Shown here piece after piece: positions 1 through 64,000 of a stretch of DNA of 64,000 bases (its first letter is position 1; every line of letters begins with the position of its first letter). Source of the DNA: Actinocorallia herbida. Lineage in GTDB: Bacteria > Actinomycetota > Actinomycetes > Streptosporangiales > Streptosporangiaceae. The translations under genes and the position numbers were made by a program. The stretch spans positions 4,526,001 to 4,590,000 of the forward strand of contig NZ_RJKE01000001.1 of NCBI RefSeq assembly GCF_003751225.1, given 5' to 3'. The notes beneath the pieces are model-generated. The model was not told where the DNA came from, ran no database searches, and was given only the letters and a program-made list of their open reading frames with translations.

Positions 1-43
1 GATCACCTCGCGCTGGACCGTCGGTGTTCGCGAGGCGGTCGTT

Positions 44-3000
44 TCAGACCGGGGTCGCCGAGGTGGTCAGGTGGGTGAGGAGGGTCTGGGCCTGGGTGCG
101 GAAGGTGGCGATGGTGGTGAGTTTGAGGTGCTCGTAGCCGCGGATCCGGTCGGGGAGGCCGGCGAGGGTGGTGAGGGTGGCGGCGGTGGCGGGGGTGAGG
201 TGGGGCAGGGCCGCGTCGATGAGGGTGCGGTATTCGGTGATGAGGGCGCGTTCGACACGGCGGAGCTCGGCGTGGCCGAAGGGGTCGAAGGGGGTGCCGC
301 GGAGGAACCGGGCGGCGCGCAGAGCGCGGAAGACGGGGCCTGCGGAGCGGCGTAGTGTGATCTTGCGCTTAAGGCCCATGGCGCGCAGGAGCGGGGGGTG
401 CAGCAGAACCGAGATGACGGCGTCGGGGCCGAACTCGTGGTCGCGGCGGGCCTTCTCGGCGGGGTCGAGGTGGAGCCGGGCGACCTCGTACTCGTCCTTG
501 TAGGCCATGAGCTTGTGCAGGCCCCGGGCGTAGGCCAGGGCGATGCGCGTGCCGTCGTCCTCGCCTGCGCGGTCGACCGCGAGCGCGGCGACCCGGCGCA
601 CATCGTCGGCGTAGGAGCGGGCGTAAGCCGCGTTCTGGTAGCCGGTCAGATCCGCGGTGCGGCGGGACAGGACCTCCTCGAACGTCGCGGCCTCGTCGGA
701 TGCTTCGGCGGGAGGCGCGGGGAGCGCGGCGCGGGACACGGCCGCGCGGTCGAGGACCGCGGCGCGGCCCCACCGGAAGGCCGCCAGGTTCTTCTCGACG
801 CCCGCGCCGTTGAGCCGGATCGCGTGCTCGATCGACTCGGCGGAGACCGGGACGCAGCCGTGCTGGTAGGCGGCGCCGACGAGCAGGAGGTTCGCGGGCA
901 TGTGGTCGTCGAACAGGGCCTCGGACAGACCGTGGGCGTCGAGGTACAGGTTGTCGGCGGCCCGGGTCGCGGACTCGATCCGCGCGGTCGCGGCGGCGAA
1001 CGAGACGGGCGTCTCGGCGCGGCCGGTGACCATGGCGGCGGTGGGCACGACCGCGGTGTTCACCACCGCGATCGTGCGGCCGGCGGAGGCGGTCGCGAGG
1101 TTGCCGTCCGCGGCGGCGCCGAGCGGGTCGAAGCCGAGGAGCACGTCGACGGTGCCGCGCGCGGCGCGGATCGAGCCTTCGACGGGGTGCGGGGAGATCC
1201 GGACGTCGCTGACGACGGGGCCGCCCTTCTGCGCGAGGCCCGTCTGGTCCAGGCCCGCCGCGTGCAGCCCGTCGAGGTGCGCCGCCATCTGGAGGATCTG
1301 CGAGACCGTGACGACCCCGGTGCCGCCGATCCCCGGCAGGCGCAGCAGCACCGGCCCGTCCGGGAACCGGGAGACCGGCTCCGTCAGCTCGACGGGAGGG
1401 GCCGCCGGAGCCCGGCGCGGCCTGCGGGCACCGGGTTCGACGAGCAGGAACGAGGGGCAGTCGCCCTTCAGGCAGCTCAGGTCGGCGTTGCAGGACGCCT
1501 GGTGGATGCGCGTCTTGCGGCCGAACTCGGTCTCGACGGGGTGCACCGAGAGGCAGGTCGAGACCTCGCCGCAGTCGCCGCAGCCTTCGCAGACCCGCTC
1601 GTTCACCACGACCTTCGCCGTCGGCGTGGGGAGCTTTCCGCGCTTGCGCAGCCGCCGCTCCTCCGCGGCGCACCGGTCGTCGTGGATCAGCACCGTGACG
1701 CCCTCGACCTCGGCGAGCTCCCGTTCGGATTCCGGCAGGTCGTCCCGGTGGCGCACGACGGCGTTCTGGGCGATCCGGACACCGCGGTACGACTCGGGCT
1801 CGGGTGTGGTGACGATGATCCGGCGCACCCCTTCGGTGGCCAGCCAGTGCGTCAGGGCGGGGACGTCGAGGCGGCCCTCGGCCCGCTGGCCGCCGGTCAT
1901 CGCCACCGCGTCGTTGTAGAGCAACTTGTAGGTGAGCGAGACCCCGGCGGCGACGGCGGCGCGGATCGCCAGGGAGCCGGAGTGGTGGAAGGTCCCGTCG
2001 CCGAGGTTCTGCACGAAGTGCGGGTCGTCGGTGAACGGCGCGAGGCCGATCCACTGGGCTCCTTCGCCGCCCATCTGGGTGAGGCCGACCTGGGTGCCGC
2101 GGCCCTCGCCGTCCAGGGCGATCATGGCGTGGCAGCCGATGCCCACGCCGACGAGCGTGCCATCGCCGGTGCGCGTCGAGGCGTTGTGCGGGCAGCCGGA
2201 GCAGAAGAACGGGGTGCGGGCCGCGACCAGCGGGAGCCGACGGCGCGGCGCGGGCGCGGGCGCGAGGACGGCGGTGGTCCGGGGCAGCCTGTCGCGGCCG
2301 ACGCACACGGCGAGCGCCTCGGCCACGTCCTCGGCCGCGAGGGTGCCGCGCGCGGTCAGCAGATCCCTGCCCCGCACCCGGGGCGACCGCGCGCCGCCGT
2401 ACAGCGCCTGCTTGAGGTGCCCTTCGAGGAACGGCACCTTGTCCTCCACCACGAGCACGGTGTCGAGGTCCGACGTCATGGCGGCGAGGTCGTCGTACGC
2501 CACCGGGAAGGGCATGGCGAGCTTGATGAGCCGGAGCCCGAGGTGGTCCATGGCGGCTTCGTCCAGGCCGAGGTCGTCGAGCGCGCGCTCCACGACGGCG
2601 TAGGACGTGCCGGAGGCGAGGACGCCCAGCGTGGCGTGCCGTGCGTCGAACGTCACCCGGTTGAGGGAGTGCGCGCGGGCGTAGGCGCGCGCGAGGTCGA
2701 GCCGACGGGTGAGCATGTCGTGCTCGGCGTCCAGCGAGGCGGGTCCGACGAGCGCGGGCCGGGTGCCGCGCGGGGCGCCGTCCGGCAGCGGGACGCCCTT
2801 GCGCAGGAGGGCGAGGTCGACGGTGGCGGAGGCGTCGGCGACGTCCGCGATGATCTTGAGCCCGGTCCACAGGCCGGTGGCGCGGGAGAGCGCGACGGCG
2901 TGCAGCCCGAGCTCGACGACCTCCGCCACCGAGCCGGGCGCGAGCAGCGGCATGGTGAGGCTCTGGCACATCGGCTCGCACGAGCTGGGCACGGTCGAGG

Positions 3001-3460
3001 ACTTGCTGCCCGGGTCGTCGCCGATCCAGGCCACGGCCCCGCCGAGCGGCGCGGTGCCCGCGACGTTGCCGTGCCGGATCGCGTCGGCGGCCCGGTCGAG
3101 CCCCGGGTTCTTGCCGTACCAGAAGGCGGCGATCCCGTCGTGGCGGCGGCCGGGCAGGCGGTCGAGCACCTGGGTGCCGGCCACCGCGGTGGCCGCGAGC
3201 TCCTCGTTCAGGCCGGGCCGGAACACCACGCCCATCGGCGCGAGGTGCCGCGCGGCGCGGCCCATCTCCAGATCGACGGCGCCCAGCGGGGAGCCCTGGT
3301 AGCCGGAGACGAAGACGCCCGTGTTCAGGCCGCGCTCGGCGTCGAGGCGGCGCTGCTCCAGCGTCAGCCGGACCAGCGCCTGCACTCCCGAGACGAGGAC
3401 CGTGCCGTCCGTCGCCGCGTACTTGTCTTCGAGGGTCACCGTTCGGGGCGAGACGCTCAC
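44..3460 (-). CDS. Fused indolepyruvate:ferredoxin oxidoreductase
   Basis: About 1138 aa. The family oxidatively decarboxylates aryl-pyruvates (indolepyruvate, phenylpyruvate) to aryl-acyl-CoA with TPP and iron-sulfur centres, in aromatic amino acid catabolism. Seen: an N-terminal pyruvate-oxidoreductase-type domain (GYQGSPLG), a TPP-binding stretch (QNLGDGTFHHSG to NDAVAMTGGQ), a ferredoxin-like cysteine cluster (CEGCGDCG, then further Cys to CLKGDCPSF), and a C-terminal gamma-type domain (GIGGTGVV). This is the single-chain alpha/gamma fusion found in aerobic actinobacteria and proteobacteria. The GTG start at 3460 is chosen over an upstream start because AGGAGG lies five bases before it. 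It is divergent from an Lrp-family regulator, which probably controls it. Family confidence is high; the exact 2-oxoacid is inferred. Confidence 0.93.
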   Translation of the reverse strand: MSVSPRTVTLEDKYAATDGTVLVSGVQALVRLTLEQRRLDAERGLNTGVFVSGYQGSPLGAVDLEMGRAARHLAPMGVVFRPGLNEELAATAVAGTQVLDRLPGRRHDGIAAFWYGKNPGLDRAADAIRHGNVAGTAPLGGAVAWIGDDPGSKSSTVPSSCEPMCQSLTMPLLAPGSVAEVVELGLHAVALSRATGLWTGLKIIADVADASATVDLALLRKGVPLPDGAPRGTRPALVGPASLDAEHDMLTRRLDLARAYARAHSLNRVTFDARHATLGVLASGTSYAVVERALDDLGLDEAAMDHLGLRLIKLAMPFPVAYDDLAAMTSDLDTVLVVEDKVPFLEGHLKQALYGGARSPRVRGRDLLTARGTLAAEDVAEALAVCVGRDRLPRTTAVLAPAPAPRRRLPLVAARTPFFCSGCPHNASTRTGDGTLVGVGIGCHAMIALDGEGRGTQVGLTQMGGEGAQWIGLAPFTDDPHFVQNLGDGTFHHSGSLAIRAAVAAGVSLTYKLLYNDAVAMTGGQRAEGRLDVPALTHWLATEGVRRIIVTTPEPESYRGVRIAQNAVVRHRDDLPESERELAEVEGVTVLIHDDRCAAEERRLRKRGKLPTPTAKVVVNERVCEGCGDCGEVSTCLSVHPVETEFGRKTRIHQASCNADLSCLKGDCPSFLLVEPGARRPRRAPAAPPVELTEPVSRFPDGPVLLRLPGIGGTGVVTVSQILQMAAHLDGLHAAGLDQTGLAQKGGPVVSDVRISPHPVEGSIRAARGTVDVLLGFDPLGAAADGNLATASAGRTIAVVNTAVVPTAAMVTGRAETPVSFAAATARIESATRAADNLYLDAHGLSEALFDDHMPANLLLVGAAYQHGCVPVSAESIEHAIRLNGAGVEKNLAAFRWGRAAVLDRAAVSRAALPAPPAEASDEAATFEEVLSRRTADLTGYQNAAYARSYADDVRRVAALAVDRAGEDDGTRIALAYARGLHKLMAYKDEYEVARLHLDPAEKARRDHEFGPDAVISVLLHPPLLRAMGLKRKITLRRSAGPVFRALRAARFLRGTPFDPFGHAELRRVERALITEYRTLIDAALPHLTPATAATLTTLAGLPDRIRGYEHLKLTTIATFRTQAQTLLTHLTTSATPV

Positions 3461-3556
3461 GCGATCCTCCTGGTCCAGCGGGCCTGCGGTGTGATCCCCA
3501 GCACAGCAACCCGAAGGCCGGCACGCAAGTAATGCGCGCGAGATAGCGGACAAGAC

Positions 3557-3607
3557 GCAAAAAATACTAGGCTGATCGCCACTTCACCGAAATCTTTTGC
3601 ACCGAAA
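3557..3607. promoter_or_regulatory. Divergent regulatory region with repeats, indolepyruvate oxidoreductase/Lrp
   Basis: This AT-rich stretch between the two divergent genes holds an inverted repeat, GCAAAA (3557-3562) with TTTTGC (3595-3600). It also holds a direct repeat CACCGAAA at 3585-3592 and 3600-3607, 15 bp apart. Lrp-family proteins often bind such degenerate, helically phased sites next to their own gene; that link is inferred. Confidence 0.45.
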
Positions 3608-3616
3608 GGTGGGCCC

Positions 3617-4063
3617 ATGCCCGAGCCCATGCCCGACGTGGACGCCCTGGACCACCGCATACTCGGCCTGCTCAGGGAGGACGGCCGCAGGACCTTCTCC
3701 GAGATGGCCGCCGAGATCGGGCTCTCCGTCGCCGCGGTCAAACGCCGGGTCGACCGCCTCCGCGAGACCGGCGTGATCACCGGCTTCACCGTGCAGATCG
3801 ACCACGCCAAGCTCGGCTGGGGCATCGAGGCGTTCACCGAACTCCGCTACCAGGGCACCACCCCGGTCGACCGCATCATGCGCACCGCCACCGAGATCCC
3901 CGAAGTACAGGCCGTATTCACCATCGCCGGCGACCCCGACGCCCTCATCCGCATCCGCGCCCGCGACCTCGGCCACCTCCAGAAGATCATCGACCGCCTC
4001 CGCCGCGCCGGCGACGTCACCGGCACCAAGACCCTCATGGTCCTCGCCTCCTGGACCCGCTGA
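3617..4063 (+). CDS. Lrp/AsnC family transcriptional regulator
   Basis: 148 aa. Residues about 8-60 form the AsnC-type winged helix-turn-helix (LDHRILGLLREDGRRTF, then a recognition helix around SVAAVKRRVDRL). Residues about 70-145 form the RAM/Lrp effector-binding domain, ending in a beta strand (GTKTLMVLASWT). Family members sense amino acids as octamers or dimers and usually regulate the adjacent gene. Here that is the divergent indolepyruvate oxidoreductase, so an aromatic amino acid or keto acid is the inferred effector. The start at 3617 has an AAGGTGGG-like ribosome site; a second in-frame ATG at 3629 is possible. Confidence 0.9.
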   Translation: MPEPMPDVDALDHRILGLLREDGRRTFSEMAAEIGLSVAAVKRRVDRLRETGVITGFTVQIDHAKLGWGIEAFTELRYQGTTPVDRIMRTATEIPEVQAVFTIAGDPDALIRIRARDLGHLQKIIDRLRRAGDVTGTKTLMVLASWTR

Positions 4064-4169
4064 CCCGCCCTCCCCTCGCGCCCTTCTCGGGGCGGGGGGA
4101 AGGCGGGGGCTTAACATCGGAGGCGACCCTTGGTCATCGGGGTCGTAACTCGGGTGCAGGAGGAATCAC

Positions 4170-5315
4170 GTGCAGCGGTCGAACCCACTTGGATTCCGGA
4201 CGTTCGTGGCGAACTTGGGGATCAAGGACGGGACTCGGGACTTCTCGGTGGTGGCGTCGGAGGTGCCGTGCGCGGCGGCGGGGGTGTTCACGCGGTCGCG
4301 GTTCGCCGGGCCGAGTGTGCTGCTGAGCCGGGAGCACCTCGGCGACGGGTCGGTGCGGGCGGTCGTCACGGTGTCGAAGAACGCGAACGTCGCGACGGGT
4401 GAGCGCGGGCGCGAGGATGCCGCCGAGGTCGTCGCGCTGGCCGCGGAGCTGGTCGGGTGCGCGCCCGAGGAGATCGCGATCGGGTCGACGGGCGTGATCG
4501 GCCGGCGCTACCCGATGGACGTCATGCGCGCCGGGATCGGGAAGGTCGAGCCCGCTCCCGAGCCCGACTTCCAGGCTGTCGCCGAGGCCATCATGACGAC
4601 CGACACCCACCCCAAGCTGGTCCGCGCGACGATCGGCGGGGCGACCCTCGTCGGGGTGGCCAAGGGCGTCGGCATGATCGAGCCGGACATGGCGACCCTG
4701 CTCACCTACTACTTCACCGACGCGCGGATCCCCGCGCCGGTGCTCGACGCGATGTTCCGCCGGGTCATGGACCGGACGTTCAACTGCGTCAGCGTCGACA
4801 CCGACACCTCCACCAGCGACAGCGCGGTCATCCTCGCGAACGGGCTGGCCGGCGAGGTCGACCTCGCGGAGTTCGAGGAGGCGCTGCACACCGTCGCGCT
4901 GGACCTCACCAAGCAGGTCGCCAAGGACGGCGAGGGCGCCACCAAGCTCATCGAGGTGCTCGTCGACCGGGCCCGCGACGAGGCCCAGGCCCGCACGGTC
5001 GCCAAGGCGATCGTCAACTCGCCCCTGGTCAAGACCGCGGTCCACGGCGGCGACCCGAACTGGGGCCGAGTCGCGATGGCCGTCGGCAAGTGCAAGGACG
5101 AGACCGACATCGACCCGGACCGCGTCGAGATCCGCTTCGGCTCCCTCACCGTCTACCCCGCCGACGCCCCCGACCTCGATGCCCTCACCGCCGTCATGTC
5201 CGCCGACGAGGTCCTCATCCACGTCTCCCTGAACACCGGCCACGCCCAGGCCCGCGTCTGGGGCTGCGACCTGAGCGACGGCTACGTCCGCATCAACGCC
5301 GACTACACCACCTGA
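4170..5315 (+). CDS. argJ: Bifunctional glutamate N-acetyltransferase / ornithine acetyltransferase
   Basis: 381 aa, starting at GTG 4170 behind AGGAGG. ArgJ recycles acetyl groups between N-acetylornithine and glutamate in arginine synthesis. The precursor cuts itself at a conserved Thr to give alpha and beta chains. Seen: the self-cleavage and nucleophile motif KGVGMIEPDMATLLT with Thr at residue 176, and the oxyanion motif GSTGVIG near residue 107. The N-terminus lacks the usual ArgJ opening and the gene is not in an arginine operon. It may therefore be a second copy, like the ornithine acetyltransferases of secondary metabolite clusters. The neighbours (Lrp upstream, rubber oxygenase downstream) do not explain it. 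Confidence 0.9.
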   Translation: MQRSNPLGFRTFVANLGIKDGTRDFSVVASEVPCAAAGVFTRSRFAGPSVLLSREHLGDGSVRAVVTVSKNANVATGERGREDAAEVVALAAELVGCAPEEIAIGSTGVIGRRYPMDVMRAGIGKVEPAPEPDFQAVAEAIMTTDTHPKLVRATIGGATLVGVAKGVGMIEPDMATLLTYYFTDARIPAPVLDAMFRRVMDRTFNCVSVDTDTSTSDSAVILANGLAGEVDLAEFEEALHTVALDLTKQVAKDGEGATKLIEVLVDRARDEAQARTVAKAIVNSPLVKTAVHGGDPNWGRVAMAVGKCKDETDIDPDRVEIRFGSLTVYPADAPDLDALTAVMSADEVLIHVSLNTGHAQARVWGCDLSDGYVRINADYTT

Positions 5316-5338
5316 CCCGGCCTCCGCCCGAATCCCCT

Positions 5339-5390
5339 GACGGCCCGCCCTTCCTCGCACCTTCCCGGTGCCGGGAAAGGGCGGGCCGTC
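5339..5390 (+). terminator. Intrinsic-type hairpin downstream of argJ
   Basis: A perfect 14-bp inverted repeat (5339-5352 with 5377-5390) starts 24 bases after the argJ stop. Its loop contains a smaller CCCGG/CCGGG hairpin. There is no clear T tract, as is common in high-GC actinomycetes. Confidence 0.7.
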
Positions 5391-5425
5391 GTCGTCGCGC
5401 GCCCTCACTGGAGGGTTTCCTTTTT

Positions 5426-5520
5426 CGAGACACAAGATAGGTCTTGTCTCGCCTGACTCCGTGTGCTCTGATGGGTTTCGCTAGCTGATACGGAGATGCA
5501 ATCCATGTATCACCGTATCA
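5426..5520. promoter_or_regulatory. Two inverted repeats upstream of the rubber oxygenase gene
   Basis: First element: ACAAGA-TAGG-TCTTGT (5432-5447), flanked by CGAG (5426-5429) and CTCG (5448-5451); it looks like a repressor operator in an unusually AT-rich stretch. Second element: perfect 8-bp arms TGATACGG (5486-5493) and CCGTATCA (5513-5520), ending 32 bases before the chosen start codon. It could be another operator or a leader hairpin. Rubber oxygenase genes are typically inducible, which fits, but no adjacent regulator gene is present. Confidence 0.55.
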
Positions 5521-5552
5521 GTCCACCCCATTGGCTGTTGGAGGTATGCACG

Positions 5553-6779
5553 ATGGTCGAGCGCAGTAGGCGTGATGTGCTGGTGGCGGGCGGGGCGCTG
5601 GGCGCGGTCGGCGCGCTGGCGTCGGCGATGCCCGCGTGGTCGTGGTCGCCGGCCGGTTCGGTCGTGGGCGAGGGCGCGGGTCTGGACCCCAAGTACGTGT
5701 GGGACGCCGACGCGGACCCCGTCGTCGCGGGGATCATCGAACGCGGTGAGACAGACGCGGTCAACAAGCTGCTCAAGAAGTGGACGAAGAACGGGCAGGC
5801 GCTCCCCGCCGGGCTGCCCGCCGACCTCGTCGCGTTCATCGAGAAGGCCAGGCGGCTCCCCGCGTGGACCGACCAGGCCAAGCTCGAGAAGGCCGTCGAC
5901 TTCAACGAGAAGCGCGGCCTGTACCTCGGCGTCTCCTACGGATTCGTCTCCGGCATGATGAGCACGGTCATCCCCCGCGAAGCCCGCGCCGTGTACTACT
6001 CCAAGGGCGGCGCGGACATGCGCGACCGCATCACCAAGACCGCCAAGCTCGGGTACGACGTCGGCTCGGCCAACGCCTTCCAGCCCGACGGCGAGATGAT
6101 CGTCACCTGCGTCAAGACCCGCCTCGCGCACGCCGGGGTGCGGCACCTGCTGCCGAAGTCCATCTACTGGCAGAAGGCCGCGGACGAGGAGATCCCCATC
6201 TCCCAGGCCGACATGATGGTCACCTGGCACAGCCTCCCCACCTCGGTCATGCAGAACCTGGTCAAGTGGAAGGTGCCGATCGAGCCGGCCGAGTCCGAGG
6301 CGTTCCTGCACTCCTGGCAGCTCACCGCGCACATGCTCGGCATCCTCGACGAGTACATCCCCGCCTCCTGGGACGAGGCCAACGCGCAGGCCGCCCAGGT
6401 CCTCACCCCGATCCTCGCGCCCACCCCCGAGGGCATCAAGCTCGCCGACACGCTCCTGGGCCTCGCGTCCTTCATCGACGGCACCGTCCTCACCAAGCCG
6501 ATCCTGGCCGCCCTCACCCGGTACACCCTCGGCGAGGAGATCGCCGACTGGCTCCAGATCCGCGACACCCCCTTCTGGGACGAGGTCTTCGAGACGGCCT
6601 GGGAGCCCTTCGTGGCCGTCCGCGAAGGACTCCTGTCCCTGGAGGACGCGCCCGGCATCCTTCAGAAGTCCTACTGGGCCTTCGACGAGATCCTCCGCCT
6701 GGGCGTCCTGTTCCTGCTGTCCGGGGCCAAGTTCCCGATCAGCATCCAGATCCCCGTCATGAACAACCCGAACTACTGA
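5553..6779 (+). CDS. lcp: Latex clearing protein (rubber oxygenase), Tat-exported
   Basis: 408 aa. Lcp is a secreted b-type haem dioxygenase that cleaves poly(cis-1,4-isoprene) into oligo-isoprenoid keto-aldehydes. Seen: a twin-arginine signal (RSRRDVLVAGG, hydrophobic core, AMPAWS), and a DUF2236-type all-helical body. R159, T163 and H193 have exactly the spacing of the conserved R164/T168/H198 of the Streptomyces K30 enzyme as I recall them. Length also matches the family (about 400 aa). The ATG at 5553 is chosen over one at 5496 because GGAGG lies eight bases upstream and it puts the Tat motif at the N-terminus. Nearby genes do not include the usual aldehyde dehydrogenase or TetR regulator. 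A related MpaB/DUF2236 oxygenase with another substrate is the alternative. Confidence 0.85.
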   Translation: MVERSRRDVLVAGGALGAVGALASAMPAWSWSPAGSVVGEGAGLDPKYVWDADADPVVAGIIERGETDAVNKLLKKWTKNGQALPAGLPADLVAFIEKARRLPAWTDQAKLEKAVDFNEKRGLYLGVSYGFVSGMMSTVIPREARAVYYSKGGADMRDRITKTAKLGYDVGSANAFQPDGEMIVTCVKTRLAHAGVRHLLPKSIYWQKAADEEIPISQADMMVTWHSLPTSVMQNLVKWKVPIEPAESEAFLHSWQLTAHMLGILDEYIPASWDEANAQAAQVLTPILAPTPEGIKLADTLLGLASFIDGTVLTKPILAALTRYTLGEEIADWLQIRDTPFWDEVFETAWEPFVAVREGLLSLEDAPGILQKSYWAFDEILRLGVLFLLSGAKFPISIQIPVMNNPNY

Positions 6780-6836
6780 TCGCGCCGTGCGGCCCGGCCC
6801 TCACCCCGGGAACCAGGCCGCACCCACCGCAAGGCC

Positions 6837-6863
6837 CCGTCCCGACATCGGGGGTCGGGACGG
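6837..6863 (+). terminator. Hairpin between lcp and the next gene
   Basis: A perfect 10-bp inverted repeat (6837-6846 with 6854-6863) with a 7-base loop lies 58 bases after the lcp stop and 30 bases before the next start. It is consistent with a terminator isolating lcp from the downstream transporter. Confidence 0.6.
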
Positions 6864-6892
6864 CACGACGCCGAGACGAGGAGGATCCGGCC

Positions 6893-8038
6893 GTGGAAGG
6901 AACGGGTCTCGGCTGGGCCTTCCTGGCCGTCGCGGGAACATGCGTCTACTTCGCGTCTTTCCTTCTGTTCCAGCGAGCGGCGCGAAGGATGCCGCCTTTG
7001 CGCGGAAGCCGACCGATCCATACGACGATGTCCATGCTGAGCGACCCCGTCTGGTTCACGGGCGGGTTGCTGCTGTTCGTCGGGCTCGCCGGGCAGATCG
7101 TCACCTTCGCCATGCTGCCCTCTAACATCGCCCAGCCCCTGCTCGGGTTCAGCCTGCTGCTCCTGCTGGCCTACGCCGCGGTCGTCCTGCGGGAGCGCCT
7201 CAGCCGGCGCGAGTGGACCATGGCCGCGCTCGCCGTGCTCGCGGTGGTCCTGCTCGGTCTGTCGGGCCGCTCGTCCGCCGCCGACCTGAACACCACCGAC
7301 GCGTGGTTCCCCGCGCCGCTGATCCTCGTCATCGTCCCGCCCGCCGCCATCGCCGGTCTCGTCTGGCTCGTGGGCGACCGGAAGGCCGGCGGGCGGCACG
7401 GCAGGCCGCTCGCGGGCGTGGCCTACGGGCTCAGCGCGGGGTTCTGCGCGGGCATCGCCGAGGCCGGCGCCCGCGGGATCGCCGCGATCTGGTCGGTCGA
7501 ACGCTCCGTCGCCGGCGTGGTGTCCTCGCCCTACCCGCTCCTGATCCTGGGCATGGCCGGGGTCACCCTCATCCAGCTCCAGGTCGCCCTCCAGCGGTGC
7601 AGGCTCATCGTCGTCGCCGTGCTCATCGCCGTCAGCGGCCGCACCGCTGTCGTGCTCTCGAGCACGGTGCTCTACGACGAGACGTGGCCCTCCGACACGG
7701 GCGGGACCTCCCTGCGCTGGACCGGTTTCGCCCTCGCCGTCCTCGCGGTCCTCGCCTTCCCCCGGCACGAGCAGAACGGGACGGCGCTCGCGGCCCGGCG
7801 CGGCGCCGCCCGAAAGAAGATCCTGACCCCCGCGGTGCGGGCGCGGCTCGCCGCCCTCCTCACCGAAGACCCCCCGACCGCCTTCCCCGGCGACACCGTT
7901 CCCCCGGCCGCCCGGGACGGCTCGGGCCCGGAACCCCGGTTCCGGCCCGAGCCCCCCGGCCCTCCTGCCCACCGCACCCGACGGACCGAGGGCACCCAGC
8001 CGTCGCTCCCCATCCGTTCACGGAAGGACCTGCCATGA
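6893..8038 (+). CDS. DMT-family (EamA-like) multi-pass membrane protein
   Basis: 381 aa. It has about nine or ten hydrophobic segments between residues 5 and 285, beginning with GWAFLAVAGTCVYFASFLLF, followed by a roughly 95-residue cytoplasmic-looking tail rich in Pro, Arg and Gly. The layout fits the drug/metabolite transporter superfamily; substrate unknown. The GTG at 6893 is preceded by GAGGAGG at optimal distance, and no earlier start keeps a sensible N-terminus. The long low-complexity tail is unusual for this family. A following small reading frame starts inside its stop codon (ATGA). Confidence 0.75.
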   Translation: MEGTGLGWAFLAVAGTCVYFASFLLFQRAARRMPPLRGSRPIHTTMSMLSDPVWFTGGLLLFVGLAGQIVTFAMLPSNIAQPLLGFSLLLLLAYAAVVLRERLSRREWTMAALAVLAVVLLGLSGRSSAADLNTTDAWFPAPLILVIVPPAAIAGLVWLVGDRKAGGRHGRPLAGVAYGLSAGFCAGIAEAGARGIAAIWSVERSVAGVVSSPYPLLILGMAGVTLIQLQVALQRCRLIVVAVLIAVSGRTAVVLSSTVLYDETWPSDTGGTSLRWTGFALAVLAVLAFPRHEQNGTALAARRGAARKKILTPAVRARLAALLTEDPPTAFPGDTVPPAARDGSGPEPRFRPEPPGPPAHRTRRTEGTQPSLPIRSRKDLP

Positions 8039-8239
8039 CGGCCGTGCGGATTCCGGTCCGAGTGCGCGGGTGCGGGCGTGCGCGCCGCACACGAGGTCGG
8101 CCACCGGGCCCGGGTCACCAGGGCGCTGCGGATGCGCCTTCCCACCGGCACCTCGGCGACCATCGCCAAGCCCGAGAGCCCCTGCACCCGCAGGACGTCC
8201 GGCGGCCGCCCGGCGGGCCGTCGGGGCAACGTGGGCTAA
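8035..8239 (+). other. Possible small gene interrupted by a frameshift
   Basis: An ATG at 8035 overlaps the previous stop and has GGAAGG seven bases upstream. Its frame loses coding character after about 12 codons. From about 8078 to the TAA at 8237-8239 a different frame has over 90 percent G/C at third positions (around HEVGHRARVTRALRMRL). Joining the two by a one-base shift near 8074 would give a basic protein of about 68 aa that I do not recognise. It could be a sequencing error, a decayed gene, or chance. Confidence 0.25.
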
Positions 8240-8409
8240 AGGTCTGGGCAAGGCGGCCCCACGAACACTGTCGGTTCGGCGGACATACCCGCACAATCGG
8301 GATATAAGGTACGGCGTTCGCCGGGGACGGGTCGCCCGGCTCGACACCGTCCCGTCCCTACAGCCCCTCGCCACCGCAGGACCGAGCCGACCGAACGAGG
8401 GGCTTCGCC

Positions 8410-8856
8410 ATGAACGAGATCACGGTCGTCCACCAGGAGGACGACGCCTACGCCATCTTCATCCGCGACCACGTCCTGCACGTCGACCAGCCGCGCGCGG
8501 GCGGGTACGACTCGGGGCCCACGCCGCTCGAACTCTTCGCCGCGTCGCTCGCCGCCTGCGTCGCCTACTACGCCCGCCACCACCTGAAGGACCACAGTCT
8601 CCCCCACACCGGGCTCGAGGTGGGCACCCACTTCACCCTGCTCGCGGGCGAGCCGCTCCGCGTCGGATCGATCTCCCTCGACGTCCGCCTCCCCTGGTCG
8701 CTCAGGCCGAGCGACCAGGAGGACCTGCTCAAGGCCATCGATCCCTGCCCGATCCTCGCCTCCCTGGACGTCGCCCCCAAGGTCACCGCGACCGTCACCT
8801 GCTCCCCCACCGACCGCGCCGCGGAACCGGCCCGCACCCCCCAGTCCCTGCACTGA
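8410..8856 (+). CDS. OsmC/Ohr family protein
   Basis: 148 aa. OsmC-fold proteins reduce organic or fatty-acid hydroperoxides with two cysteines, or act as redox-linked stress proteins. Seen: the core motif around residues 38-55 (GPTPLELFAASLAACVAYY) with the first Cys, and a second Cys in DPCPILASL near residue 116. The spacing is that of the OsmC branch rather than Ohr. It is preceded by a promoter-like AT-rich patch near 8300 (GGGATATAAGG). It stands alone; regulation by redox or stationary phase is inferred from the family only. Confidence 0.87.
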   Translation: MNEITVVHQEDDAYAIFIRDHVLHVDQPRAGGYDSGPTPLELFAASLAACVAYYARHHLKDHSLPHTGLEVGTHFTLLAGEPLRVGSISLDVRLPWSLRPSDQEDLLKAIDPCPILASLDVAPKVTATVTCSPTDRAAEPARTPQSLH

Positions 8857-8890
8857 CCCGGCGGACCCGGGCCGGGCCCGTCGGCTCAGA

Positions 8891-9533
8891 TCAGAAGGGG
8901 AAGTAGGCCGGGAAGCCGGGGCGATAGACGTCGTTGAGGACGAGCAGGAGATGGCGCCCCGCGTTGCGGAGGTACTCGTCGGAGGAGAAGGCGGCGCTGG
9001 TGATCGCGGGGAGCGCCGGACGGGCGGCGGAGCCGAGGTGGGTGAGGGCGTTGAGCTCCTGGAGGCGGACCCCGGCGTTCGGGTGGTGGTCCAGGGTGTC
9101 CGTCAGGAAGGGCACGGCGTGTTCGGCGCGCCCCAGGCGAGCCAGGACTTCGGCCAGGACGACGCCCACGTGAGGTGAGGTGTCGGTCTCCAGGTGCCCG
9201 GCCAGGGACTCCGCGGCGGGGGCCGCCTCGGCGTCGAGCATCAGCAGGCCGGGTAGCGGACGACCTCGTTGGCGTCGTCCAGGTCGGCCACGAGCCGGGG
9301 CGGCTCGACCGGGTCGCGCCGGATGGCGGTGGCGGCGACGGCCAGGACCCGGGGCAGGGGGTAGACGCCGGGGGCGCGGCTCTGGTCGTGGCCCTCGGTG
9401 GGAGAGCCCTCGGGGATGAAGCCGTTGTCGCCGACGTCGAGAGGTGGGCGTCGAGGACGGCGCGGTGGCCGGGGTCGGCGGCGAGGTCGCGCACCTCATC
9501 CGGATCGGTGCGCAGGTCGTAGATTCCGGCCCC
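8891..9533 (-). pseudogene. Remnant of a HEAT-repeat sulfatase C-terminus, frameshifted
   Basis: Three reading frames on the minus strand join into one recognisable protein tail. Near 9440-9530 the frame reads IYDLRTDPDEVRDLA, the classic end of an arylsulfatase domain. A shift near 9440 leads into GDNGFIPEG to ANEVVRYPA. A second shift with an apparent small deletion near 9245 leads into LLMLDAEAAPAAESL and HEAT-like helices ending AYFPF. Actinobacterial type I sulfatases with this HEAT tail are typically several hundred residues; here the whole catalytic N-terminus is missing and an in-frame stop precedes IYDL. I read it as a decayed gene, not an expressed protein. Confidence 0.75.
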
Positions 9534-9615
9534 TCAAGTCGCCGATGCGCGGGTCGATGAGCTCAGATGAGCCGCGGCGGCAACAGGTGTCGAGGACCGC
9601 CGCATCGGAGGGAAG

Positions 9616-9651
9616 CGGGGGCGATCGAGCCGTTGGAGTCGACCGCCCCCG
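9616..9651 (-). terminator. Hairpin downstream of the quinone oxidoreductase gene
   Basis: An 8-bp inverted repeat, CGGGGGCG (9616-9623) with CGCCCCCG (9644-9651), lies just past the stop of the minus-strand gene at 9668. It is probably a terminator; the stem is modest. Confidence 0.45.
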
Positions 9652-9667
9652 TCATGGCCCGGGGGCG

Positions 9668-10621
9668 TCAGGGGACGAGGGTGTTCTTGCCGATCGTGGT
9701 GCGGGATTCGATGGCGGTGTGGGCGGCGGCGGCCTCGGTGAGGGGGCGGGTCGAGCCGATGAGGGGCTTGAGGGTGCCGGTGGCGGCCAGGGCGAAGGCG
9801 CGGTCGCGGAGCGGGGCGAGGCGTTCGGGGGGCATGAGGGCGGTGGCGAAGCCGAGGACGGACAGGGCGCGGAGGTAGACGGTCTCGGTGTCGATCGCGT
9901 GCGGCAGGCCGCTGAGGTCGCCGTAGACGACCATGCGCCCCACGGAGGGCTGGAGGAGGCCGAGTGCGGTGCGGGTGACGGGGCCGCCGATGGATTCCAG
10001 GACCGCGTGGACCGGGCCGACGCCGGCGGCCCATTCGGGGTCGGTGAGGTCGGCGATCGCGTCGGCGCCGAGGTCGCGGGCGACGGCCGCCTTGGCCTCG
10101 CCGTGGACCGCGGCGATCACCTCGGCCCCGGCGTGCTTGGCGAGCTGGACGAGCAGGCTGCCGACGCCGCCGGTGGCCGCCTCGACCAGGACGCGTTCGC
10201 CGGGCGCGACGCCGGCCTTGTCCAGGACGCCGACGGCGGTCGTGCCCTGACCGAGGAGTGCGAGGGCGTGGTGGGCGTCGACGCCGTCGGGCAGGGGGAC
10301 GACGGCGGCCTCGGGGACCGTCAGCAGGTCCGCGTAGGCGCCGCCGGCGGGCGAGACGACCATGACCCGCGTGCCGATCAGGGCGGTGGCGGCCCCGGCG
10401 TCGACGACCGTGCCGACCGCCTCGTGGCCGGGGTTGTACGGCAGGGGCAGGCCGGGGGCCCAGGCGCGCAGGGCGCCGGAGCGCAGCTGGAGGTCGGCGA
10501 AGCCGATGCCCGCGGCCTCGACCCGGATCAGCAGCTCTCCGGCGGCGGGCACCGGGTCGGGGACCTCGTCCACCCGGAGGGTGTCGGGGCCGCCGTATTG
10601 GTGGAAGCGGACGGTGCGCAT
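9668..10621 (-). CDS. Quinone oxidoreductase-like zinc-independent medium-chain dehydrogenase
   Basis: 317 aa. The MDR-superfamily quinone reductase branch uses NADPH to reduce quinones or enones. Seen: a GroES-like N-terminal domain (residues 1-115, with PGHEAVGTVV), then a Rossmann domain with ATGGVGSLLVQLAK near residue 148. The cysteines that bind structural zinc in alcohol dehydrogenases are absent, supporting the QOR branch. It is divergent from a TetR regulator across 80 bp holding two copies of a GGACC/GGTCC palindrome, so it is very likely the regulator's target and induced by an electrophilic or toxic compound. Confidence 0.9.
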   Translation of the reverse strand: MRTVRFHQYGGPDTLRVDEVPDPVPAAGELLIRVEAAGIGFADLQLRSGALRAWAPGLPLPYNPGHEAVGTVVDAGAATALIGTRVMVVSPAGGAYADLLTVPEAAVVPLPDGVDAHHALALLGQGTTAVGVLDKAGVAPGERVLVEAATGGVGSLLVQLAKHAGAEVIAAVHGEAKAAVARDLGADAIADLTDPEWAAGVGPVHAVLESIGGPVTRTALGLLQPSVGRMVVYGDLSGLPHAIDTETVYLRALSVLGFATALMPPERLAPLRDRAFALAATGTLKPLIGSTRPLTEAAAAHTAIESRTTIGKNTLVP

Positions 10622-10639
10622 TAGAGTCTCCCAGATAGT

Positions 10640-10677
10640 GGACCGCTGGTCCGGTTAAGCATACGGACCGATGGTCC
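10640..10677. promoter_or_regulatory. Paired TetR operators
   Basis: Two near-identical palindromes, GGACCGCTGGTCC at 10640-10652 and GGACCGATGGTCC at 10665-10677, are centred 25 bp apart in the divergent spacer. Each is followed by GGTTA. The arrangement would let one TetR dimer pair cover both promoters. Confidence 0.8.
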
Positions 10678-10701
10678 GGTTATGTCAAGGGAGTGATCGG
10701 C

Positions 10702-11289
10702 ATGCGTGCGGACGCCGAACGGAACCGGCGCGCGATCCTGTCCGCCGCCTACCGGCTGATCGTGGAGAACGGCGCGGACCAGGTGTCCATGAACGACATC
10801 GCGGCGGAGGCCGGCGTGGGCAAGGGCACGCTCTTCCGGCGGTTCACCGACCGGGAGGGACTGATCGCGGCGGTGTTCGAGCAGCTCACCCAGGACTGGG
10901 CGCCGGGCGCACTGGCCCGGCTGGACGACCGGAGCGTCCCGCCCGTGCCGAGAATCCTCCGGTTCGTCGCCGAGCTCTACGACCGGATGACGGTGCCGGG
11001 ACGGCCGCTCCTGCGCGCGATGTCCGGGGGTCCCGGGGCCGAGCGGATCAGGCACTATGTGATCTGGCAGCGCCATATGGCCGAGGTGGTCGCGGAGGCC
11101 CGGCCCGACCTCCGGGCGGAGGACGCCGAGTTCGTGGCGCACTCCATCCTCAACCTCCCCCGCGGCCAGTTCGTCGACCTGCTCGTCGAGACCCAGGGCA
11201 GGTCACCGGAGGAGATCCGGGAGGGCATCATCCGCGTCGCCCACCTGACGCTCACGGGCGCGCCCCTGCCGGACGACGCCGAAGCCTAG
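10702..11289 (+). CDS. TetR family transcriptional repressor
   Basis: 195 aa. The N-terminal helix-turn-helix is at residues about 8-52 (RRAILSAAYRLIVENG, then AGVGKGTLFRRFTDREGL), followed by an all-helical ligand-binding domain with the C-terminal pattern of the TetR_C SbtR-like group. The ATG at 10702 is preferred over GTG 10693 because the AAGGGAG ribosome site would overlap the latter. It probably represses itself and the divergent quinone oxidoreductase through the twin palindromes. Its stop overlaps that of the convergent VOC-protein gene by a few bases. Confidence 0.9.
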   Translation: MRADAERNRRAILSAAYRLIVENGADQVSMNDIAAEAGVGKGTLFRRFTDREGLIAAVFEQLTQDWAPGALARLDDRSVPPVPRILRFVAELYDRMTVPGRPLLRAMSGGPGAERIRHYVIWQRHMAEVVAEARPDLRAEDAEFVAHSILNLPRGQFVDLLVETQGRSPEEIREGIIRVAHLTLTGAPLPDDAEA

Positions 11290-12092
11290 AACCCCTCCGG
11301 CCCGTCCTCGTCCGGCTCGCGGGAGGGTGGTCGTGCGCGCGCCAGCGCGGTGGACGTCGAGGTCAGGAGGAACGTGGCGTTCTGCGGGTCGGTGAGCGAC
11401 ACACCGAGTCCGTAGAGCGGGTCGGTGTAGGTGGCGATGCGATGCGCGCCCAGCTCCTCCGCGCGCCGCGCCGCGGCCTCCACATCGGGCACGCAGAAGT
11501 GCACGAGCCAGGTCGCGAGCGCCTCGTCGGGGACCTCGGGGGTGATCGGCAGCATGGAGGCCACCGGGCGCCCCTCGGTGATCCACCGGACGCGCAGCCC
11601 CTGCCTGGCCCTCCCCCAGCCGAACACCCGCGGATAGAAAGACTCGGCGGCCTCCATGTCGCGGGTGAACAGCTCGGTCCACGCCCAGGTGCGGTCCTCC
11701 GCGACGACCTCGGCGCCCGCCTTGCTCCGCGGCTGCCAGCCCATGAAGTGCACGCCCTCGGGATCGAGGTAACCGCCGAGCACCCCGTAGTCCTCCAGTT
11801 CGGTCGGCTCCATGACGACCCGGCCGCCCGCCTCCTCCACCAGAAGGGTCAGCGCCCGGATGTCCTCGACCGTGAAGTACACCGTCCAGCCCGCGGCCCC
11901 GCTCGAGGCGGGCTCCGGCCAGACCCCCGCCACCGCGGCGCCGTCGAGCGTGAACCGCAGGTAGCCCTCCCGCAGCGGAACGATCTCCCACCCGAAGAGT
12001 TCCCCGTAGAACCGCACCGCCTCCCCGAGGTCCTGGGCGGTCAGCTCCGCCCAGCAGGGTGCTCCCGGCGGATACCGGTCTCGTCGCGGCAT
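11286..12092 (-). CDS. Two-domain VOC (glyoxalase/bleomycin-resistance fold) protein
   Basis: About 268 aa. Two vicinal-oxygen-chelate modules in tandem: the first begins near residue 12 (PCWAELTAQDLGEAVRFY), the second near residue 145 (WAWTELFTRDMEAAESFY). Both keep the FYGELFGWE/FYPRVFGWG signature of the actinobacterial CFP32-like family annotated as glyoxalase or hydroxylase. True substrate unknown; the fold serves metal-dependent isomerases, dioxygenases and drug-binding proteins. The start at 12092 is chosen because homologous domains begin just after it; its ribosome site is weak and a start up to 23 codons earlier cannot be excluded. Confidence 0.82.
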   Translation of the reverse strand: MPRRDRYPPGAPCWAELTAQDLGEAVRFYGELFGWEIVPLREGYLRFTLDGAAVAGVWPEPASSGAAGWTVYFTVEDIRALTLLVEEAGGRVVMEPTELEDYGVLGGYLDPEGVHFMGWQPRSKAGAEVVAEDRTWAWTELFTRDMEAAESFYPRVFGWGRARQGLRVRWITEGRPVASMLPITPEVPDEALATWLVHFCVPDVEAAARRAEELGAHRIATYTDPLYGLGVSLTDPQNATFLLTSTSTALARARPPSREPDEDGPEGF

Positions 12093-12225
12093 ACCTTCAT
12101 CGTCACCGCCCCCGCACCACCCCGAACACCACCGAACCAGACCTTTGCCACCCCTAGCCAACCTCTCGCCCGGCCCGCGGCCCCGCGACGCGGACGGCTG
12201 CGGGCTTCGGCGGCGGTTGCGGGGC

Positions 12226-13470
12226 TCACGAGTGGCTTCGGGACGGTTCCGGCTCGTGCTGAGACGGGTGGTTCCTTCGGGGAAGCAGGAGCGGGGTGGT
12301 CAGGATGAGCAGTCCCGCAACCGTGAGAACGGTGCGCGGGCCGGTGGCGGCGGCGAGCAGCCCGGACAGCGCGGTGAGGACGGCGATGGCCGCCTGCTGG
12401 CCGATCGACCAGGCCGTCAGGGTGCGGGCGAGGAGATGCTTCGGGGTCTGTTCGAGCCGGTAGGTGGCGAGCACCGGGGTGAACAGGCTCATGTTGATGA
12501 TGATCGCCAGCTCGACGGCCATCACGGTGACGAGGCCGACCACGCCGGGGCCGACGAAGGCCAGGCCGATCAGCCAGACGGCCCTCAGGGTGCCGACGAC
12601 CCGGAACACCCGGTCCCTGCCGTGGCGGACCACGACCCGCCGGGCCAGCCGGGACCCGATGAGCCCGCCCAGGCAGGGGGCGGCGAAGGCGAGGCCGTAC
12701 TGCCACGGGGCGAAGTCGAGTTCGCGCAGCAGGAGCACGGCCAGTACGGGCTCGGTCGCCATGATCAGGCCGGAGACGAGCATGTTGTTGAGGTAGAGCG
12801 CCCGCAGCCCGGGATGCCCCATGATGTGGCGCCAGCCGTCGAGCACCCCACCGGACCCGACCGTCTTGGCACCGGCCGGTCGCGGCGCCTCCTCCCCGCC
12901 GCCGATCGCGGTGACGGCCAGCGCGGAGAACAGGTAGCTGAAGGCGTCGGCCGCCACGGTGACGACCGGTCCGAACAGGCCGATCGCCGCCCCGCCCAGC
13001 GGCGGCCCGACCGCGATGGAGCTCCAGTTCGTGGATTCGAACCGCGCGTTGGCCACGAGCAGGTCATCCGGCCGTACGAGGGACTTGAGGTAGGCCCCGC
13101 CGGCCGCCCCGAACGCGATCTTGGCCGCGGCGACCACGATCGAGACCACGAGCAGCTGGACGAACCCGAGCCGTCCGAAGGCGTAGGCGACCGGGATCGT
13201 CGCCATGGCCGCGAACCGGGCCAGATCCATCATGATCATGACCGGGCGCTTGCGCCGGAACTCCACCCACGGCGCGAGCGGCACCGCGACCAGCGCACCC
13301 ACCGCGGGCCCTACCGCGGACAGCGCGGACACCTCGGCGGGACCGGCGTGCAGCACCAGTACGGCGATCAGGGGCAGCGCCCCGAACCCCAGCCCGGTCC
13401 CGTACGCGCTCACCGCGTACGCCGTCCACAACCAGCCGAACCGCCGGCCCAACCGTCTTCTGCCCGCCAT
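12226..13470 (-). CDS. MFS transporter, probable drug or metabolite exporter
   Basis: 414 aa with twelve predicted membrane segments. The MFS loop 2-3 signature is visible as PWVEFRRKRPVMIMMD near residue 85, and a related RRVVVRHGRDRVFR segment begins the second half, typical of MFS_3/enterobactin-exporter-like efflux proteins. The start at 13470 (MAGRRRLG) puts the first membrane segment at residue 14; a GAGGGG site lies 11 bases upstream. It is divergent from a LysR regulator with a palindromic operator between them, so its expression is probably LysR-controlled. Substrate unknown. Confidence 0.85.
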   Translation of the reverse strand: MAGRRRLGRRFGWLWTAYAVSAYGTGLGFGALPLIAVLVLHAGPAEVSALSAVGPAVGALVAVPLAPWVEFRRKRPVMIMMDLARFAAMATIPVAYAFGRLGFVQLLVVSIVVAAAKIAFGAAGGAYLKSLVRPDDLLVANARFESTNWSSIAVGPPLGGAAIGLFGPVVTVAADAFSYLFSALAVTAIGGGEEAPRPAGAKTVGSGGVLDGWRHIMGHPGLRALYLNNMLVSGLIMATEPVLAVLLLRELDFAPWQYGLAFAAPCLGGLIGSRLARRVVVRHGRDRVFRVVGTLRAVWLIGLAFVGPGVVGLVTVMAVELAIIINMSLFTPVLATYRLEQTPKHLLARTLTAWSIGQQAAIAVLTALSGLLAAATGPRTVLTVAGLLILTTPLLLPRRNHPSQHEPEPSRSHS

Positions 13471-13574
13471 GCTCAGCGCACCCCTCGAAACCTCATGTGA
13501 ACAACCTGACGTTGACCATTGAGAGCTAAGCGGGCGCGGCATTACTGGTCAAACAACCAATCTGCCGGTCATGC

Positions 13575-13589
13575 ACAACCATCGGTTGT
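13575..13589. promoter_or_regulatory. LysR operator candidate between MFS and LysR genes
   Basis: A perfect palindrome ACAACC-ATC-GGTTGT sits 18 bases before the LysR start codon. Extra AACAACC half-sites occur at 13553-13559 and 13501-13507, giving a ladder of sites toward the MFS gene. TAGGGT at 13594-13599 could be the LysR -10 box, eight bases before the GTG, which suggests a leaderless transcript. Confidence 0.65.
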
Positions 13590-13607
13590 TCACTAGGGTG
13601 GGTCGGC

Positions 13608-14543
13608 GTGGATATCGAAGCGGTACGCACCTTCGTCGCCGTCGCGGAAGCCGGGCTGTTCCAGGAGGCCGCCGCGGAGCTCTCGGTCAGCCAGCAGGCC
13701 GTCTCCAAGCGCGTCGCCGTGCTGGAGCGCGCCCTCGGCGTGCGGTTGTTCACGCGCACCCCGCGCGGCGCCGAGCTCACCATCGACGGGCAGGCGTTCC
13801 TGCCCCACGCGCGCGAGCTGCTGCGCGCCGCGGAGCGCGCGGAGGCGTCCGTGCGTCCCGGCCGCCGTCCCCTGCGCGTCGATGTGCTCTCCTCGCGCAG
13901 CGCCCAGTCGGGCCTGATGCGCGGTTTCCATCGCGCGCACCCCGAGATCGACCTCGACGTGCTGATGCTGTTCGACCTCGAGGTGGCCGTCGCCGCCCTC
14001 CGCTCCGGTGCGATCGACGCGTCCTTCCGCGCCGTCGGCGTGCCCGGCCGGCCCCTTCCCGAGGACCTCGAGTCCGTCCGGGTGCTGAACGAGCCGCTCC
14101 AGCTCCTCACCGGTCCCGCCCACACGCTGGCGAACGCCAAGTCGGTGACCGTCGCGCAGCTCGCCGGGCAGCGGATCTGGATGCCCGGCCTCACCCCCGG
14201 CACCGAGTGGACCGTCTACTACGACGACCTCGTCGCCGAGTTCGGCCTCACCATCGAGGTGACCGGCCCCAACTTCGGCTCCGACGCGCTCCTCGACACC
14301 ATCGCCGACACCCCTTCCCTGGCCACCTTCATGGGCGCGCACATGCGCCTCGTCTGGCCCGCCGACCACGGCCTGCGCCGCATCCCGGTGACCGACCCGA
14401 CCCCCGTCTACCCGCATTCGCTCCTCTGGCACCGCGACAACCCCCACCCGGCACTGGCCGCCCTCCGCACCCACCTCGCCGCCACGGCGGCCGACCGGGA
14501 CGCCGCCGGGACCTGGGCGCCGGACTGGGCGACTCCGCGCTGA
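13608..14543 (+). CDS. LysR family transcriptional regulator
   Basis: 311 aa, GTG start. The N-terminal winged helix (DIEAVRTFVAVAEAGLFQEA, then SQQAVSKRVAVLERALG) is the standard LysR DNA-binding domain, with a linker helix to residue about 88. The substrate-binding domain (residues 90-290) follows. It contains a GTEWTVYY segment and a DTIADTPSLATFMG segment like regulators next to MFS pumps. The divergent MFS exporter is the likely target; the co-inducer may be the exported compound (inference). Confidence 0.9.
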   Translation: MDIEAVRTFVAVAEAGLFQEAAAELSVSQQAVSKRVAVLERALGVRLFTRTPRGAELTIDGQAFLPHARELLRAAERAEASVRPGRRPLRVDVLSSRSAQSGLMRGFHRAHPEIDLDVLMLFDLEVAVAALRSGAIDASFRAVGVPGRPLPEDLESVRVLNEPLQLLTGPAHTLANAKSVTVAQLAGQRIWMPGLTPGTEWTVYYDDLVAEFGLTIEVTGPNFGSDALLDTIADTPSLATFMGAHMRLVWPADHGLRRIPVTDPTPVYPHSLLWHRDNPHPALAALRTHLAATAADRDAAGTWAPDWATPR

Positions 14544-14591
14544 CGACCGGGGCGACGCCGGGCCGAAAGGTGCGCACCCCCGTCGTCTCGG

Positions 14592-15242
14592 TCAGTCGGC
14601 GACGGTGACGCCGAGGATCTGGGCGAAGGCGGGGGCCAGCCCGAGGAGCTGGTGTGGGTTCACGGTGAGACCGGCGAGGGAGTCGCGGCCCGCCTGGAAG
14701 GACAGGTCGCGGGCCTGGCGGAGGTCGACGTGCCGCATGGTCGTGCGGTCGAGGGCGACGTCGTGGAGCGTGGACCCGGGGAACGAGACGTTGGTGAGGG
14801 TCGCGCCGGTGAGGTCGACGCCGTCGAGCGAGCAGTCGGCGAAGACGACATCGCGCAGGCGGGCCTCGCGGAGGTTCACCGCGACGAGTTTGCAGCCGAA
14901 GAACGCCACCCGGGTCAGCTCCGCCCCGTAGAGGGCGGTGCCGGCCAGGGAGGCCACGCAGACCTCCGAGTCCAGCCACCGGGACTCGGCGAGATTCGTG
15001 CCGACCAGCCGCCCCGACTGCATCCACACCTCGTTGAACAGGGCGTTCCGCAGCCGGGCGTCGGTGAGGTCCACCGAGGAGAACGCGCTCTCCAGGAACC
15101 GCGCGCCGTCGGCCTGGACGCCGGTGAGGTCGAGGTCGGCGAAATGGACGGTCTCGTAGTCGCCCGACCGGACGGGCGGCCCGTCGGCGGCGGCCAGGAA
15201 CCTCGCGTAGGGCAGGTCGGTGAGCGAGCGCGGCTTGGGCAT
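14592..15242 (-). CDS. Pentapeptide-repeat protein
   Basis: 216 aa. From about residue 28 to 180 the sequence follows the A(D/N)LXX pentapeptide pattern (for example DLTGVQADGARFLESAF and DLTGATLTNVSFPGS), predicting a right-handed quadrilateral beta-helix. Some members (Qnr, MfpA) mimic DNA and protect gyrase from quinolones or toxins; most are uncharacterised. No drug-resistance assignment can be made from sequence alone. The start at 15242 has AGGAAAGGGA upstream. It is divergent from a TetR gene with an exceptional palindrome between them, implying tight regulation. Confidence 0.88.
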   Translation of the reverse strand: MPKPRSLTDLPYARFLAAADGPPVRSGDYETVHFADLDLTGVQADGARFLESAFSSVDLTDARLRNALFNEVWMQSGRLVGTNLAESRWLDSEVCVASLAGTALYGAELTRVAFFGCKLVAVNLREARLRDVVFADCSLDGVDLTGATLTNVSFPGSTLHDVALDRTTMRHVDLRQARDLSFQAGRDSLAGLTVNPHQLLGLAPAFAQILGVTVAD

Positions 15243-15342
15243 GGGTCCCTTTCCTGGGCCGGGGCGGCGGGCGGGCGGCCCCGCCGTTCGGGTCCCGCGC
15301 GCGGAGCCCGTGGCAGGATGGCCACCATTGCCACCGATAAAC

Positions 15343-15378
15343 GGAACGGCACAGTACCACTTGGTACTGTGGTGTTCC
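15343..15378. promoter_or_regulatory. Long palindromic TetR operator
   Basis: CACAGTACCA (15350-15359) and TGGTACTGTG (15362-15371) form a perfect 10-2-10 inverted repeat. Outer arms GGAAC (15343-15347) and GTTCC (15374-15378) share the same symmetry axis, giving a 36-bp imperfect palindrome. It lies 38 bases before the TetR start and about 100 bases before the pentapeptide-repeat gene. Confidence 0.85.
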
Positions 15379-15415
15379 ACTTGACTCCGCCGACCCTCTG
15401 CGAGCCGACCTGCCC

Positions 15416-15988
15416 ATGACACCGCCGAACCAGCCCCTGCGCGCCGACGCGCAGCGCAACCGGGACGCCGTTCTCGCCGCCGCGATCGGCATGCTCGGGA
15501 CCCGCCCCGACGCGAGCATGCAGGAGATCGCCGCGGCCTCCGGAGTCGGCCGGACGACCGTCTACCGGCACTTCCCCACCCGCGAGGACCTCGTCCGCGC
15601 CCTGTTCGGCCGGGCGATCGAGGAGCAGCGCGCGATCGTCACCGCGGCCGTCGCCGAAGGCGGCTCCGCGGCCGCGGTGCTGCGCAGGCTCGGTCCCGAG
15701 ATCGTGCGCGTCGGCGAGCGCTTCCGCTTCCTCGACGCGCACCGCGACCTGTCCGTCGCCGGCCCCTGGAAGGACCCCGACCCGCAGGAGCCGCTGCTCG
15801 CCTGGATCACCGCCGCCCAGGACCGCGGCGAGCTCGAGCGCGGCCTCCCGCCCGACTGGACCTACGCGATGGTGCACGCCCTCGCCGTCGCCGCGAACGA
15901 CCAGGCCCTGACCGGCCGCCGCACGCCCGACGAGGCGGGCCGCCTCCTCGCCGAGACCCTCGTCCGGTCCTTCCTCGCCAGGCCCTGA
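15416..15988 (+). CDS. TetR family transcriptional repressor
   Basis: 190 aa. The helix-turn-helix is at residues about 10-55 (AQRNRDAVLAAAIGMLG, then SGVGRTTVYRHFPTREDLVRAL), followed by a helical effector domain. The actinobacterial TetR subgroup next to pentapeptide-repeat or efflux genes has this length. It very probably binds the 36-bp palindrome in the divergent spacer and controls itself and the pentapeptide-repeat protein. Effector unknown. Confidence 0.9.
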   Translation: MTPPNQPLRADAQRNRDAVLAAAIGMLGTRPDASMQEIAAASGVGRTTVYRHFPTREDLVRALFGRAIEEQRAIVTAAVAEGGSAAAVLRRLGPEIVRVGERFRFLDAHRDLSVAGPWKDPDPQEPLLAWITAAQDRGELERGLPPDWTYAMVHALAVAANDQALTGRRTPDEAGRLLAETLVRSFLARP

Positions 15989-16059
15989 CCGGTCTCCCCG
16001 AGCGCGGGCTCGACGTGGCCGGAGCCGTCCGGGCGCCGGCCCCTTCGGCCTCCCGACCC

Positions 16060-16104
16060 CCGGGCCCGCCCACCGGACCGGGCAGGTCCGGTGGGCGGGC
16101 CCGG
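16060..16104. terminator. Strong bidirectional hairpin between convergent genes
   Basis: A perfect 20-bp stem (16060-16079 with 16085-16104) with a 5-base loop lies between the TetR stop (15988) and the acyl-CoA dehydrogenase stop (16111). It would end transcription from both sides. Confidence 0.8.
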
Positions 16105-16110
16105 CGTCCG

Positions 16111-17232
16111 TCAGGCGCCCGCGCCGACCACGCGGTAGTGGTAGTCGCTGTCGCCGAACATGGCGTCGATGGCGAGGAGGCGCTTCAGGTAGTGGCCGAT
16201 GGCGAGCTCGTCGGTCATGCCGATGCCGCCATGGGTCTGCACCGCGGCTTCGGCGAGGGCGCGGCCGAGCCTGCCGACCTGGGCCTTGAGCACCGACACG
16301 TCGCGCCGGGTGGCCCGGCCGGCCTCGGCGAGCGCGGCGGTGTAGAGCAGGGTGCCGCGGGCCTTGGTGTGCGCGATCTTCATGTCGGCCAGCCGGTGGG
16401 CGACGGTCTGGAAGGTCGCGATCGGGACACCGAACTGCCGCCGTGACCCGGCGTACTCGCCGGTCTGGCGGAGCAGGGCCGTCATGGCGCCGACCGCCTC
16501 GGCGGCCAGGGCGATGACGGCGCCGTCCAGGGTGCGGGTGATCGCCCCGTGGGCGTCGGCCGTCAGGAGGTCGTCCGCCGGGATCTCGACCCCGTCGAAG
16601 GCGAGGTGGGCGGCGCTCCTGCCGTCCAGCGTCTTGAAGGGGGTGATCCGGACGCCGGGGGCGCCCGGCTCGACGACCAGCAGCGCCAGTCCGTCGGGGC
16701 TTCCGGGGGCTCCGTCGACGCGCGCGGTGACCACCAGGACGTCGGCGTTCGCGCCGCCGAGCACCAGGCGCTTCTCGCCGTCGAGCCGGTACCCGCCGCC
16801 CGCCTTCGTGCACGACACGGCCACCAGCGACGGGTCGGCCGTGCCCGCGCCCTCCTCGTGGGCGAACGCGGCGAGCGCCTCGCCCGCCATGAGCCGGCCG
16901 AGCCAGTGCTCGGCCCGGGGGTGGTCGCCCACCTCGGCCAGCGCCCGCCCGGCCAGCAGGATCGAGGACAGGTAGGGCTCGACCACCAGGTGCTCGCCGA
17001 ACAGCTCGCCGACGGCGACGAGATCGACGACCGAGCCGCCCAGCCCGTCGAGTGCCTCGGGGAACGGCAGGGCGAGCAGCCCGAAGTCGGCGAGGGCCTG
17101 CCAGACCTCGGCCGAGAAGGGGCGATCGGATCGCACGATCGCCTGGCGCGCCTCGAAGGCGTAGTTCTTCGCGAGGTAACGGGCGACGCTCTCGCGCAGC
17201 ATCGTCTGCTCGTCGGTGAAGGTGAAGTCCAT
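16111..17232 (-). CDS. Acyl-CoA dehydrogenase, probable non-catalytic partner subunit
   Basis: 373 aa. Acyl-CoA dehydrogenase fold: N-terminal helical domain (DFTFTDEQTMLRESVARYL), a middle beta domain, and a C-terminal domain with QTHGGIGMTDELAIGHYLKR. Where the isovaleryl-CoA-type catalytic Glu is expected (helix G), the sequence is LDGAVIALAAE, with no Glu at that position. It lies 16 bases downstream of a second, longer acyl-CoA dehydrogenase that does carry that Glu. Mycobacterial steroid-degrading FadE enzymes are alpha2beta2 heteromers with one active subunit, so this pair may be one. Substrate unknown. Confidence 0.85.
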   Translation of the reverse strand: MDFTFTDEQTMLRESVARYLAKNYAFEARQAIVRSDRPFSAEVWQALADFGLLALPFPEALDGLGGSVVDLVAVGELFGEHLVVEPYLSSILLAGRALAEVGDHPRAEHWLGRLMAGEALAAFAHEEGAGTADPSLVAVSCTKAGGGYRLDGEKRLVLGGANADVLVVTARVDGAPGSPDGLALLVVEPGAPGVRITPFKTLDGRSAAHLAFDGVEIPADDLLTADAHGAITRTLDGAVIALAAEAVGAMTALLRQTGEYAGSRRQFGVPIATFQTVAHRLADMKIAHTKARGTLLYTAALAEAGRATRRDVSVLKAQVGRLGRALAEAAVQTHGGIGMTDELAIGHYLKRLLAIDAMFGDSDYHYRVVGAGA

Positions 17233-17248
17233 CGTCGCTCTCCTGCGG

Positions 17249-18454
17249 TCAGCGGCTCATGAGGGAGCGGGCGATCAGGTCGCGCTGCACCTCGTTGGTG
17301 CCCGCGTAGATCGAGGCGGCCCGGCTGTTGAGGTAGTAGGGCATGGCGATCAGGTCGAAGCCGTCGCCCAGGGGCGCGGTCCCGCCGCCGACGGTCAGAG
17401 CCTGGAGCTGGAGCGAGAGCCCTTCCAGTCCGCTCACCCTGGCCATCAGGGAGGTCAGGCGCTGGATCAGCTCGGTGCCGACGGTCTTGTTGAACGAGGG
17501 GAAGGCGAGGTCGTGCGCGAGGGGGTGGCCGCTCACCGCGAGCTTCTCGACCGCCTCCACCGACGCCACGTCCGCCTCGAGCTCGCCGAGCTCCCGCTGG
17601 AAGACCGGGTCCTGCGCGAGCGTGCCGCCGAACGGAGAGGTGCGGGTCGCGGCCGCCTCACGGATCATCCGGACGAACCGGTACAGCCACGGGGCCTGCG
17701 AAGACGAGCCGCGCTCGTACTTCAGCAGGTGCTTGGCGACGGTCCAGCCCTCGTTCTCGGCCCCGACACGGCCCGACTGGGGCACCCGGACGTCGTCGAA
17801 GAACACCTCGCACTGCTCGGGGAAGCCGTCCAGGCCGACGATGGGCCTGATCTCCATGCCGGGGTAGTCGACCCGGTCCAGGAGCAGGAACGTGATCCCC
17901 TGCTGCTTCCTGCCCTCGCTGCTGGTGCGGACCAGCATGAACATCCGGTTCGCCCGGTGCGCCAGGGTCGTCCAGGTCTTGCTGCCGTTGATGATGTAGT
18001 CGTCGCCGTCGGCCACCGCGGAACAGGTCAGCGAGGCCAGGTCGGAACCGGCCTCAGGCTCGGAGTAGCCCTGGGTCCAGTAGTCGTCCCCGGCGAGGAT
18101 GCGAGGCAGGTACCTGGCCTTCTGCTCCTCGGTGCCGAGGTCGATGATCAGCGGGCCGATCATCTTCAGGCAGTTGGGCAGCAACGGGGGCAGGTTCCGC
18201 TTGCAGTACTCCTCGGCGAAGACGAAGCGCTCCTCGGCCGACCAGCCGGTGCCGCCGTGCTCCACCGGCCACTCCGGCGCGGCCCAGCCCTTGCCGTTCA
18301 GGATCTTCTGCCATGCCATCGTCGCGTCGAAGGGGGCGAAGACGCTCGTCGTCTTGCGCCCGGCCTCCCGGATGACGTCCGTCGGCGCCGTGTCGAGGAA
18401 CTCCGCGACCTCTTGGCGGAAGGCCTCGAGTTCGGGCTTGGGTTCCAGATTCAT
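17249..18454 (-). CDS. Acyl-CoA dehydrogenase, probable catalytic subunit
   Basis: 401 aa. First gene of the two-gene operon. Seen: the FAD/substrate stretch TQGYSEPEAGSDLASL (about residues 127-142), WTTLAHRANRMFML in the beta domain, and the C-terminal SIYAGTNEVQRDLIARSL. E247 in LLKYERGSS aligns with the helix-G catalytic base of isovaleryl-CoA dehydrogenase; the alternative C-terminal Glu site is Ala (YAGT). The ATG at 18454 has GGAGGGGAG upstream and gives the usual N-terminus, so a longer frame upstream is not used. It probably oxidises a branched or cyclic acyl-CoA together with the downstream partner. Confidence 0.88.
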   Translation of the reverse strand: MNLEPKPELEAFRQEVAEFLDTAPTDVIREAGRKTTSVFAPFDATMAWQKILNGKGWAAPEWPVEHGGTGWSAEERFVFAEEYCKRNLPPLLPNCLKMIGPLIIDLGTEEQKARYLPRILAGDDYWTQGYSEPEAGSDLASLTCSAVADGDDYIINGSKTWTTLAHRANRMFMLVRTSSEGRKQQGITFLLLDRVDYPGMEIRPIVGLDGFPEQCEVFFDDVRVPQSGRVGAENEGWTVAKHLLKYERGSSSQAPWLYRFVRMIREAAATRTSPFGGTLAQDPVFQRELGELEADVASVEAVEKLAVSGHPLAHDLAFPSFNKTVGTELIQRLTSLMARVSGLEGLSLQLQALTVGGGTAPLGDGFDLIAMPYYLNSRAASIYAGTNEVQRDLIARSLMSR

Positions 18455-18563
18455 CGCGCGGCTCCCCTCCCATCTGAAAACACAAATATCACGATGCGCA
18501 CGGTACGCCCTCAGGGCCGGTGCCCCCACACCGGCCACCACCGAACCCCGCCCGGCGCCCGGG

Positions 18564-19538
18564 TCACTGGATGACGATCGCCGGGGCGTGGTCGAAGGAG
18601 GCCGGGCACGGGTAGACGTAGAGCGCGTAGTCGTCGCCGATCGTGAAACCGACGTCGTCGGCGTGGTGGGCTCCCCGATCCCGTTCGACGAGCCACCGGT
18701 CGTCGGAGTCGCCCTCGGTGCCGCCGAGGGTGAGGAGCAGATTCTCGTCCATGCGGGAGCCGCACTCGGGGCAGACGATCTCGAAGTGGTCCGTCAGCGA
18801 CCAGTCGCCCCAGCCGCCCACCTTGACGCCCTTGCGCAGGGCGAGCACGAAGGCGTAGTCCCCGTCCACCTCCGTCTCCCACGCCTCGATGGCCCTTTCC
18901 AACGGCACGGGAAGCTGCTGCGGGTAGGGGTACTCGACGACCGTCTCCGGGTACACGGCGCACGGGCTCACCAGGTACGGCTCGGCGATCACGCGTGGCT
19001 CGGGGTAGACGGCGAGGGGATCGGCGACCGCTCCAGACTCACGCCAGCGCAGGCGGACGTCCGGTCCGTAGGCCGTGTACGGCAGGGACTCGTGATCGAG
19101 CGGGCACCACAGCACCTGAAGCAGGTCCGCGCCCTCGGGGCAGGGCAGGCCGGGCACGTCCCGCGCGTACAGCTGGGCGACGGGCAGCATCGGCACGGGG
19201 GCCTCGACCGACGACAGCGGAAACTCCCTGGACAGCAGCTCGTACATGCGGGCCCGCAGCGCGCCGGTGGGGGCGTGCCCCTGTGTCTTCACCTGGGCGA
19301 GGATCGTCCTCCGCTCCCGGGCCTCGGCCAGGCAGAACAGGGCGTACTCGGCGTGCGGCTCCGAGCAGGTGGGCCATTCCTCGTCGGACGGCCAGAGCAG
19401 CGGACCGCCCACCGAGCTCTCGCCGGTGCCCGGCGCTCCCGCCCTCGGATGCAGCCGCACCGCCTCCCTGGCGAACCGCTCGATCCCGGGGAAGAGCGCC
19501 GCGACGTTCAAGTTGCGGGGCGGGCTGACGAACCGCAC
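18564..19538 (-). CDS. DUF1963-like (YwqG-type) protein
   Basis: 324 aa, cytoplasmic, no signal or membrane segment. N-terminal half: GGPLLWPSDEEWPTC and LPVAQLYARDVPGLPCPEGADLLQVLWCP, the pattern of the DUF1963/YwqG fold. C-terminal part: a Cys pair (VCPECGSRM) and an aspartate-rich end. No biochemical function is known for this family. The GTG at 19538 is chosen because GAGGAGG precedes it by about five bases; a TTG nine codons earlier is the alternative. Confidence 0.75.
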   Translation of the reverse strand: MRFVSPPRNLNVAALFPGIERFAREAVRLHPRAGAPGTGESSVGGPLLWPSDEEWPTCSEPHAEYALFCLAEARERRTILAQVKTQGHAPTGALRARMYELLSREFPLSSVEAPVPMLPVAQLYARDVPGLPCPEGADLLQVLWCPLDHESLPYTAYGPDVRLRWRESGAVADPLAVYPEPRVIAEPYLVSPCAVYPETVVEYPYPQQLPVPLERAIEAWETEVDGDYAFVLALRKGVKVGGWGDWSLTDHFEIVCPECGSRMDENLLLTLGGTEGDSDDRWLVERDRGAHHADDVGFTIGDDYALYVYPCPASFDHAPAIVIQ

Positions 19539-19704
19539 GATGGCCTCCTCGCTCTGGGAGGCCAAGATCTACCAGCGGTCACCGACAGATTTCGACCCCG
19601 GGCGCGACCTGCCCGATCGTGCGCTCGGGCGGCCTCACCTTGTAGCGTCGCCGGGACGAGCGGGGCGGTGGCCCGGCTCGCCCCGGACAGAAGGGTGCAC
19701 GGAC

Positions 19705-20529
19705 ATGGAAGGCCGGCTGGAGAACGGGCAGTACTGGCAGGGCTGGACGGTCGAGGCGCCGGTCGGCGTGGTGGTCTTCGTGCACGGGGTGCACGAGCAC
19801 GGCGGCCGCTACGCGCCCGTCGCCGCCCGGCTGGGCGAGGCGGGCTACGCGTGCTACGCCGTCGACCATCCCGGGCACGGCCGATCCCCCGGCAACCGCG
19901 GCAACATCGACGGCATGGACACGACCGTGGCAGGCGTCGCGGCCCTCGTCACGATGGCGGCGGACCGTCACCCGGACGTGCCGGTGTTCGTGTACGGGCA
20001 CAGCCTCGGCGGGCTCGTCGCCCTCACCTACCTGACCGGCGAGCGGCACCCGCGCGTCGTCGGCGCGGTCATCTCCGCGCCCGCGCTCGACACGAGCGCG
20101 TCGAACGCCGTCCAGCGCGCCTTCGCGCCCGTCCTGTCCCGTTTCCTCCCCGACCTCGGTGTGCTGGCGCTGGACATCGAGGCGGTCAGCCGGGACCCGG
20201 AGGTCGTCGCCGCCTACCGCGCCGACCCGCTGAACCACACCGGCAAGATCGTCGCCCGCACCGGCGCCGAGATCCTCACCGCGGCCACCGCCATGCCCGC
20301 CCGCCTCCGTGGCCTCACCCTCCCCCTCCTCCTCGTCCACGGCGGCGCAGACCGCCTCATGCCCGTCAGCGCCACCGAGGTGGTCCGCGCCCACGCCGCC
20401 TCCCCCGACCTCACCGTCCGCGTCTTCGACGGCCTCTACCACGAGCCCCACAACGAACCCGAGAAGGCCGAGGTCCTCACCGAGATCGTCGCCTGGCTGG
20501 ACGCCCACCTCCCGCCGGCCCCCGCATAG
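19705..20529 (+). CDS. Monoacylglycerol lipase-like alpha/beta hydrolase
   Basis: 274 aa. It hydrolyses monoacylglycerols or similar esters to fatty acid and glycerol, by family. Seen: oxyanion motif HGVHEHGGRY (residues 27-36), nucleophile elbow YGHSLGG with S100, acid D216 in GGADRLMP, and H246 in LYHEPHNE. No signal peptide, so cytoplasmic or membrane-associated. The ATG at 19705 starts directly before the conserved N-terminal strand. It is a single-gene unit closed by a hairpin. The lysophospholipase L2 branch is the closest alternative. Confidence 0.9.
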   Translation: MEGRLENGQYWQGWTVEAPVGVVVFVHGVHEHGGRYAPVAARLGEAGYACYAVDHPGHGRSPGNRGNIDGMDTTVAGVAALVTMAADRHPDVPVFVYGHSLGGLVALTYLTGERHPRVVGAVISAPALDTSASNAVQRAFAPVLSRFLPDLGVLALDIEAVSRDPEVVAAYRADPLNHTGKIVARTGAEILTAATAMPARLRGLTLPLLLVHGGADRLMPVSATEVVRAHAASPDLTVRVFDGLYHEPHNEPEKAEVLTEIVAWLDAHLPPAPA

Positions 20530-20554
20530 CCCCTTCCGAACCCCGCCGACCCCT

Positions 20555-20585
20555 GGGCCCGATCACCACGACGGTGATCGGGCCC
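20555..20585 (+). terminator. Hairpin after the monoacylglycerol lipase gene
   Basis: A perfect 13-bp stem (20555-20567 with 20573-20585), loop ACGAC, begins 26 bases after the stop codon. The remaining spacer to 20750 shows no further gene. Confidence 0.75.
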
Positions 20586-20750
20586 GTGCGTTGCCGTCAG
20601 GCGGTCTCGGCCCAGCTCACGAGCCTCCTCGGCTTCGTCGAGACCACCGCCCCCAGGCCCTGCGCACCGCCCGGCCCTCCGACTCAGCCTGGTGGGAGAC
20701 CAGCCCTCCCCGAGGACACCTGGCCCCGGCGCTCGGGACACGGGCGGGGT

Positions 20751-21281
20751 TCAGGTGCGGGTGAGGGGGGCGGCGCCGAAGGAGACGTGGAAGCGGGCGC
20801 ACCAGATGCTGACGCTGGGGTAGGCCGGCCAGTCGAGGTTCGCGGGGAGCGGGTAGTTCTGGTCGCCTCGGTTGCCCTTGAGTTCGGCCACGTCGACGTG
20901 CTTTCCGTCGTCGAAGACGGTCCAGCCTGAGCGGCCCTTCTTGACCGGGGCGTCGCTGAGCCAGACGTGCAGGTCCGGGCCGTTGCTGGTGTTCAGGCCC
21001 TCGAGGCGCAGGGTGTGCGAGCCGTCCGGCAGGCGGATGACCTTCGCGGTACCCGTCGTGGAGTGCTCGTGGCTGACGAAGGTTCCCTGCGCCACGGCGA
21101 CGGGGGCCGCCGCCGGGCCGGGACCGGCCGTCGAGGTGGGGACCGCCGTGGGAAGCGGCTCCTGGACGGTCTCGTTCACCCAGAGCTTCCAGGGCTCGAA
21201 GACCAGGAGAGCGGCCACCAGCAGGGCCGTGCCCGCGATGGCGACGGCCGGCAGTACGGCCCTTCTCGTGCGGCGTTCCAC
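20751..21281 (-). CDS. Membrane-anchored DM13-domain protein
   Basis: 176 aa. Residues 8-30 form one membrane anchor (AVLPAVAIAGTALLVAALLV), then a Pro/Ala/Thr linker, then a DM13 domain from about residue 63 (AQGTFVSHEHSTTGTAKV, LHVWLSDAP, NYPLPANLD) with a Cys in SIWCARFHVSFG. DM13 domains are proposed redox or electron-transfer modules on extracellular proteins. The conserved Cys and His needed for that proposal are present. It is divergent from the ABC importer operon, with no functional link visible. Confidence 0.83.
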   Translation of the reverse strand: MERRTRRAVLPAVAIAGTALLVAALLVFEPWKLWVNETVQEPLPTAVPTSTAGPGPAAAPVAVAQGTFVSHEHSTTGTAKVIRLPDGSHTLRLEGLNTSNGPDLHVWLSDAPVKKGRSGWTVFDDGKHVDVAELKGNRGDQNYPLPANLDWPAYPSVSIWCARFHVSFGAAPLTRT

Positions 21282-21489
21282 CTGGTGTTCCTCCGGTTCG
21301 GACGGGGTGTCCCACCATCATGCGGCGCGCGGCGCTTCCGGGTGAGGGGTTGCGGCGCGTTATGCCGGGGGTTCTTCCCCACTGTGTTCCCCGTCACGTC
21401 CGCGCGAGTCTCGGATCGCCGGGCGGGGTCGGTGCGCCGGCGGCCAGGACGGCCGGACGGCGCGGTGTTCGGATGAGGGAGGAACGGAA

Positions 21490-22647
21490 ATGCGCTCACG
21501 GAGCAATGGCATCAGTGGCGGTCTGTGGGGTTCTGGAAGAGCGGGCGTGCTGGCGGTCGCCGTGTGCGCGATGGCCTCGGTGCTCGCGGCCTGCGGCAGC
21601 GGCGGCGCGGACGGCGGCGATGCCGACGGCGTCGCCGCGACGGTGCCCGCACAGGTCCGGACGGACGTCGACGCGCTGCGACGGGATCCGGTGCCTATCG
21701 CGCTGCCCAAGCTGGAGAAGAGCCCGCCGAGCGGTAAGAGCGTGATCTGGCTGGGGTGCAAGTATCCCGAGTGCGCGACGGTCACGAGCGGCATCGAGCC
21801 CGCGGCCGAGGCGCTCGGGTGGAAGCTCACCACGCTGCGTCCCGAGGTCACGCCGGAGGCGATCCTGGCGGCCTGGACGCAGGCGGTCGCGGCGAAGCCC
21901 GACGTCATCCTCGCGATCGACGTGCTGCCGATCCAGGCGATCGCCGAGCAGCTCGACGACGCGGAGAAGGCAGGCATCCGGGTCATCCTGACGGCCGGGC
22001 CCACGAAGCCGGGCGAACACGGCGTCGACGCGTCCATCGGCTCGGTGGCCTTCCGCAAGGCGAACGCCACGGCGATGACCGAGTACGCGATCGCCGACTC
22101 CGGGGGCAAGGCCCACATCCTGCTCGCCTTCGACCCCTCGATCCCGCTGCAGCTCAGCGTCCGGGACGCCGCGAAGGAGGCCGCCGCGACCTGTCCCGGC
22201 TGTTCCTTCGCCGAACTCGAGGTGCAGCTGGCCCAGGCGGGCAAGACCATCCCCGGCCAGGTCATCAGCCACATCCAGCGCCACCCGGACGTGGACTACG
22301 TGATCACCACCGGATCCGGCGCGCTCGGCGTGGCACAGGCGCTGAAGAGCGCCGGGCTCGGCAAGGTCCACCTGGTCACCTCGAACGCGCAGCTGCAGGA
22401 TCTCGCCGAGGTCAAGAAGGGGCTGCAGGCCGCCGCCATCCCGAACGAGGAGATCTCGGTCGGCTGGCGCATGGTCGACGCGGCGGCCCGGCTCCTGTCC
22501 GGCGCGGAACTCCCGGAAGACCTGGCCGACCCCGTCGGCCAGCGGCAGCTGTTCGACAAGGCCAACATCGACGAGGCCGACCTCGAGCACGCCTGGGACG
22601 TCCCGGACAGCCGCACCGCCTTCCTGACGGCCTGGGGACTCGGGTGA
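21490..22647 (+). CDS. ABC importer substrate-binding lipoprotein (type I periplasmic fold)
   Basis: 385 aa. The lipobox VLAAC (residues about 32-36) anchors the mature protein. The body follows the ribose/galactose/autoinducer-2 type I periplasmic-binding fold (SVIWLGCKYPECATV, a DVILAIDVLPIQAIAEQLDDAEKAG segment, YVITTGSGALG). Despite the sugar-type fold, the partner enzyme downstream suggests a cyclic ketone-like cargo rather than a sugar (inference). GAGGGAGGAAC precedes the ATG. The gene is fused by a 4-bp GTGA overlap to the ATPase gene, starting a four-gene coupled operon. Confidence 0.88.
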   Translation: MRSRSNGISGGLWGSGRAGVLAVAVCAMASVLAACGSGGADGGDADGVAATVPAQVRTDVDALRRDPVPIALPKLEKSPPSGKSVIWLGCKYPECATVTSGIEPAAEALGWKLTTLRPEVTPEAILAAWTQAVAAKPDVILAIDVLPIQAIAEQLDDAEKAGIRVILTAGPTKPGEHGVDASIGSVAFRKANATAMTEYAIADSGGKAHILLAFDPSIPLQLSVRDAAKEAAATCPGCSFAELEVQLAQAGKTIPGQVISHIQRHPDVDYVITTGSGALGVAQALKSAGLGKVHLVTSNAQLQDLAEVKKGLQAAAIPNEEISVGWRMVDAAARLLSGAELPEDLADPVGQRQLFDKANIDEADLEHAWDVPDSRTAFLTAWGLG

Positions 22648-24167
22648 AGGCACTCGAGCTCCACTCGGTGAGCAAGGTGTTCGGGTCGCAGCGGGCGCTC
22701 GCGGGCGTCGATCTCGAACTCCACGCCGGTGAGGTGCACGCGCTGCTCGGGCAGAACGGGTCGGGCAAGTCGACGCTGATCAAGGTGCTCGCCGGCTTCC
22801 ACGCGCCGGACGGCCCGGCCGAGGCGTCGGTGCTCGGCGCGCCGCTCGCCCTCGGGGACGCGGCGGCCGCCTACGCCGCCGGACTGCGCTTCGTCCACCA
22901 GGACCTCGCGCTGATCGACAAGCTCGACGTCACCGACAACCTGGCGCTCGGCGAGCGGTACGCGGGACGCCGCTGGCTGGGCCACCGCCGCGAGCGCGCC
23001 GCCGCCGCGGCCCATCTCGCCGCGTTCGGGATCGACCTCGACCCCGACCGGCTCGTCGGGGAGCTGTCGTCGTCGCAGCGCACGATGGTCGCGGTCGTGC
23101 GGGCGCTGCACCCCGCGGCCCCCCCGGCGCGGGTGCTGGTCCTGGACGAGGTCACCGCCTCCCTGCCGAAGACCGAGGTCGAGCAGGTCTTCGCCCTGAT
23201 CCGCAGGATCCGCGACGACGGCGGCACCGTCCTCTACGTGACCCACCGCCTTGAGGAGGTGTTCGCCATCGCCGACCGGGTCACCGTCCTGCGCGACGCC
23301 CGCCGGGTGGCGACCTCGCCGGTGGGCCGGCTGGACCACGACGGTCTCGTCGAGCTCATCGTGGGACGGCGGCTCGACGAGTTCTATCCGGCCGCGCCGC
23401 ACTCCCGGGACGAGGTCGTGCTCTCCGCGCGCGGGCTGACCGGCCGGACCGTCACCGAGGTGGACCTCGACGTCCACCGCGGCGAGGTGCTCGGGATCGC
23501 CGGCCTCGCGGGGTCGGGCCGGGAGGAGATCCCGTACCTGCTGTTCGGCGCCCGCCCGTGGACAGGCGGCGAACTGCGGCTCGGCGGCACGACGTACGAC
23601 GCGCTCACCCCGCCGGCCGCGATCGCGCACGGCCTCGCCCTGATTCCGGCCGACCGCGCGGGCGAGGGCGCCACGCCGTCGATGTCGCTGCGCGAGAACC
23701 TGACCCTCCCCCGGCTGCGGAGCAACCGGGCCGGGTGGATGTCGCTCAGCCGCGAACGCCGCGAGTCCTCGGCCTGGCTCGACCGGCTGCGCGTGGTGCC
23801 GGCCGACGGGGAGGCGCCGCTGTCCCGGTTGAGCGGCGGCAACCAGCAGAAGGTCATGCTCGCCCGCTGGTTCCGGTGCGACCCGGCGGTCCTGCTGCTC
23901 GACGAGCCCACCCAGGGCATCGACGTCGGATCGAAGGCCGCGATCTACGAGCAGCTCACCGAGCGAACCGGACAGGGCCTGTCCGTCGTCGTCGCCTCCA
24001 CCGACCACGAGGAGCTCGCCGCGATCTGCGACCGGGTGCTCGTGGTCGCCGGGGGGCGGATCCGGGCCGAGCTCAGCGGGCGCGCACTGACCGCCGACGC
24101 CATCAGCAAGGGGATCCTGGCGAGGCCGGGAGACCCCGTGAACCAGAGGGGCGCTGACCGCGCATGA
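22644..24167 (+). CDS. ABC importer ATPase with two nucleotide-binding domains (RbsA/MglA type)
   Basis: 507 aa, GTG start overlapping the previous stop. NBD1: Walker A GQNGSGKST near residue 37 and Walker B VLVLDEVTASL. NBD2 begins near residue 255 with a degenerate Walker A (GLAGSGREE), a normal signature (LSGGNQQKVMLARW) and LLLDEPTQGIDVGSK. This asymmetry is normal for carbohydrate-type CUT2 ATPases. It energises import with the neighbouring permease and lipoprotein. The NBD1 signature (ELSSSQRTMVAVVRAL) is a little divergent. Confidence 0.92.
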   Translation: MKALELHSVSKVFGSQRALAGVDLELHAGEVHALLGQNGSGKSTLIKVLAGFHAPDGPAEASVLGAPLALGDAAAAYAAGLRFVHQDLALIDKLDVTDNLALGERYAGRRWLGHRRERAAAAAHLAAFGIDLDPDRLVGELSSSQRTMVAVVRALHPAAPPARVLVLDEVTASLPKTEVEQVFALIRRIRDDGGTVLYVTHRLEEVFAIADRVTVLRDARRVATSPVGRLDHDGLVELIVGRRLDEFYPAAPHSRDEVVLSARGLTGRTVTEVDLDVHRGEVLGIAGLAGSGREEIPYLLFGARPWTGGELRLGGTTYDALTPPAAIAHGLALIPADRAGEGATPSMSLRENLTLPRLRSNRAGWMSLSRERRESSAWLDRLRVVPADGEAPLSRLSGGNQQKVMLARWFRCDPAVLLLDEPTQGIDVGSKAAIYEQLTERTGQGLSVVVASTDHEELAAICDRVLVVAGGRIRAELSGRALTADAISKGILARPGDPVNQRGADRA

Positions 24168-25201
24168 CCACCACCGACATCGCGTCGGCCGAGGAGACCG
24201 CAGGACCGCCGACGCCCAGTCCGGCGCGCCGCCCGTGGACCTCGCAACTGTCCGACTACACGGGCTTGATCATCTGGGCGGCGCTGATCGCGCTGTTCGC
24301 GGCATGGGTGCCCGACACCTTCCTGACCAAGCTGACCGTGCAGACGCTCGCGGGCGAGCAGGCCATCACGGCGATCGTCGCGATCGGCGTGCTGCCCGCC
24401 CTGGCCGCGGGCGCGTTCGACCTCTCCGTCGGCGCGACGCTCGGCCTGTCGGCCGTCATGGTCTCGGCGCTGACCGCCGACGCCGGGATGCCCCTGCTCC
24501 CGGCCGTGGTGCTGACCGTCGGCGCCGGGGTCCTCGTCGGCTCGGTCAACGCCTTCCTCGTCGTCGTGGTCGGCATCGACAGCCTCATCGCGACCCTGGC
24601 GATGAGCTCGGTGCTGGTCGCACCGGCCCGAGCGCTGTCGCACGATCAGATCATCAGCGGCGTGCCCGACTCGCTGACGAACCTGACCTCGGGGATGCCC
24701 TTCGGCGTCCCGGCGATCGCGCTCTACATGTTCGGCATCGCCGCCGTCGTCTGGTACGTCCTCGAACACACTCCGCTCGGCCGCCGGACCGGGGCCACCG
24801 GCGCGGGGCCCGACGCGGCCCGGCTGGCCGGGGTGCGCACAGGCCGCGTCGTGGCCGGGTCGCTGGTGGTCTCGTCCGCCCTCGCCTCGTGCGCCGGGAT
24901 CCTGCTCGCCTCGAAGCTGAGCACGGCCACGCCGGGGCTCGGCCCGGCCTATCTGCTCCCGGCGTTCGCGGCGGCCTTCCTCGGCACCACGCAGATCAAG
25001 CCCGGGAAGTTCAACGTGGTCGGCACGCTCCTCGCGATCTTCCTGCTCGCCACCGGCGTCAAGGGCCTCCAGCTCGCGGGGACGCCGGACTGGATCACCG
25101 ATCTCTTCAACGGCCTCGCCCTCATCATCGCGGTCGGGCTCTCCCTGTGGGGCGGCCGCCTGCTCGCACTCGTCAGACCAAGAAACGGAGACCTCGCATG
25201 A
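24164..25201 (+). CDS. ABC importer permease (RbsC type)
   Basis: 345 aa with about nine to ten membrane segments. The N-terminal 30 residues are polar and cytoplasmic. The family region GVLPALAAGAFDLSVGATLGLSA is intact (FDLSVGA motif), and the coupling segment GRRTGATGAGPDAARLAGVRTGRV lies in the cytoplasmic loop. CUT2 permeases homodimerise with one RbsA-type ATPase. It overlaps both neighbours by four bases (ATGA). Confidence 0.92.
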   Translation: MTTTDIASAEETAGPPTPSPARRPWTSQLSDYTGLIIWAALIALFAAWVPDTFLTKLTVQTLAGEQAITAIVAIGVLPALAAGAFDLSVGATLGLSAVMVSALTADAGMPLLPAVVLTVGAGVLVGSVNAFLVVVVGIDSLIATLAMSSVLVAPARALSHDQIISGVPDSLTNLTSGMPFGVPAIALYMFGIAAVVWYVLEHTPLGRRTGATGAGPDAARLAGVRTGRVVAGSLVVSSALASCAGILLASKLSTATPGLGPAYLLPAFAAAFLGTTQIKPGKFNVVGTLLAIFLLATGVKGLQLAGTPDWITDLFNGLALIIAVGLSLWGGRLLALVRPRNGDLA

Positions 25202-26043
25202 CGACCTTCGACCCCCTCTTCCGGACCCGGCTCGACCAGTACGCACCGCATTTCGGGGAATTCTTCAAGCTCCGCTTCGAGGACGGCATCCTCGAAGTCC
25301 GGATGCACACGAAGGACGGCCCCCTGCGCTGGGGCGGCGGCCCGCACCGCCAGCTGATCCCGCTGCTCCAGGCCATCGACCACGACGAGGACGTCGAGGT
25401 CGTGATCATCACCGGCACCGGGGACACGTTCAACGCCGCGATCGACACCGACGAGTACCGTGGCCGGGGCATGCTGGAGCGCTGGGACAACTGGAACACC
25501 GGCTACGACCTGACCTACCGCGACCAGGTCCGCGAGCCGATGGCGCTGCTCGGCCTCCAGGTGCCGGTCATCGCGGCGATCAACGGCCCCGTCCTGACCC
25601 ACGCGGAGCTCGCCCTCCTCAACGACATCGTGATCTGCTCCGACACCACGGTGTTCTCCGACGGCCACTGGGACGGCCTGGGGATCGTGCCGGGCGACGG
25701 CGTCCACACCGTGTTCCGCGAACTCCTCGGGCACAACCGCGGCCGCTACTTCCTGTACTCCGGGCAGGTCATCGACGCCCGGGAGGCGCTCGCGCTCGGG
25801 CTCGTCGGCGAGGTGCTGCCCGCCGACCAGGTGCTGGAGCGCGCCTGGCAGATCGCCCGCGAGTGGTTCATGACCAAGAGCCGGGTGCAGCGCAGGCTCG
25901 CGCGGGCGACCCTGATCCAGCCGTGGCGTGAGCTGTTCGTCAAGGAGATCGCGTTCGGCATGGCGCACGAGTGCCTCGGCGCGGCGATCGGCCCGCCCGC
26001 CCCGCTGAGCGGTCCGCTCCGCGAGGCGTTCGGGATCGAGTGA
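25198..26043 (+). CDS. Crotonase-superfamily C-C hydrolase, 6-oxocamphor hydrolase-like
   Basis: 281 aa. 6-Oxocamphor hydrolase is a crotonase-fold enzyme that opens cyclic beta-diketones by a retro-Claisen reaction. Seen: VIITGTGDTF, VPVIAAINGPVLTHAE, GIVPGDGVHTVF, GHNRGRYFLYSGQ and GMAHECLGAA, which match the Rhodococcus enzyme as I recall it. H135, D167 and E258 line up with its catalytic H122, D154 and E244. H157 lies one position off H145 in the alignment. Coupling by ATGA to an importer suggests it acts on the imported compound. An ordinary enoyl-CoA hydratase is less likely, because the usual oxyanion and Glu pair are absent. Confidence 0.8.
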   Translation: MTTFDPLFRTRLDQYAPHFGEFFKLRFEDGILEVRMHTKDGPLRWGGGPHRQLIPLLQAIDHDEDVEVVIITGTGDTFNAAIDTDEYRGRGMLERWDNWNTGYDLTYRDQVREPMALLGLQVPVIAAINGPVLTHAELALLNDIVICSDTTVFSDGHWDGLGIVPGDGVHTVFRELLGHNRGRYFLYSGQVIDAREALALGLVGEVLPADQVLERAWQIAREWFMTKSRVQRRLARATLIQPWRELFVKEIAFGMAHECLGAAIGPPAPLSGPLREAFGIE

Positions 26044-26059
26044 CGGGCGGTCCGGGCCG

Positions 26060-28900
26060 TCAGCGCGGGCCGGGCGGGCCCGCCTCTCCGGCGGGCCGCA
26101 GGTGGCCCGACTCGACGGCCCGGGCCAGCTCGACCCGGTTGCCGCAGCCGGTCTTGGTGTAGATGCGGCTCAGATACGCCTCGACCGTCTTCACGCTGAG
26201 GAAGACGGCCGAGGCGATCTCGCGGTTGGTGAACCGCTGCTGGACCAGGCGCACGATCTGCTCCTCGGTCTCGGTGAGCAGCCGGCTCGGCCTGGTGCGC
26301 AGGCGCGGCAGCGGCATGCCGCGGCGGCGCAGCTCGGCAACGGCCCGCTGCTTCCACGGCGCCGCGCCCAGGGTCTGGAAGATCCGGGCGGCCTCGGTCA
26401 GGTGTTCCGCGGCCTCGTGGTCGAGCATCCCCAGCGCCAGCCGGACCGAGCCGCGGTGCAGGGCCAGGGCGTGCGCGTCGGCGACCCGCATCGCCTCGAG
26501 CAGCTCCGCGACGTCCCCGGTGGCGCGGCCGTGCGCGAGCCGGACCGCCACATAGGTGGGGTGGTCGACGACGTCGCGCCCCTCGTCCAGCAGGTCCGCG
26601 ACCAGTTCGGCGGCGAGCCGCGACCGGCCGGCGGCGATCTCGGTGTCGGCGAGGCGGCTCAGCAGCAGCGCGCGCACCCAGCGCGGCATCGTCGGCCGCT
26701 CCAGCTGGAGCTTGAGGTCGCTGCGGGCCGCCTCCAGGTCGCCGCTGAGCAGGTGGAAGCCCGCGCGCGCCCAGACCTGGATCGCGTCGCAGTGCGCGTC
26801 GCCGGAGAGCGGCTTCTCGGCCGCGCGGCGCGCCGCGGCCCAGTCGCCGCGGTTGGCCAGGATCTCGATCTCCGCCGTGCGCATCACGCCGAGGTGCATG
26901 CGCGAGCCGGTCAGCTCGAGGTCGTGCGCGGTGGCGTCGATGATCGACAGCGCCGCCGACCAGTCACCGAGGTGGTCCGCGTTCTGGACCTGCGCGGTGG
27001 CCAGGTCGTTGTTGTAGAGGGTCCACCCGACGGTCGCCTGCACCTGCTGGGCCCGCGCGATGGCGGCCGAGGCGAGGCGGGTCTCCCCCGTGCCGGCGTG
27101 CGCGTAGCTGACGACGGCGAGCGCGGCGAGCTCGAACGGCGCGGGGGCCTCGTCGGCGGCCCGCTCCATCATCGCGCACAGCCGCGGGAGCTCGTCGACG
27201 CGCCGCTGCACGAAACGCATCCGCATCAGGTGGCCGATCGCGACGATCCGCTCCTGCGGGGAGAGCGAGGGCAGCCCGGCCTCCACCTCCCGTGCCCGGT
27301 CGAGCGCCTCGCCGGCCCGGCCCACGCCCATGTGGATGTGCGCGGCCTTGGCCAGGAACGTCAGGCTGGAGGCGGACCTGGGCAGCTCGTCGTCGATGAG
27401 GCCGACCGCGTCGTGCATCTCGCCCGCGAGCACCATGCCGTCGACGACCTGGGTCACCAGGCGAGTCCGCGCGACGCCCTCCGGCATCAGGGCCAGGGCG
27501 CGCAGCCCCGCGCCGACCGCCTCGTCGGGCCGCCCGGCCAGCAGGTAGGCGCGGGAGAGGCGCGCGAGCAGCGCCGGACGCCGTGCGTCCTCATCGGGAA
27601 GGACGCCGATCGCCTTCCGGTACCAGCCGACCGACGACCCGGGCGCGGCGTCGCAGGCCCGCTCGGCCGCCCGGGTCAGCGTCGCGATCGCCCGTTCGTC
27701 GCCGACCTCGGCGACATGCTGGATGTGGTGCGCGATCTCCAGGTCGACCGCGGGCGACGACGGCAGCGCGGCCAGCTGCTCGGCCGCCGTCCGGTGCCAT
27801 CGCCACCGCTGGGCGGGGCCTATCTCCTGGTAGAGCGCCTCACGGACCAGTTCGTGGCTCACGCTGTACCCGTTGCGGTCCCGCAGGCGCAGGACGCCGC
27901 GGCTCACCAGGCTGTCGAAGGCGGTGTCGGCCTGCTCGTGGGTGAGACCGGCGAGCATGGCGGCCAGGCCCACCCGGGCGTGGCCGACCACACCGAGGAG
28001 CGCCACCGCACGGCTCAGCGCGGCGGCGGGCGGGTCGATCCGCAGCACCCGGCGCACGAAGGCGCGGCGCCGGTCCTCGGTGAACTCGATGCCCTCCGCG
28101 GCGCCCAAGCCCGCGGCCTCCCCCGCCGCCCCGGACTCGCGCACGCTGAGGCTCGCCTCGATGGCGAACAGCGGGTTGCCCGCGCTCAGCCGGTGGATGG
28201 TGTCGATCCACGCGGCGGTGTCGGCGGCGGGTCCGAGCACCGTGGCGGCGATCCGCTCGATGGCGTCGTCGGACAGCCGGCCGAGCGCGATCTCGGAGAT
28301 CCGCTTCTCGCCCCGCAGGCGTTCGAGCAGCGGCGTGACGGCGGACGGCGTCCCCGGCTCGCGGTCGCGCATGTTGCCGAGCAGGACCAGCGCGTGCCCT
28401 CCGCGTAGCCGCAGGAGATGGCCGACCAGGACGACGGTGTCGACGTCGGACTGCGCCAGTTCGTCGAACGCCAGCGCCACCGGGCGCTCCGCGGTCAGGG
28501 CGGTGAAGAAGCGCGACGCGGTCGCACGCACCGAGGCGGTCGAGTGCGCGGCGGCGACGTCCAGCGCGGTGAGGAGGTCCCGGGCCGACGACGCGAGGTC
28601 GTCGTCCATGGCGGGCAGCCCCTTCACGATCGCGTGCCGCAGACCCGCGTAGGGGACCATGTGGTCGAGTTCATCGGCCTGGATGTCGAACACCGTCCAG
28701 CCGCGCTCGCGCATGGCCGCGCCTGCGCTCGCGAGGAGCCGGGACTTGCCGATGCCCGCCTCACCGACGATCAGCACCGCGCGCCCGGCCGGGTCCGCCG
28801 GGTCTCCGACGCGTTCTTCGACGGTCTTCAGATCCTCGGCCCGGCCGGTCAGCGGCACGTCGTCACCGGCCACCAGGCCCCCGCGCGGCTGCGTCGTCAC
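26060..28900 (-). CDS. Large LuxR-family ATP-binding regulator (LAL/MalT-like)
   Basis: About 946 aa. Residues about 15-330 form an STAND-type AAA ATPase (Walker A GEAGIGKSRLL; VALAFDELAQSD as Walker B). Residues about 330-860 are helical repeats of TPR type. The last 65 residues are a LuxR helix-turn-helix (LTETEEQIVRLVQQRFTNRE, then SVKTVEAYLSRIYTKTG). Such regulators are usually activators switched by a ligand bound to the repeat region. It is convergent with the importer operon and divergent from the esterase/ligase operon, so both may be targets. The GTG at 28900 has GAGGAG four bases upstream; GTG 28903 is an alternative. Confidence 0.9.
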   Translation of the reverse strand: MTTQPRGGLVAGDDVPLTGRAEDLKTVEERVGDPADPAGRAVLIVGEAGIGKSRLLASAGAAMRERGWTVFDIQADELDHMVPYAGLRHAIVKGLPAMDDDLASSARDLLTALDVAAAHSTASVRATASRFFTALTAERPVALAFDELAQSDVDTVVLVGHLLRLRGGHALVLLGNMRDREPGTPSAVTPLLERLRGEKRISEIALGRLSDDAIERIAATVLGPAADTAAWIDTIHRLSAGNPLFAIEASLSVRESGAAGEAAGLGAAEGIEFTEDRRRAFVRRVLRIDPPAAALSRAVALLGVVGHARVGLAAMLAGLTHEQADTAFDSLVSRGVLRLRDRNGYSVSHELVREALYQEIGPAQRWRWHRTAAEQLAALPSSPAVDLEIAHHIQHVAEVGDERAIATLTRAAERACDAAPGSSVGWYRKAIGVLPDEDARRPALLARLSRAYLLAGRPDEAVGAGLRALALMPEGVARTRLVTQVVDGMVLAGEMHDAVGLIDDELPRSASSLTFLAKAAHIHMGVGRAGEALDRAREVEAGLPSLSPQERIVAIGHLMRMRFVQRRVDELPRLCAMMERAADEAPAPFELAALAVVSYAHAGTGETRLASAAIARAQQVQATVGWTLYNNDLATAQVQNADHLGDWSAALSIIDATAHDLELTGSRMHLGVMRTAEIEILANRGDWAAARRAAEKPLSGDAHCDAIQVWARAGFHLLSGDLEAARSDLKLQLERPTMPRWVRALLLSRLADTEIAAGRSRLAAELVADLLDEGRDVVDHPTYVAVRLAHGRATGDVAELLEAMRVADAHALALHRGSVRLALGMLDHEAAEHLTEAARIFQTLGAAPWKQRAVAELRRRGMPLPRLRTRPSRLLTETEEQIVRLVQQRFTNREIASAVFLSVKTVEAYLSRIYTKTGCGNRVELARAVESGHLRPAGEAGPPGPR

Positions 28901-28930
28901 CACTCTCCTCGACTTCCGGGATGAATGTAA

Positions 28931-29044
28931 CACAGGCGTAACATCCTGTGAATGTCGAGGCTTTTCCGCCTCAGCGGCTCTTTCCCCTGGCATTGGACAG
29001 GCCCCCGCTTAATTCGCGGGTGGCACCCTCTGTGCCAGGGTGCC
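28931..29044. promoter_or_regulatory. Inverted repeats between LAL regulator and esterase operon
   Basis: CACAGG-N8-CCTGTG (28931-28950) overlaps two direct GTAACA repeats (28927-28932, 28938-28943) spaced 11 bp apart, one helical turn. This is a plausible activator site for the LuxR-type regulator. A second perfect repeat, GGCACCCT (29022-29029) with AGGGTGCC (29037-29044), lies 48 bases before the esterase start and could form a leader hairpin. Confidence 0.55.
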
Positions 29045-29091
29045 GGTTTCTCCGGATCATCGACTGCGGCAACGACAGCGAGGAGGCTGGC

Positions 29092-30627
29092 ATGAGTGTG
29101 TTGGTGTCGACGACTTACGGACAGGTCGAGGGAACGGTCGAGGACGGGATCGCGGTCTTCCGAGGCATCCCCTACGCGCAGGCCCCGGTGGGTCCGCTCC
29201 GGTTCCGTCCCCCCGTCGCGCCGGAGGGCTGGACCGGCGTGCGGCCGGCCCTCGCCTACGGCGCGGCGGCGCCGCAGCCGCGGCCGGACGGCGCCGTCGG
29301 CGACATCTTCTCCCCGGGCCACCCCACCGGCGAGGACTGCCTCTCGGTCAACGTCTGGACCCCCGATCCCGGCGCGAGCGGCCTCCCGGTGCTGGTGTGG
29401 ATCCACGGCGGCGCGTTCCTGTTCGGCAGCAGCGCCGACGACCTCATCGAGCGCGGCGCGTTCGCGCGCTCCGGCGTCGTGACGGTGACGATCAACTACC
29501 GCCTCGGCGTGGACGGCTACCTGTTCGTGGAGGACGACCCCGACGGGGGTGACTACGGCACGCTCGACCAGATCGCGGCGCTGCGGTGGGTGCGCGCCAA
29601 CATCTCCGCGTTCGGCGGCGACCCGGACCGCGTCACCGTCGCGGGCGAGTCGGCCGGCGGCACCGCGGTGTGCGCGCTGCTCGCCGCACCGGCGGCACAG
29701 GGCCTGTTCGCCCGTGCCATCGCGCAGAGCGCCTACCCCGATCCGCTGCTCTCCCAGGAGTCCGGCCGGATCATCGCCCGCGAGCTCAAGGAGCGGCTCG
29801 CCGCCCTGGCGCCCGATCTCGACTCGGTGGGCGAGGTGCGGGAGCTGCACCCCGAATACGTGCTGCAGGCGGTCAAGGAGCTGTTCGAGGACGTCGCGAA
29901 CCGCGACGCCGCCCGGTACGGCCCGGAGATCGCGGCCCAGATGAACCCGTTGATGCCCGTCGTCGGCGGCGCGGTGCTCCCGGAGCGCCCGCTGGAGGTG
30001 GCGCGGGACGGCAGGCTCGCCGACGTCGACCTGCTCATCGGCACGAACCGCGACGAGTTCCGCATCGTGTTCGCCCTCGGCATGATGTCGGTGGCCGACG
30101 AGCTGGTGGACGCGCTGTTCGAGGCGACCTTCCCGGGGCGTGGCGCGGAAGCGCTCAAGGTCTACGCGCAGGACCGGCCGGACGCCTCGAAGGTCGACCT
30201 GCTCGCGGCGCTGGAGACCGACCGCTCCTATCGGGTGGGCTCCACCCGGCTCGCCGACGCGCACGCCGCGCAGCGGCCCGGCAGCACGTTCTGCTACCGG
30301 TTCACCTGGCCGTCGACCGCGTTCGGCGGGGCGATCGGCGCGGCGCACTCGGTCGAGCTCCCGTTCGTGTTCGACGCGCTCGGCACCCCGATGGCCGAGG
30401 CGCTGACCGGGCCGGACGCGCCACAGCGGCTCGCCGACGACATCCACCGGGCCTGGGTGGCCTTCATCGGCACCGGCGACCCGAACCACGCGGGCCTGCC
30501 CGAGTGGCCCGCGTACGACGGCGACACCCGGCCGGTGCTCGAGCTGTCGCCCGACCACCGGGTCGTCGCGAACCCCGGTGGCGACGAGCTGGCGCTGTGG
30601 TCCGACACCGCCGCGTCGGGAGCCTGA
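29092..30627 (+). CDS. Type B carboxylesterase
   Basis: 511 aa, the normal length for the cholinesterase/para-nitrobenzyl esterase family. Seen: oxyanion motif WIHGGAF (residues 103-109), nucleophile elbow GESAGG with S187, E322 in GTNRDEF, and H419 in GAAHSVELPF. No signal peptide, so cytoplasmic. GAGGAGG precedes the ATG at 29092. It is the first gene of an operon with two acid-CoA ligases and an enoyl-CoA hydratase, so it probably releases a carboxylic acid or alcohol from an imported or oxidised ester before CoA activation. The ester is unknown. Confidence 0.92.
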   Translation: MSVLVSTTYGQVEGTVEDGIAVFRGIPYAQAPVGPLRFRPPVAPEGWTGVRPALAYGAAAPQPRPDGAVGDIFSPGHPTGEDCLSVNVWTPDPGASGLPVLVWIHGGAFLFGSSADDLIERGAFARSGVVTVTINYRLGVDGYLFVEDDPDGGDYGTLDQIAALRWVRANISAFGGDPDRVTVAGESAGGTAVCALLAAPAAQGLFARAIAQSAYPDPLLSQESGRIIARELKERLAALAPDLDSVGEVRELHPEYVLQAVKELFEDVANRDAARYGPEIAAQMNPLMPVVGGAVLPERPLEVARDGRLADVDLLIGTNRDEFRIVFALGMMSVADELVDALFEATFPGRGAEALKVYAQDRPDASKVDLLAALETDRSYRVGSTRLADAHAAQRPGSTFCYRFTWPSTAFGGAIGAAHSVELPFVFDALGTPMAEALTGPDAPQRLADDIHRAWVAFIGTGDPNHAGLPEWPAYDGDTRPVLELSPDHRVVANPGGDELALWSDTAASGA

Positions 30628-30630
30628 GCG

Positions 30631-32085
30631 TTGCGTCCCGTAGGCGACATCCTCACCGGGCACGCCACGAGGCGGCCGGACGAGCTCGCGTTCACCTGCG
30701 GCGACCGGTCGATCACCTGGGCGGGGCTGGAGTCCCGCGCCAACCGGCTGGCCCGCGCCTATCAGCGGCGCGGCGTCGGGCACGGCGACCTGGTCACCGT
30801 CGCGCTCCCGAACTCCATCGAGACCTTCGCGGTCTTCTACGCGCTCTGGAAGATCGGCGCGGTCCCGCAGCCGGTGTCCGCCAGGCTGCCGGGCCCCGAG
30901 CTGGCGCGGATCGTGGCGCTCGCCGATCCGTCCCTGGTGATCGGCGCGGTCGCCGACCTCGTGCCCGGCCGACAGGTGCTCGCACCGGGGTTCGAGCCCG
31001 ACCCGGACCTCTCCGACGGCCCGCTGCCGTCGGCGGTGTCCCCGTCCTGGAAGGCGCCCACCTCCGGCGGCAGCACCGGACGCCCGAAACTGATCGTCTC
31101 CGGCCACACCGGCGCACCCGACGTCGAGGCGCTGGCCCGGATCTTCCTGCTGCGGCCCGGACAGGTGCAATTGGTCCCCGGACCGCTCTACCACAACGCG
31201 CCGCTGACCCTTTCCACCGTCGGCTCGTACCTCGGCCAGCACGTCGTCGTCATGCCGCGGTTCGACGCCGCCGCGGCGCTCACGGCGATCGCCGAGCACC
31301 GCGTCACCATCGTCAACCTCGTGCCGACGATGATGCTGCGGATGCTGCGGCTCATCGACGCCGATCCCGGCAGGTACGACCTGAGCTCGCTCGAGGTCGT
31401 CTGGCACATGGGCGGCCCGTGCCCCGAGTGGCTCAAGGACCGGTGGATCGAGCTGGTCGGCGCGGCCCGGATCTGGGAGCTGTACGGCGGCACGGAAAGC
31501 CAGGCCTTCACGACCATCGACGGCGTCGCGTGGCAGCGGCGGCGCGGCTCGGTCGGCCGCCCGGTCACGGGCGAGATCGCGGTGCTCGACCCCGACGGCA
31601 CGCCGGCACCGCCCGGCGTGGTCGGCGAGGTCGTGCTCCGCCGGAGCGCCGGGACGCCCCCGACGTACCGGTACATCGGCGCGGAACCCCGCGAGTTCGG
31701 CGACGGCTGGGAGTCGCTCGGCGACCTCGGCAGCCTCGACGAGGACGGATACCTCTATCTGGCCGACCGGCGCGTCGACATGATCGTGACCGGGGGCGCG
31801 AACGTCTACCCGGCCGAGGTCGAGTCGGCGATCCAGGAGCACCCGGACGTCGCCTCCGTCGTCGTCATCGGCCTGCCCGACGAAGATCTGGGCGCGCGGG
31901 TGCACGCGCTCGTGCAGACCGGCGGGCGGCCCTTGGACGAGGACGAGGTCAAGGCGTTCGCCGCGGCGAGGCTCGCCGGCTACAAGGTCCCCCGCACCGT
32001 GCGGTTCGTCGAGGAGGTCCTGCGCGACGACGCGGGAAAAGTACGGCGCAGCGCGCTGCGCGATCGAGAGGTGGCCCGCACATGA
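30631..32085 (+). CDS. Acid-CoA ligase (ANL superfamily), copy 1
   Basis: 484 aa. It activates a carboxylic acid to acyl-AMP, then acyl-CoA. Seen: the phosphate-binding loop PTSGGSTGRPKLI (a GGSTG variant of the usual SGTTG), the adenine motif LYGGTES, the hinge YLADRRVDMIVTGGANVYPAE, and the catalytic Lys in DDAGKVRRS at the C-terminus. Start is TTG at 30631 with GGGAG eight bases before it, three bases after the esterase stop. The variant loop is shared with proteins annotated as bile-acid or long-chain acid-CoA ligases. It is closely paralogous to the next gene. Confidence 0.9.
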   Translation: MRPVGDILTGHATRRPDELAFTCGDRSITWAGLESRANRLARAYQRRGVGHGDLVTVALPNSIETFAVFYALWKIGAVPQPVSARLPGPELARIVALADPSLVIGAVADLVPGRQVLAPGFEPDPDLSDGPLPSAVSPSWKAPTSGGSTGRPKLIVSGHTGAPDVEALARIFLLRPGQVQLVPGPLYHNAPLTLSTVGSYLGQHVVVMPRFDAAAALTAIAEHRVTIVNLVPTMMLRMLRLIDADPGRYDLSSLEVVWHMGGPCPEWLKDRWIELVGAARIWELYGGTESQAFTTIDGVAWQRRRGSVGRPVTGEIAVLDPDGTPAPPGVVGEVVLRRSAGTPPTYRYIGAEPREFGDGWESLGDLGSLDEDGYLYLADRRVDMIVTGGANVYPAEVESAIQEHPDVASVVVIGLPDEDLGARVHALVQTGGRPLDEDEVKAFAAARLAGYKVPRTVRFVEEVLRDDAGKVRRSALRDREVART

Positions 32086-33548
32086 CCGACCCACTCCCCG
32101 TCGGGGACCTCCTGACGGCACACGCCGCGGCGAGACCGGACGATCCGGCGGTGACCGGCGACGGCCGCACCGTGACGTTCGCGCGGCTCGAGGCGCGCGC
32201 CAACCGCCTCGCCCGCGCCTACCGGCGCCTCGGTGTGGCGCAGGGCGACCTGGTGAGCGTCGGCCTGCCCAACGGCGTCGAGTTCTACGAGTCCTGCTAC
32301 GCGATCTGGAAGCTCGGCGCCGTCCCCCAGCCGCTGTCCTACCGGCTCCCCCCGGCCGAGCTCGCCCAGGTGCTGAAGCTCGCCGACCCGTCGCTGGTCA
32401 TCGGGTTCGACGCCGCGGTGGCCGGTGGACGCGCCTGCCTGCCCGCCGGATTCGAGCCGGATGCCACGCTGGAGGAGACGCCGCTGCCTTCGCGGGTCTC
32501 GCCGTCGTGGAAGGCGCCGACCTCGGGCGGCAGCACCGGCGTGCCCAAGATCATCCTTTCGGGGGCGTCGAGCGCGTTCAACGTGGAGGCGTCCGCCGCC
32601 GTCTTCGGGATGCGGTCCCATCAGGTGCAGCTCGTGCCGGGACCGCTGTACCACAACGCGCCGTTCGCCTGGTCGATGCTCGGCTCCCACCTCGGCCAGC
32701 ACGTGGTGGTGCTGCCGCGGTTCGACGCCGAGGCGGTCCTCGAGGCGGTCCAGCGCCACCGCGTGCAGTGGCTCAGCCTGGTGCCGACGATGATGCACCG
32801 CATCGTCCAGCTCGTCGATGAGCGCCCCGGCGCCTACGACCTCGGCTCGCTGGAGCACGTCTTCCACACCGGCGCGCCCTGCCCTCCCTGGCTCAAGCGG
32901 CGGTGGATCGACCTGGTCGGCGGCGCCCGGCTGCACGAGGGCTACGGCGGCACCGAGGGCATCGCGATCACCTCGATCGACGGCACCGACTGGCTCGCCC
33001 ATCCCGGCTCCGTCGGCCGGGTCGCCGCCGGGGAGATGCGCGTCGTCGACGGGGCGGGCCGCCCGCTCCCGGCCGGGGAGATCGGCGAGATCCAGATGCG
33101 CCGTCCCGCCGGCACGCCCCCGACCTACCGCTACCTCGGCGCCGAGACCGTCGAGAAGCCGGGCGGCTGGGAGACCATCGGCGACCTCGGGCACTTCGAC
33201 GAAGAGGGCTATCTGTTCCTGAGCGACCGCCGCCTCGACCTCGTCGTCTCCGGGGGCGCGAACGTGTACCCGGCGGAGGTCGAGGCGGCGATCCTCGAAC
33301 ACCCGCGGGTGCTGACCGCGGCCGTGGTGGGGCTGCCCGACGACGACCTGGGGCAGCGCGTGCACGCCGTCGTCCAGGCCGACGGGGAGCTGTCCGCCGA
33401 GGCGCTCGCGGAGTTCGTGGGCGAGCGCCTGGTCCGCTACAAGGTGCCGCGCTCCTTCCGCTTCGTGGACCACCCCCTGCGGGACGAGGCGGGGAAGGTG
33501 CGGCGCGCGGAGGTGCGCGAGCGTGAGCTCGCCCTGCTCTCGTCTTGA
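32082..33548 (+). CDS. Acid-CoA ligase (ANL superfamily), copy 2
   Basis: 488 aa, overlapping the preceding ligase by ATGA. It keeps the same variant loop (PTSGGSTGVPKII), GYGGTEG, FLSDRRLDLVVSGGANVYP and the C-terminal catalytic Lys (DEAGKVRRA). Block by block it is clearly a duplicate of copy 1, yet it differs in the acyl pocket region (LYHNAPFAWSMLGSHLGQ versus LYHNAPLTLSTVGSYLGQ) and in the loop after GYGGTE. This suggests two related acids or two stages of one pathway. Confidence 0.9.
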   Translation: MTDPLPVGDLLTAHAAARPDDPAVTGDGRTVTFARLEARANRLARAYRRLGVAQGDLVSVGLPNGVEFYESCYAIWKLGAVPQPLSYRLPPAELAQVLKLADPSLVIGFDAAVAGGRACLPAGFEPDATLEETPLPSRVSPSWKAPTSGGSTGVPKIILSGASSAFNVEASAAVFGMRSHQVQLVPGPLYHNAPFAWSMLGSHLGQHVVVLPRFDAEAVLEAVQRHRVQWLSLVPTMMHRIVQLVDERPGAYDLGSLEHVFHTGAPCPPWLKRRWIDLVGGARLHEGYGGTEGIAITSIDGTDWLAHPGSVGRVAAGEMRVVDGAGRPLPAGEIGEIQMRRPAGTPPTYRYLGAETVEKPGGWETIGDLGHFDEEGYLFLSDRRLDLVVSGGANVYPAEVEAAILEHPRVLTAAVVGLPDDDLGQRVHAVVQADGELSAEALAEFVGERLVRYKVPRSFRFVDHPLRDEAGKVRRAEVRERELALLSS

Positions 33549-33582
33549 CGTCAATCCGGATCGACCTGGAAGAAGGAGCCCC

Positions 33583-34494
33583 ATGACCGAGTACCGCTAC
33601 CTGAAGTACGAGACGTTCGACGACGGCAAGGTCGTGCGCATCTCGTTGAACCGGCCGGAGCGCCGCAACGCGCAGAGCCGCGGCCTCCTCGTCGAGCTGG
33701 ACGAGGCGTTCCTGCGCGCCGAGCGCGACGACGTCGTCCGGGTCGTCATCCTCGCCGGGGAGGGTCCGACGTTCTCCTCGGGCCACGACCTCGGCTCGCG
33801 CGAGTACCTTGCGGAGAGCACCCCCGGCCCGTCCCAGCACCCCACCTACGGGTTCAACGGCGGGACCCGCCTCGCCGCCGAGCGACGGATGCTGCAGGAG
33901 CACCACTACTTCCAGGAGAACACGAAGCGGTGGCGCAACCTGCGCAAGATCACCATCGCTCAGGTGCAGGGCGAGATCTTCGCAGCGGGCCTGATGCTGG
34001 CCTGGGCGTGCGACCTCATCGTCGCCGCGGAGAACGCGCGGTTCGCCGACCCGGTCGGTCCCCGGCTCGGGGGCGCGGGCGTGGAGTACTTCGCGCACCC
34101 CTGGGAGTTCGGGCCGCGCAAGGCCAAGGAGCTGCTGCTGACCGGCGACGCGATCGACGCCGATGAGGCGCATCGCCTGGGCATGGTCAGCAAGGTGTTC
34201 CCGGTGGAGGACCTCGCGCAGCGGACCCTCGAGTTCGCGCAGCGCATCGCGCTGGTGCCGACCGCGGCGTCGCTGGGCACCAAGGAGGCGGTCAACCAGA
34301 GCGTCGACGCCCAGGGCTTCCAGATCGCGCTCTCCGCGGCGTTCTCGCTGCACCACGTGCTGCACGCGCACTGGGCCGAGCTGCACGGCAGCGACTGGCC
34401 GCTGGCCAAGGAGGAGGACGGGGTGCCGGACTGGCGCACCGCGCCGCCGGTGGCGCTCGCGGTCAAGGACAGCGTCGGCGGCGCCTGGGCGTGA
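33583..34494 (+). CDS. Enoyl-CoA hydratase/isomerase family protein
   Basis: 303 aa. Crotonase fold: SLNRPERRNAQS, EGPTFSSGHDLGS (oxyanion GHD), then AQVQGEIFAAGLMLAWACDLIVAAE. The usual hydratase Glu pair is not obvious, and a long insert (about residues 85-115, rich in His and aromatic residues) lies between the two oxyanion motifs. It may therefore hydrate a bulky acyl-CoA or cleave a ring. The ATG at 33583 has GAAGGAG nine bases upstream. It is the last gene of the esterase/ligase operon, closed by a strong hairpin. Confidence 0.88.
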   Translation: MTEYRYLKYETFDDGKVVRISLNRPERRNAQSRGLLVELDEAFLRAERDDVVRVVILAGEGPTFSSGHDLGSREYLAESTPGPSQHPTYGFNGGTRLAAERRMLQEHHYFQENTKRWRNLRKITIAQVQGEIFAAGLMLAWACDLIVAAENARFADPVGPRLGGAGVEYFAHPWEFGPRKAKELLLTGDAIDADEAHRLGMVSKVFPVEDLAQRTLEFAQRIALVPTAASLGTKEAVNQSVDAQGFQIALSAAFSLHHVLHAHWAELHGSDWPLAKEEDGVPDWRTAPPVALAVKDSVGGAWA

Positions 34495-34560
34495 CGTCCG
34501 GCGACGCGGCGGAGGGACCGGGGCCCGGCCCCGGCTCCTCGCCGGTCTCCCCCGCTTGAA

Positions 34561-34596
34561 CGGACGGCGGCCGGCCGGATGATCGGCCGCCGTCCG
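34561..34596 (+). terminator. Hairpin ending the esterase/ligase operon
   Basis: A perfect 13-bp stem (34561-34573 with 34584-34596) with a 10-base loop lies 66 bases after the hydratase stop and before the promoter of the next operon. Confidence 0.75.
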
Positions 34597-34662
34597 CCCC
34601 CGGGTCGCCCGGGCTCACCCGGCGTCTTCACCCCGGGTGCGCAGGCCATGCCGAATCACGAC

Positions 34663-34678
34663 TATTCCTATCGGAATA
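34663..34678 (+). promoter_or_regulatory. Operator-like palindrome upstream of the FAD monooxygenase operon
   Basis: TATTCC-TATC-GGAATA is a perfect 6-4-6 palindrome inside the most AT-rich 40 bases of this region, 36 bases before the start codon. No adjacent regulator gene exists, so the binding protein is unknown. Confidence 0.55.
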
Positions 34679-34714
34679 AAAGACTTAATACCGCAGGAAT
34701 CACAGGAGAGCCCC

Positions 34715-36136
34715 ATGTCAGCCACACCCGCCCGCCTCGTGGTCATCGGAGCCGGTCTCGCGGGCCTCGCCACCGCGCTGTCCGCGTCGCGGGCCGGACA
34801 CGACGTCGTGGTCGTCGAACGCGACGCGATGCCCGCGCTCCGCGACGGCGACGAGGCCTTCACGCACTGGGCGCGCCCGTCGGTGCCGCAGTGGCGGCTC
34901 GTCCACAACCTGTCCGCCCGGGTGCGCGAGCTGCTGCTGGCGGAGGCGCCCGACGTCCTCGACCTGCTCCGGGCCGACGGCATCGAGGAGGTCAACCCGA
35001 TCGAGGCCCTGCTGCCGCCGGAGCTGCGCCGTCCCGAGGACGCCGCGCTGACCGGGCTGGTGTGCCGCCGTCCCGCGTTCGAACTCGCGCTCCGCCGCGC
35101 GCTCGAGCACGACGGGAAGGTGCGCCTCCTGGTCGGCAAGGTGCACGCGCTGGGCCTCACGCCGGGCGCGACGCCCGTCGTCAACGGAGTGCTCCTCGCC
35201 GACGGGACCCGCCTCGACGCCGATCTGGTCGTCGACGCCGCAGGCCGCCGCACTCCGGTGCCGCAGTGGCTCCGCGAGGCGGGGGCCGACCTCCGGACCG
35301 ACTCGGAGCCGTGCGAGCTCATCTACTACTCGCGCTACTTCCGGGCCGCGCCGGACCGGCGGCCGGACTACCTGGGCATGCCGCGCGGCGACCTGGGCCA
35401 CCTGCACTACTGGACCTTCGTCGGCGACCACCGGACCTACGGCGCCGTGTTCGGCGTCCCGACCTGGGACCACGAACTGCGCGAGCTCCGCCACGGCGCC
35501 TCCTGGGACGCGCTGGCCGCCGAGATCCCGGCGTTGGCCGCCTGGACCGGCAGGTTCGACGGCACCCCTCTGCACGAACCGCAGGTGATGGCCAACAACC
35601 ACAACACGCGGCACCACTACGTGGTGGGCGACCGGCCGCTCGTCCGCGGGCTCGTCGCGGTCGGCGACGCCTTGAGCACCACCAACCCGATGCGCGCCTG
35701 GGGCATCGCGATGGCCCTGACGCACGCGTTCGCGGTGGCGCCCGCCCTCGCCTCGGACGACGGCGTGGAACTCGCCCACCACCGGGCCGTCGAGGCGCAG
35801 AACCGGCTCATCCACGAGATCTCCGCGGTCACCGACCGGCTCCGCCGCTACCGGTGGCGCGGCCTGCCCGTCCCGCCCGCCGACGCGGCGGCGGCCGAGG
35901 AGGAGAGCCTGCTCAGTCACGGGGTGCTGCCGTTCCTCGGCGAGCAGCCGGAGTTCCTGCGCGCGGTGCTGCGCAGCATGGCGCTCATCGACCCACCGGA
36001 CGCCCTGTTCCACGACCCCGCCGTCGTCGAGCGCGCGCGGGAGGCCCGTGCCCGAGGGGTCGCCGCGGCCTCGCCCGGACCCGACCGCGCCCGCACCCTC
36101 GAACTCGTCGCGACCGCCCTGCGGGAGACCGCGTGA
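34715..36136 (+). CDS. FAD-dependent monooxygenase/oxidoreductase
   Basis: 473 aa. N-terminal dinucleotide fold VVIGAGLAGLATALSASRAG ending in VVVVERD, a DAAGRRT segment near residue 172 in the position of the group-A DG motif, and the flavin GD motif GDALSTTNPMRAWG near residue 318. This is the PHBH/styrene-monooxygenase-like fold. I cannot tell whether it takes NAD(P)H directly or needs a separate reductase; none is adjacent. The start at 34715 has CAGGAGAG upstream. It leads an operon with an SsuABC-type importer, overlapping the permease by four bases, so it probably oxidises that importer's cargo. Confidence 0.83.
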   Translation: MSATPARLVVIGAGLAGLATALSASRAGHDVVVVERDAMPALRDGDEAFTHWARPSVPQWRLVHNLSARVRELLLAEAPDVLDLLRADGIEEVNPIEALLPPELRRPEDAALTGLVCRRPAFELALRRALEHDGKVRLLVGKVHALGLTPGATPVVNGVLLADGTRLDADLVVDAAGRRTPVPQWLREAGADLRTDSEPCELIYYSRYFRAAPDRRPDYLGMPRGDLGHLHYWTFVGDHRTYGAVFGVPTWDHELRELRHGASWDALAAEIPALAAWTGRFDGTPLHEPQVMANNHNTRHHYVVGDRPLVRGLVAVGDALSTTNPMRAWGIAMALTHAFAVAPALASDDGVELAHHRAVEAQNRLIHEISAVTDRLRRYRWRGLPVPPADAAAAEEESLLSHGVLPFLGEQPEFLRAVLRSMALIDPPDALFHDPAVVERAREARARGVAAASPGPDRARTLELVATALRETA

Positions 36137-36963
36137 CCGGGCTCGCCGCCACGAAGGCACGGCCGAGTTCGCGTCAGGCCCAGTCGGGCGGGCCGCCCGG
36201 CGACGCGGCCGCGCTGGTGCGCCGGGCGATCGTGCCCGTGTTCCTGATCGCCGCCTGGCAGACCGCCGCGGCCTCCGGCGTCATCGACGTCAGGCTGTTC
36301 TCCTCGCCGGTGCGGACCGCGTCCCGGCTGGTGGAGCTGACCGTCGACGGGACCCTGCCGGGCAACCTGCTGATCTCGGTGTGCCGCGCGGCGCTCGGCC
36401 TCGGGCTCGGGGTCGCCACGGCCCTCCTGCTCGGGGTCGCCGCGGGCCTGTGGACCCTGGGCGAGGAGCTGATCGACTCGACCGTGCAGATGGTGCGCAC
36501 GGTGCCGGTGTTCGCGCTGACCTCGGTGTTCGTCGTGTGGTTCGGGTTCGGCGAGCTGCCGAAGATCCTGCTGATCGCGATGGCGTGCTTCTTCCCGGTC
36601 TACCTCAACGTCTACGCGGGCGTCCGGGGCGTCGACCGCGGGCTGATCGAGATGGCCGGCGCGATGGGCAAGACGCAATGGCAGGTCATCCGCCACGTGC
36701 TGCTGCCCGGGGCGATGCCCCAGACGCTGGTGGGCCTGCGCTTCTCCTTCTCGATCTCCGTGTTGGCCCTCGTCATCGCCGAGACCCTGAACGCGACGAG
36801 CGGTCTGGGCTACCTGCTGATGACGGCCCAGCAGTACGTCGACACCGACACGATCTTCGCCTGCGTCATCGTGTACTGCCTGCTCGGCATCGCGGTCGAC
36901 GTCCTGGTCCGGTCGCTGGAGCGCCGCTTCCTGGTGTGGCGCGCGTCCTTCGGGGGTCGCTGA
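36133..36963 (+). CDS. ABC importer permease (SsuC/TauC type)
   Basis: 276 aa, GTG start overlapping the monooxygenase stop. Six predicted membrane segments, with the EAA loop visible as EMAGAMGKTQWQVIRHVLLPGAMPQTL (residues about 172-198). The family imports sulfonates, taurine, nitrate, thiamine precursors or aromatic acids. Its monooxygenase partner recalls desulfonation systems, but that enzyme is not of the SsuD or TauD family. Confidence 0.9.
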   Translation: MTGLAATKARPSSRQAQSGGPPGDAAALVRRAIVPVFLIAAWQTAAASGVIDVRLFSSPVRTASRLVELTVDGTLPGNLLISVCRAALGLGLGVATALLLGVAAGLWTLGEELIDSTVQMVRTVPVFALTSVFVVWFGFGELPKILLIAMACFFPVYLNVYAGVRGVDRGLIEMAGAMGKTQWQVIRHVLLPGAMPQTLVGLRFSFSISVLALVIAETLNATSGLGYLLMTAQQYVDTDTIFACVIVYCLLGIAVDVLVRSLERRFLVWRASFGGR

Positions 36964-37709
36964 TGCCGGCCTCCACCGACGGCGTCGTCCTCAGGGACGT
37001 GCACCGGTCCTTCGGCGAACGCAGCGTGATCGACGGCCTCGACCTCGACGTGCGCCCCGGGGAGTTCGTCTGCCTGCTCGGCCCCAGCGGGTGCGGCAAG
37101 ACCACCCTGCTGCGGATCCTGGCGGGCATCGACGAGACGGACTCCGGGGTGGTCAGCGCGCCGAGCCCGACCGCCGTGGTCTTCCAGGAGCCCCGGCTGC
37201 TGCCGTGGCGCCGGGTCCTCGACAACGTGCTGTTCGGCGGCGGCGCGGGCGCGGACGCCCGGCCCCGGGCGCTCGCCGCGCTGACCGAGGTCGAACTCGA
37301 CGGGCACGCCGACGCGTGGCCCGCCACGCTGTCCGGCGGCCAGGCCCAGCGGGTCGCGCTGGGGCGGGCCCTGGTCCGCGAGCCCCGCCTGCTCCTCCTG
37401 GACGAACCCTTCGCCGCGCTCGACGCGCTGACCCGGCTGCGGATGCAGGACCTGGTCCAGCGGCTCGCCGCGCGGCACCGCCCCGCCACCGTGCTGGTGA
37501 CCCACGACGTCGAGGAAGCCGTGCTCCTGGGTGACCGCGTCCTGGTGATGTCCGCGGGGCGCATCGAGCACGACGTCGACACCCGGCACATCGGGCGCGA
37601 CCCGTCCTCGGCGCCCGAGCTCGACCGGCTGCGGCGCCTGCTGCTCGCGGAGCTCGGCGCCGCGCCCACCACCGATTTCCGCTCCGGCGAAACAAAGGAA
37701 GCATCATGA
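36963..37709 (+). CDS. ABC importer ATPase (SsuB/TauB type)
   Basis: 248 aa. Walker A GPSGCGKTT (residue about 41), Q loop VVFQEPRLLPW, signature LSGGQAQRVALGRALV, Walker B LLLLDEPFAALDAL, and H loop VTHDVEEAV. The FQEPRLLPWR segment is typical of the nitrate/sulfonate/taurine family. Its ATG shares the last base of the permease stop (TGATG). Confidence 0.93.
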   Translation: MPASTDGVVLRDVHRSFGERSVIDGLDLDVRPGEFVCLLGPSGCGKTTLLRILAGIDETDSGVVSAPSPTAVVFQEPRLLPWRRVLDNVLFGGGAGADARPRALAALTEVELDGHADAWPATLSGGQAQRVALGRALVREPRLLLLDEPFAALDALTRLRMQDLVQRLAARHRPATVLVTHDVEEAVLLGDRVLVMSAGRIEHDVDTRHIGRDPSSAPELDRLRRLLLAELGAAPTTDFRSGETKEAS

Positions 37710-38692
37710 TCGGATCCCGGCTCCTCCTCGCGGCCGCGGCGGCCACCGCGCTGCTGGCCAGTGCCTGCACCGGCGCCGAGCCCCCGGGCGGCGGCGCCGA
37801 CGACGGCGACCTCTCCTCCACGAAGCTCGCGGTCTCCGTCGGCGCGACGACCAACGCGTTCCTGAAGACGGCGAACGAGTTCGACACCCCCTACACCGTC
37901 GAGGAGGTCAACGCCTCGACGCCGAAGGACCTCGCCTCCGCGCTGGCCTCGGGCCGGGCCGACCTGCTCCTGCTCGGCGACGTGATCACCTCGACCCTCG
38001 CCGGCCAGGACCTTCCGTTCACGATCGTGTACGCGCAGCAGCGGGCGAAGGGCTTCTGCGGCGTCCTCGTGCCGAAGGGCTCGACCGCGAAGACCGTCGC
38101 CGACCTGCGGGGCAAGACCGTCGGCAACGGGGTGTCCACCGCGGGCGAGATCATCGCGATCCGCTCCTTCCAGCGGGCCGGGCTCGACTACCTGAAGGAC
38201 GTCGAGAAGGTCGACCTCGCGACCATCCCCGAGCAGCAGGCCGCGTTCGTCAGCGGCAAGGTCGACGCGCTGGCCACCTGCACCCCGCCCGGCGGCTCGC
38301 TGGTGGCGGAGGGCAAGGCCCGCTGGCTGGTCACCGGCGAGGACGGCCTGTGGAACGCCCAGAACTACTGGGTCCTGTCCGACAAGGCGCGCGAGGACCC
38401 GAAGAAGGTCGAGGCCGCGCTCGACTACATCACCAGGTTCAAGAAGTCCCTGACGTACACCAACGCGCACACCGACGAGCTCCTGGCGCAGCTGTCGAAG
38501 GCCACCCAGGTCCCCGCCGAGCAGCTCAGGCTGTCGTTCGCCGACCCGATCCAGCCCGTCCCGCTCGACGCCTCGGTGACCCAGGGGCTCCAGGACACCT
38601 ATGACGCCCTGGCGACCACCGGCCGGGTCAAGTCCGGCGTCGCCGTGGCCGACCACTTCGACGCCCAGTACAACGACCGGATCGGCGAGTGA
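37706..38692 (+). CDS. ABC importer substrate-binding lipoprotein (NMT1/SsuA-like)
   Basis: 328 aa. Signal peptide with lipobox LASAC (residues about 17-21), then a type II periplasmic-binding fold. Residues around STPKDLASALASGRADLLLLGD and the SAGEII-like segment TAGEIIAIRSFQRAGLDY match the NMT1/SsuA group, which binds sulfonates, nitrate, thiamine precursors or aromatic acids. Ligand not predictable. It overlaps the ATPase gene by ATGA. Confidence 0.87.
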   Translation: MIGSRLLLAAAAATALLASACTGAEPPGGGADDGDLSSTKLAVSVGATTNAFLKTANEFDTPYTVEEVNASTPKDLASALASGRADLLLLGDVITSTLAGQDLPFTIVYAQQRAKGFCGVLVPKGSTAKTVADLRGKTVGNGVSTAGEIIAIRSFQRAGLDYLKDVEKVDLATIPEQQAAFVSGKVDALATCTPPGGSLVAEGKARWLVTGEDGLWNAQNYWVLSDKAREDPKKVEAALDYITRFKKSLTYTNAHTDELLAQLSKATQVPAEQLRLSFADPIQPVPLDASVTQGLQDTYDALATTGRVKSGVAVADHFDAQYNDRIGE

Positions 38693-38733
38693 CGGCCGAC
38701 GCCGTCGCCCGCCGCCGAGCTGAGGAGGACCCC

Positions 38734-39348
38734 ATGTCCGGCGACCTTGAGACCCGCCTGCGCGAGCTCGTCGACGAGCACGACATCCGCGAGGTGGTGC
38801 TGCGCTACGCGCGCGCCCAGGAACGGCATGACCGCGAGCTGCTCTCGACGGTCTTCCATCCCGACGGGATCTACGAGCACTACGAGATGGAGCCGTACCG
38901 CATCAACGGCGACCTCGCGGGATTCCTCGACTTCGTCGTCCAGGCGTGGGCCGCGGCGCCCATCACGTCGAAGGGCCTGATGGTGCCCTCCACCTACGTC
39001 GAGCTCGAAGGCGACATCGCCTTCGCGGACTCGTCCGCTCTGAGCCTCAACCCGGTGAACCAGAACGGCGTGCGCCACGACTACCTGCGCTCGCTCCGCT
39101 TCCTCGACCGCTTCGAGCGCCGTGACGGTCGGTGGCGCATAGCCCACCGCCTGGTCGTCAGCGGTGGCTACGAACGCTGGGAGCCCGCCGCGCCCTCCCC
39201 CTTCACGGGCATCGCCAGCCCCGATCTCGCCAGCGGATACCACCCCGACGACCTCTGGTACACCCTCCGCGACCGGCTGCGCCCCGGCTCCGTCGCCGAA
39301 CGGACCATCCAGGAGAAGCCGGTCTATCTCCAGGAGGAGGCCCGGTAG
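38734..39348 (+). CDS. SnoaL-like (NTF2-fold) protein
   Basis: 204 aa. The core EVVLRYARAQERHDRELLSTVFHPDG and RFLDRFERRDGRWRIAHRLVVSG are the SnoaL_4/ring-hydroxylating-beta-like pattern. Members include scytalone dehydratase, bile-acid 7-alpha-dehydratase and ketosteroid isomerase relatives. Tyr and His residues in the cavity (HYEMEPYR, HDYLRSL) could act as general acid/base. The ATG at 38734 with GAGGAGG upstream is preferred over an earlier GTG inside the previous stop. As last gene of the monooxygenase/importer operon it may dehydrate or isomerise the hydroxylated product. Confidence 0.82.
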   Translation: MSGDLETRLRELVDEHDIREVVLRYARAQERHDRELLSTVFHPDGIYEHYEMEPYRINGDLAGFLDFVVQAWAAAPITSKGLMVPSTYVELEGDIAFADSSALSLNPVNQNGVRHDYLRSLRFLDRFERRDGRWRIAHRLVVSGGYERWEPAAPSPFTGIASPDLASGYHPDDLWYTLRDRLRPGSVAERTIQEKPVYLQEEAR

Positions 39349-39405
39349 CCGCCGAGACGGCCTCAATCGACGGCGCGCCGGACAGGTCGGGATCCCCCGA
39401 CCTGG

Positions 39406-39768
39406 GTGTCGTTCCTCGTCTGCACGGTGCTCGTCCACGTGCTCGCGGGCCTGCTCTTCGACGGCCTCTTCTTCCCGACCTGGCGGTGCGTCCTCGTCCT
39501 GCTGCCGGCGCCGCTCATCGGCTTCCTCGCCGCGAGCGTCATCGTCGCGGTCTCCGGCCGCTCCACCACCGTGCAGGGCGCCCAGGGCGCGTCGGTGCCC
39601 GTCGTCCTGCCGGTGCTCGCCCTCGTCCTCGGGCAGGCGACGGGACTGCCGCTGTTCGACGTGCGGATCGCGCTCGCCGCCTCGGCCGCGGTCCTGCTCG
39701 TCGACCTCGCCGTGTTCCGGCTCGCCGTCCGGTCCTTCGCCCGCGAACCCGTCATCACCCGCCTCTGA
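39406..39768 (+). CDS. Small integral membrane protein, unknown function
   Basis: 120 aa. Four hydrophobic segments (starting LVCTVLVHVLAGLLF, then VLVLLPAPLIGFLAASVIVA, then a Gly/Val-rich pair) with short loops. I recognise no family with confidence. The start is uncertain: GTG 39406 has no good ribosome site, and the frame stays open further upstream. It stands 57 bases after the SnoaL-like gene and ends just before a strong hairpin, so it may be cotranscribed. Confidence 0.6.
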   Translation: MSFLVCTVLVHVLAGLLFDGLFFPTWRCVLVLLPAPLIGFLAASVIVAVSGRSTTVQGAQGASVPVVLPVLALVLGQATGLPLFDVRIALAASAAVLLVDLAVFRLAVRSFAREPVITRL

Positions 39769-39778
39769 CCCCGCACCG

Positions 39779-39816
39779 CCCAGGGCCCGCCGCGCGGAAG
39801 CGCGGCGGGCCCTGGG
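39779..39816. terminator. Strong bidirectional hairpin
   Basis: A perfect 17-bp stem (39779-39795 with 39800-39816) with loop GGAA lies between the small membrane protein (stop 39768) and the convergent MarR gene (stop 39920). Confidence 0.85.
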
Positions 39817-39919
39817 CATGTCACGGCGGCGGGAGTCGGAGGCCGGGGCCTTCGCAGGCACCGGCGTCGGTGGCCGAGACCGCGTCGCCGAAGCGGCCGC
39901 GACCGTATCGCCGGTGCGT

Positions 39920-40336
39920 TCAGCGGTCGGCGGTCAGGGCGGTGAGCAGGGTGCCGAGTTCGGCGCGCTGGGTCTCGGAGAGGGCGGCGAAGAGGGACTC
40001 GGCGGTGATGCGGCGGGCCTCGCGCATCCGGGCGCCCACGCCCCGGGCCTTCGCGGTGGGGTGCAGGAGGATGGCGCGGCGGTTGCCCGGATCGGGGGCC
40101 CGGGTGACGAGGTCCTCCCGCTCCAGGGCGTCGATGACGCTGGTGACCGAGCGGGGGACGATCCGCAGGGCGTCGGCGAGGGCCGCCATCCGGGGCGGCT
40201 CGGGTGCGTTGAGGATGACGCGCAGCGCCCTGGCCTGGGCGGGGGTGAGCCCGAGCGGGGCCATCGCCTGCTTCTCCCCGCGCCTGATGCGGTGCGCCGC
40301 CTGCATCAGGAGGTCGGCCAACTGGGCTGAGTCCAT
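39920..40336 (-). CDS. MarR family transcriptional regulator
   Basis: 138 aa. Winged-helix core: GLTPAQARALRVILNAPEPP, then PRSVTSVIDALEREDLVTR and the wing residues DPGNRRAILLHPT with its Asp/Arg pair. MarR dimers bind short palindromes near their own promoter and are released by phenolic or lipophilic ligands. It is divergent from an ABC exporter across 79 bp carrying a perfect 13-bp palindrome, so it is the likely repressor of that exporter. Confidence 0.92.
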   Translation of the reverse strand: MDSAQLADLLMQAAHRIRRGEKQAMAPLGLTPAQARALRVILNAPEPPRMAALADALRIVPRSVTSVIDALEREDLVTRAPDPGNRRAILLHPTAKARGVGARMREARRITAESLFAALSETQRAELGTLLTALTADR

Positions 40337-40372
40337 GGTCAGAGTCTATCTCATTGTTCGCTCCGAAGAATA

Positions 40373-40385
40373 TGAGGTAACCTCA
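40373..40385. promoter_or_regulatory. MarR operator candidate
   Basis: TGAGGT-A-ACCTCA is a perfect 6-1-6 palindrome, 30 bases before the ABC exporter start and 37 bases before the MarR start, in an AT-enriched spacer. Confidence 0.7.
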
Positions 40386-40415
40386 CTAAGAGCTGAACTC
40401 ATCAAGGAGGCGACG

Positions 40416-42215
40416 ATGACCTTCCGGAAACCCCACACCGTCCAGAAACCCGCTCAGGAGACCTCCCGGGGCACCGACATCCCTCGGATCCTGCGCCTGT
40501 TCACGCCCTACCGCGGCCCACTGCTGGTCATCACCCTTTTCGTGGTGCTGTCCTCACTGGTGTCCGTGGCCTCGGCCTTCCTGCTGCGCGAGATCCTCGA
40601 CACCGCGCTCCCTCAGGGCCGGGTCGGGCTGCTGAGCCTGCTCGCGCTCGGCATGATCGCCGTCGCGGTGGTCACCAACGTGTTCACGGTCCTGCAGACC
40701 TATCTCTCGACCCGCGTCGGCCAGCGGATCATGCACGACCTGCGCACGTCCGTCTACGCGCACATGCAGCGCATGTCGCTGGCGTTCTTCACCCGGACGC
40801 GCACCGGCGAGGTCCAGTCGCGCATCGCCAACGACATCGGCGGCATGCAGTCGACGGTCACCTCGACCGCCAACCAGCTCGTCTCCAACCTGACGACGGT
40901 CACCGCGACCCTCGTCGCCATGATCGCCCTCGACTGGCGGCTCACCCTGGTGTCCCTGGTGATGCTGCCGCTGTTCGTGCTGATCAGCAAGCAGGTCGGC
41001 GGGCAGCGCAAGAAGATCACCACCGAACGCCAGAAGCACCTCGCCCGGATGTCCTCGACGGTCGAGGAGTCCCTGTCGGTCAGCGGCATCCTGCTCGGCC
41101 GCACCATGGGCCGCTCGACCTCGCTGACCGAGGCGTTCGCCGCCCAGTCCGAGAAGCTCGCCGACCTGGAGATCCGCGCGGACACGTCGGGCCGCTGGCG
41201 CATCTCCAACATCCAGCTGGTCATGTCGACCATCCCGGCGATCCTCTACTGGGTGGCCGGCTTCGCGTCCGCGCACGGCAGCCCGCTGGTGTCGATCGGC
41301 ACGCTCGTCGCGTTCACCAGCCTTCAGGGCAACCTCTTCCGGCCGCTGATGATGCTGCTGTCCACGGGCGTGGACCTGCAGACCTCGACCGCCCTGTTCC
41401 GCCGCATCTTCGAATACCTCGACCTGCGGCCCGACGTCGTCGAGCCCGCCGACCCCGTCGCGCTGCCCGAGGTGCGCGGCGAGGTGCGCCTGGACCACGT
41501 CGGCTTCGCCTACACCCCCGACCGCAAGGCCCTGGACGACGTGACCGTCACCGTCCCCGCGGGCGGCAGCCTCGCCGTCGTCGGGCACACCGGCTCCGGC
41601 AAGACCACCCTCGGCTACCTGATCCCCCGGCTCTACGACGCCACCTCGGGGACCGTGACGATCGACGGCGTCGACGTCCGCGACCTGTCCGCCGAGACCC
41701 TCGCCGCCGCCGTCGGGGTCGTCTCCCAGGAGACCTACCTCTTCCACGCCTCCATCGCCGACAACCTCCGCTTCGCCAAGCCCGACGCCACCGACGCCGA
41801 GCTGGAGCGCGCGGCCCGCGCCGCCCGCATCCACGACCACATCATGTCCCTCCCCGACGGCTACGCCACCCTCGTCGGCGAGCGCGGCTACCGCTTCTCC
41901 GGCGGCGAGAAGCAGCGCCTGGCCATCGCCCGCACCCTCCTGCGCGACCCGCCCGTGCTCGTCCTCGACGAGGCGACCAGCGCCCTCGACAACACCACGG
42001 AACGCGAGCTCCAGCACGCGCTCGACGCCCTCTCCCGGGGCCGCACCACCATCACCATCGCGCACCGCCTCTCCACCATCCGCGACGCCGACCAGATCAT
42101 CGTCCTCGGCCACGGCCGGGTCATCGACCAGGGCACCCACGCCGACCTCGTCACCGCGGGCGGCCCCTACGCCGCCCTGGCCGGCCGCTCCCCCGACCTG
42201 GCCCCCGCCCCCTGA
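40416..42215 (+). CDS. ABC exporter half-transporter (membrane + ATPase fusion)
   Basis: 599 aa. A six-segment type IV exporter membrane domain (residues about 30-330) is followed by an ATPase domain (about 360-595). The ATPase has Walker A GHTGSGKTT, Q loop VSQETYLFH, signature FSGGEKQRLAIARTLL, Walker B VLVLDEATSALDN and H loop IAHRLST. It should act as a homodimer exporting lipophilic drugs or lipids (MsbA/LmrA-like). The AAGGAGG site lies 5 bases before the ATG at 40416. A MarR repressor is divergent. No second half-transporter follows, supporting the homodimer. Confidence 0.93.
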   Translation: MTFRKPHTVQKPAQETSRGTDIPRILRLFTPYRGPLLVITLFVVLSSLVSVASAFLLREILDTALPQGRVGLLSLLALGMIAVAVVTNVFTVLQTYLSTRVGQRIMHDLRTSVYAHMQRMSLAFFTRTRTGEVQSRIANDIGGMQSTVTSTANQLVSNLTTVTATLVAMIALDWRLTLVSLVMLPLFVLISKQVGGQRKKITTERQKHLARMSSTVEESLSVSGILLGRTMGRSTSLTEAFAAQSEKLADLEIRADTSGRWRISNIQLVMSTIPAILYWVAGFASAHGSPLVSIGTLVAFTSLQGNLFRPLMMLLSTGVDLQTSTALFRRIFEYLDLRPDVVEPADPVALPEVRGEVRLDHVGFAYTPDRKALDDVTVTVPAGGSLAVVGHTGSGKTTLGYLIPRLYDATSGTVTIDGVDVRDLSAETLAAAVGVVSQETYLFHASIADNLRFAKPDATDAELERAARAARIHDHIMSLPDGYATLVGERGYRFSGGEKQRLAIARTLLRDPPVLVLDEATSALDNTTERELQHALDALSRGRTTITIAHRLSTIRDADQIIVLGHGRVIDQGTHADLVTAGGPYAALAGRSPDLAPAP

Positions 42216-42654
42216 CCCGAGCGGCCGTCCCCGGGGCCTTCGTGGGCGGCCCACCAGGAGCGGCCCGGCACGGCACCACGTGCGCGGGGACTGCGGCCGG
42301 GCCCCCGCCGAGTTCGCCGACCTCCCTCATGCGGCCCCGGATCTCTCCGGCGAGCACGGCATCGGCTCGCCCGACGCCCCTGCCTCACCGACCAGGTGCC
42401 GACCGCGGCCCACCGTCTCCGAGCGTCAGATCCGTCTTCGGCCCCGCCCACCGACCCGAGCCTGCCGGCCGGACGCACCCCGATGGCCGGGCCGGGCCCC
42501 ATCGGAGGAACGGAAGTGCCCCCTGGACCGAACGAGCCGGTCGCGGGGGCACTCCGCACAGGCCGAGGTGGCCGTCCGGCCAAGGGGGTGTGCGGGTCGG
42601 GAGGAACGTTCGGGCACGTGCCATCCGGCGCGGACCGTCCGCGGGCCGGGCGGG
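42216..42654. other. Non-coding or decayed stretch, 439 bp
   Basis: Between the ABC exporter and the convergent MacB-like permease I find no frame with convincing start, ribosome site and protein character on either strand. A short palindrome, CGCGGAC-C-GTCCGCG (42629-42643), just past the permease stop could be a weak terminator. Uniform high GC with poor codon structure would also fit an eroded gene. Confidence 0.5.
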
Positions 42655-43869
42655 TCAGGCCGAGGAGAGGGCCTCCGTCGGGGGAAGGCGGGAGGCGCGG
42701 ATGGCGGGGTAGAGACCGGCGATGGCGCCGATGCCGAGGGTCGAGGCGACCGCGGCGAGCACGGCCCAGGCGGGGACGACGCCGGGCCACCCCTGGGCCG
42801 TGGCGTATCCGAAGGTGACCACCACCCCGATCAGGACGCCGGCGACGCCTCCCAGCAGGGACAGGAGCTGGGATTCGACGAGGAACTGGACGCGGATCTG
42901 GGGCCGCGTCGCGCCCAGGGAGCGCCGCAGGCCGATCTCCGCCCGGCGTTCCAGGACGGAGATGACCATGGTGTTGGCCACGCCGACGCCGCCGACCAGC
43001 AGGGACACCGCGCCCAGCGCGAGCAGCAGCGCCCCGAGCGTCTCGTCCGCCGCCCGGCCCGCGGCCAGCGCGTCCGACGGGCGGGAGACCGTGACCGCGC
43101 TCGGCTCCTCGGGGTTCGCGGTGGCGCCGAGGACCGCCTGGACGTCGGCCACCGCCTCCTTCTCCGCCCGGGTGTAGATCGTCGTGGGGCGGCCGTCGAA
43201 GCCGAGCTGCGCGGCGGCCTCTGGCCAGCCGACCAGGGCCGCGGTGTCCAGCTCGGGGGCGAGCTCGTTGGGCGCGAGGATGCCGGCGACGGTGAACCAG
43301 CGGCCGCCGAGCCAGACCTGGACGTCGACGCCGACGGAGTGCACGCCGAGCACGGCGGCCGCCTCCGGGCCGAGGACCGTCACCGGGTATCCGGCGGACG
43401 CCTCGTCGAGCCAGCGACCGGCCACCACCTCGGCGCCGACCGTCGCCGGCAGGTCGGTGCGCGCCGCGTAGACCCCGATCCCTCCGGTGTGCTCGGCCCC
43501 GATCCTGTCGTTGCGGTAGACCTTGGCGTCCGTCTCGCCGATCGCGGAGACCGACTCCACGGGCCCGATCGCGCCGATCATCGCCACCGACTCGGCGGGC
43601 AGCCGCGCGTCGCCGCCGAACGACTGGCCGGTCTCGACGGTCAGCAGGTTGGTGCCGAGCGTCGCCAGCCGCCGGTTGAGCTCCTCCCGGCTCGACGTCG
43701 AGATGCCCACCACGCAGACCATCGCGGCGATGCCGATGGCGATGCCCAGTGCCGACAGGACGACCCGCAGCGGCCGGGACCGCAGCCCGGAGACGCCGAG
43801 CCCGAACACGTCGGCGGGGGCGAGCCGCGCCGGACGGGGCCTGGGCCGGTCGCGCACGACCGCGGTCAT
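42655..43869 (-). CDS. MacB-like ABC transporter permease
   Basis: 404 aa. An N-terminal membrane segment (VLSALGIAIGIAAMVCVVGIS) is followed by a large extracytoplasmic MacB core domain (about residues 65-270) and three C-terminal segments with VGGVGVANTMVISVLERRAEIGLRRSLGATR, the FtsX/MacB signature. In Gram-positives such mechanotransmission systems export or sense antimicrobial peptides and lipids. It is last in an operon after adaptor and ATPase genes, overlapping the ATPase stop by ATGA. Confidence 0.92.
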   Translation of the reverse strand: MTAVVRDRPRPRPARLAPADVFGLGVSGLRSRPLRVVLSALGIAIGIAAMVCVVGISTSSREELNRRLATLGTNLLTVETGQSFGGDARLPAESVAMIGAIGPVESVSAIGETDAKVYRNDRIGAEHTGGIGVYAARTDLPATVGAEVVAGRWLDEASAGYPVTVLGPEAAAVLGVHSVGVDVQVWLGGRWFTVAGILAPNELAPELDTAALVGWPEAAAQLGFDGRPTTIYTRAEKEAVADVQAVLGATANPEEPSAVTVSRPSDALAAGRAADETLGALLLALGAVSLLVGGVGVANTMVISVLERRAEIGLRRSLGATRPQIRVQFLVESQLLSLLGGVAGVLIGVVVTFGYATAQGWPGVVPAWAVLAAVASTLGIGAIAGLYPAIRASRLPPTEALSSA

Positions 43870-44555
43870 CTGACGGCCGCCGGGGTGTCCTCAGCGATCC
43901 GGCCGTCCCTCATCCGGACGGCGCGGGGCAGCGACGCGGCGATGTCGGTGTCGTGGGTGATGATGACGATGGTGGTGCCCGCGGCGTTCAGGTCGTGCAG
44001 CACGTCCATGACGATCCGGCCGGAACGCGAGTCGAGCGCGCCGGTCGGCTCGTCGGCGAGCAGCAGCGGCGGATCGCCGAGGACGGCGCGGGCGATCGCC
44101 ACCCGCTGCTTCTCCCCGCCGGACAGCTCGTGCGGCCGGTGGCCGAGCCTGCCGCCGAGCCCGACCCTGCGCAGCGCCCGTTCGGCGAGCCGCAGCCGTT
44201 CGGCGCGGGCCACGCCACGGTAGAGCAGGCCGTCGGCGACATTGTCGAGCGCCGGGATCCCGGCCGCGAGGTGGAACTGCTGGAAGACGAACCCGATCGT
44301 GCCGCCGCGCAGCGCCGACAGCTCGCGGTCGCCGAGGTCGGCCACGTCCCAGCCGTCGATCCGCACCGACCCGGACGTGGGGCGGCTCAGCGTGCCGATG
44401 ATGTTGAGCAGGGTCGACTTGCCCGAGCCCGAGGGCCCGACGACCGCGAGCAGCTCGCCTCGCGCGATCGTCAGATCGGCGTCGCGCAGCGCGAACAGGT
44501 CGCCGTACCTCTTGGAGACCCCGGCGAGCTCCACGACCGGAGGGGGGCTGATCAC
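43866..44555 (-). CDS. MacB-like ABC transporter ATPase (LolD/MacB family)
   Basis: 229 aa. Walker A GPSGSGKST, Q loop GFVFQQFHLAAG, signature LSGGEKQRVAIARAVL, Walker B LLLADEPTGALDSRSG, H loop ITHDTDIA. All features fit the MacB/LolD/FtsE group. GTG start overlapping the adaptor stop (GTGA). Works with the neighbouring permease and the membrane-fusion-like adaptor. Confidence 0.94.
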   Translation of the reverse strand: MISPPPVVELAGVSKRYGDLFALRDADLTIARGELLAVVGPSGSGKSTLLNIIGTLSRPTSGSVRIDGWDVADLGDRELSALRGGTIGFVFQQFHLAAGIPALDNVADGLLYRGVARAERLRLAERALRRVGLGGRLGHRPHELSGGEKQRVAIARAVLGDPPLLLADEPTGALDSRSGRIVMDVLHDLNAAGTTIVIITHDTDIAASLPRAVRMRDGRIAEDTPAAVR

Positions 44556-45712
44556 TTCGGCACCCCCACGGTCATGCCGGCGGCGAGACCTTCACCGCGG
44601 ATCTCGACCAGGCCGTTCGCGAACGCCCCGGTCTCGACCCACACATAGCCCGTCGTGCCGTCCTCGCCGACCGCCTCGACCGCGTAGCCGCCCTCGCGGA
44701 GCGCGACGAGCGCGGTGACCGGGACGGCCAGGACGTCCTTGTGCTCCGCGGAGGTGAACGTCACGTCGACCGGCGAGGCCTGGTATCGGCCCAGCCCCTT
44801 CTGGTCCCCGACCGCCAGCTCGACCGCGACCGTGGCGTCCTCGGCGGCGGGCGCGGCGGCGCCCGCGCCACCCGGGGCGGCCGCGGTCGCGGTGGTGCCG
44901 ACCGACGTGACGGTGGCGTCGACCCGGTCCCCGTTCGGCAGCTCGACGGTGGCCTTCGTGCCCCGGGAGACCAGATCCTCGAACCGCGGTTCGAGGTCGA
45001 CCGTGACGAGGCGGGCGGTGTCCGTCCAGCCGACCACGGGGCCGGTCGCGGCGTCGCCGACGCCGAGGTGGACCTGGGCGACGCGGACGGCGCCCGGGGC
45101 CACGACCGCGTCGCCCTTGGCGAGGACGCCGGTCTCGTCAAGGCCGAGGTCCTCCTGCCAGTGGGAGACGGCGTCGGACGTGGCGGAGGTGAACTCCGCG
45201 TCGACGGTGAACCCGGCGTAGCCGAGCGCCGCGAGATTGCGCTCCAGCATCTTCACGTCCTTGCCCTCGACGCCGGAGGAGAGCGTCCGGTAGACGGGCG
45301 TGGTCCCGAACAGGAGCGGTACCTTGCGACCGTCCACGCCGTAGACGGTCCCGCCGCGCTTCACGATGTCGCCCTCCGCGGGGATCCACGTGATCGTCCC
45401 GGTGACGCCGGCCTGGCCCGCGGCGACGGAGGCGGTGTGGACGTCCCCGTAGCCGAGCGCGCCGGAGACCGTCTCGGTCTCGGTCAGGGTGCGCTGTTCG
45501 ATCTTCGCGGTCGCGGGAGGCCCGGACGGGGCCTCCGGACCCGGGTCGGCACCCGCGTCGAAGCCGATCGCCGCCCAGGCCACCGCGCCCACCGCGACGA
45601 GGCCCCCGGCGGAGAGGACGAGGACGCGAACCCTTCGACGCGGTCGGGGGCTCGACGGCACCGTGGGTCGCTCCGTCTCCCCGGCTTTCGGGTCCTCGCT
45701 CAGGAGGGTCAT
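44552..45712 (-). CDS. MacA-like adaptor with peptidoglycan-binding domain
   Basis: 386 aa. One N-terminal membrane anchor (about residues 29-50), then a barrel-sandwich-like segment with GYGDVHTASVAAGQAGVTG. A peptidoglycan-binding-1 domain follows near residues 145-185 (VKMLERNLAALGYAG), then beta-rich adaptor domains with a Gly/Ala/Pro-rich insert. Gram-positive MacA-type adaptors of this kind span the wall side and feed substrates to MacB. The peptidoglycan-binding insert is a known actinobacterial variant. It overlaps both neighbours by four bases. Confidence 0.87.
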   Translation of the reverse strand: MTLLSEDPKAGETERPTVPSSPRPRRRVRVLVLSAGGLVAVGAVAWAAIGFDAGADPGPEAPSGPPATAKIEQRTLTETETVSGALGYGDVHTASVAAGQAGVTGTITWIPAEGDIVKRGGTVYGVDGRKVPLLFGTTPVYRTLSSGVEGKDVKMLERNLAALGYAGFTVDAEFTSATSDAVSHWQEDLGLDETGVLAKGDAVVAPGAVRVAQVHLGVGDAATGPVVGWTDTARLVTVDLEPRFEDLVSRGTKATVELPNGDRVDATVTSVGTTATAAAPGGAGAAAPAAEDATVAVELAVGDQKGLGRYQASPVDVTFTSAEHKDVLAVPVTALVALREGGYAVEAVGEDGTTGYVWVETGAFANGLVEIRGEGLAAGMTVGVPK

Positions 45713-46239
45713 CCGAGGCCTCCGAGGTCGGCGAAGGGGTGCTCCTTCAGGCAGGCGAGGGCGTCGTCCCTGAGCCCCTCGTCGGTTCCGCCGCCGGCGA
45801 GCTCGGTGAAATCGAAGCCGTCGGGGCCCGGGTCGGGGAAGTCATGCCCCGCGTCCCGCATGCACTGGGCGAAATCCACCATCTTCGCCTTGGTCTCGGC
45901 GTCCGGGTTCTGAAGGGCGGCCAGCGCCTCGTTCTGCTGCGGCATCAGGTCGCGGCACGCCTCCAGCGCCTTCCCCGCCTTCGCCTCGTCCACGCCGCCG
46001 AGTGAGTCTCGGTCGAGCCGCCCGGTCTTCGGGTCGGGGTCGTCGATCTGGATCCCGTTGTCCCGCAGGCACTGGGTGAACGCCCTCGCCTGGTCCGCGT
46101 CGCCCGGCGCGGCGGAGGCCGTCGCTCCCGAGGGCCCGTCCGTGGACAGGGTCGCGACCTTCGAGCCTCCGTCACCGCCGCCGCAGCCCGTCAGCAGGCC
46201 GAGCGCCAGCACGCACACCGCGGTCATCGTTCTTCGCAC
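45709..46239 (-). CDS. Lipoprotein with two CxRxxG repeats, accessory to the efflux operon
   Basis: 176 aa. Signal peptide with lipobox LLTGC near residue 19. The mature part contains two internal repeats of similar design: FTQCLRDNGIQIDDPDP and FAQCMRDAGHDFPDPGP. Similar lipoproteins precede MacAB-like operons in actinomycetes; their role is unknown, perhaps cargo or metal sensing. GTG start 46239 with AAGGGA six bases upstream. That ribosome site lies in the 3' arm of a hairpin (46242-46267), so translation may be controlled. Confidence 0.8.
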   Translation of the reverse strand: MRRTMTAVCVLALGLLTGCGGGDGGSKVATLSTDGPSGATASAAPGDADQARAFTQCLRDNGIQIDDPDPKTGRLDRDSLGGVDEAKAGKALEACRDLMPQQNEALAALQNPDAETKAKMVDFAQCMRDAGHDFPDPGPDGFDFTELAGGGTDEGLRDDALACLKEHPFADLGGLG

Positions 46240-46241
46240 AG

Positions 46242-46267
46242 GGATTCCCTTCGTCGAAGGGGAATCC
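46242..46267 (-). promoter_or_regulatory. Leader hairpin covering the lipoprotein ribosome-binding site
   Basis: On the minus strand, arms of about 10-11 bases with one bulged C and a small loop (centred near 46254) fold the AAGGGA ribosome site of the lipoprotein gene into a stem. It lies between the histidine kinase stop (46303) and GTG 46239. It may also be a response-regulator operator or a weak terminator. Confidence 0.5.
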
Positions 46268-46302
46268 TGGTGAAGGAGGTTCAGCGGACCGTCAGACGAA
46301 GG

Positions 46303-47742
46303 TCAGAGCCCGCTGGGAATCGGCAGCAGCAGCCGGAAGGTGGCGCCGCCGCCCGGCGTCTCCCCGAGCTCAAGCCGCCCCTCGTGCGCCTGTGTGAGGA
46401 CCGACGCGATCGCCAGCCCCAGCCCCGTCCCGCCGTCGGCCGATCGCGCCCGGTCCGCCCGGTAGAACCGCTCGAAGATGTGCGGCGCGTCGGCCGGCGC
46501 GACCCCCGGCCCGGTGTCGGCCACCTCGACGACCGCCCGGCCCGGCCGCGCCGACCCCACCCGGACGGTGACCGAGGCGTCCTCGGGCGTGTGCCGCACC
46601 GCGTTGTCGAGGAGGTTCCCGACGATCTGCCGGAGCCGCAGCTCGTCCCCCCGGACAAGGACGGGTTCGAAATACGCGCGGTCCTGGTCGAGTCCGGCGA
46701 GCCGTACCTTCCGGGACGGATGCCGCATATGCACATCACGGACGAGCTCCGCGGCCAGCGCGAGCAGGTCGACCGGTGCCAGTTCGAGCCTGCGCCGCTC
46801 GTCCATCCTGGCCAGGAGCAGCAGATCGTCCACCAGGACGCCCATCCGGGCGGCCTCCGCCTCCACCTTCGCCAGCGCCGCGTCCGCAGATCCGCCCCAC
46901 CGGGCGAGTTCGGCGAAGCCCCGGATGGACGTCAGGGGCGTGCGCAGCTCGTGCGAGGCGTCCGCGAGGAACCGGCGCATCGACTCCTCGGACGCCTTGC
47001 GCGCGCCGATCTCGCTCTCGACCCGGTCGAGCATCGTGTTGATCGCGCGGCCGAGCCGGCCCGGCTCACTGTGCGGATCGGCGTCGGCGACCCGGCGCGC
47101 GTAGTCGCCCGCGGCGATCTGCGCCGCGACGGCCTCCATCCGGGACAGCGGCCGCAGCCCCACCCCGACGACCAGCCGGGCGACCAGGCCCAGCGCGCCG
47201 AGCACCCCGACCATGACCACGAGATTGATCAGCAGCATCCGCTGGAACGTGGTGTCGGCCTCCGCCAGCGACGACGCGCCGAGCGCCAGGAAACCGCCGG
47301 GCAGCGTCATCACCTCGACCCGCCAGGATCCGCCCGAGGTGCCCGAGACGGTGAACGGACCGTCTCCCGCTCGTCCTGCCAGCGCGGTCCGCCCCGGAAG
47401 GTCGGGCCCGGCCTCGGCGTCGTCCGGCGGGAGGATCCTCCTGGCTCCTTCCTCGGCCAGGAAGTAGAGCTGGAACTCCTGCGGATCGAGGGCGCCTGCG
47501 CTGAGCCGGACGGGCGCGAGCTCCACCAGGATCTCGCGCAACCGCTCGATCTGCTGCGGCGTGACGCTGGTGACGCTCGACGTCATCGTGCCGAGCCGCT
47601 CGTCGACCTGGGCGATGAGATGGGAGCGCAGCAGGAACAGCCCGGCCCCGTTGGCCGCGAGCAGCCCGCACGCGGTCAGGACGGCGGCCGTCAGCGCGAG
47701 CCGGGAGCGCAGCGACCAGCGGCCGGGACCCCGCGGCCTCAT
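46303..47742 (-). CDS. Sensor histidine kinase
   Basis: 479 aa. TM1 at residues about 15-38, an extracytoplasmic sensor of about 125 residues, TM2 near 170-195, HAMP (LRPLSRMEAVAAQIAAGDYA), HisKA with H264 in ADASHELRTPL, and HATPase_c (NLLDNAVRH, VADTGPGV, GTGLGLAI). ATG 47742 overlaps the response regulator stop by four bases. It probably senses an envelope-active compound and controls the MacAB-like operon directly downstream. Confidence 0.93.
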   Translation of the reverse strand: MRPRGPGRWSLRSRLALTAAVLTACGLLAANGAGLFLLRSHLIAQVDERLGTMTSSVTSVTPQQIERLREILVELAPVRLSAGALDPQEFQLYFLAEEGARRILPPDDAEAGPDLPGRTALAGRAGDGPFTVSGTSGGSWRVEVMTLPGGFLALGASSLAEADTTFQRMLLINLVVMVGVLGALGLVARLVVGVGLRPLSRMEAVAAQIAAGDYARRVADADPHSEPGRLGRAINTMLDRVESEIGARKASEESMRRFLADASHELRTPLTSIRGFAELARWGGSADAALAKVEAEAARMGVLVDDLLLLARMDERRRLELAPVDLLALAAELVRDVHMRHPSRKVRLAGLDQDRAYFEPVLVRGDELRLRQIVGNLLDNAVRHTPEDASVTVRVGSARPGRAVVEVADTGPGVAPADAPHIFERFYRADRARSADGGTGLGLAIASVLTQAHEGRLELGETPGGGATFRLLLPIPSGL

Positions 47743-48428
47743 CGCGCCTCCCTGAGGCGGTAGCCCACGCCGCGCACCGTGTGGATCAGCGGCGGGCCGG
47801 TGAGGTCGATCTTCTTGCGCAGGTAGTAGACGTAGGTCTCGACGATCCGGCTGTCCCCGGAGAAGTCGTACTTCCAGACCCGGTCGAGGATCTGCCCCTT
47901 GCTGACCACCCGTCCGGCGTTCTCCATCAGGTACCGCAGCAGTTTGAACTCGGTCGGCGACAGCTCGATCGGACGGTCGCCGCGCCATGCCTCGTGCGAG
48001 TCCTCATCGAGGACGAGGTCGCCGCACCGCAGCCGCTCCCCGGCCACGCCGCCGCCGGAGACCCGCCTGAGGACCGCCTTGATCCGCAGCACGAGTTCTT
48101 CCAGGGAGAACGGCTTGGTGACGTAGTCGTCCCCGCCGGCGGTCAGCCCGGTGATGCGGTCCTCGACCGCGTCCCGGGCGGTGAGGAAGACGATCGGCAC
48201 GTCCCGGCCCGACCCCCGCAGCCTCCGCGCGGTCTCGAACCCGTCGAGGTCCGGCAGCATGACGTCGAGGACCACCAGCGCCGGGGCCGTCCTCGCCGCG
48301 ACGTCGACGGCCTCGCGCCCCGATCCGGCCGCCGACACCTCGAATCCGACCAGCCGGAGCGTCTGCACCAGCAGCTCCCTGATGCTCGGCTCGTCGTCCA
48401 CCACGAGAATCCGCGTCGTCTCACTCAC
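47739..48428 (-). CDS. OmpR/PhoB family response regulator
   Basis: 229 aa, GTG start. The receiver domain has the acidic pair VDDE (residues about 10-13), phospho-acceptor D55 in LDVMLPD, and Lys in VTKPF. The C-terminal winged helix (LSPTEFKLLRYLMEN, then VETYVYYLRKKI) binds direct repeats. Partner of the following kinase. The likely targets are the lipoprotein/MacAB-like genes transcribed in the same direction. Confidence 0.95.
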   Translation of the reverse strand: MSETTRILVVDDEPSIRELLVQTLRLVGFEVSAAGSGREAVDVAARTAPALVVLDVMLPDLDGFETARRLRGSGRDVPIVFLTARDAVEDRITGLTAGGDDYVTKPFSLEELVLRIKAVLRRVSGGGVAGERLRCGDLVLDEDSHEAWRGDRPIELSPTEFKLLRYLMENAGRVVSKGQILDRVWKYDFSGDSRIVETYVYYLRKKIDLTGPPLIHTVRGVGYRLREAR

Positions 48429-48493
48429 GCCCCAAGGAATACCTGAGAAACCTCAGAATCCGATGGGAGCCGCCGTGGGCCTCACCTGACGCC

Positions 48494-48877
48494 TCACCGG
48501 CGGGCGAGCAGCCACCGCCAGCGCGACAGCTCGGCGCACAGCGCCGCGACCGCGAGCACCGCCACCCCCGCCGCCACCCAGCCGGGCCAGACCACCCAGG
48601 ACGAGACCACCGCGGCGACCAGCTGGAGCAGCACCAGCAGAACGGTCACCCACCCGGGCACCGCGACGATCACCTGCGTCTTGTCCCCCGGCGTCGCGAA
48701 GACCGTCGGCAGCCCGATCAACACCACCACCGACACCACCGCCGCCCACCACGAGTGGCCGGCCAGCGCCCAAGGCGTGCCGACCCAAGCGACGAGTTCC
48801 GTGCCGAAGCGCAACCCGGACGCCACCCGATCATCGGGCCGCCCACCCTCGCCACCCGGCCTGTTCCCCTCGATCAT
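48494..48877 (-). CDS. YrdB-like (DUF2568) small membrane protein
   Basis: About 127 aa from the ATG at 48877. Four membrane segments: GTELVAWVGTPWAL, WWAAVVSVVVLIGLPTVFATPGDK, VTVLLVLLQLVAAVVSSWVVW, AAGVAVLAVAAL. The PTVFATPGDK loop is characteristic of the family, whose function is unknown. The start is uncertain: ATG 48889 is also possible and neither has a good ribosome site. Confidence 0.7.
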   Translation of the reverse strand: MIEGNRPGGEGGRPDDRVASGLRFGTELVAWVGTPWALAGHSWWAAVVSVVVLIGLPTVFATPGDKTQVIVAVPGWVTVLLVLLQLVAAVVSSWVVWPGWVAAGVAVLAVAALCAELSRWRWLLARR

Positions 48878-49033
48878 GCCCGGGACCATCCCACACCCCC
48901 CACCCGAAGACCAACAGCCGACATATCCGGACACAGTGCACGCTCCACGCCGATGACCGCGACGAGGCCCTGCGCCACGACCCGGCCGACCGGCTCACCA
49001 CATGCGCGGCCACGTCATAGGTCGTCGATGCGC

Positions 49034-49555
49034 TCAGTCCAGTCGGGGTGGCCGTGATCGCATCTGCAGTTCCGCGTAAACGGTCTCCGGAGGCAGAGCG
49101 GCCGTCCGTGCCGCGAGATCTTCGAAGTACATCCAGAACTGCGGTACGTGCTCACGCCGCTCCGTATAGACGAAGGGAGCCAAAGAATCCCATAGGCGCA
49201 CAATGTTCATGCCGTAAGAGCCGATCACCAAACTCTGGTCGATCACCCCGTGCGCCACCAGCTTTCCCAGGTCGTCATAGAACAACCCGATGATGTTCAC
49301 GTGGGTGCGCGCCTCTTCAGGCAGGCCGCGCCAGCCGGTTTCGGCGTGGTGTTCGTGCGCCAGCGTGGTCAGCACATATTCCTGCGCCTCGAACCACGCG
49401 GTACTGCGTGAGTAGTCAAAGGTCTCCAGCACCACGGGCAGATGCAGCCCTCCACTGGCCACCCGGATCTGCCGGAGACCCAGGCGGATCGAGATGACGA
49501 GCGCCGTCAGGGAGATCGACAGCGCGGCGAGATTCAGTACAACGGTCGAGTCCAC
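49034..49555 (-). CDS. Membrane-anchored hypothetical protein, DUF4760-like
   Basis: 173 aa. One N-terminal membrane helix (LNLAALSISLTALVISIRLGL) followed by a helical cytoplasmic domain with FDYSRSTAWFEAQEYVL and GLFYDDLGKLVAHGVID, the pattern of DUF4760-type proteins. Base composition is visibly less GC-rich than the neighbours and rare third-position A/T codons are frequent, so recent acquisition is possible. Function unknown; similar proteins occur as orphan genes in variable regions. Confidence 0.7.
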   Translation of the reverse strand: MDSTVVLNLAALSISLTALVISIRLGLRQIRVASGGLHLPVVLETFDYSRSTAWFEAQEYVLTTLAHEHHAETGWRGLPEEARTHVNIIGLFYDDLGKLVAHGVIDQSLVIGSYGMNIVRLWDSLAPFVYTERREHVPQFWMYFEDLAARTAALPPETVYAELQMRSRPPRLD

Positions 49556-49852
49556 GAACCCAAACTACGGACGGATTCCGCACCTCTGCCGCGACTTTGA
49601 CGATCTGCCCATAGTCGGCCCCGTTACTGGAGCGCTCTGATGTACAGCATCGGAAGGACGTCTTGCTGGGGTGTCGGGGTCGGCATTGGGCAGGTGGGCT
49701 CTGTGTTCGACGAAGCCGCAGAGGTACGGACCGGCTCCAGGCTGCGGAAACACCGTAGGCGGTGTCGGTGCCGAGCTCACCCGTTCGTGCCGGAAGGCTC
49801 GGTCGGGACCAAAGGCTCTACTCGGGGGCGGGTTGATCAGTACGGTCCTTCT
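49556..49852. other. Gap of about 300 bp with lower GC
   Basis: This stretch separates two hypotheticals. A plus-strand frame stays open from 49640, but its first 70 codons (rich in Arg, Cys and Gly) do not look like protein. It ends with TACGGT at 49841-49846, a -10-like box six bases before the next start. Nothing else recognised. Confidence 0.4.
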
Positions 49853-50266
49853 ATGGGCATGGACGGCGCGGTCGAAGGCGTCATCGATGAGGCGTTGCGG
49901 GATCTGGCGGCGGGGCACTGGCGTATGTCCAGGACCGAGCGGGCTCGTGCGGAGGAGCTCCGGGTGACGCTCGGGTCGTTCGGTCGGCCGTCGGCCGAGG
50001 TGGCGGGGGTGCGGGAGCGGTTGGAGGATCTGCGGGAGGGGCTGGCCGCCGCCGCGATCTGCGTCGCCTCGTGCCATGGGCCCCTCGCCTGGTGTCTCAG
50101 CCAGGTCATCCTGGCGCTCAACCCCATCCTGTCGTGGCGGTCCCTGCCCGAAGTGGCCGGCCACGACTACGGCACCGTCATCCCGACGCCCGACCAGCTC
50201 ACCGACGCCGAACAAGCCATGGCCCGCCTCCACCACTTCCTCACCGACTCCGCCCACTGGCGCTGA
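49853..50266 (+). CDS. Hypothetical protein, probably leaderless transcript
   Basis: 137 aa from ATG 49853; not recognised. N-terminal two thirds are helical (DGAVEGVIDEALRDLAAG, then VRERLEDLREGLAAAAICVA), and the C-terminal part ends TPDQLTDAEQAMARLHHFL. No membrane segment or signal. There is no ribosome site, but TACGGT lies six bases upstream, the layout of leaderless genes common in actinobacteria. A longer frame starting at 49640 is rejected because its extra part lacks coding character. Confidence 0.55.
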   Translation: MGMDGAVEGVIDEALRDLAAGHWRMSRTERARAEELRVTLGSFGRPSAEVAGVRERLEDLREGLAAAAICVASCHGPLAWCLSQVILALNPILSWRSLPEVAGHDYGTVIPTPDQLTDAEQAMARLHHFLTDSAHWR

Positions 50267-50294
50267 GACCGGCGGCCTCAGCGGGCGGGTCAGG

Positions 50295-51326
50295 TCAGGT
50301 CAGGTAGGTGGTGAGCAGGCGGTGGAGGTTGCCGCCGAGGATCTTGTGGATGTCGGGCTCGGGCAGCTTGCGGGCGAGGAGTTCGGCGGTGAGCAGGGGC
50401 AGGCCCGAGGGTCCGGCGAGGCCGGGGAGGGTGGCCATGACGTCGAAGTCGACGGTGGCCGCGGGATCCTCGCAGCAGGGCGGGGTGAGGTCGGTGAAGA
50501 CCTCGTGGACGAAGTCGGGGCCGAGGCCGACGTGGTCGACGCCCGCCACCGATGCGACGTGCTCGATGTGGTCGGCCAGCCGGGCGACGGTGTAGTCGGC
50601 CGGATCGGCGGCGAGGAAGCCCGGCAGGAAGTTCACGCAGACCACGCCGCCGGTGGCCGCGACGCCCCGGATCTGGTCATCGGTCAGATTGCGGTGGTGG
50701 TCGCGCAACGCGCGGGCGCTGGAGTGGGTGGCGAGCACCGGCCTGGACGCGAGCTCCAGGACGTGCGCCACCCCGCTCGCACCCAGGTGGGAGATGTCCA
50801 GCAGAACGCCGAGCCGCTCCATCTCGGCCACCGCCGCGACGCCCGCGGCGGTCAGCCGGCTCGCGGTCGCGTCCTCGCCGCTGCCGTCGGCGAGCGGGGT
50901 GCGTCCCCAGTGCGCCAGCGAGGCGATCCGGACGCCGAGCCGGTGCAGGGTCGGCAGGAGTTCGACGTTCGCGTCGAGCCCCGGCATGCTCTCCAGCGCC
51001 AGGACCAGCGCGATCTTCCCCTCGGTCAGCGCCGCGTCGATCTGCGGCCCGTCGAGGCAGAGCCGGACATCCTCGGCGTTCCCCTCGGCGATCACGTGCG
51101 CGCACTCGATCATCCGGAGCGTCTCGCGCAGCGCCCCCTCGGGCCTGAACCCGTCGTCGATGAACACCGGCAGCACCTGCAGGTCGACTCCGCCCGCGCG
51201 GAGCTGCGGCAGCCACCGCTCCCGGAAGAACGACGCCCACCGTGCGGGCGGACGGGCCACTACCGCCATCAGCAGGTCGTTGTGCGCGTCGGCCACGACC
51301 GCGTTCGCATGCAACTCAGCAGGCAT
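50295..51326 (-). CDS. Membrane dipeptidase (peptidase M19, renal-dipeptidase family)
   Basis: 343 aa. TIM-barrel metallopeptidase that hydrolyses dipeptides, including D-amino acid or beta-lactam-like bonds. Seen: zinc ligands in DAHND (near residue 15), Glu bridge in ALESMPGL, His in DISHLG and THSSARAL, and GLGPDFVH with the catalytic-pocket Asp. No signal peptide. Start ATG 51326 is preferred over GTG 51335: no ribosome site is present, but TACAGT lies seven bases before the ATG. Three TCAGG units are tandem around the stop codon. Confidence 0.88.
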   Translation of the reverse strand: MPAELHANAVVADAHNDLLMAVVARPPARWASFFRERWLPQLRAGGVDLQVLPVFIDDGFRPEGALRETLRMIECAHVIAEGNAEDVRLCLDGPQIDAALTEGKIALVLALESMPGLDANVELLPTLHRLGVRIASLAHWGRTPLADGSGEDATASRLTAAGVAAVAEMERLGVLLDISHLGASGVAHVLELASRPVLATHSSARALRDHHRNLTDDQIRGVAATGGVVCVNFLPGFLAADPADYTVARLADHIEHVASVAGVDHVGLGPDFVHEVFTDLTPPCCEDPAATVDFDVMATLPGLAGPSGLPLLTAELLARKLPEPDIHKILGGNLHRLLTTYLT

Positions 51327-51362
51327 GACCGGCACTGTAACCCGTCGGCGACGGAGGCTTCG

Positions 51363-52199
51363 TTACCGGGCGAGGTGCGGCAGGAGGAGGGCGGCGACCT
51401 GGGGGGCCGCCTCTTCGGGGATCCAGTGGTTGACGCCTTCGAGGGTGTGGAAGGCGTACGGGGCCGCCACGTGGCGGCGGGTGAGGGCGGCGGCCTTGGC
51501 GCCGAGGGCGGGGTCGCGGTCGCTGTGGATGTAGAGGGTGGGGACGGTGATGGTGCTTCTGGTGAGGCGGGAGGGGCCGTTGAAGGGCATGCCGCGGTAC
51601 CAGTTGACGGCGGGGGTGGTGTTCGCCGGGTCGCGGAGATGGTCGACGTCGCGGAGGTTCATGCCCTTGGCCAGTCGTGACCGGACGGCCTCGGACGCGG
51701 CGAGGCCGCGCAGGACGCGCTCGGGCAGCCAGGGCAGCTGGAAGAAGAACATGTACCAGGACAGGAAGAACTGGCGGCTGGTGAACAGCGCGCGGACGAA
51801 GGCGATGGGGTGCGGGACCGAGAGCGCGGTCACCGTCGCGACGAGGTCGGGTCGTGCCGCGGCCAGCGACCAGGCGACCGCGGCGCCCCAGTCGTGGCCG
51901 ACGACGTGCACCCGGCCTCCTCCAGCCGCCTCGATGAGGGCGACGACGTCCTCGACGAGCGCCGATATCCGGTAGGCGAAGCGTCCGCGCGGCCGCGCCC
52001 GCGGCGAGTACCCGCGCTGGTCCGGCGCCAGGGTCCGGTACCCGGCCGCGTGCAGGTGGGGGGCCAGGATCCTCCACGACCCGGACGTCTGCGGAAAACC
52101 GTGCAGCAGGACGACGACCTCCCCGTCCGCGGGCCCTTCGTCGACGACGTCAAAGACCAGCCCATCACGGGCGAACGAGACGATCCGACCAGAAGTCAT
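51363..52199 (-). CDS. Alpha/beta hydrolase, epoxide hydrolase-like
   Basis: 278 aa. Oxyanion motif LLHGFPQTSGSW, nucleophile elbow VGHDWGAA with D103 (Asp nucleophile as in epoxide hydrolases and haloalkane dehalogenases), acid in HSDRDPALG and H258 in GVNHWIPEE. A cap domain with aromatic residues (FFLSWYMFFFQLPWL) forms the pocket. The two cap Tyr residues of true epoxide hydrolases are not certain, so dehalogenase or ester activity is possible. TACGGT six bases before the ATG suggests a leaderless mRNA. Confidence 0.87.
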   Translation of the reverse strand: MTSGRIVSFARDGLVFDVVDEGPADGEVVVLLHGFPQTSGSWRILAPHLHAAGYRTLAPDQRGYSPRARPRGRFAYRISALVEDVVALIEAAGGGRVHVVGHDWGAAVAWSLAAARPDLVATVTALSVPHPIAFVRALFTSRQFFLSWYMFFFQLPWLPERVLRGLAASEAVRSRLAKGMNLRDVDHLRDPANTTPAVNWYRGMPFNGPSRLTRSTITVPTLYIHSDRDPALGAKAAALTRRHVAAPYAFHTLEGVNHWIPEEAAPQVAALLLPHLAR

Positions 52200-52258
52200 C
52201 CATACACCGTACGACGCCGCGGTGGATCACCGGTTTCCGGGCCCTCCGCGGGCGCGTC

Positions 52259-52591
52259 TCAGGGGAGGTCCGCCGGGGCGGTCGCGAGGGCTCGGCGGGC
52301 GTCGGGGGTGTCCAGGGCTTCCAGGCCCCGGGCGGACCAGACGCGGATCAGGGGGTCGGAGTCTGCGAGATGGGCGGCGAGGAGGTCGAGGGTCGTGGGA
52401 GAGCGGGCCTCCGCGATGAGCTCGAGGAGGAGTCGGCGGAGTTCCGGGGAGGTCTCCGCGGTGAAGGCCTCGGCCAGCGGGGCGGCGTAGGAGTCGGCGT
52501 GTTCGAGGATGAAGTCGAAGCCCGACCGGCGGGCGGCCGGGTCCGGGTCGCGGAGGCGTGACAGGGCGCGGTCGAAGTGGCGCTGGGACAT
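52259..52591 (-). CDS. Small HEAT-repeat protein
   Basis: 110 aa. Three HEAT-like helix pairs: FDRALSRLRDPDPAARRSG, TSPELRRLLLELIAEARS, DSDPLIRVWSARGLEALD. These are protein-interaction scaffolds with no enzyme motif. No ribosome site, but TACCGT lies seven bases before the ATG at 52591, again a leaderless layout. Function unknown. Confidence 0.7.
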   Translation of the reverse strand: MSQRHFDRALSRLRDPDPAARRSGFDFILEHADSYAAPLAEAFTAETSPELRRLLLELIAEARSPTTLDLLAAHLADSDPLIRVWSARGLEALDTPDARRALATAPADLP

Positions 52592-52715
52592 GGACAGCAC
52601 GGTAGCCCGAACGGCCGACAGTCCGGTCGGGGACCCGTGGGTCTCAGGTCGTGATGACGGCCCGCGCCGGGCGCCCCGCGGACGGCCGGGCGGGCGCGCC
52701 GACGTTCCAGGCGGT

Positions 52716-53450
52716 TCAGCGGACCAGGGAGCGGCCGGTGGGGGCCAGCCGGAGCACCTCCACCCTCGCTCCCGCGATACCGGCCGTGGCCTCCTCCTTG
52801 ACGACGGGGTGCGCCCGCACCGCGGCGAGGTGGGCGCGCGCGGCGGCCTCGCCCGGGTAGGAGGCGAGGACCGCGACGACGTTCTCACCGCTCCGCACGG
52901 GCAGCCGTGGGAAGGTGTTGGGCGCGTGCTCGGTGACGAGCACGGCGATGGGCGCGGGCCCGGTCTCGCCGAGCAAGGGTACGAGGCGGTCCCGGATCGC
53001 CGCGGCTCCCTCGGACTCCTGGACGGGGAACGACCAGACGACGATGGCGACGAACCCGTCCGGCGGCGCGGCCCCGGCCGGAGGCCGCACCGCGGAGGAG
53101 ACTCCGAAACCCCCGGACACGGGGCGCAGGAGCAGCACGTCGTCGGAGTCGAGCATCGTGGCGTTCGCCCGGGGGCCGTGTTCGGCCCAGACGGGACCGC
53201 CGTAGAAGGCGGTCAGCGAGTCGCGCCGCGCCTCCATGTCAGGGAAGCCGCGCAGCCAGACGAACCGGTCGGGGTCGCCGAGGTCGCGGAACTGGCCGAG
53301 CACGCTCATCCCGGCGGCCTCCTGGGTCTCCACGAACTCCCGGTCGAACAGGTCGACGAGTTCGTCGCGCCGTCCTGGGCGCAGGGTGTAGCGGCGCAGT
53401 TCGATCACGGCGGGTGCGACGGGTACGGCGGCGGGCGCTCGCGCGGTCAT
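52716..53450 (-). CDS. NIPSNAP family protein
   Basis: 244 aa. NIPSNAP/dimeric alpha-beta barrel module twice: VIELRRYTLRPGRRDELVDLF near residue 15, and IVVWSFPVQESEGAAAIRD in the second half. Functions are poorly known; some act in heme- or quinone-type small-molecule chemistry. The ATG at 53450 has AAGGAG seven bases upstream. It is divergent from a WYL-domain regulator, the likely controller. Confidence 0.82.
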   Translation of the reverse strand: MTARAPAAVPVAPAVIELRRYTLRPGRRDELVDLFDREFVETQEAAGMSVLGQFRDLGDPDRFVWLRGFPDMEARRDSLTAFYGGPVWAEHGPRANATMLDSDDVLLLRPVSGGFGVSSAVRPPAGAAPPDGFVAIVVWSFPVQESEGAAAIRDRLVPLLGETGPAPIAVLVTEHAPNTFPRLPVRSGENVVAVLASYPGEAAARAHLAAVRAHPVVKEEATAGIAGARVEVLRLAPTGRSLVR

Positions 53451-53545
53451 GGCGGTCTCCTTCACGGTCTTCGATCGAGGACGGGGACCGACGGTACGAG
53501 CGCGGCGTGCCAGGATCTGTCAGGGTTCGTCGGGAGAATCGGTCC

Positions 53546-54517
53546 ATGTCCACCGGTCGTCTTCTGTCGCTGCTCCTCCTGCTCCAGACACGCGGCCGCG
53601 TCTCCGCCCGGACGGCCGCCGCCGACCTCGGCGTCTCCGTGCGGACCGCCTACCGCGACTTCGCACGGCTCCAGGAGGCGGGGTTCCCCGTCTACGCGGA
53701 GCCCGGCAGGGGCGGCGGCCACCGGCTGGTCGACGGCTACCGCACCCGCCTGACGGGGCTGAGCGAGGATGAGGCGCGGGCGTTGTTCTTCGCCGGGCTG
53801 CCCGGCGCCGCGGCCGACGTGGGCCTGGCCGAGGAGGCCACGGCGGCCCGGCTGAAGCTGCTCACCGCGCTCCCGGCGGGCCCCCGCGCGGCCGCGGCGC
53901 GGACCGCCGAAGTGTTCCACCTCGACGCGCCCGGCTGGTACCGGGAGCCCGAGGAGACCCCGTTCCTGCCCGTGCTCGTCGCGGCGGTGCTCGACCGAAC
54001 CGTGGTGGACGTGCGCTACCGCAGGTGGCGTACGCCGCAGGAGGTGCGACGCCGCCTTCGCCCCTACGGGCTGGTGCTCAAGTCGGGTGTCTGGTACCTC
54101 GTGGCCGCCACGCGAGACGGGGCCGCGACCTACCGGGTGGGCCAGGTGCTCGCCGCGACGCCGACGGGCGACCGGTTCGACCGACCACGGGACTTCGACC
54201 TCCGTGTGCACTGGGCCGCCTACCTCGCCGATTTCCAGGGCCGCCGCTTCACCGGCACGGCCACCGTCCGGCTGTCCCCGGCCGGGCTCCGGAGGCTGCC
54301 GGACAACCTGCCGCCGGAGGTCGTCAGGGCCGTGGAGGCCACCGCGACCGCCGTCGGCGAGGACGGGTGGGTCGAGGCGGTCATCCCGACCGAGGGCGTC
54401 GGGCACGCCTGCGGGGAACTGCTGCGGCTGGGCGCGGACGTCGTGGTGGTCGCCCCGCCCGAACTGCGCGCGGCGATGGCCGAGACCGTACGGACGCTCG
54501 CCGGGGCCTACGGCTGA
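53546..54517 (+). CDS. HTH/WYL-domain transcriptional regulator
   Basis: 323 aa. N-terminal HTH_11 (LLSLLLLLQTRGRVSARTAA, then SVRTAYRDFARLQ), a middle WYL domain (residues about 130-220, containing PYGLVLKSGVWYLVAATRDG) and a C-terminal WCX domain. WYL domains bind nucleic acid or small ligands and control stress or mobile defence genes as well as metabolic genes. GGGAGA precedes the ATG at 53546. The divergent NIPSNAP gene is the probable target. Confidence 0.9.
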   Translation: MSTGRLLSLLLLLQTRGRVSARTAAADLGVSVRTAYRDFARLQEAGFPVYAEPGRGGGHRLVDGYRTRLTGLSEDEARALFFAGLPGAAADVGLAEEATAARLKLLTALPAGPRAAAARTAEVFHLDAPGWYREPEETPFLPVLVAAVLDRTVVDVRYRRWRTPQEVRRRLRPYGLVLKSGVWYLVAATRDGAATYRVGQVLAATPTGDRFDRPRDFDLRVHWAAYLADFQGRRFTGTATVRLSPAGLRRLPDNLPPEVVRAVEATATAVGEDGWVEAVIPTEGVGHACGELLRLGADVVVVAPPELRAAMAETVRTLAGAYG

Positions 54518-54532
54518 GCGGGCGGGCCGCGG

Positions 54533-55285
54533 TCAGGGATCGAGGCGGGTGAGGCGGTGGGATTCCTCGAGGAGGAGGCGGCCCAGGGAGGGGAGGCGGT
54601 CGGGGCGGAAGCGGGGTTCGATGCCGGTGATGGTGAGGGCGTATTCGGGGGTTCCGGCGGCGGAGAAGACCGCGGCGGCCATGCCCCAGGAGCCTTCGAC
54701 GACGAGGCCGGGGTTGACGGACCAGCCGTGCTCGCGAGTGGCGGCCAGCCGTTCGCGCACCGCGGGCTCCGCGTGTCCGGGGCCCCAGCGCACGGCCAGG
54801 TCGGCTCTGGCCAGGTAGTCGTCGATCTCGCGGTCGGGCAGGTACGCGAGGAGGGCGAGGCCGGCGGAGACGACGCCGAGGGGGAAGCGGGCGCCTTCGT
54901 AGAGGACGTAGGAGCGGATGGGGAAGTCTCCGTCCTCCCGGAGCAGGACGACGGTCTCATCGCCGCGGCGGACGGAGAAGAAGGCGCTCTCGCCGGTCTC
55001 CTTCGCCAGCCGGAGCACGCTGCGCCGGGCCTCCCGGGTGATCCCGTAGCGGGACGCGGCGGCCATGCCCAGGACGTAGGTCTCCGGTCCCAGGTGCCAG
55101 TGGCCCGTTCTGGCGTCCCGGTCGACCAGGCCCTCCGCCGCGAGGGACTCCAGCAGCCGGTGGGCCGTCGCGCGCGGCAGGCCCGTCTCGCGAGCCACGA
55201 CCGTGGTGGTCGCGCCCTCGGCCGTGTGCCTGGACAGCTCGCGCAGCAGCGCGGCCGACCGCTGCACGACACCCGCGTCCTTCAC
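54533..55285 (-). CDS. IclR family transcriptional regulator
   Basis: 250 aa. N-terminal winged helix (VVQRSAALLRELSRHTAEGA, then GLPRATAHRLLESLAAEGLV) and a C-terminal IclR effector domain (VLRLAKETGESAFFSVRRGD and related strands). Start GTG 55285 is chosen because TAGGAT, a -10 box, lies seven bases upstream, implying a leaderless mRNA; a GTG seven codons earlier is the alternative. A perfect palindrome at 55300-55316 overlaps this promoter, and a second copy precedes the divergent CoA-transferase operon. Controller of that operon, with aromatic-pathway acids as likely effectors (inference). Confidence 0.9.
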   Translation of the reverse strand: MKDAGVVQRSAALLRELSRHTAEGATTTVVARETGLPRATAHRLLESLAAEGLVDRDARTGHWHLGPETYVLGMAAASRYGITREARRSVLRLAKETGESAFFSVRRGDETVVLLREDGDFPIRSYVLYEGARFPLGVVSAGLALLAYLPDREIDDYLARADLAVRWGPGHAEPAVRERLAATREHGWSVNPGLVVEGSWGMAAAVFSAAGTPEYALTITGIEPRFRPDRLPSLGRLLLEESHRLTRLDP

Positions 55286-55299
55286 GGTCCTTATCCTAG

Positions 55300-55415
55300 C
55301 GTCCACTGAGTGGACGTCTGGCCGGTGCGCCGTCTGCCAGGTGGGAGGATCTCGCTCGCTGATTGACGGTCAGTACAGCTCAGCGGGATAAATGGACCCG
55401 TCCACTGAACGGACG
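55300..55415. promoter_or_regulatory. Two IclR operators between iclR and the CoA-transferase operon
   Basis: CGTCCACT-G-AGTGGACG (55300-55316) is a perfect 8-1-8 palindrome just upstream of the IclR -10 box. CGTCC-N7-GGACG (55399-55415) repeats the same 17-bp site with two changed bases, 41 bases before the CoA-transferase start. One dimer at each end explains autoregulation and target control. Confidence 0.8.
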
Positions 55416-55455
55416 GTGATCCGGTCGGATCGCGTCCATCCTGAAGGGAGCGCGG

Positions 55456-56175
55456 ATGTCGAAGCTGCGTGGCAGCGCGTCCGAGGCGCTGACCGGTGTC
55501 CTGCGCGACGGAATGGTCATCGCGGTCGGCGGATTCGGCCTCTCGGGGATCCCGAGCGACCTGATCGAGGCGGTCCGCGACTCAGGCGTGCGGGATCTGA
55601 CGATCGTGTCCAACAACATGGGCGTCGACGGCAAGGGCCTCGGCCTGCTCCTGGAGAACAGGCAGGTCGTCAAGGCGATCTCCTCCTACGTCGGGGAGAA
55701 CAAGCTGTTCGCCCGGCAGTACCTGGACGGGGAGCTCGACGTGGAGTTCTGCCCCCAGGGCACGCTCGCGGAGCGGCTGCGCGCAGGAGGGGCGGGCATC
55801 GCCGGCTTCTACACCCGCACCGGCGTGGGCACCGAGGTCGCGGAGGGCAAGCCGCACGAGGTGTTCGACGGGCACGTCCACATCCTGGAGCGCGGCATCG
55901 TCGCCGACCTCTCGCTGGTGCACGCCCGCGTCGCCGACGCCGAGGGCAACCTGCGCTACCGCCGCACCGCCCGGAACTTCAACCCGCCGGCCGCCGCGGC
56001 CGGGAGGGTCTGCGTCGTGCAGGCAGAGATCGTGGACCCCGGATTCCTCGACCCCGACGACGTCATGACGCCCGGCATCTACGTCGACCACGTCGTCCGC
56101 GCGTCGGACCGGCCCAAGGACATCGAGCAGCGCACGGTCCGGCCCCGCCCGGCCGCCGTGGGACAGGGGATCTGA
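55456..56175 (+). CDS. 3-Oxoacid CoA-transferase, subunit A
   Basis: 239 aa. It transfers CoA from succinyl-CoA to a 3-oxoacid (acetoacetate or 3-oxoadipate). Seen: [16 protein letters not shown] near residue 24, [18 protein letters not shown], and an ISSYVGENK segment, the standard alpha-subunit motifs. GAAGGGAG precedes the ATG. It is followed one base later by subunit B, so the two form the heterotetramer. Whether it is ScoA or PcaI type cannot be decided; IclR control favours an aromatic or dicarboxylate pathway. Confidence 0.92.
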
Positions 56176-56176
56176 C

Positions 56177-56824
56177 ATGGCCTGGACACGTGACGAGATG
56201 GCCGCCATCGCCGCGGGCGAACTGCGCGACGGCGACTACGTCAACCTCGGGATCGGCATCCCGACGCTGGTCGCGAACTTCCTCCCCGACGGGGTGCGGG
56301 TGCTGCTCCAGAGCGAGAACGGCCTGCTCGGGATGGGCGCCTTCCCCTACGAGGGCGAAGAGGACGCCGACCTGATCAACGCGGGCAAGCAGACCGTCAC
56401 CACGGTGCCCGGCGCGTCCTTCTTCGACTCGGCCGAGAGCTTCGCGATGATCCGCGGCGGCCACGTCGACATCGCGATCCTCGGCGCCCTCCAGGTGAGC
56501 GCGTCGGGCGACCTGGCCAACTGGTCGGTCCCCGGCAAGATGGTCAAGGGCATGGGCGGCGCCATGGACCTCGTCGCGGGTACCCGCCGCGTCGTCGTCC
56601 TCACCGACCACGTCGCCAAGGACGGCACCCCCAAGATCGTCCAGACCTGCACCCTCCCCCTCACCGGCGTGGCCGTCGTCGACCGCGTCATCACCGACCT
56701 CGCCGTCCTCGACGTCACCCCCGACGCCCTCGTCCTGCGCCGCCTGGCCCCCGGCGTCGACCTCGACACCCTCCGCACCGCCACCGCCGCCCCCATCACC
56801 GACGGCCGCCCCCTCACCGGCTGA
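56177..56824 (+). CDS. 3-Oxoacid CoA-transferase, subunit B
   Basis: 215 aa. Catalytic Glu in SENGLLGMG (near residue 54), [14 protein letters not shown] at the N-terminus, and [19 protein letters not shown] in the second half are the beta-subunit hallmarks. Immediately follows subunit A (one base), same operon. The C-terminal tail (about 20 residues, rich in Thr and Ala) is normal. Its stop faces a convergent hypothetical gene five bases away. Confidence 0.93.
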
Positions 56825-56828
56825 CCGG

Positions 56829-57368
56829 TCAGCGGACTTCCGGGGGGAGGTCGACGCACAGGGTGCACTGGCAGTGGCGTCGGGCGGAGGCGTGCGCGGC
56901 GCGTTCGCCGGGGGTCAGGTCGGCCAGGGGGACGTGGGCGTCGTCGCCGAAGAGGCCGGATTCCTCGGCGATCCAGAGGCCGCGGCGGAGGACGACGAGG
57001 GCTCCGCCGGCGGTCAGGTCGGCGTAAGCCGGTGGGGAGCCTTCGAGGACGAGTCCGTGCTCCCCGGCCAGGTGGGTGAAGAGCGGCCAGCCCGCGCACA
57101 GCACGTGCTCGAACCAGTGCGCCCAGGCGTGGGCGGAGCGGCCGCAGCATCCGCCGGGGTCGCCGAACCACCACGACGCCGCGTCGCCGTCGACCGTGCG
57201 GCTCAGTTCCGCCCCCGCGTAGTAGGCGAGATCGCCGGCGGGGTCCAGCCCGACCTCCCGCCAGATCGCCTCGGTCGCCTTGTGGTGGACGGCCTCCGCC
57301 CACGCGTGCCTCGCCCCGTCGCCCGACAGCCGCACCGAGATCGCCCTAGCGCCCACGTCCCCGACCAT
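56829..57368 (-). CDS. Hypothetical protein with C-terminal Cys-His cluster
   Basis: 179 aa, not recognised. No membrane segment or signal. The mid region is rich in Trp, His and Gly (WWFGDPGGCCGRSAHAWAHW), and the C-terminus has HCQCTLC, suggesting a metal site. Codon structure is convincing. It is convergent with the CoA-transferase and divergent from the right-hand biosynthetic cluster; no functional link is visible. Confidence 0.6.
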   Translation of the reverse strand: MVGDVGARAISVRLSGDGARHAWAEAVHHKATEAIWREVGLDPAGDLAYYAGAELSRTVDGDAASWWFGDPGGCCGRSAHAWAHWFEHVLCAGWPLFTHLAGEHGLVLEGSPPAYADLTAGGALVVLRRGLWIAEESGLFGDDAHVPLADLTPGERAAHASARRHCQCTLCVDLPPEVR

Positions 57369-57715
57369 CCCTTCCCTCGCACGCTCCTTCGCGCCCCGAA
57401 GCGCGGGCTTCCGGCGCGGATCTCCGCGCCGACGTTAGAGGCCGCCGCGCACGACCGGCAGGGTGCCCTGTCCCGAGCCGCCCGGGACAGGGTGGAATTG
57501 CGCTCAGTGGTGCTCAGGAAAGGAATTCGGGCGGTTCATTCCTGCGCTTTTGGAAAGGCCGGGGACGCGGCGCGTGAACCGCTAGGAGAATCTCACCCCT
57601 GGAGTACCATCCTGGTGGTTGCAGCTGGTGCGGTTGCGGGTGAATGCGGAATGCCGAAAGGACCGTCCGCATCGCGTGACCTTGCCGCCGAGCGCCACTG
57701 TCCAAGGGGGAGAAA
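57369..57715. promoter_or_regulatory. Divergent spacer ahead of the right-hand cluster, 347 bp
   Basis: No gene seen. It holds a perfect 10-bp hairpin (57466-57475 with 57483-57492, loop AGCCGCC). The half nearer the cluster is AT-richer (57500-57600), with stretches such as AGGAAAGGAATTC, and probably contains the promoter of the operon starting at 57716. The hairpin is not placed as a terminator of either flanking gene, so it may be regulatory. Confidence 0.5.
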
Positions 57716-58573
57716 TTGCCGGATATCGCCATTTATGGCCTCGGTGAGATGGGTGCGGAGATCGCCCGGTGCCTGGTGCGCCGCGGGTCCGCGCTCGCCG
57801 CGTACGATCCGGTCGCCGATCCGGAGATCGTCTCGCCCGGGTTCCGTTGCGGCGGGTCGGTCGGCGAGGTCGCCGCGACGGCACCGGCGCACCTGGTCGT
57901 GGTCAAGCGGCTGCCCGACCTGGAGGCGCTGCTCTTCGCCGACGACGGTCTGGGCGCCCGCGCCATGCCGGGCTCCCTCATCGTGCTGCACACCACGGTC
58001 ACCCCGCAGCTCGTGCTCGACCTGCGGCGCCGTGTCGCGGACCGCTACGGGCACACGCTCGTCGACGCCGCGCTCAGCCGCCGCGACGGAAAGATCAGCG
58101 AGGGCTCGCTGTCGTTGCTCGTCGGCGGCACGGACGCCGACCTGGCCGTCTCCCGGCCGGTGCTGGAGACCTACGCCGACAACGTCGTGCACGTCGGGGC
58201 GCCCGGGGCGGGGATGGCCGCCAAGCTCTGCAACAACTGGCTGCTCTACAGCAACCGGCACGCGGCCCTGCAGGCGCTCGAAGCGGGCCGGTCGATGGGC
58301 CTCGACGTCGACGTGCTGCGCGGGGCGCTGGCCGCCTCCACCGGATCGAGCTGGGCCCTGCTGCACTACTCGGATCTCGACGCGGCGATCCTCGACGGCC
58401 GGGGCGCGCCGGCCGTCGTGCGCGACCGCACGGCCGCGGAGCTGGGCATGGTGCGGGAGATGACGACCGCCGCGGGCGCGGTGCCGACCACCTTGGAAGA
58501 GACCTTCGCCCTGCTCGACACCATGCGGCCGGCGGAGGCGACCGCCGAGGTCGGTCTGAGCGGCCGGGGATAG
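57716..58573 (+). CDS. NAD(P)-binding beta-hydroxyacid dehydrogenase (6PGDH/HIBADH-like)
   Basis: 285 aa. Rossmann motif YGLGEMGAEIARCL at residues 7-20, then the substrate loop TTVTPQL, and the catalytic Lys K170 with N174 in AGMAAKLCNNWL, as in 3-hydroxyisobutyrate and tartronate semialdehyde reductases. Substrate unknown: a beta-hydroxy acid or a sugar acid. Start is TTG 57716 with AAGGGGGAG upstream. First gene of the right-hand operon, so it may make a keto intermediate for the DegT-type aminotransferases. Confidence 0.85.
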   Translation: MPDIAIYGLGEMGAEIARCLVRRGSALAAYDPVADPEIVSPGFRCGGSVGEVAATAPAHLVVVKRLPDLEALLFADDGLGARAMPGSLIVLHTTVTPQLVLDLRRRVADRYGHTLVDAALSRRDGKISEGSLSLLVGGTDADLAVSRPVLETYADNVVHVGAPGAGMAAKLCNNWLLYSNRHAALQALEAGRSMGLDVDVLRGALAASTGSSWALLHYSDLDAAILDGRGAPAVVRDRTAAELGMVREMTTAAGAVPTTLEETFALLDTMRPAEATAEVGLSGRG

Positions 58574-58577
58574 GCCC

Positions 58578-59483
58578 ATGCGGTGTCGGATCCTTGAGGA
58601 CGGGGAGCTGGACGCCCTGACCCGCGAGCTGCCCGTCCAGGTGTGGAACTCCCTCGCGGCGTCCCGGCTCTACGGGAGCACCCTCGACCTGGTCTGCCTC
58701 TCCCGGCAGGGCAAGGCCGTCGGCACCTGGGTCTGTCCCCTCGACGGTCAGGACCCGGTCTTCGCACGGCGCGCGTTCCGTCTGCTGCCCTACGCCTCCC
58801 CCTGGGTCGACCCGGAGCTGCACCCGAGCGCGCGGCACCGGGTGGTCATGGCGATGGCCGCCACCCTGATGGAGCGCGCCGACGCCGTCGAGCTGCCCAT
58901 GGATCCGCGGTTCGGCGAGGTCGCCGCGCTGCTCGAAGCGGGTGCCGACGTCCTGTGCCGGCACACCCGCGTGCTCGACACCACCGACGGCGCCGCCGTC
59001 CGCTCCGGTTACCTGCCGACCGTGCACAACCACATCCGCGCGGCGGCCGTCCGCCACACGGTCGAGCGGGTGCCGCCGGAACGGTTCGACTTCGCGCGGG
59101 CGATCGTGGGCCAGCCCGCGGAGGCCGTCGCCGCACGCCGCAGGTCCGGCCTGGAGGTCGACCGGGATCACCCGACGCTGTGCCTTTCCGCGGTCGACGG
59201 CGACGGGGTCTGCCGCGGCCAGGTGTTCGTCCTGCGCTCGGCGGCCACCGCGATCCTCCTGCACTCCTGGTTCGACCGCGACGGCACGCGCGGGGTGCCC
59301 AGCCTGCTCGTCGACGCGGCGATCAGCGGGTCCGCGGCGGAGCTTTCGGCCCTGAGCTTCGATTTCGAGGGCAGCGTGATCCCCGGCATCGACCGGTTCA
59401 TGGCGGGGTTCGGCGCCCGCGCCGCGGCGTACCCGCAGGTGCGGTGGCAGCGGTCCGCGCGGTCCGAGGCGGAGCTCGGATGA
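58578..59483 (+). CDS. FemAB/GNAT-like acyltransferase 1
   Basis: 301 aa. Weakly conserved GNAT/FemAB fold: SLAASRLYGSTLDLVCLSRQ near the N-terminus, YASPWVDPELHPSARHRVV, and a C-terminal half with ILLHSWFDRDGTRGVPSLLV and SFDFEGSVIPGIDRFMAGFG resembling the Fem-type SFDFEG/KFKxGFG pattern. The donor could be acyl-CoA or aminoacyl-tRNA. It starts four bases after the dehydrogenase stop. Confidence 0.65.
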   Translation: MRCRILEDGELDALTRELPVQVWNSLAASRLYGSTLDLVCLSRQGKAVGTWVCPLDGQDPVFARRAFRLLPYASPWVDPELHPSARHRVVMAMAATLMERADAVELPMDPRFGEVAALLEAGADVLCRHTRVLDTTDGAAVRSGYLPTVHNHIRAAAVRHTVERVPPERFDFARAIVGQPAEAVAARRRSGLEVDRDHPTLCLSAVDGDGVCRGQVFVLRSAATAILLHSWFDRDGTRGVPSLLVDAAISGSAAELSALSFDFEGSVIPGIDRFMAGFGARAAAYPQVRWQRSARSEAELG

Positions 59484-60526
59484 CGGGCGCGGAGCGGACG
59501 GCCCCCGCGTCCGCACGCACGGGAACGATCCAAGTGGCGGCGTTGGAAGACCTCTCGCCCGCCCGGGTCCAGCGCTGGCAGGACGCGTACGAGCGGACGG
59601 GCGTGCGGGTGCAGCAGTCGCCCGCCTACGCGCGTGCCCTGAGCGCGGCGGGGAGCCGGATCCTCGTGGCGACGGGCGACGACGTGGTCGCCGCGTTCAC
59701 CCGCGGTCCGGCGATGTGCTCGGCCGTCGGGGCCGACGAGCCGCTTCTCGGCACGACGGAGCCGTGCGCCGCGCGGCTGGTGCCGGTGGTCGCGGCGGTC
59801 CGGCGGGCCACCGGCCTGCCGGTGTACCTGCCGCTGGTGGACGACCGGTACGCGGAGGTGTCCGGGCACGGTGAGTTCGCGTGCTGGGACCGGCCGCCGA
59901 ACTCGCTGATCGACTGGACCCGGCAGGGCCTGGACCTGCGGGACCGGGTCCGCGAGCGCGGCACCTCGCAGCCGGACCGCAAGCGCCGCCTCGTCGAACG
60001 CGACGGGCTGGTGCTGGACCACGGGACGACGGGCGAGGCCGCCGCGCGGGACATGCTCGCCGTCGACGACCGGTCGTGGAAGGCAGCGCGCGGCCAGAGC
60101 ATGCGCGAGCGCGGTGACCAGGCGGCGCTCTACGGCGGGCTGGTGCGCGACGGCGTCGTCGGCGTCACGTTCCTGCGCGACGGCGGCGCTCCCGTCGCGT
60201 TCCGGCTCGACTCCCGCGCGGGCGACCGGCTGACCTGCCTCAAGTGGTCCTACGACGAGTCCTACCGGCGCTACTCCCCCGGCCTCTACCTGCTCACCGA
60301 GGGCCTGGTCCGGCAGTGGGGCGACCGCGGGCTGCGCGTGGTCGACCTGTTCGGCGGCCCCGACACCGTCAAGGACCTGCTGCACACCCACCGGGTCCCC
60401 CGGATCGACGTCTGGTGCGGCGACCCGGAACTCGGCGCCGCGCAGGCCCGCGACCGGCGCGCGCTGGACGAGCGGACCGGACGGGCCCGTGACGGCGGAA
60501 GGGGGCTGCGCCATGCCTTCGAGTGA
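59480..60526 (+). CDS. FemAB/CelD-like acyltransferase 2
   Basis: 348 aa. A CelD/BcsL-type GNAT fold in the second half: DDRSWKAARGQSM, LRDGGAPVAFRLDSRAGDRL, then KWSYDESYRRYSPGLYLLTEG, a hallmark of this family, and DLFGGPDTVKDLLH. CelD-like proteins acylate polysaccharide or sugar amines; some Fem homologues use aminoacyl-tRNA in natural-product pathways. It overlaps gene 1 by ATGA and the next gene by 14 bp. Second acyltransferase of the cluster. Confidence 0.75.
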   Translation: MTGAERTAPASARTGTIQVAALEDLSPARVQRWQDAYERTGVRVQQSPAYARALSAAGSRILVATGDDVVAAFTRGPAMCSAVGADEPLLGTTEPCAARLVPVVAAVRRATGLPVYLPLVDDRYAEVSGHGEFACWDRPPNSLIDWTRQGLDLRDRVRERGTSQPDRKRRLVERDGLVLDHGTTGEAAARDMLAVDDRSWKAARGQSMRERGDQAALYGGLVRDGVVGVTFLRDGGAPVAFRLDSRAGDRLTCLKWSYDESYRRYSPGLYLLTEGLVRQWGDRGLRVVDLFGGPDTVKDLLHTHRVPRIDVWCGDPELGAAQARDRRALDERTGRARDGGRGLRHAFE

Positions 60527-61430
60527 GCACCCGGGAGCGGTGGAGCTGGCGCGCCGGTTCGGCCAGCCCGACGTGGTCTTCACCGCCTCGGGCTCCGCCG
60601 CCCTCGAGGTCGCCTTCGAGGTGCTCGGGGTCGGCGCGGGCGACGAGGTCGTCGTCCCCGACCTCGGCTGCCCTTCGATCGCGGCCGCGGTCGTCCGCCG
60701 GGGCGCCGTGCCGGTGTTCGTGGGCGTCGGCCCTGCGCTGACGCTGAGCCCGGACGACGTGGCGGCCGCGCTGTCCGCGCGGACCCGGGCGGTCGTGGCC
60801 GCGCACCACTACGGCCTGCCGTGCGACGTGCGCGGCATCGTCGACACGCTGCCCCCGGGCATCACCGTGATCGAGGACGTGGCCCAGACCTGGGGCACCC
60901 TGGCGCGGGGGCGGATCTCGGGTTCCGTGGGCACGCTCGCCGTGACGTCGTTCGGGTCGTCGAAGCCGGTGTCGCTGGGCGGCGGTGGTGCGCTGCTGGG
61001 GCCGCCCGGCGTGCTGCGCGGGGCCGTCTCCCACGGTGACGTAAGGGACAGGCGATCGCCTCGGCCCTCGTCTCCGGCGCGCCTGCCCGTCCGGCTGCTC
61101 GACGACCTGCCCGCCGCGATCGCGGCCGCCGACCGGCGGCTCGCCGCGCGGCGGGCCGCGGTCGCCGCGTTCCTCGACAGCGACCTCTCCGCGCACTTCC
61201 GCCTGCCGCCGCGGCCGCCGGACAGCAGCGCGGGGTGGACCCGGGTGCCGCTGTACCCCGTGGGGCCCGGGTCGGCGGCGCAGGTACCGCGGCTGCGGCG
61301 GACGCTCGGCGGCGTGCAGCCGATGCACCCGGTGCCTCCCTCGGGGCTCCCCATGTTCCAGGACTTCGCCAAACGGGTGGTCCGCGGTCCCGGTAGACCG
61401 GCCGACCCCTTCCTCGTCAAGATCGGATGA
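60513..61430 (+). CDS. DegT/DnrJ/EryC1-type PLP enzyme, short form
   Basis: 305 aa, about 60-80 residues shorter than the family. Seen: ASGSAALEVAFEVLGVGAGDEV, PLP-binding D122 in VIEDVAQTWG and the PLP Lys K151 in FGSSKPVSLGGGG. After the Lys the region that in intact homologues carries the NLRMTELQAAL-like motif is missing, so it may need a partner or act as a non-aminating variant. The ATG at 60513 has GGAAGGGGG upstream. Next to a full-length paralogue. Confidence 0.8.
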   Translation: MPSSEHPGAVELARRFGQPDVVFTASGSAALEVAFEVLGVGAGDEVVVPDLGCPSIAAAVVRRGAVPVFVGVGPALTLSPDDVAAALSARTRAVVAAHHYGLPCDVRGIVDTLPPGITVIEDVAQTWGTLARGRISGSVGTLAVTSFGSSKPVSLGGGGALLGPPGVLRGAVSHGDVRDRRSPRPSSPARLPVRLLDDLPAAIAAADRRLAARRAAVAAFLDSDLSAHFRLPPRPPDSSAGWTRVPLYPVGPGSAAQVPRLRRTLGGVQPMHPVPPSGLPMFQDFAKRVVRGPGRPADPFLVKIG

Positions 61431-61439
61431 GCCGACGCC

Positions 61440-62633
61440 ATGACCTTCGTGAACCCGCACCAGTTCTTCGACCTGTCGCGCGAAGAACCCGACTCGCTGA
61501 CCTGCCTGCGGTCGGTCCTGCGCGACGGGCAGCTGTTCCGTTACGTGGAGACCGAACGGGAGTCCCTCAACAGCCTCGTCGAGGCCCGCTTCGCCGAGCA
61601 CTTCGGTAAGGAGGCGGCGACCGCGGTCGCCAACGGGACCGTGGGCCTGCGGCTCGCCCTGCGCGCGCTGGGCGTGGGTCCCGGCGACCGCGTGCTGGTC
61701 AGCGCCTACTCGTTCATCGCGTGCGCCATGGCGATCGCCTCCGTCGGCGCGGTGCCGATCCCGATGGACCTGGTCGAGCCGCTGACGGACAGCACCGATC
61801 TGCTGGTGGCCCCGCCGTTCCCCGTCGCGGCGGTGATGCTGGTGCACGTCCAGGGGCACTCCGTGGCGGTGCGCGGGATGCGCGACCTGTGCGACCGGCT
61901 GGGCGTGCCGCTGATCGAGGACGTGAGCCAGGCGCTCGGCGCGGGCACCCTGCACGGCGTCGCCGGCACGCTCGGGGACGTCGCGGTCACCAGCTTCCAG
62001 CAGTCCAAGCAGGTGTCCTCGGGTGAGGGCGGCCTGGTCGCCGGCCGGGCGGACCTGGTCGAGAAGGTGTACCGGATGGCCGACCTGGGCGCGGTGCGCG
62101 GCGCGGGCGGGCTGCCCGACTGGGACGACGAGCGCGCCGTCCTCGGGGACAACCTGCGGATGACCGAGTTGCAGGCGGCACTGGTCATGGACCAGGCGCG
62201 GATGCTCGACGACACGATCTCCCGGCAGCGGGCCCACCGCGCGCGGCTGCGGGAGCTGCTCGGCGCCGACGTCGCCCCGGCCGTCATCGACAGCGAGGCC
62301 CCGGACCGGGACGCGGCCACGCACACCCTGCTGCTGGCGCGCGACGCGATGAGCGCGCAGCGGTTCTGCGCCGCGCTCCGCGCGGAGCAGGTGCTGGCCC
62401 GCGTGGTCTGGCGGAAGACCTTCCCCGAATTCGGGGTGTTCCGGCGCGACGAGGGGCTGCGCAAGCACCTCGCCGCGCTGCCGGGGCCGAAGACGGCGGA
62501 GGAGCTGGCCCCGCGGATCCTCAGTGTGCCGTCGTCGAAGTACGTGACCGAGGCCGGACTGGCCGCGGTCGCCGAGGCCGTCCGCGCCAACCGGGGCCTG
62601 CTGGCCGAGAGCGCGCGGAACGGGGCGTCGTGA
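61440..62633 (+). CDS. DegT/DnrJ/EryC1/StrS-type aminotransferase
   Basis: 397 aa, full length. It transfers an amino group to a keto-sugar or keto-cyclitol with PLP. Seen: VANGTVGLRLALRALGVGPG, D161 in IEDVSQALG, Schiff-base Lys K190 in SFQQSKQVSSGEGG, and NLRMTELQAALVMDQ in the C-terminal domain. Nine bases separate it from the shortened paralogue. A natural explanation for the cluster is an amino-sugar or cyclitol product. Confidence 0.88.
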   Translation: MTFVNPHQFFDLSREEPDSLTCLRSVLRDGQLFRYVETERESLNSLVEARFAEHFGKEAATAVANGTVGLRLALRALGVGPGDRVLVSAYSFIACAMAIASVGAVPIPMDLVEPLTDSTDLLVAPPFPVAAVMLVHVQGHSVAVRGMRDLCDRLGVPLIEDVSQALGAGTLHGVAGTLGDVAVTSFQQSKQVSSGEGGLVAGRADLVEKVYRMADLGAVRGAGGLPDWDDERAVLGDNLRMTELQAALVMDQARMLDDTISRQRAHRARLRELLGADVAPAVIDSEAPDRDAATHTLLLARDAMSAQRFCAALRAEQVLARVVWRKTFPEFGVFRRDEGLRKHLAALPGPKTAEELAPRILSVPSSKYVTEAGLAAVAEAVRANRGLLAESARNGAS

Positions 62634-63730
62634 CCGCGCGGGTGGCCGTGCTGGCCACGGCGTTCGGCTTCGGCCCGGCGGCCAAGGCCTGGAGCGTCGG
62701 CCGGGCGCTGACCGCCGGGCACGGCGTGGACGTGCGCTACTTCGGGTCCGGCTGCGCGCTGGACTTCTTCGCCGCGCAGGGCCTGTGCCCCGACGGACCG
62801 GCCGGCCCGGTTCCGGAGCACGACCCGGAGTTCCCGGCGGGATACGACGCGGTGGTCAACGTGCTGGCGCCGGAGCTGATCCCGTCGCCGGAGGTCGCCG
62901 CGCTGACCCACTACGTCGACAGCCTCGGGTTCCTGTGGCAGCCGGCCGACGTGCCGCCGGACAGTCCGCTGCGCCGGGTGCGCGCCTACTACGCCCAGGA
63001 CCTCTTCGGCAGTGCCGAGAACCTGGCCCGGCTCGGGATGCCCGACGTCACCCCGGTCTCGGGGATCGTGGCCGAGACCGGGGTGCCGCCCGCCCGCCCC
63101 GGCCGCGACGGGTCACGTGCGGTGGTGCACCTCGGCGGCCTGGGCAACCCGGCGGGCACCGGTTCCGCGCGGGCGTACCTGCCCCTGGTCGAACGACTGC
63201 TGGTCGAGCTGCGCGAAGGCCCCCATGCGCTGACCGTGGCGATGAACCGGGCCATCGACGGGCTGTCGCTGACCACCGACGTACCGGTCGAGCACCTCTC
63301 CGGTGCGGACTTCCGCACCGCCGTGGCCGACTGCGCCGTGGTGTTCAGCTCGCCGGGCCTGACCACGCTGGTCGAGACGTCGCAGGCCGGCCGGGCCTAC
63401 GTCCCCCTTCCCCCGCAGAACTGGAGCCAGGTCGTCATCAGCGAGCGGATGGCCGCACGGTCCGGCCTGGAGATCTGGCCGTTCCTGTCCGCCAGGTACC
63501 GCCGGATCGACGAACGCGCCGACGAGATGGGCAAGGCCGCCGAGGTGCGCGAGATCAACCGCGACCTGGCGGCCGACCCGGACTTCGCGGCGGAGTACGG
63601 AGTCCTCGCGCTCCGTGCCGCAGAAGCGGCCGAGGCGCCCGCCGTGGGCGCTCCGTTCACAGGTGCGCGCGAGATCGCCGCCGCGGTCGCCGCCGACCTG
63701 GGCGCTCGAGACGACCTACTACGAGGGTGA
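62630..63730 (+). CDS. GT-B-like glycosyltransferase
   Basis: 366 aa, GTG start overlapping the previous stop. N-terminal Rossmann-like half: VAVLATAFGFGPAAKAWSVG and DVRYFGSGCALDFF. C-terminal half: VVHLGGLGNP, then CAVVFSSPGLTTLVETSQAG, resembling the donor-binding Gly-rich loop of UGT/MurG-type enzymes. The acceptor and nucleotide sugar are unknown. It sits between the aminotransferase and the LOG-family gene. Confidence 0.7.
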   Translation: MTARVAVLATAFGFGPAAKAWSVGRALTAGHGVDVRYFGSGCALDFFAAQGLCPDGPAGPVPEHDPEFPAGYDAVVNVLAPELIPSPEVAALTHYVDSLGFLWQPADVPPDSPLRRVRAYYAQDLFGSAENLARLGMPDVTPVSGIVAETGVPPARPGRDGSRAVVHLGGLGNPAGTGSARAYLPLVERLLVELREGPHALTVAMNRAIDGLSLTTDVPVEHLSGADFRTAVADCAVVFSSPGLTTLVETSQAGRAYVPLPPQNWSQVVISERMAARSGLEIWPFLSARYRRIDERADEMGKAAEVREINRDLAADPDFAAEYGVLALRAAEAAEAPAVGAPFTGAREIAAAVAADLGARDDLLRG

Positions 63731-63738
63731 GGGCACGG

Positions 63739-64000
63739 ATGCAGACCCACAACGGGCTCGACGCGGCACTGCGGTCCATCGCGGACGAGCTGACGGTCGT
63801 GCGCGACTGGCACCAGGTGTCCCGGTCACTGGAACAGGGCAGGTTCGCCACGGTCTTCGGCTCGGCCCGCACGGAACGCGGCGCGCCGTCCTACGAGATG
63901 GCCCGGGAGCTCGGCGAGGCGCTCGCCGAACGCGGCTGGGCGGTGGTGACCGGCGGGGGGCCGGGCATCATGCAGGCGGCACGGGACGGCAGCGGCGACA
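63739..64000 (+). CDS. LOG-family protein, truncated by window end
   Basis: At least 87 aa visible; ATG at 63739 with GAGGGTGAGGG upstream. Seen: VFGSARTERGAPSYEMAREL and VVTGGGPGIMQAARDG, the Rossmann signature of LOG/TIGR00730 proteins (mis-annotated as lysine decarboxylase). Known members are nucleoside 5'-monophosphate phosphoribohydrolases, including enzymes in cytokinin and nucleoside-antibiotic pathways. The PGGXGTXXE motif lies beyond the edge. Confidence 0.85.
   Translation, partial: MQTHNGLDAALRSIADELTVVRDWHQVSRSLEQGRFATVFGSARTERGAPSYEMARELGEALAERGWAVVTGGGPGIMQAARDGSGD

Follow-up and report, generated by a model that had tools for sequence, protein, structure and literature searches.

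The hydrolases most similar to the one considered here are 6-oxocamphor hydrolase (OCH; 1o8u and 1szo) of Rhodococcus and the beta-diketone hydrolase of Anabaena (ABDH; 2j5g and 2j5s), a CoA-independent member of the crotonase family. These two characterised members of the OCH family act on cyclic diketones, and the title of 2j5s names a bound oxocyclohexyl-type product. Steroid catabolism clusters, for their part, carry ring-degradation enzymes such as KshAB, KstD, and HsaC. On plasmid pR8L1 of Rhodococcus sp. 008 and in Nocardioides sp. Root1257, OCH adjoins an AMP-binding ligase, an enoyl-CoA hydratase, an acyl-CoA dehydrogenase, and a thiolase (neighbours on pR8L1 were taken from the plasmid annotation and those of locus L070 partly by eye); both loci also carry P450, MaoC, and TetR genes, whereas the locus described here has an esterase, a pair of ligases, and a LAL (large ATP-binding LuxR) regulator. 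Control by a LAL-type protein has a precedent in an actinomycete degradation operon, since TpdR activates tpdABC of Rhodococcus jostii TMP1, although the substrate of that operon is tetramethylpyrazine (PMC6099782). Our literature search, which left subscription journals mostly outside its reach, returned no description of a locus such as this one.

In the window, a 64,000-base stretch of DNA from Actinocorallia herbida, a single LAL regulator stands between two linked transcription units, one for the importer and hydrolase and the other for the esterase, ligases, and hydratase. We consider it reasonably probable that together they encode a LAL-controlled pathway that degrades an imported compound, probably an alicyclic one. 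Independent gene calling and family scans recovered, at the same coordinates, all of the genes that a sequence-only reading of positions 21490-39348 had named; its assignment of the regulator to the LuxR/ATPase type stands (AAA_16 plus GerE), although the protein has 947 residues rather than 946. That reading is supported in so far as it proposed a catabolic locus that takes up a compound, hydrolyses it in a retro-Claisen manner, cleaves an ester, activates acids with CoA, and has a LAL regulator; most of this gene set also reappears in a second genus, as described below.

The crotonase encoded at 25198..26043 (+ strand) belongs to the OCH / beta-diketone hydrolase family, as judged from its sequence, its predicted fold, and most of its catalytic residues. 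Its top solved relatives by phmmer were OCH (1o8u, E 4.5e-47) and ABDH (2j5g, E 4.1e-44), and the next enoyl-CoA hydratase among the solved relatives trailed both at 7.8e-18. The AlphaFold2 model (pLDDT 85.5) gave a TM score of 0.83-0.85 to 1o8u over the model, with 38% identity in the structure alignment, and in a structure search with this model 1o8u, 1szo, 2j5g, and 2j5s filled ranks 1-12, ahead of any enoyl-CoA hydratase; OCH, with which it shares the crotonase fold, was the best match in both sequence and structure. OCH residues W40, H45, H122 (the residue changed in 1szo), D154, and E244 are kept as W45, H50, H135, D167, and E258 of the window protein. The catalytic residues of ABDH are H43, D153, and E243 (PMC3584854); we equated these by aligned column and spacing with OCH H45, D154, and E244, and they match residues kept in the window protein. 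In contrast, OCH H145 and its ABDH equivalent H144 are displaced by one residue in the alignment: the column, in which histidine is nearly invariant across a 21-sequence alignment, holds W158 in the window protein, with H157 one residue earlier. The homologue in genome G284 has the same arrangement, and that in G289 has a tyrosine with an adjacent histidine. The hydrolase is predicted to need no CoA.

In the tree, the window protein grouped with the G284 and G289 homologues (support 0.991), then with other actinomycete homologues (0.984), and then with L121 (0.933). 1o8u was placed apart, with L063, L070, and L082 (the latter two being from Nocardioides), and ABDH had its own branch with cyanobacterial proteins; the node joining the window's group to that of 1o8u was weak (0.434), and the tree did not include the OCH of Rhodococcus sp. 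008. The sequence-only reading had named camphor-like terpenes among the compounds to test. The analysis lent camphor no support, since the tree sets the hydrolase apart from 1o8u and a Pfam scan of 49 of the 59 window proteins turned up no P450; a steroid, likewise a candidate, drew no support either. The absence of a P450 among those proteins also counts against our main pathway reading, as does the fact that the step producing the diketone has no oxygenase or dehydrogenase assigned to it.

Upstream of the hydrolase gene, on the same strand, lies a CUT2 (ribose-type) importer of complete make-up. It comprises a Peripla_BP_4 substrate-binding lipoprotein (21490..22647, with a start at 21490 or 21547; PF13407, E 7.7e-18), whose lipobox reads in translation as ...MASVLAACGSGG, an RbsA-type ATPase with two ABC domains (22644..24167; PF00005 in two stretches), and a BPD_transp_2 permease (24164..25201; PF02653, E 6.7e-30). 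The domain make-up is the same as in Liv-type and CUT2-type ABC importers, but here the importer adjoins a C-C hydrolase gene and not sugar or amino-acid genes. CUT2 importers are known to transport sugars and autoinducer-2, and the top model matches of this importer are mostly to sugar importers (AraG, YtfR, xylose, RbsA, and AlsA), as would be expected of an ordinary sugar importer unrelated to the hydrolase. However, none of the matches listed reached its cut-off, the AraG-, YtfR-, and RbsA-like models matching the ATPase each falling below it; every junction from the lipoprotein gene through to the hydrolase gene (22644/22647, 24164/24167, and 25198/25201) is a 4-base overlap; a second pairing of a CUT2 importer with OCH occurs in Frankia canadensis (L141); and in G284 a different importer takes this place. 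We regard an unrelated sugar importer as very improbable.

The LAL gene (26060..28903, - strand) encodes a protein with a Walker A motif, GEAGIGKS, at residue 47 and a C-terminal LuxR helix-turn-helix. It is separated from the divergent esterase operon by a control region of 194 bases (28904..29097), in which a promoter-like site of the LAL gene (28952-28924, - strand) encloses the dyad CACAGGCGTAACATCCTGTG at 28931-28950. The region holds five dyads, four of which form one nest (mean of 0.66 in composition shuffles), and the promoter-like site is the only one in 19.5 kb (shuffle mean 0.2). A search upstream of both operons, in the window as well as in G284, gave no convincing common operator, which counts against the main reading; the 9- and 10-mers in common were short GC-rich words. 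A dyad with a GTAAC-bearing spacer is present in both LAL-esterase gaps; its arms and orientation differ between them, and it was judged to be due to chance.

On the + strand beyond this region are a type-B carboxylesterase (COE; 29098..30627; PF00135, E 2.6e-100) with GESAG at 183, acid-CoA ligase 1 (30631..32085), acid-CoA ligase 2 (32082..33548), and an enoyl-CoA hydratase of the PRK08290 subfamily (33583..34494; NCBIfam PRK08290, 383 bits against a cut-off of 280). Both ligases match PF00501/PF13193 and are 61% identical to each other. A looser motif search found the AMP-ligase P-loop TSGGSTGxPK in both (TSGGSTGRPK in ligase 1 and TSGGSTGVPK in ligase 2) and in both G284 ligases, and a stricter motif search of the same ligases gave no match.

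Co-occurrence in other genomes had been suggested as a check, and the hydrolase, LAL, esterase, both ligases, and hydratase do occur together again, as a single block, in G284, a genome of another genus. Identities to the window proteins are 69% for OCH, 50% for the LAL protein, which lies beside OCH and COE, 58% for the esterase, 67% for ligase 1 (395 residues, with a C-terminal piece at 65%), 61% for ligase 2, and 75% for the hydratase. The G284 block is split between two contigs that overlap exactly over 124 bases at their ends, and its order is ACAD-HADH-thiolase-ECH-ligase 2-ligase 1-COE, divergent from LAL-OCH-importer, the operon thus extending to a thiolase, a hydroxyacyl-CoA dehydrogenase, and an acyl-CoA dehydrogenase. 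The importer next to the hydrolase is of the ribose type in the window and of the branched-chain-amino-acid type in G284. As the importer is swapped and most of the gene set is kept in a second genus, the set probably works as a unit. The two operons might instead be mere neighbours serving different compounds: the units are distinct, the window and G284 use different importers, and in G300 and G299 the LAL relatives have acyl-CoA genes nearby, with no close OCH in the 20 kb examined. Yet the hydratase-to-OCH span is 9.4 kb in G284 and 9.3 kb in the window despite the rearranged orientation in G284, and 339 of the 341 family genomes have no close esterase (E <= 1e-120, with four candidates scored per genome), the two exceptions being the window's own genome and G284. 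We therefore hold chance adjacency of the two operons to be quite unlikely.

The block is rare. OCH at 52% identity or more was found in three of the 341 family genomes (its own, G284, and G289), no LAL or esterase gene lay in the 40 kb examined at the locus of the G289 OCH, the second closest, and the family held no third genome with the entire block. Close matches of the hydrolase, LAL, and esterase were absent from the two congeners examined. Across 396 genomes of the phylum, OCH at E <= 1e-45 was returned from its own genome and, at 39%, from one other, and none of the best 80 of at least 514 relatives in genome contigs exceeded 45% identity. An OCH match occurred in 37 plasmid records, of which eight were examined.

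Neither a LAL gene nor an esterase gene neighboured OCH in any of 80 named loci, a set that includes short contigs. Of 107 loci, 77 were usable; in these, ligases lay within 4 kb of OCH in three and thiolases in none, with seven thiolases at 6-10 kb, and so OCH is not linked to CoA chemistry as a rule across the family. In the other 30 loci, which were left out, gene calling with a program trained on the high-GC window gave no OCH gene; the count takes in at least four duplicate-genome pairs (L054/L078, L060/L092, L052/L077, and L057/L088) and loci that supplied reference proteins (L048, L049, L054, L193, and L199). Branched-chain-amino-acid-type importers stand by OCH in G284, in the actinomycetes G029 and G058, and in Roseicella, Siccirubricoccus, and Belnapia. 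The varied settings of OCH-family genes, which include xanthine dehydrogenase-type enzymes and MFS pumps, would suit a pathway that degrades an acyclic or aromatic-derived diketone or detoxifies a polyketide-like metabolite, as would the finding that the best 25 models listed for each ligase included none that reached its cut-off. However, some OCH loci have P450, SDR, GMC, and CoA-pathway neighbours, and the cyclic substrates of the characterised enzymes also speak against a substrate that is not alicyclic, which we think unlikely. More speculatively, OCH-family loci may be modular, with an exchangeable class of importer; CUT2 systems could then import alicyclic or terpenoid-derived compounds, and the window's clade, in which the catalytic histidine is displaced, could have a novel specificity among diketone hydrolases and be controlled by a LAL protein. 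We offer this broader proposal tentatively, giving it less than even chances.

For the pathway itself, we propose the following model. First, the CUT2-type importer would take up the compound or a conjugate of it. The crotonase-fold hydrolase of the same operon would then cleave a 1,3-diketone to a keto acid in a retro-Claisen step that needs no CoA. The carboxylesterase may act on an ester or lactone intermediate to release an acid, the two related ligases would convert the acids to CoA thioesters, and the enoyl-CoA hydratase would begin beta-oxidation. The remaining beta-oxidation enzymes would be those of the same operon in G284 and would be encoded elsewhere in this genome, perhaps at 16111-18454. 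Finally, the LAL protein is predicted to sense a pathway compound and activate the operons. If this model is correct, rare actinomycetes possess a compact pathway for a ring compound, together with a subfamily of CoA-independent C-C hydrolases whose active-site loop is altered. Likewise, the swapping of importers from different families around one enzyme module would aid the assignment of substrates to orphan CUT2 and Liv systems.

A third operon lies 220 bases beyond the hydratase gene on the same strand. It encodes a flavoprotein (34715..36136), SsuC-SsuB-SsuA-type importer proteins (36133-36963, 36963-37709, and 37706-38692), and a SnoaL-like protein (SnoaL_4, 38734..39348; PF13577, E 2.5e-14), none of which we include in the proposed pathway. 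The flavoprotein gene is present as the sequence-only reading described; the label of FAD monooxygenase depends on weak family matches, namely QhpG as the best NCBIfam model (56.6 bits against a cut-off of 240) and MonCI as the best solved relative (E 2.3e-12, N-terminal half only), and it is best called a probable monooxygenase. In the single island that had been proposed, this flavoprotein would make the diketone for one alicyclic compound and the second importer would bring a co-substrate or second form. Adjacency on one strand is in keeping with this, and in G289 the OCH homologue (52%) lies directly behind a different flavoprotein (FAD_binding_3), with a SnoaL gene about 3 kb on and, about 15 kb on, an Ssu-like importer whose genes resemble SsuB (45%) and SsuC (33%); at one locus in Nonomuraea, too, Ssu-like genes stand beside OCH (L054 and L078, which are one record). 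However, a search of the 340 other family genomes at E <= 1e-30 gave no match to the SsuA-like protein (six candidates scored per genome), the flavoprotein was absent from G284 and G289 at E <= 1e-60, and nine of the ten places in which its relatives occur, in nine other genomes, are among genes of another recurrent cluster. The 220-base gap contains inverted repeats, although it showed no significant excess of stability over shuffles (z -1.65, 12 of 200 as stable). Thus, the hydrolase, LAL, and esterase operon occur together in G284 as well, and the third operon was not seen with the block; adjacency is what ties it to the locus and its membership is unproven, one island of three operons seems unlikely, and, as its inclusion is unsupported, the hydroxylation step once attributed to the locus is not assigned to it.

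The acyl-CoA dehydrogenase pair at 16111-17232 and 17249-18454 (- strand), a candidate member and a possible extra part of beta-oxidation, lies outside positions 21490-39348 and had not been mentioned in the earlier account. Homologues of both dehydrogenases are also found near the LAL relatives in G300 and G299.

The window lies in a 9.8-Mb, single-contig genome of Actinocorallia herbida, and a codon-usage gene caller places 59 genes in it. At 21547-26043, four genes follow one another with a 4-base overlap at each junction; three encode a CUT2-type importer (binding lipoprotein, ATPase with two ABC domains, and permease) and the fourth a crotonase-fold protein (25198-26043). Convergent to these lies the gene of a 947-residue regulator (26060-28903) that combines an AAA_16 ATPase domain with a LuxR helix-turn-helix, a large ATP-binding LuxR regulator (LAL). 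Divergent from the LAL gene, with 194 bases between, is an operon (29098-34494) whose products are a carboxylesterase, a pair of acid-CoA ligases sharing 61% identity, and an enoyl-CoA hydratase, and after a 220-base gap a further operon encodes a flavoprotein, SsuC, SsuB, SsuA and a SnoaL-like protein (34715-39348). Gene calling and family matches bear out the presence of the genes named in the sequence-only reading, which had proposed one island of three operons for degradation of an alicyclic compound; of its 'FAD monooxygenase', the flavoprotein was found, but the monooxygenase part rests on weak matches. The genome as a whole, with 41 crotonase-fold matches (E≤0.001) and 24 AMP-ligase matches (E≤1e-40), reads as that of an acyl-CoA-rich degrader.

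The closest solved relatives of the window crotonase are 6-oxocamphor hydrolase (OCH) and the Anabaena beta-diketone hydrolase, with E-values 26 to 29 orders of magnitude below that of the next enoyl-CoA hydratase. A profile built from six sequences, the window crotonase among them, matched these two enzymes at 2.5e-102 and 7.9e-85, with the next match at 2.7e-37. Their structures (1o8u, 1szo, 2j5g and 2j5s) occupy ranks 1-12 among the matches to an AlphaFold2 model of the window protein (mean pLDDT 85.5, 21 sequences). Four residues described as catalytic for the Anabaena enzyme in PMC3584854 (D153, H144, E243 and H43) were equated with OCH D154, H145, E244 and H45 on the basis of alignment column, type of residue and spacing. 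In the alignment, OCH D154, E244, H45 and H122, the last being the residue changed in 1szo, are kept as D167, E258, H50 and H135. The H145 column, nearly always histidine across the 21-sequence alignment, holds W158 in the window protein, with a histidine (H157) one residue earlier; a close homologue in G284, a genome of a different genus, shares this displaced histidine, and the second closest, in genome G289, has a tyrosine in the column and an adjacent histidine. In a FastTree tree these three proteins form a clade (support 0.991) nested in a larger actinomycete group (0.984). From its sequence, predicted fold and most catalytic residues, we assign the window crotonase to the OCH/beta-diketone hydrolase family. 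On this tree it is not an orthologue of OCH itself: 1o8u lies outside, with Nocardioides proteins; support for the node that unites both groups is low (0.434).

OCH-type matches at E≤1e-25 occur in 53 of 341 family genomes, and close ones besides that of A. herbida only in G284 (70%) and G289 (52%); two other species of the window's genus have none at this threshold. The esterase, at E≤1e-120, is confined to A. herbida and G284 (2/341). The order in G284 is ligase, esterase, divergent LAL and OCH, then branched-chain-amino-acid-type importer genes for a binding protein, a fused permease-permease-ATPase and a separate ATPase. Its ligase is broken by a contig end that has an exact 124-base overlap with the end of contig C90, which carries on with the ligase remainder, a second ligase, hydratase, thiolase, hydroxyacyl-CoA dehydrogenase and acyl-CoA dehydrogenase. 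Identities between window and G284 are 69% for OCH, 50% for the LAL, 58% for the esterase, 67% and 61% for the ligases and 75% for the hydratase. A search for the LAL (E≤1e-60) in the 65 genomes that represent G284's genus gives three matches, that of G284 and two at 34-35%; the latter sit amid acyl-CoA dehydrogenase, ligase and hydratase genes, their hydratases 46-48% identical to that of the window, and the 20 kb fetched contain no close OCH (28% at best). In G289, OCH has a different flavoprotein (FAD_binding_3) on one side and a VOC protein on the other, after which comes a member of the fumarylacetoacetate hydrolase family; the 40 kb fetched contain no LAL or esterase match. The locus is a lineage-restricted, predicted catabolic one, its core conserved in two genera and its importer exchanged. 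The proposed island holds for the first two operons, whose genes other than those of the importer recur in G284, and is unproven for the third, which is only adjacent.

The flavoprotein of this third operon has matches at E≤1e-60 in nine other family genomes (10 places, 42-46% identity), G284 and G289 not among them, and an Ssu gene is the best match at none of the 10 places. Outside A. herbida, none of the family genomes matches the SsuA-like protein at E≤1e-30. From these distributions, the third operon is tied to the core block by adjacency only. Three neighbours, asparagine synthase-, nitroreductase- and LLM-type-like by eye, are alike at seven of the 10 flavoprotein places; L175 and L177 share some of them and L171 none. 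Nine of the 10 places (L168-L177) carry parts of a recurrent set of genes, named by eye as asparagine-synthase-, nitroreductase-, methyltransferase-, LLM- and SARP-like, which looks like a biosynthetic gene cluster. A looser theme does exist, of OCH together with flavoproteins or Ssu-like importers; G289 has Ssu-like genes some 15 kb past OCH.

None of 80 named OCH loci (the best 80 of 514 relatives, some on short contigs) has a LAL or esterase neighbour. We compared genes ≤4 kb from OCH with those 6-10 kb away in 77 of 107 loci (566 kb vs 438 kb). The counts, which are small and include duplicate loci and loci supplying reference proteins, were 14 vs 3 for Liv-type, 4 vs 0 for Ssu and 1 vs 0 for CUT2 importers; 6 vs 0 for GMC, 7 vs 1 for P450 and 0 vs 2 for SDR; and 8 vs 4 for acyl-CoA dehydrogenase, 3 vs 1 for ligases and 0 vs 7 for thiolase. 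OCH matches occur in 37 plasmid records, and neighbourhoods were taken from eight of them: Paraburkholderia sprentiae and Rhodococcus sp. 008 have P450, GMC oxidoreductase or CoA-pathway genes annotated near OCH, Sphingobium sp. TKS has SDR, NTF2-like, fumarylacetoacetate hydrolase and FAD-dependent monooxygenase genes, and the settings differ again in the remaining five. Such varied neighbourhoods indicate an OCH family of general use, encoded in some loci beside importers and ring-oxidising enzymes, with the window block as one rare arrangement. In Frankia canadensis (L141, 7837-13313), OCH stands between SDR-like genes (by eye) and a CUT2 (ribose-type) ATPase and permease, with the CUT2 binding protein and a downstream P450 in the same gene run. 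The importer genes thereby surround OCH and an SDR-like gene, which makes this locus the second in which a CUT2 importer is paired with a predicted diketone hydrolase. In two Nonomuraea loci (L054 and L060), a 203-207-residue protein, without a Pfam match in L054, precedes the OCH homologue; an S15-type hydrolase is nearby, as is an Ssu-like importer in L054.

Judging from the gene families, we propose that the importer would mediate uptake, that the crotonase-fold hydrolase would cleave a C-C bond of a 1,3-diketone, and that ester cleavage, CoA activation and beta-oxidation would follow. An acyl-CoA dehydrogenase pair at 16111-18454 could be the source of a step encoded within the operon in G284. 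The LAL may act as activator of the pathway, for which TpdR (PMC6099782) is a precedent. A promoter-like site of the LAL gene overlaps a dyad, at most a hint of autoregulation.

Further regulator-linked units lie upstream of the locus at 9668-14543 and 15416-18454: a TetR gene with a zinc alcohol dehydrogenase and a glyoxalase, a LysR gene with an MFS pump, and a TetR gene divergent from the acyl-CoA dehydrogenase pair. At 54533-56824, about 15 kb from the locus, an IclR regulator is divergent from a CoA-transferase gene (55456-56175), whose partner subunit the next gene (56198-56824) may encode, a possible beta-ketoadipate-type unit. Finally, the gene at 44-3460 is divergent from that of an AsnC-type regulator; its product, 1138 residues long, carries POR and DUF6537 domains and is an indolepyruvate ferredoxin oxidoreductase-like fusion.
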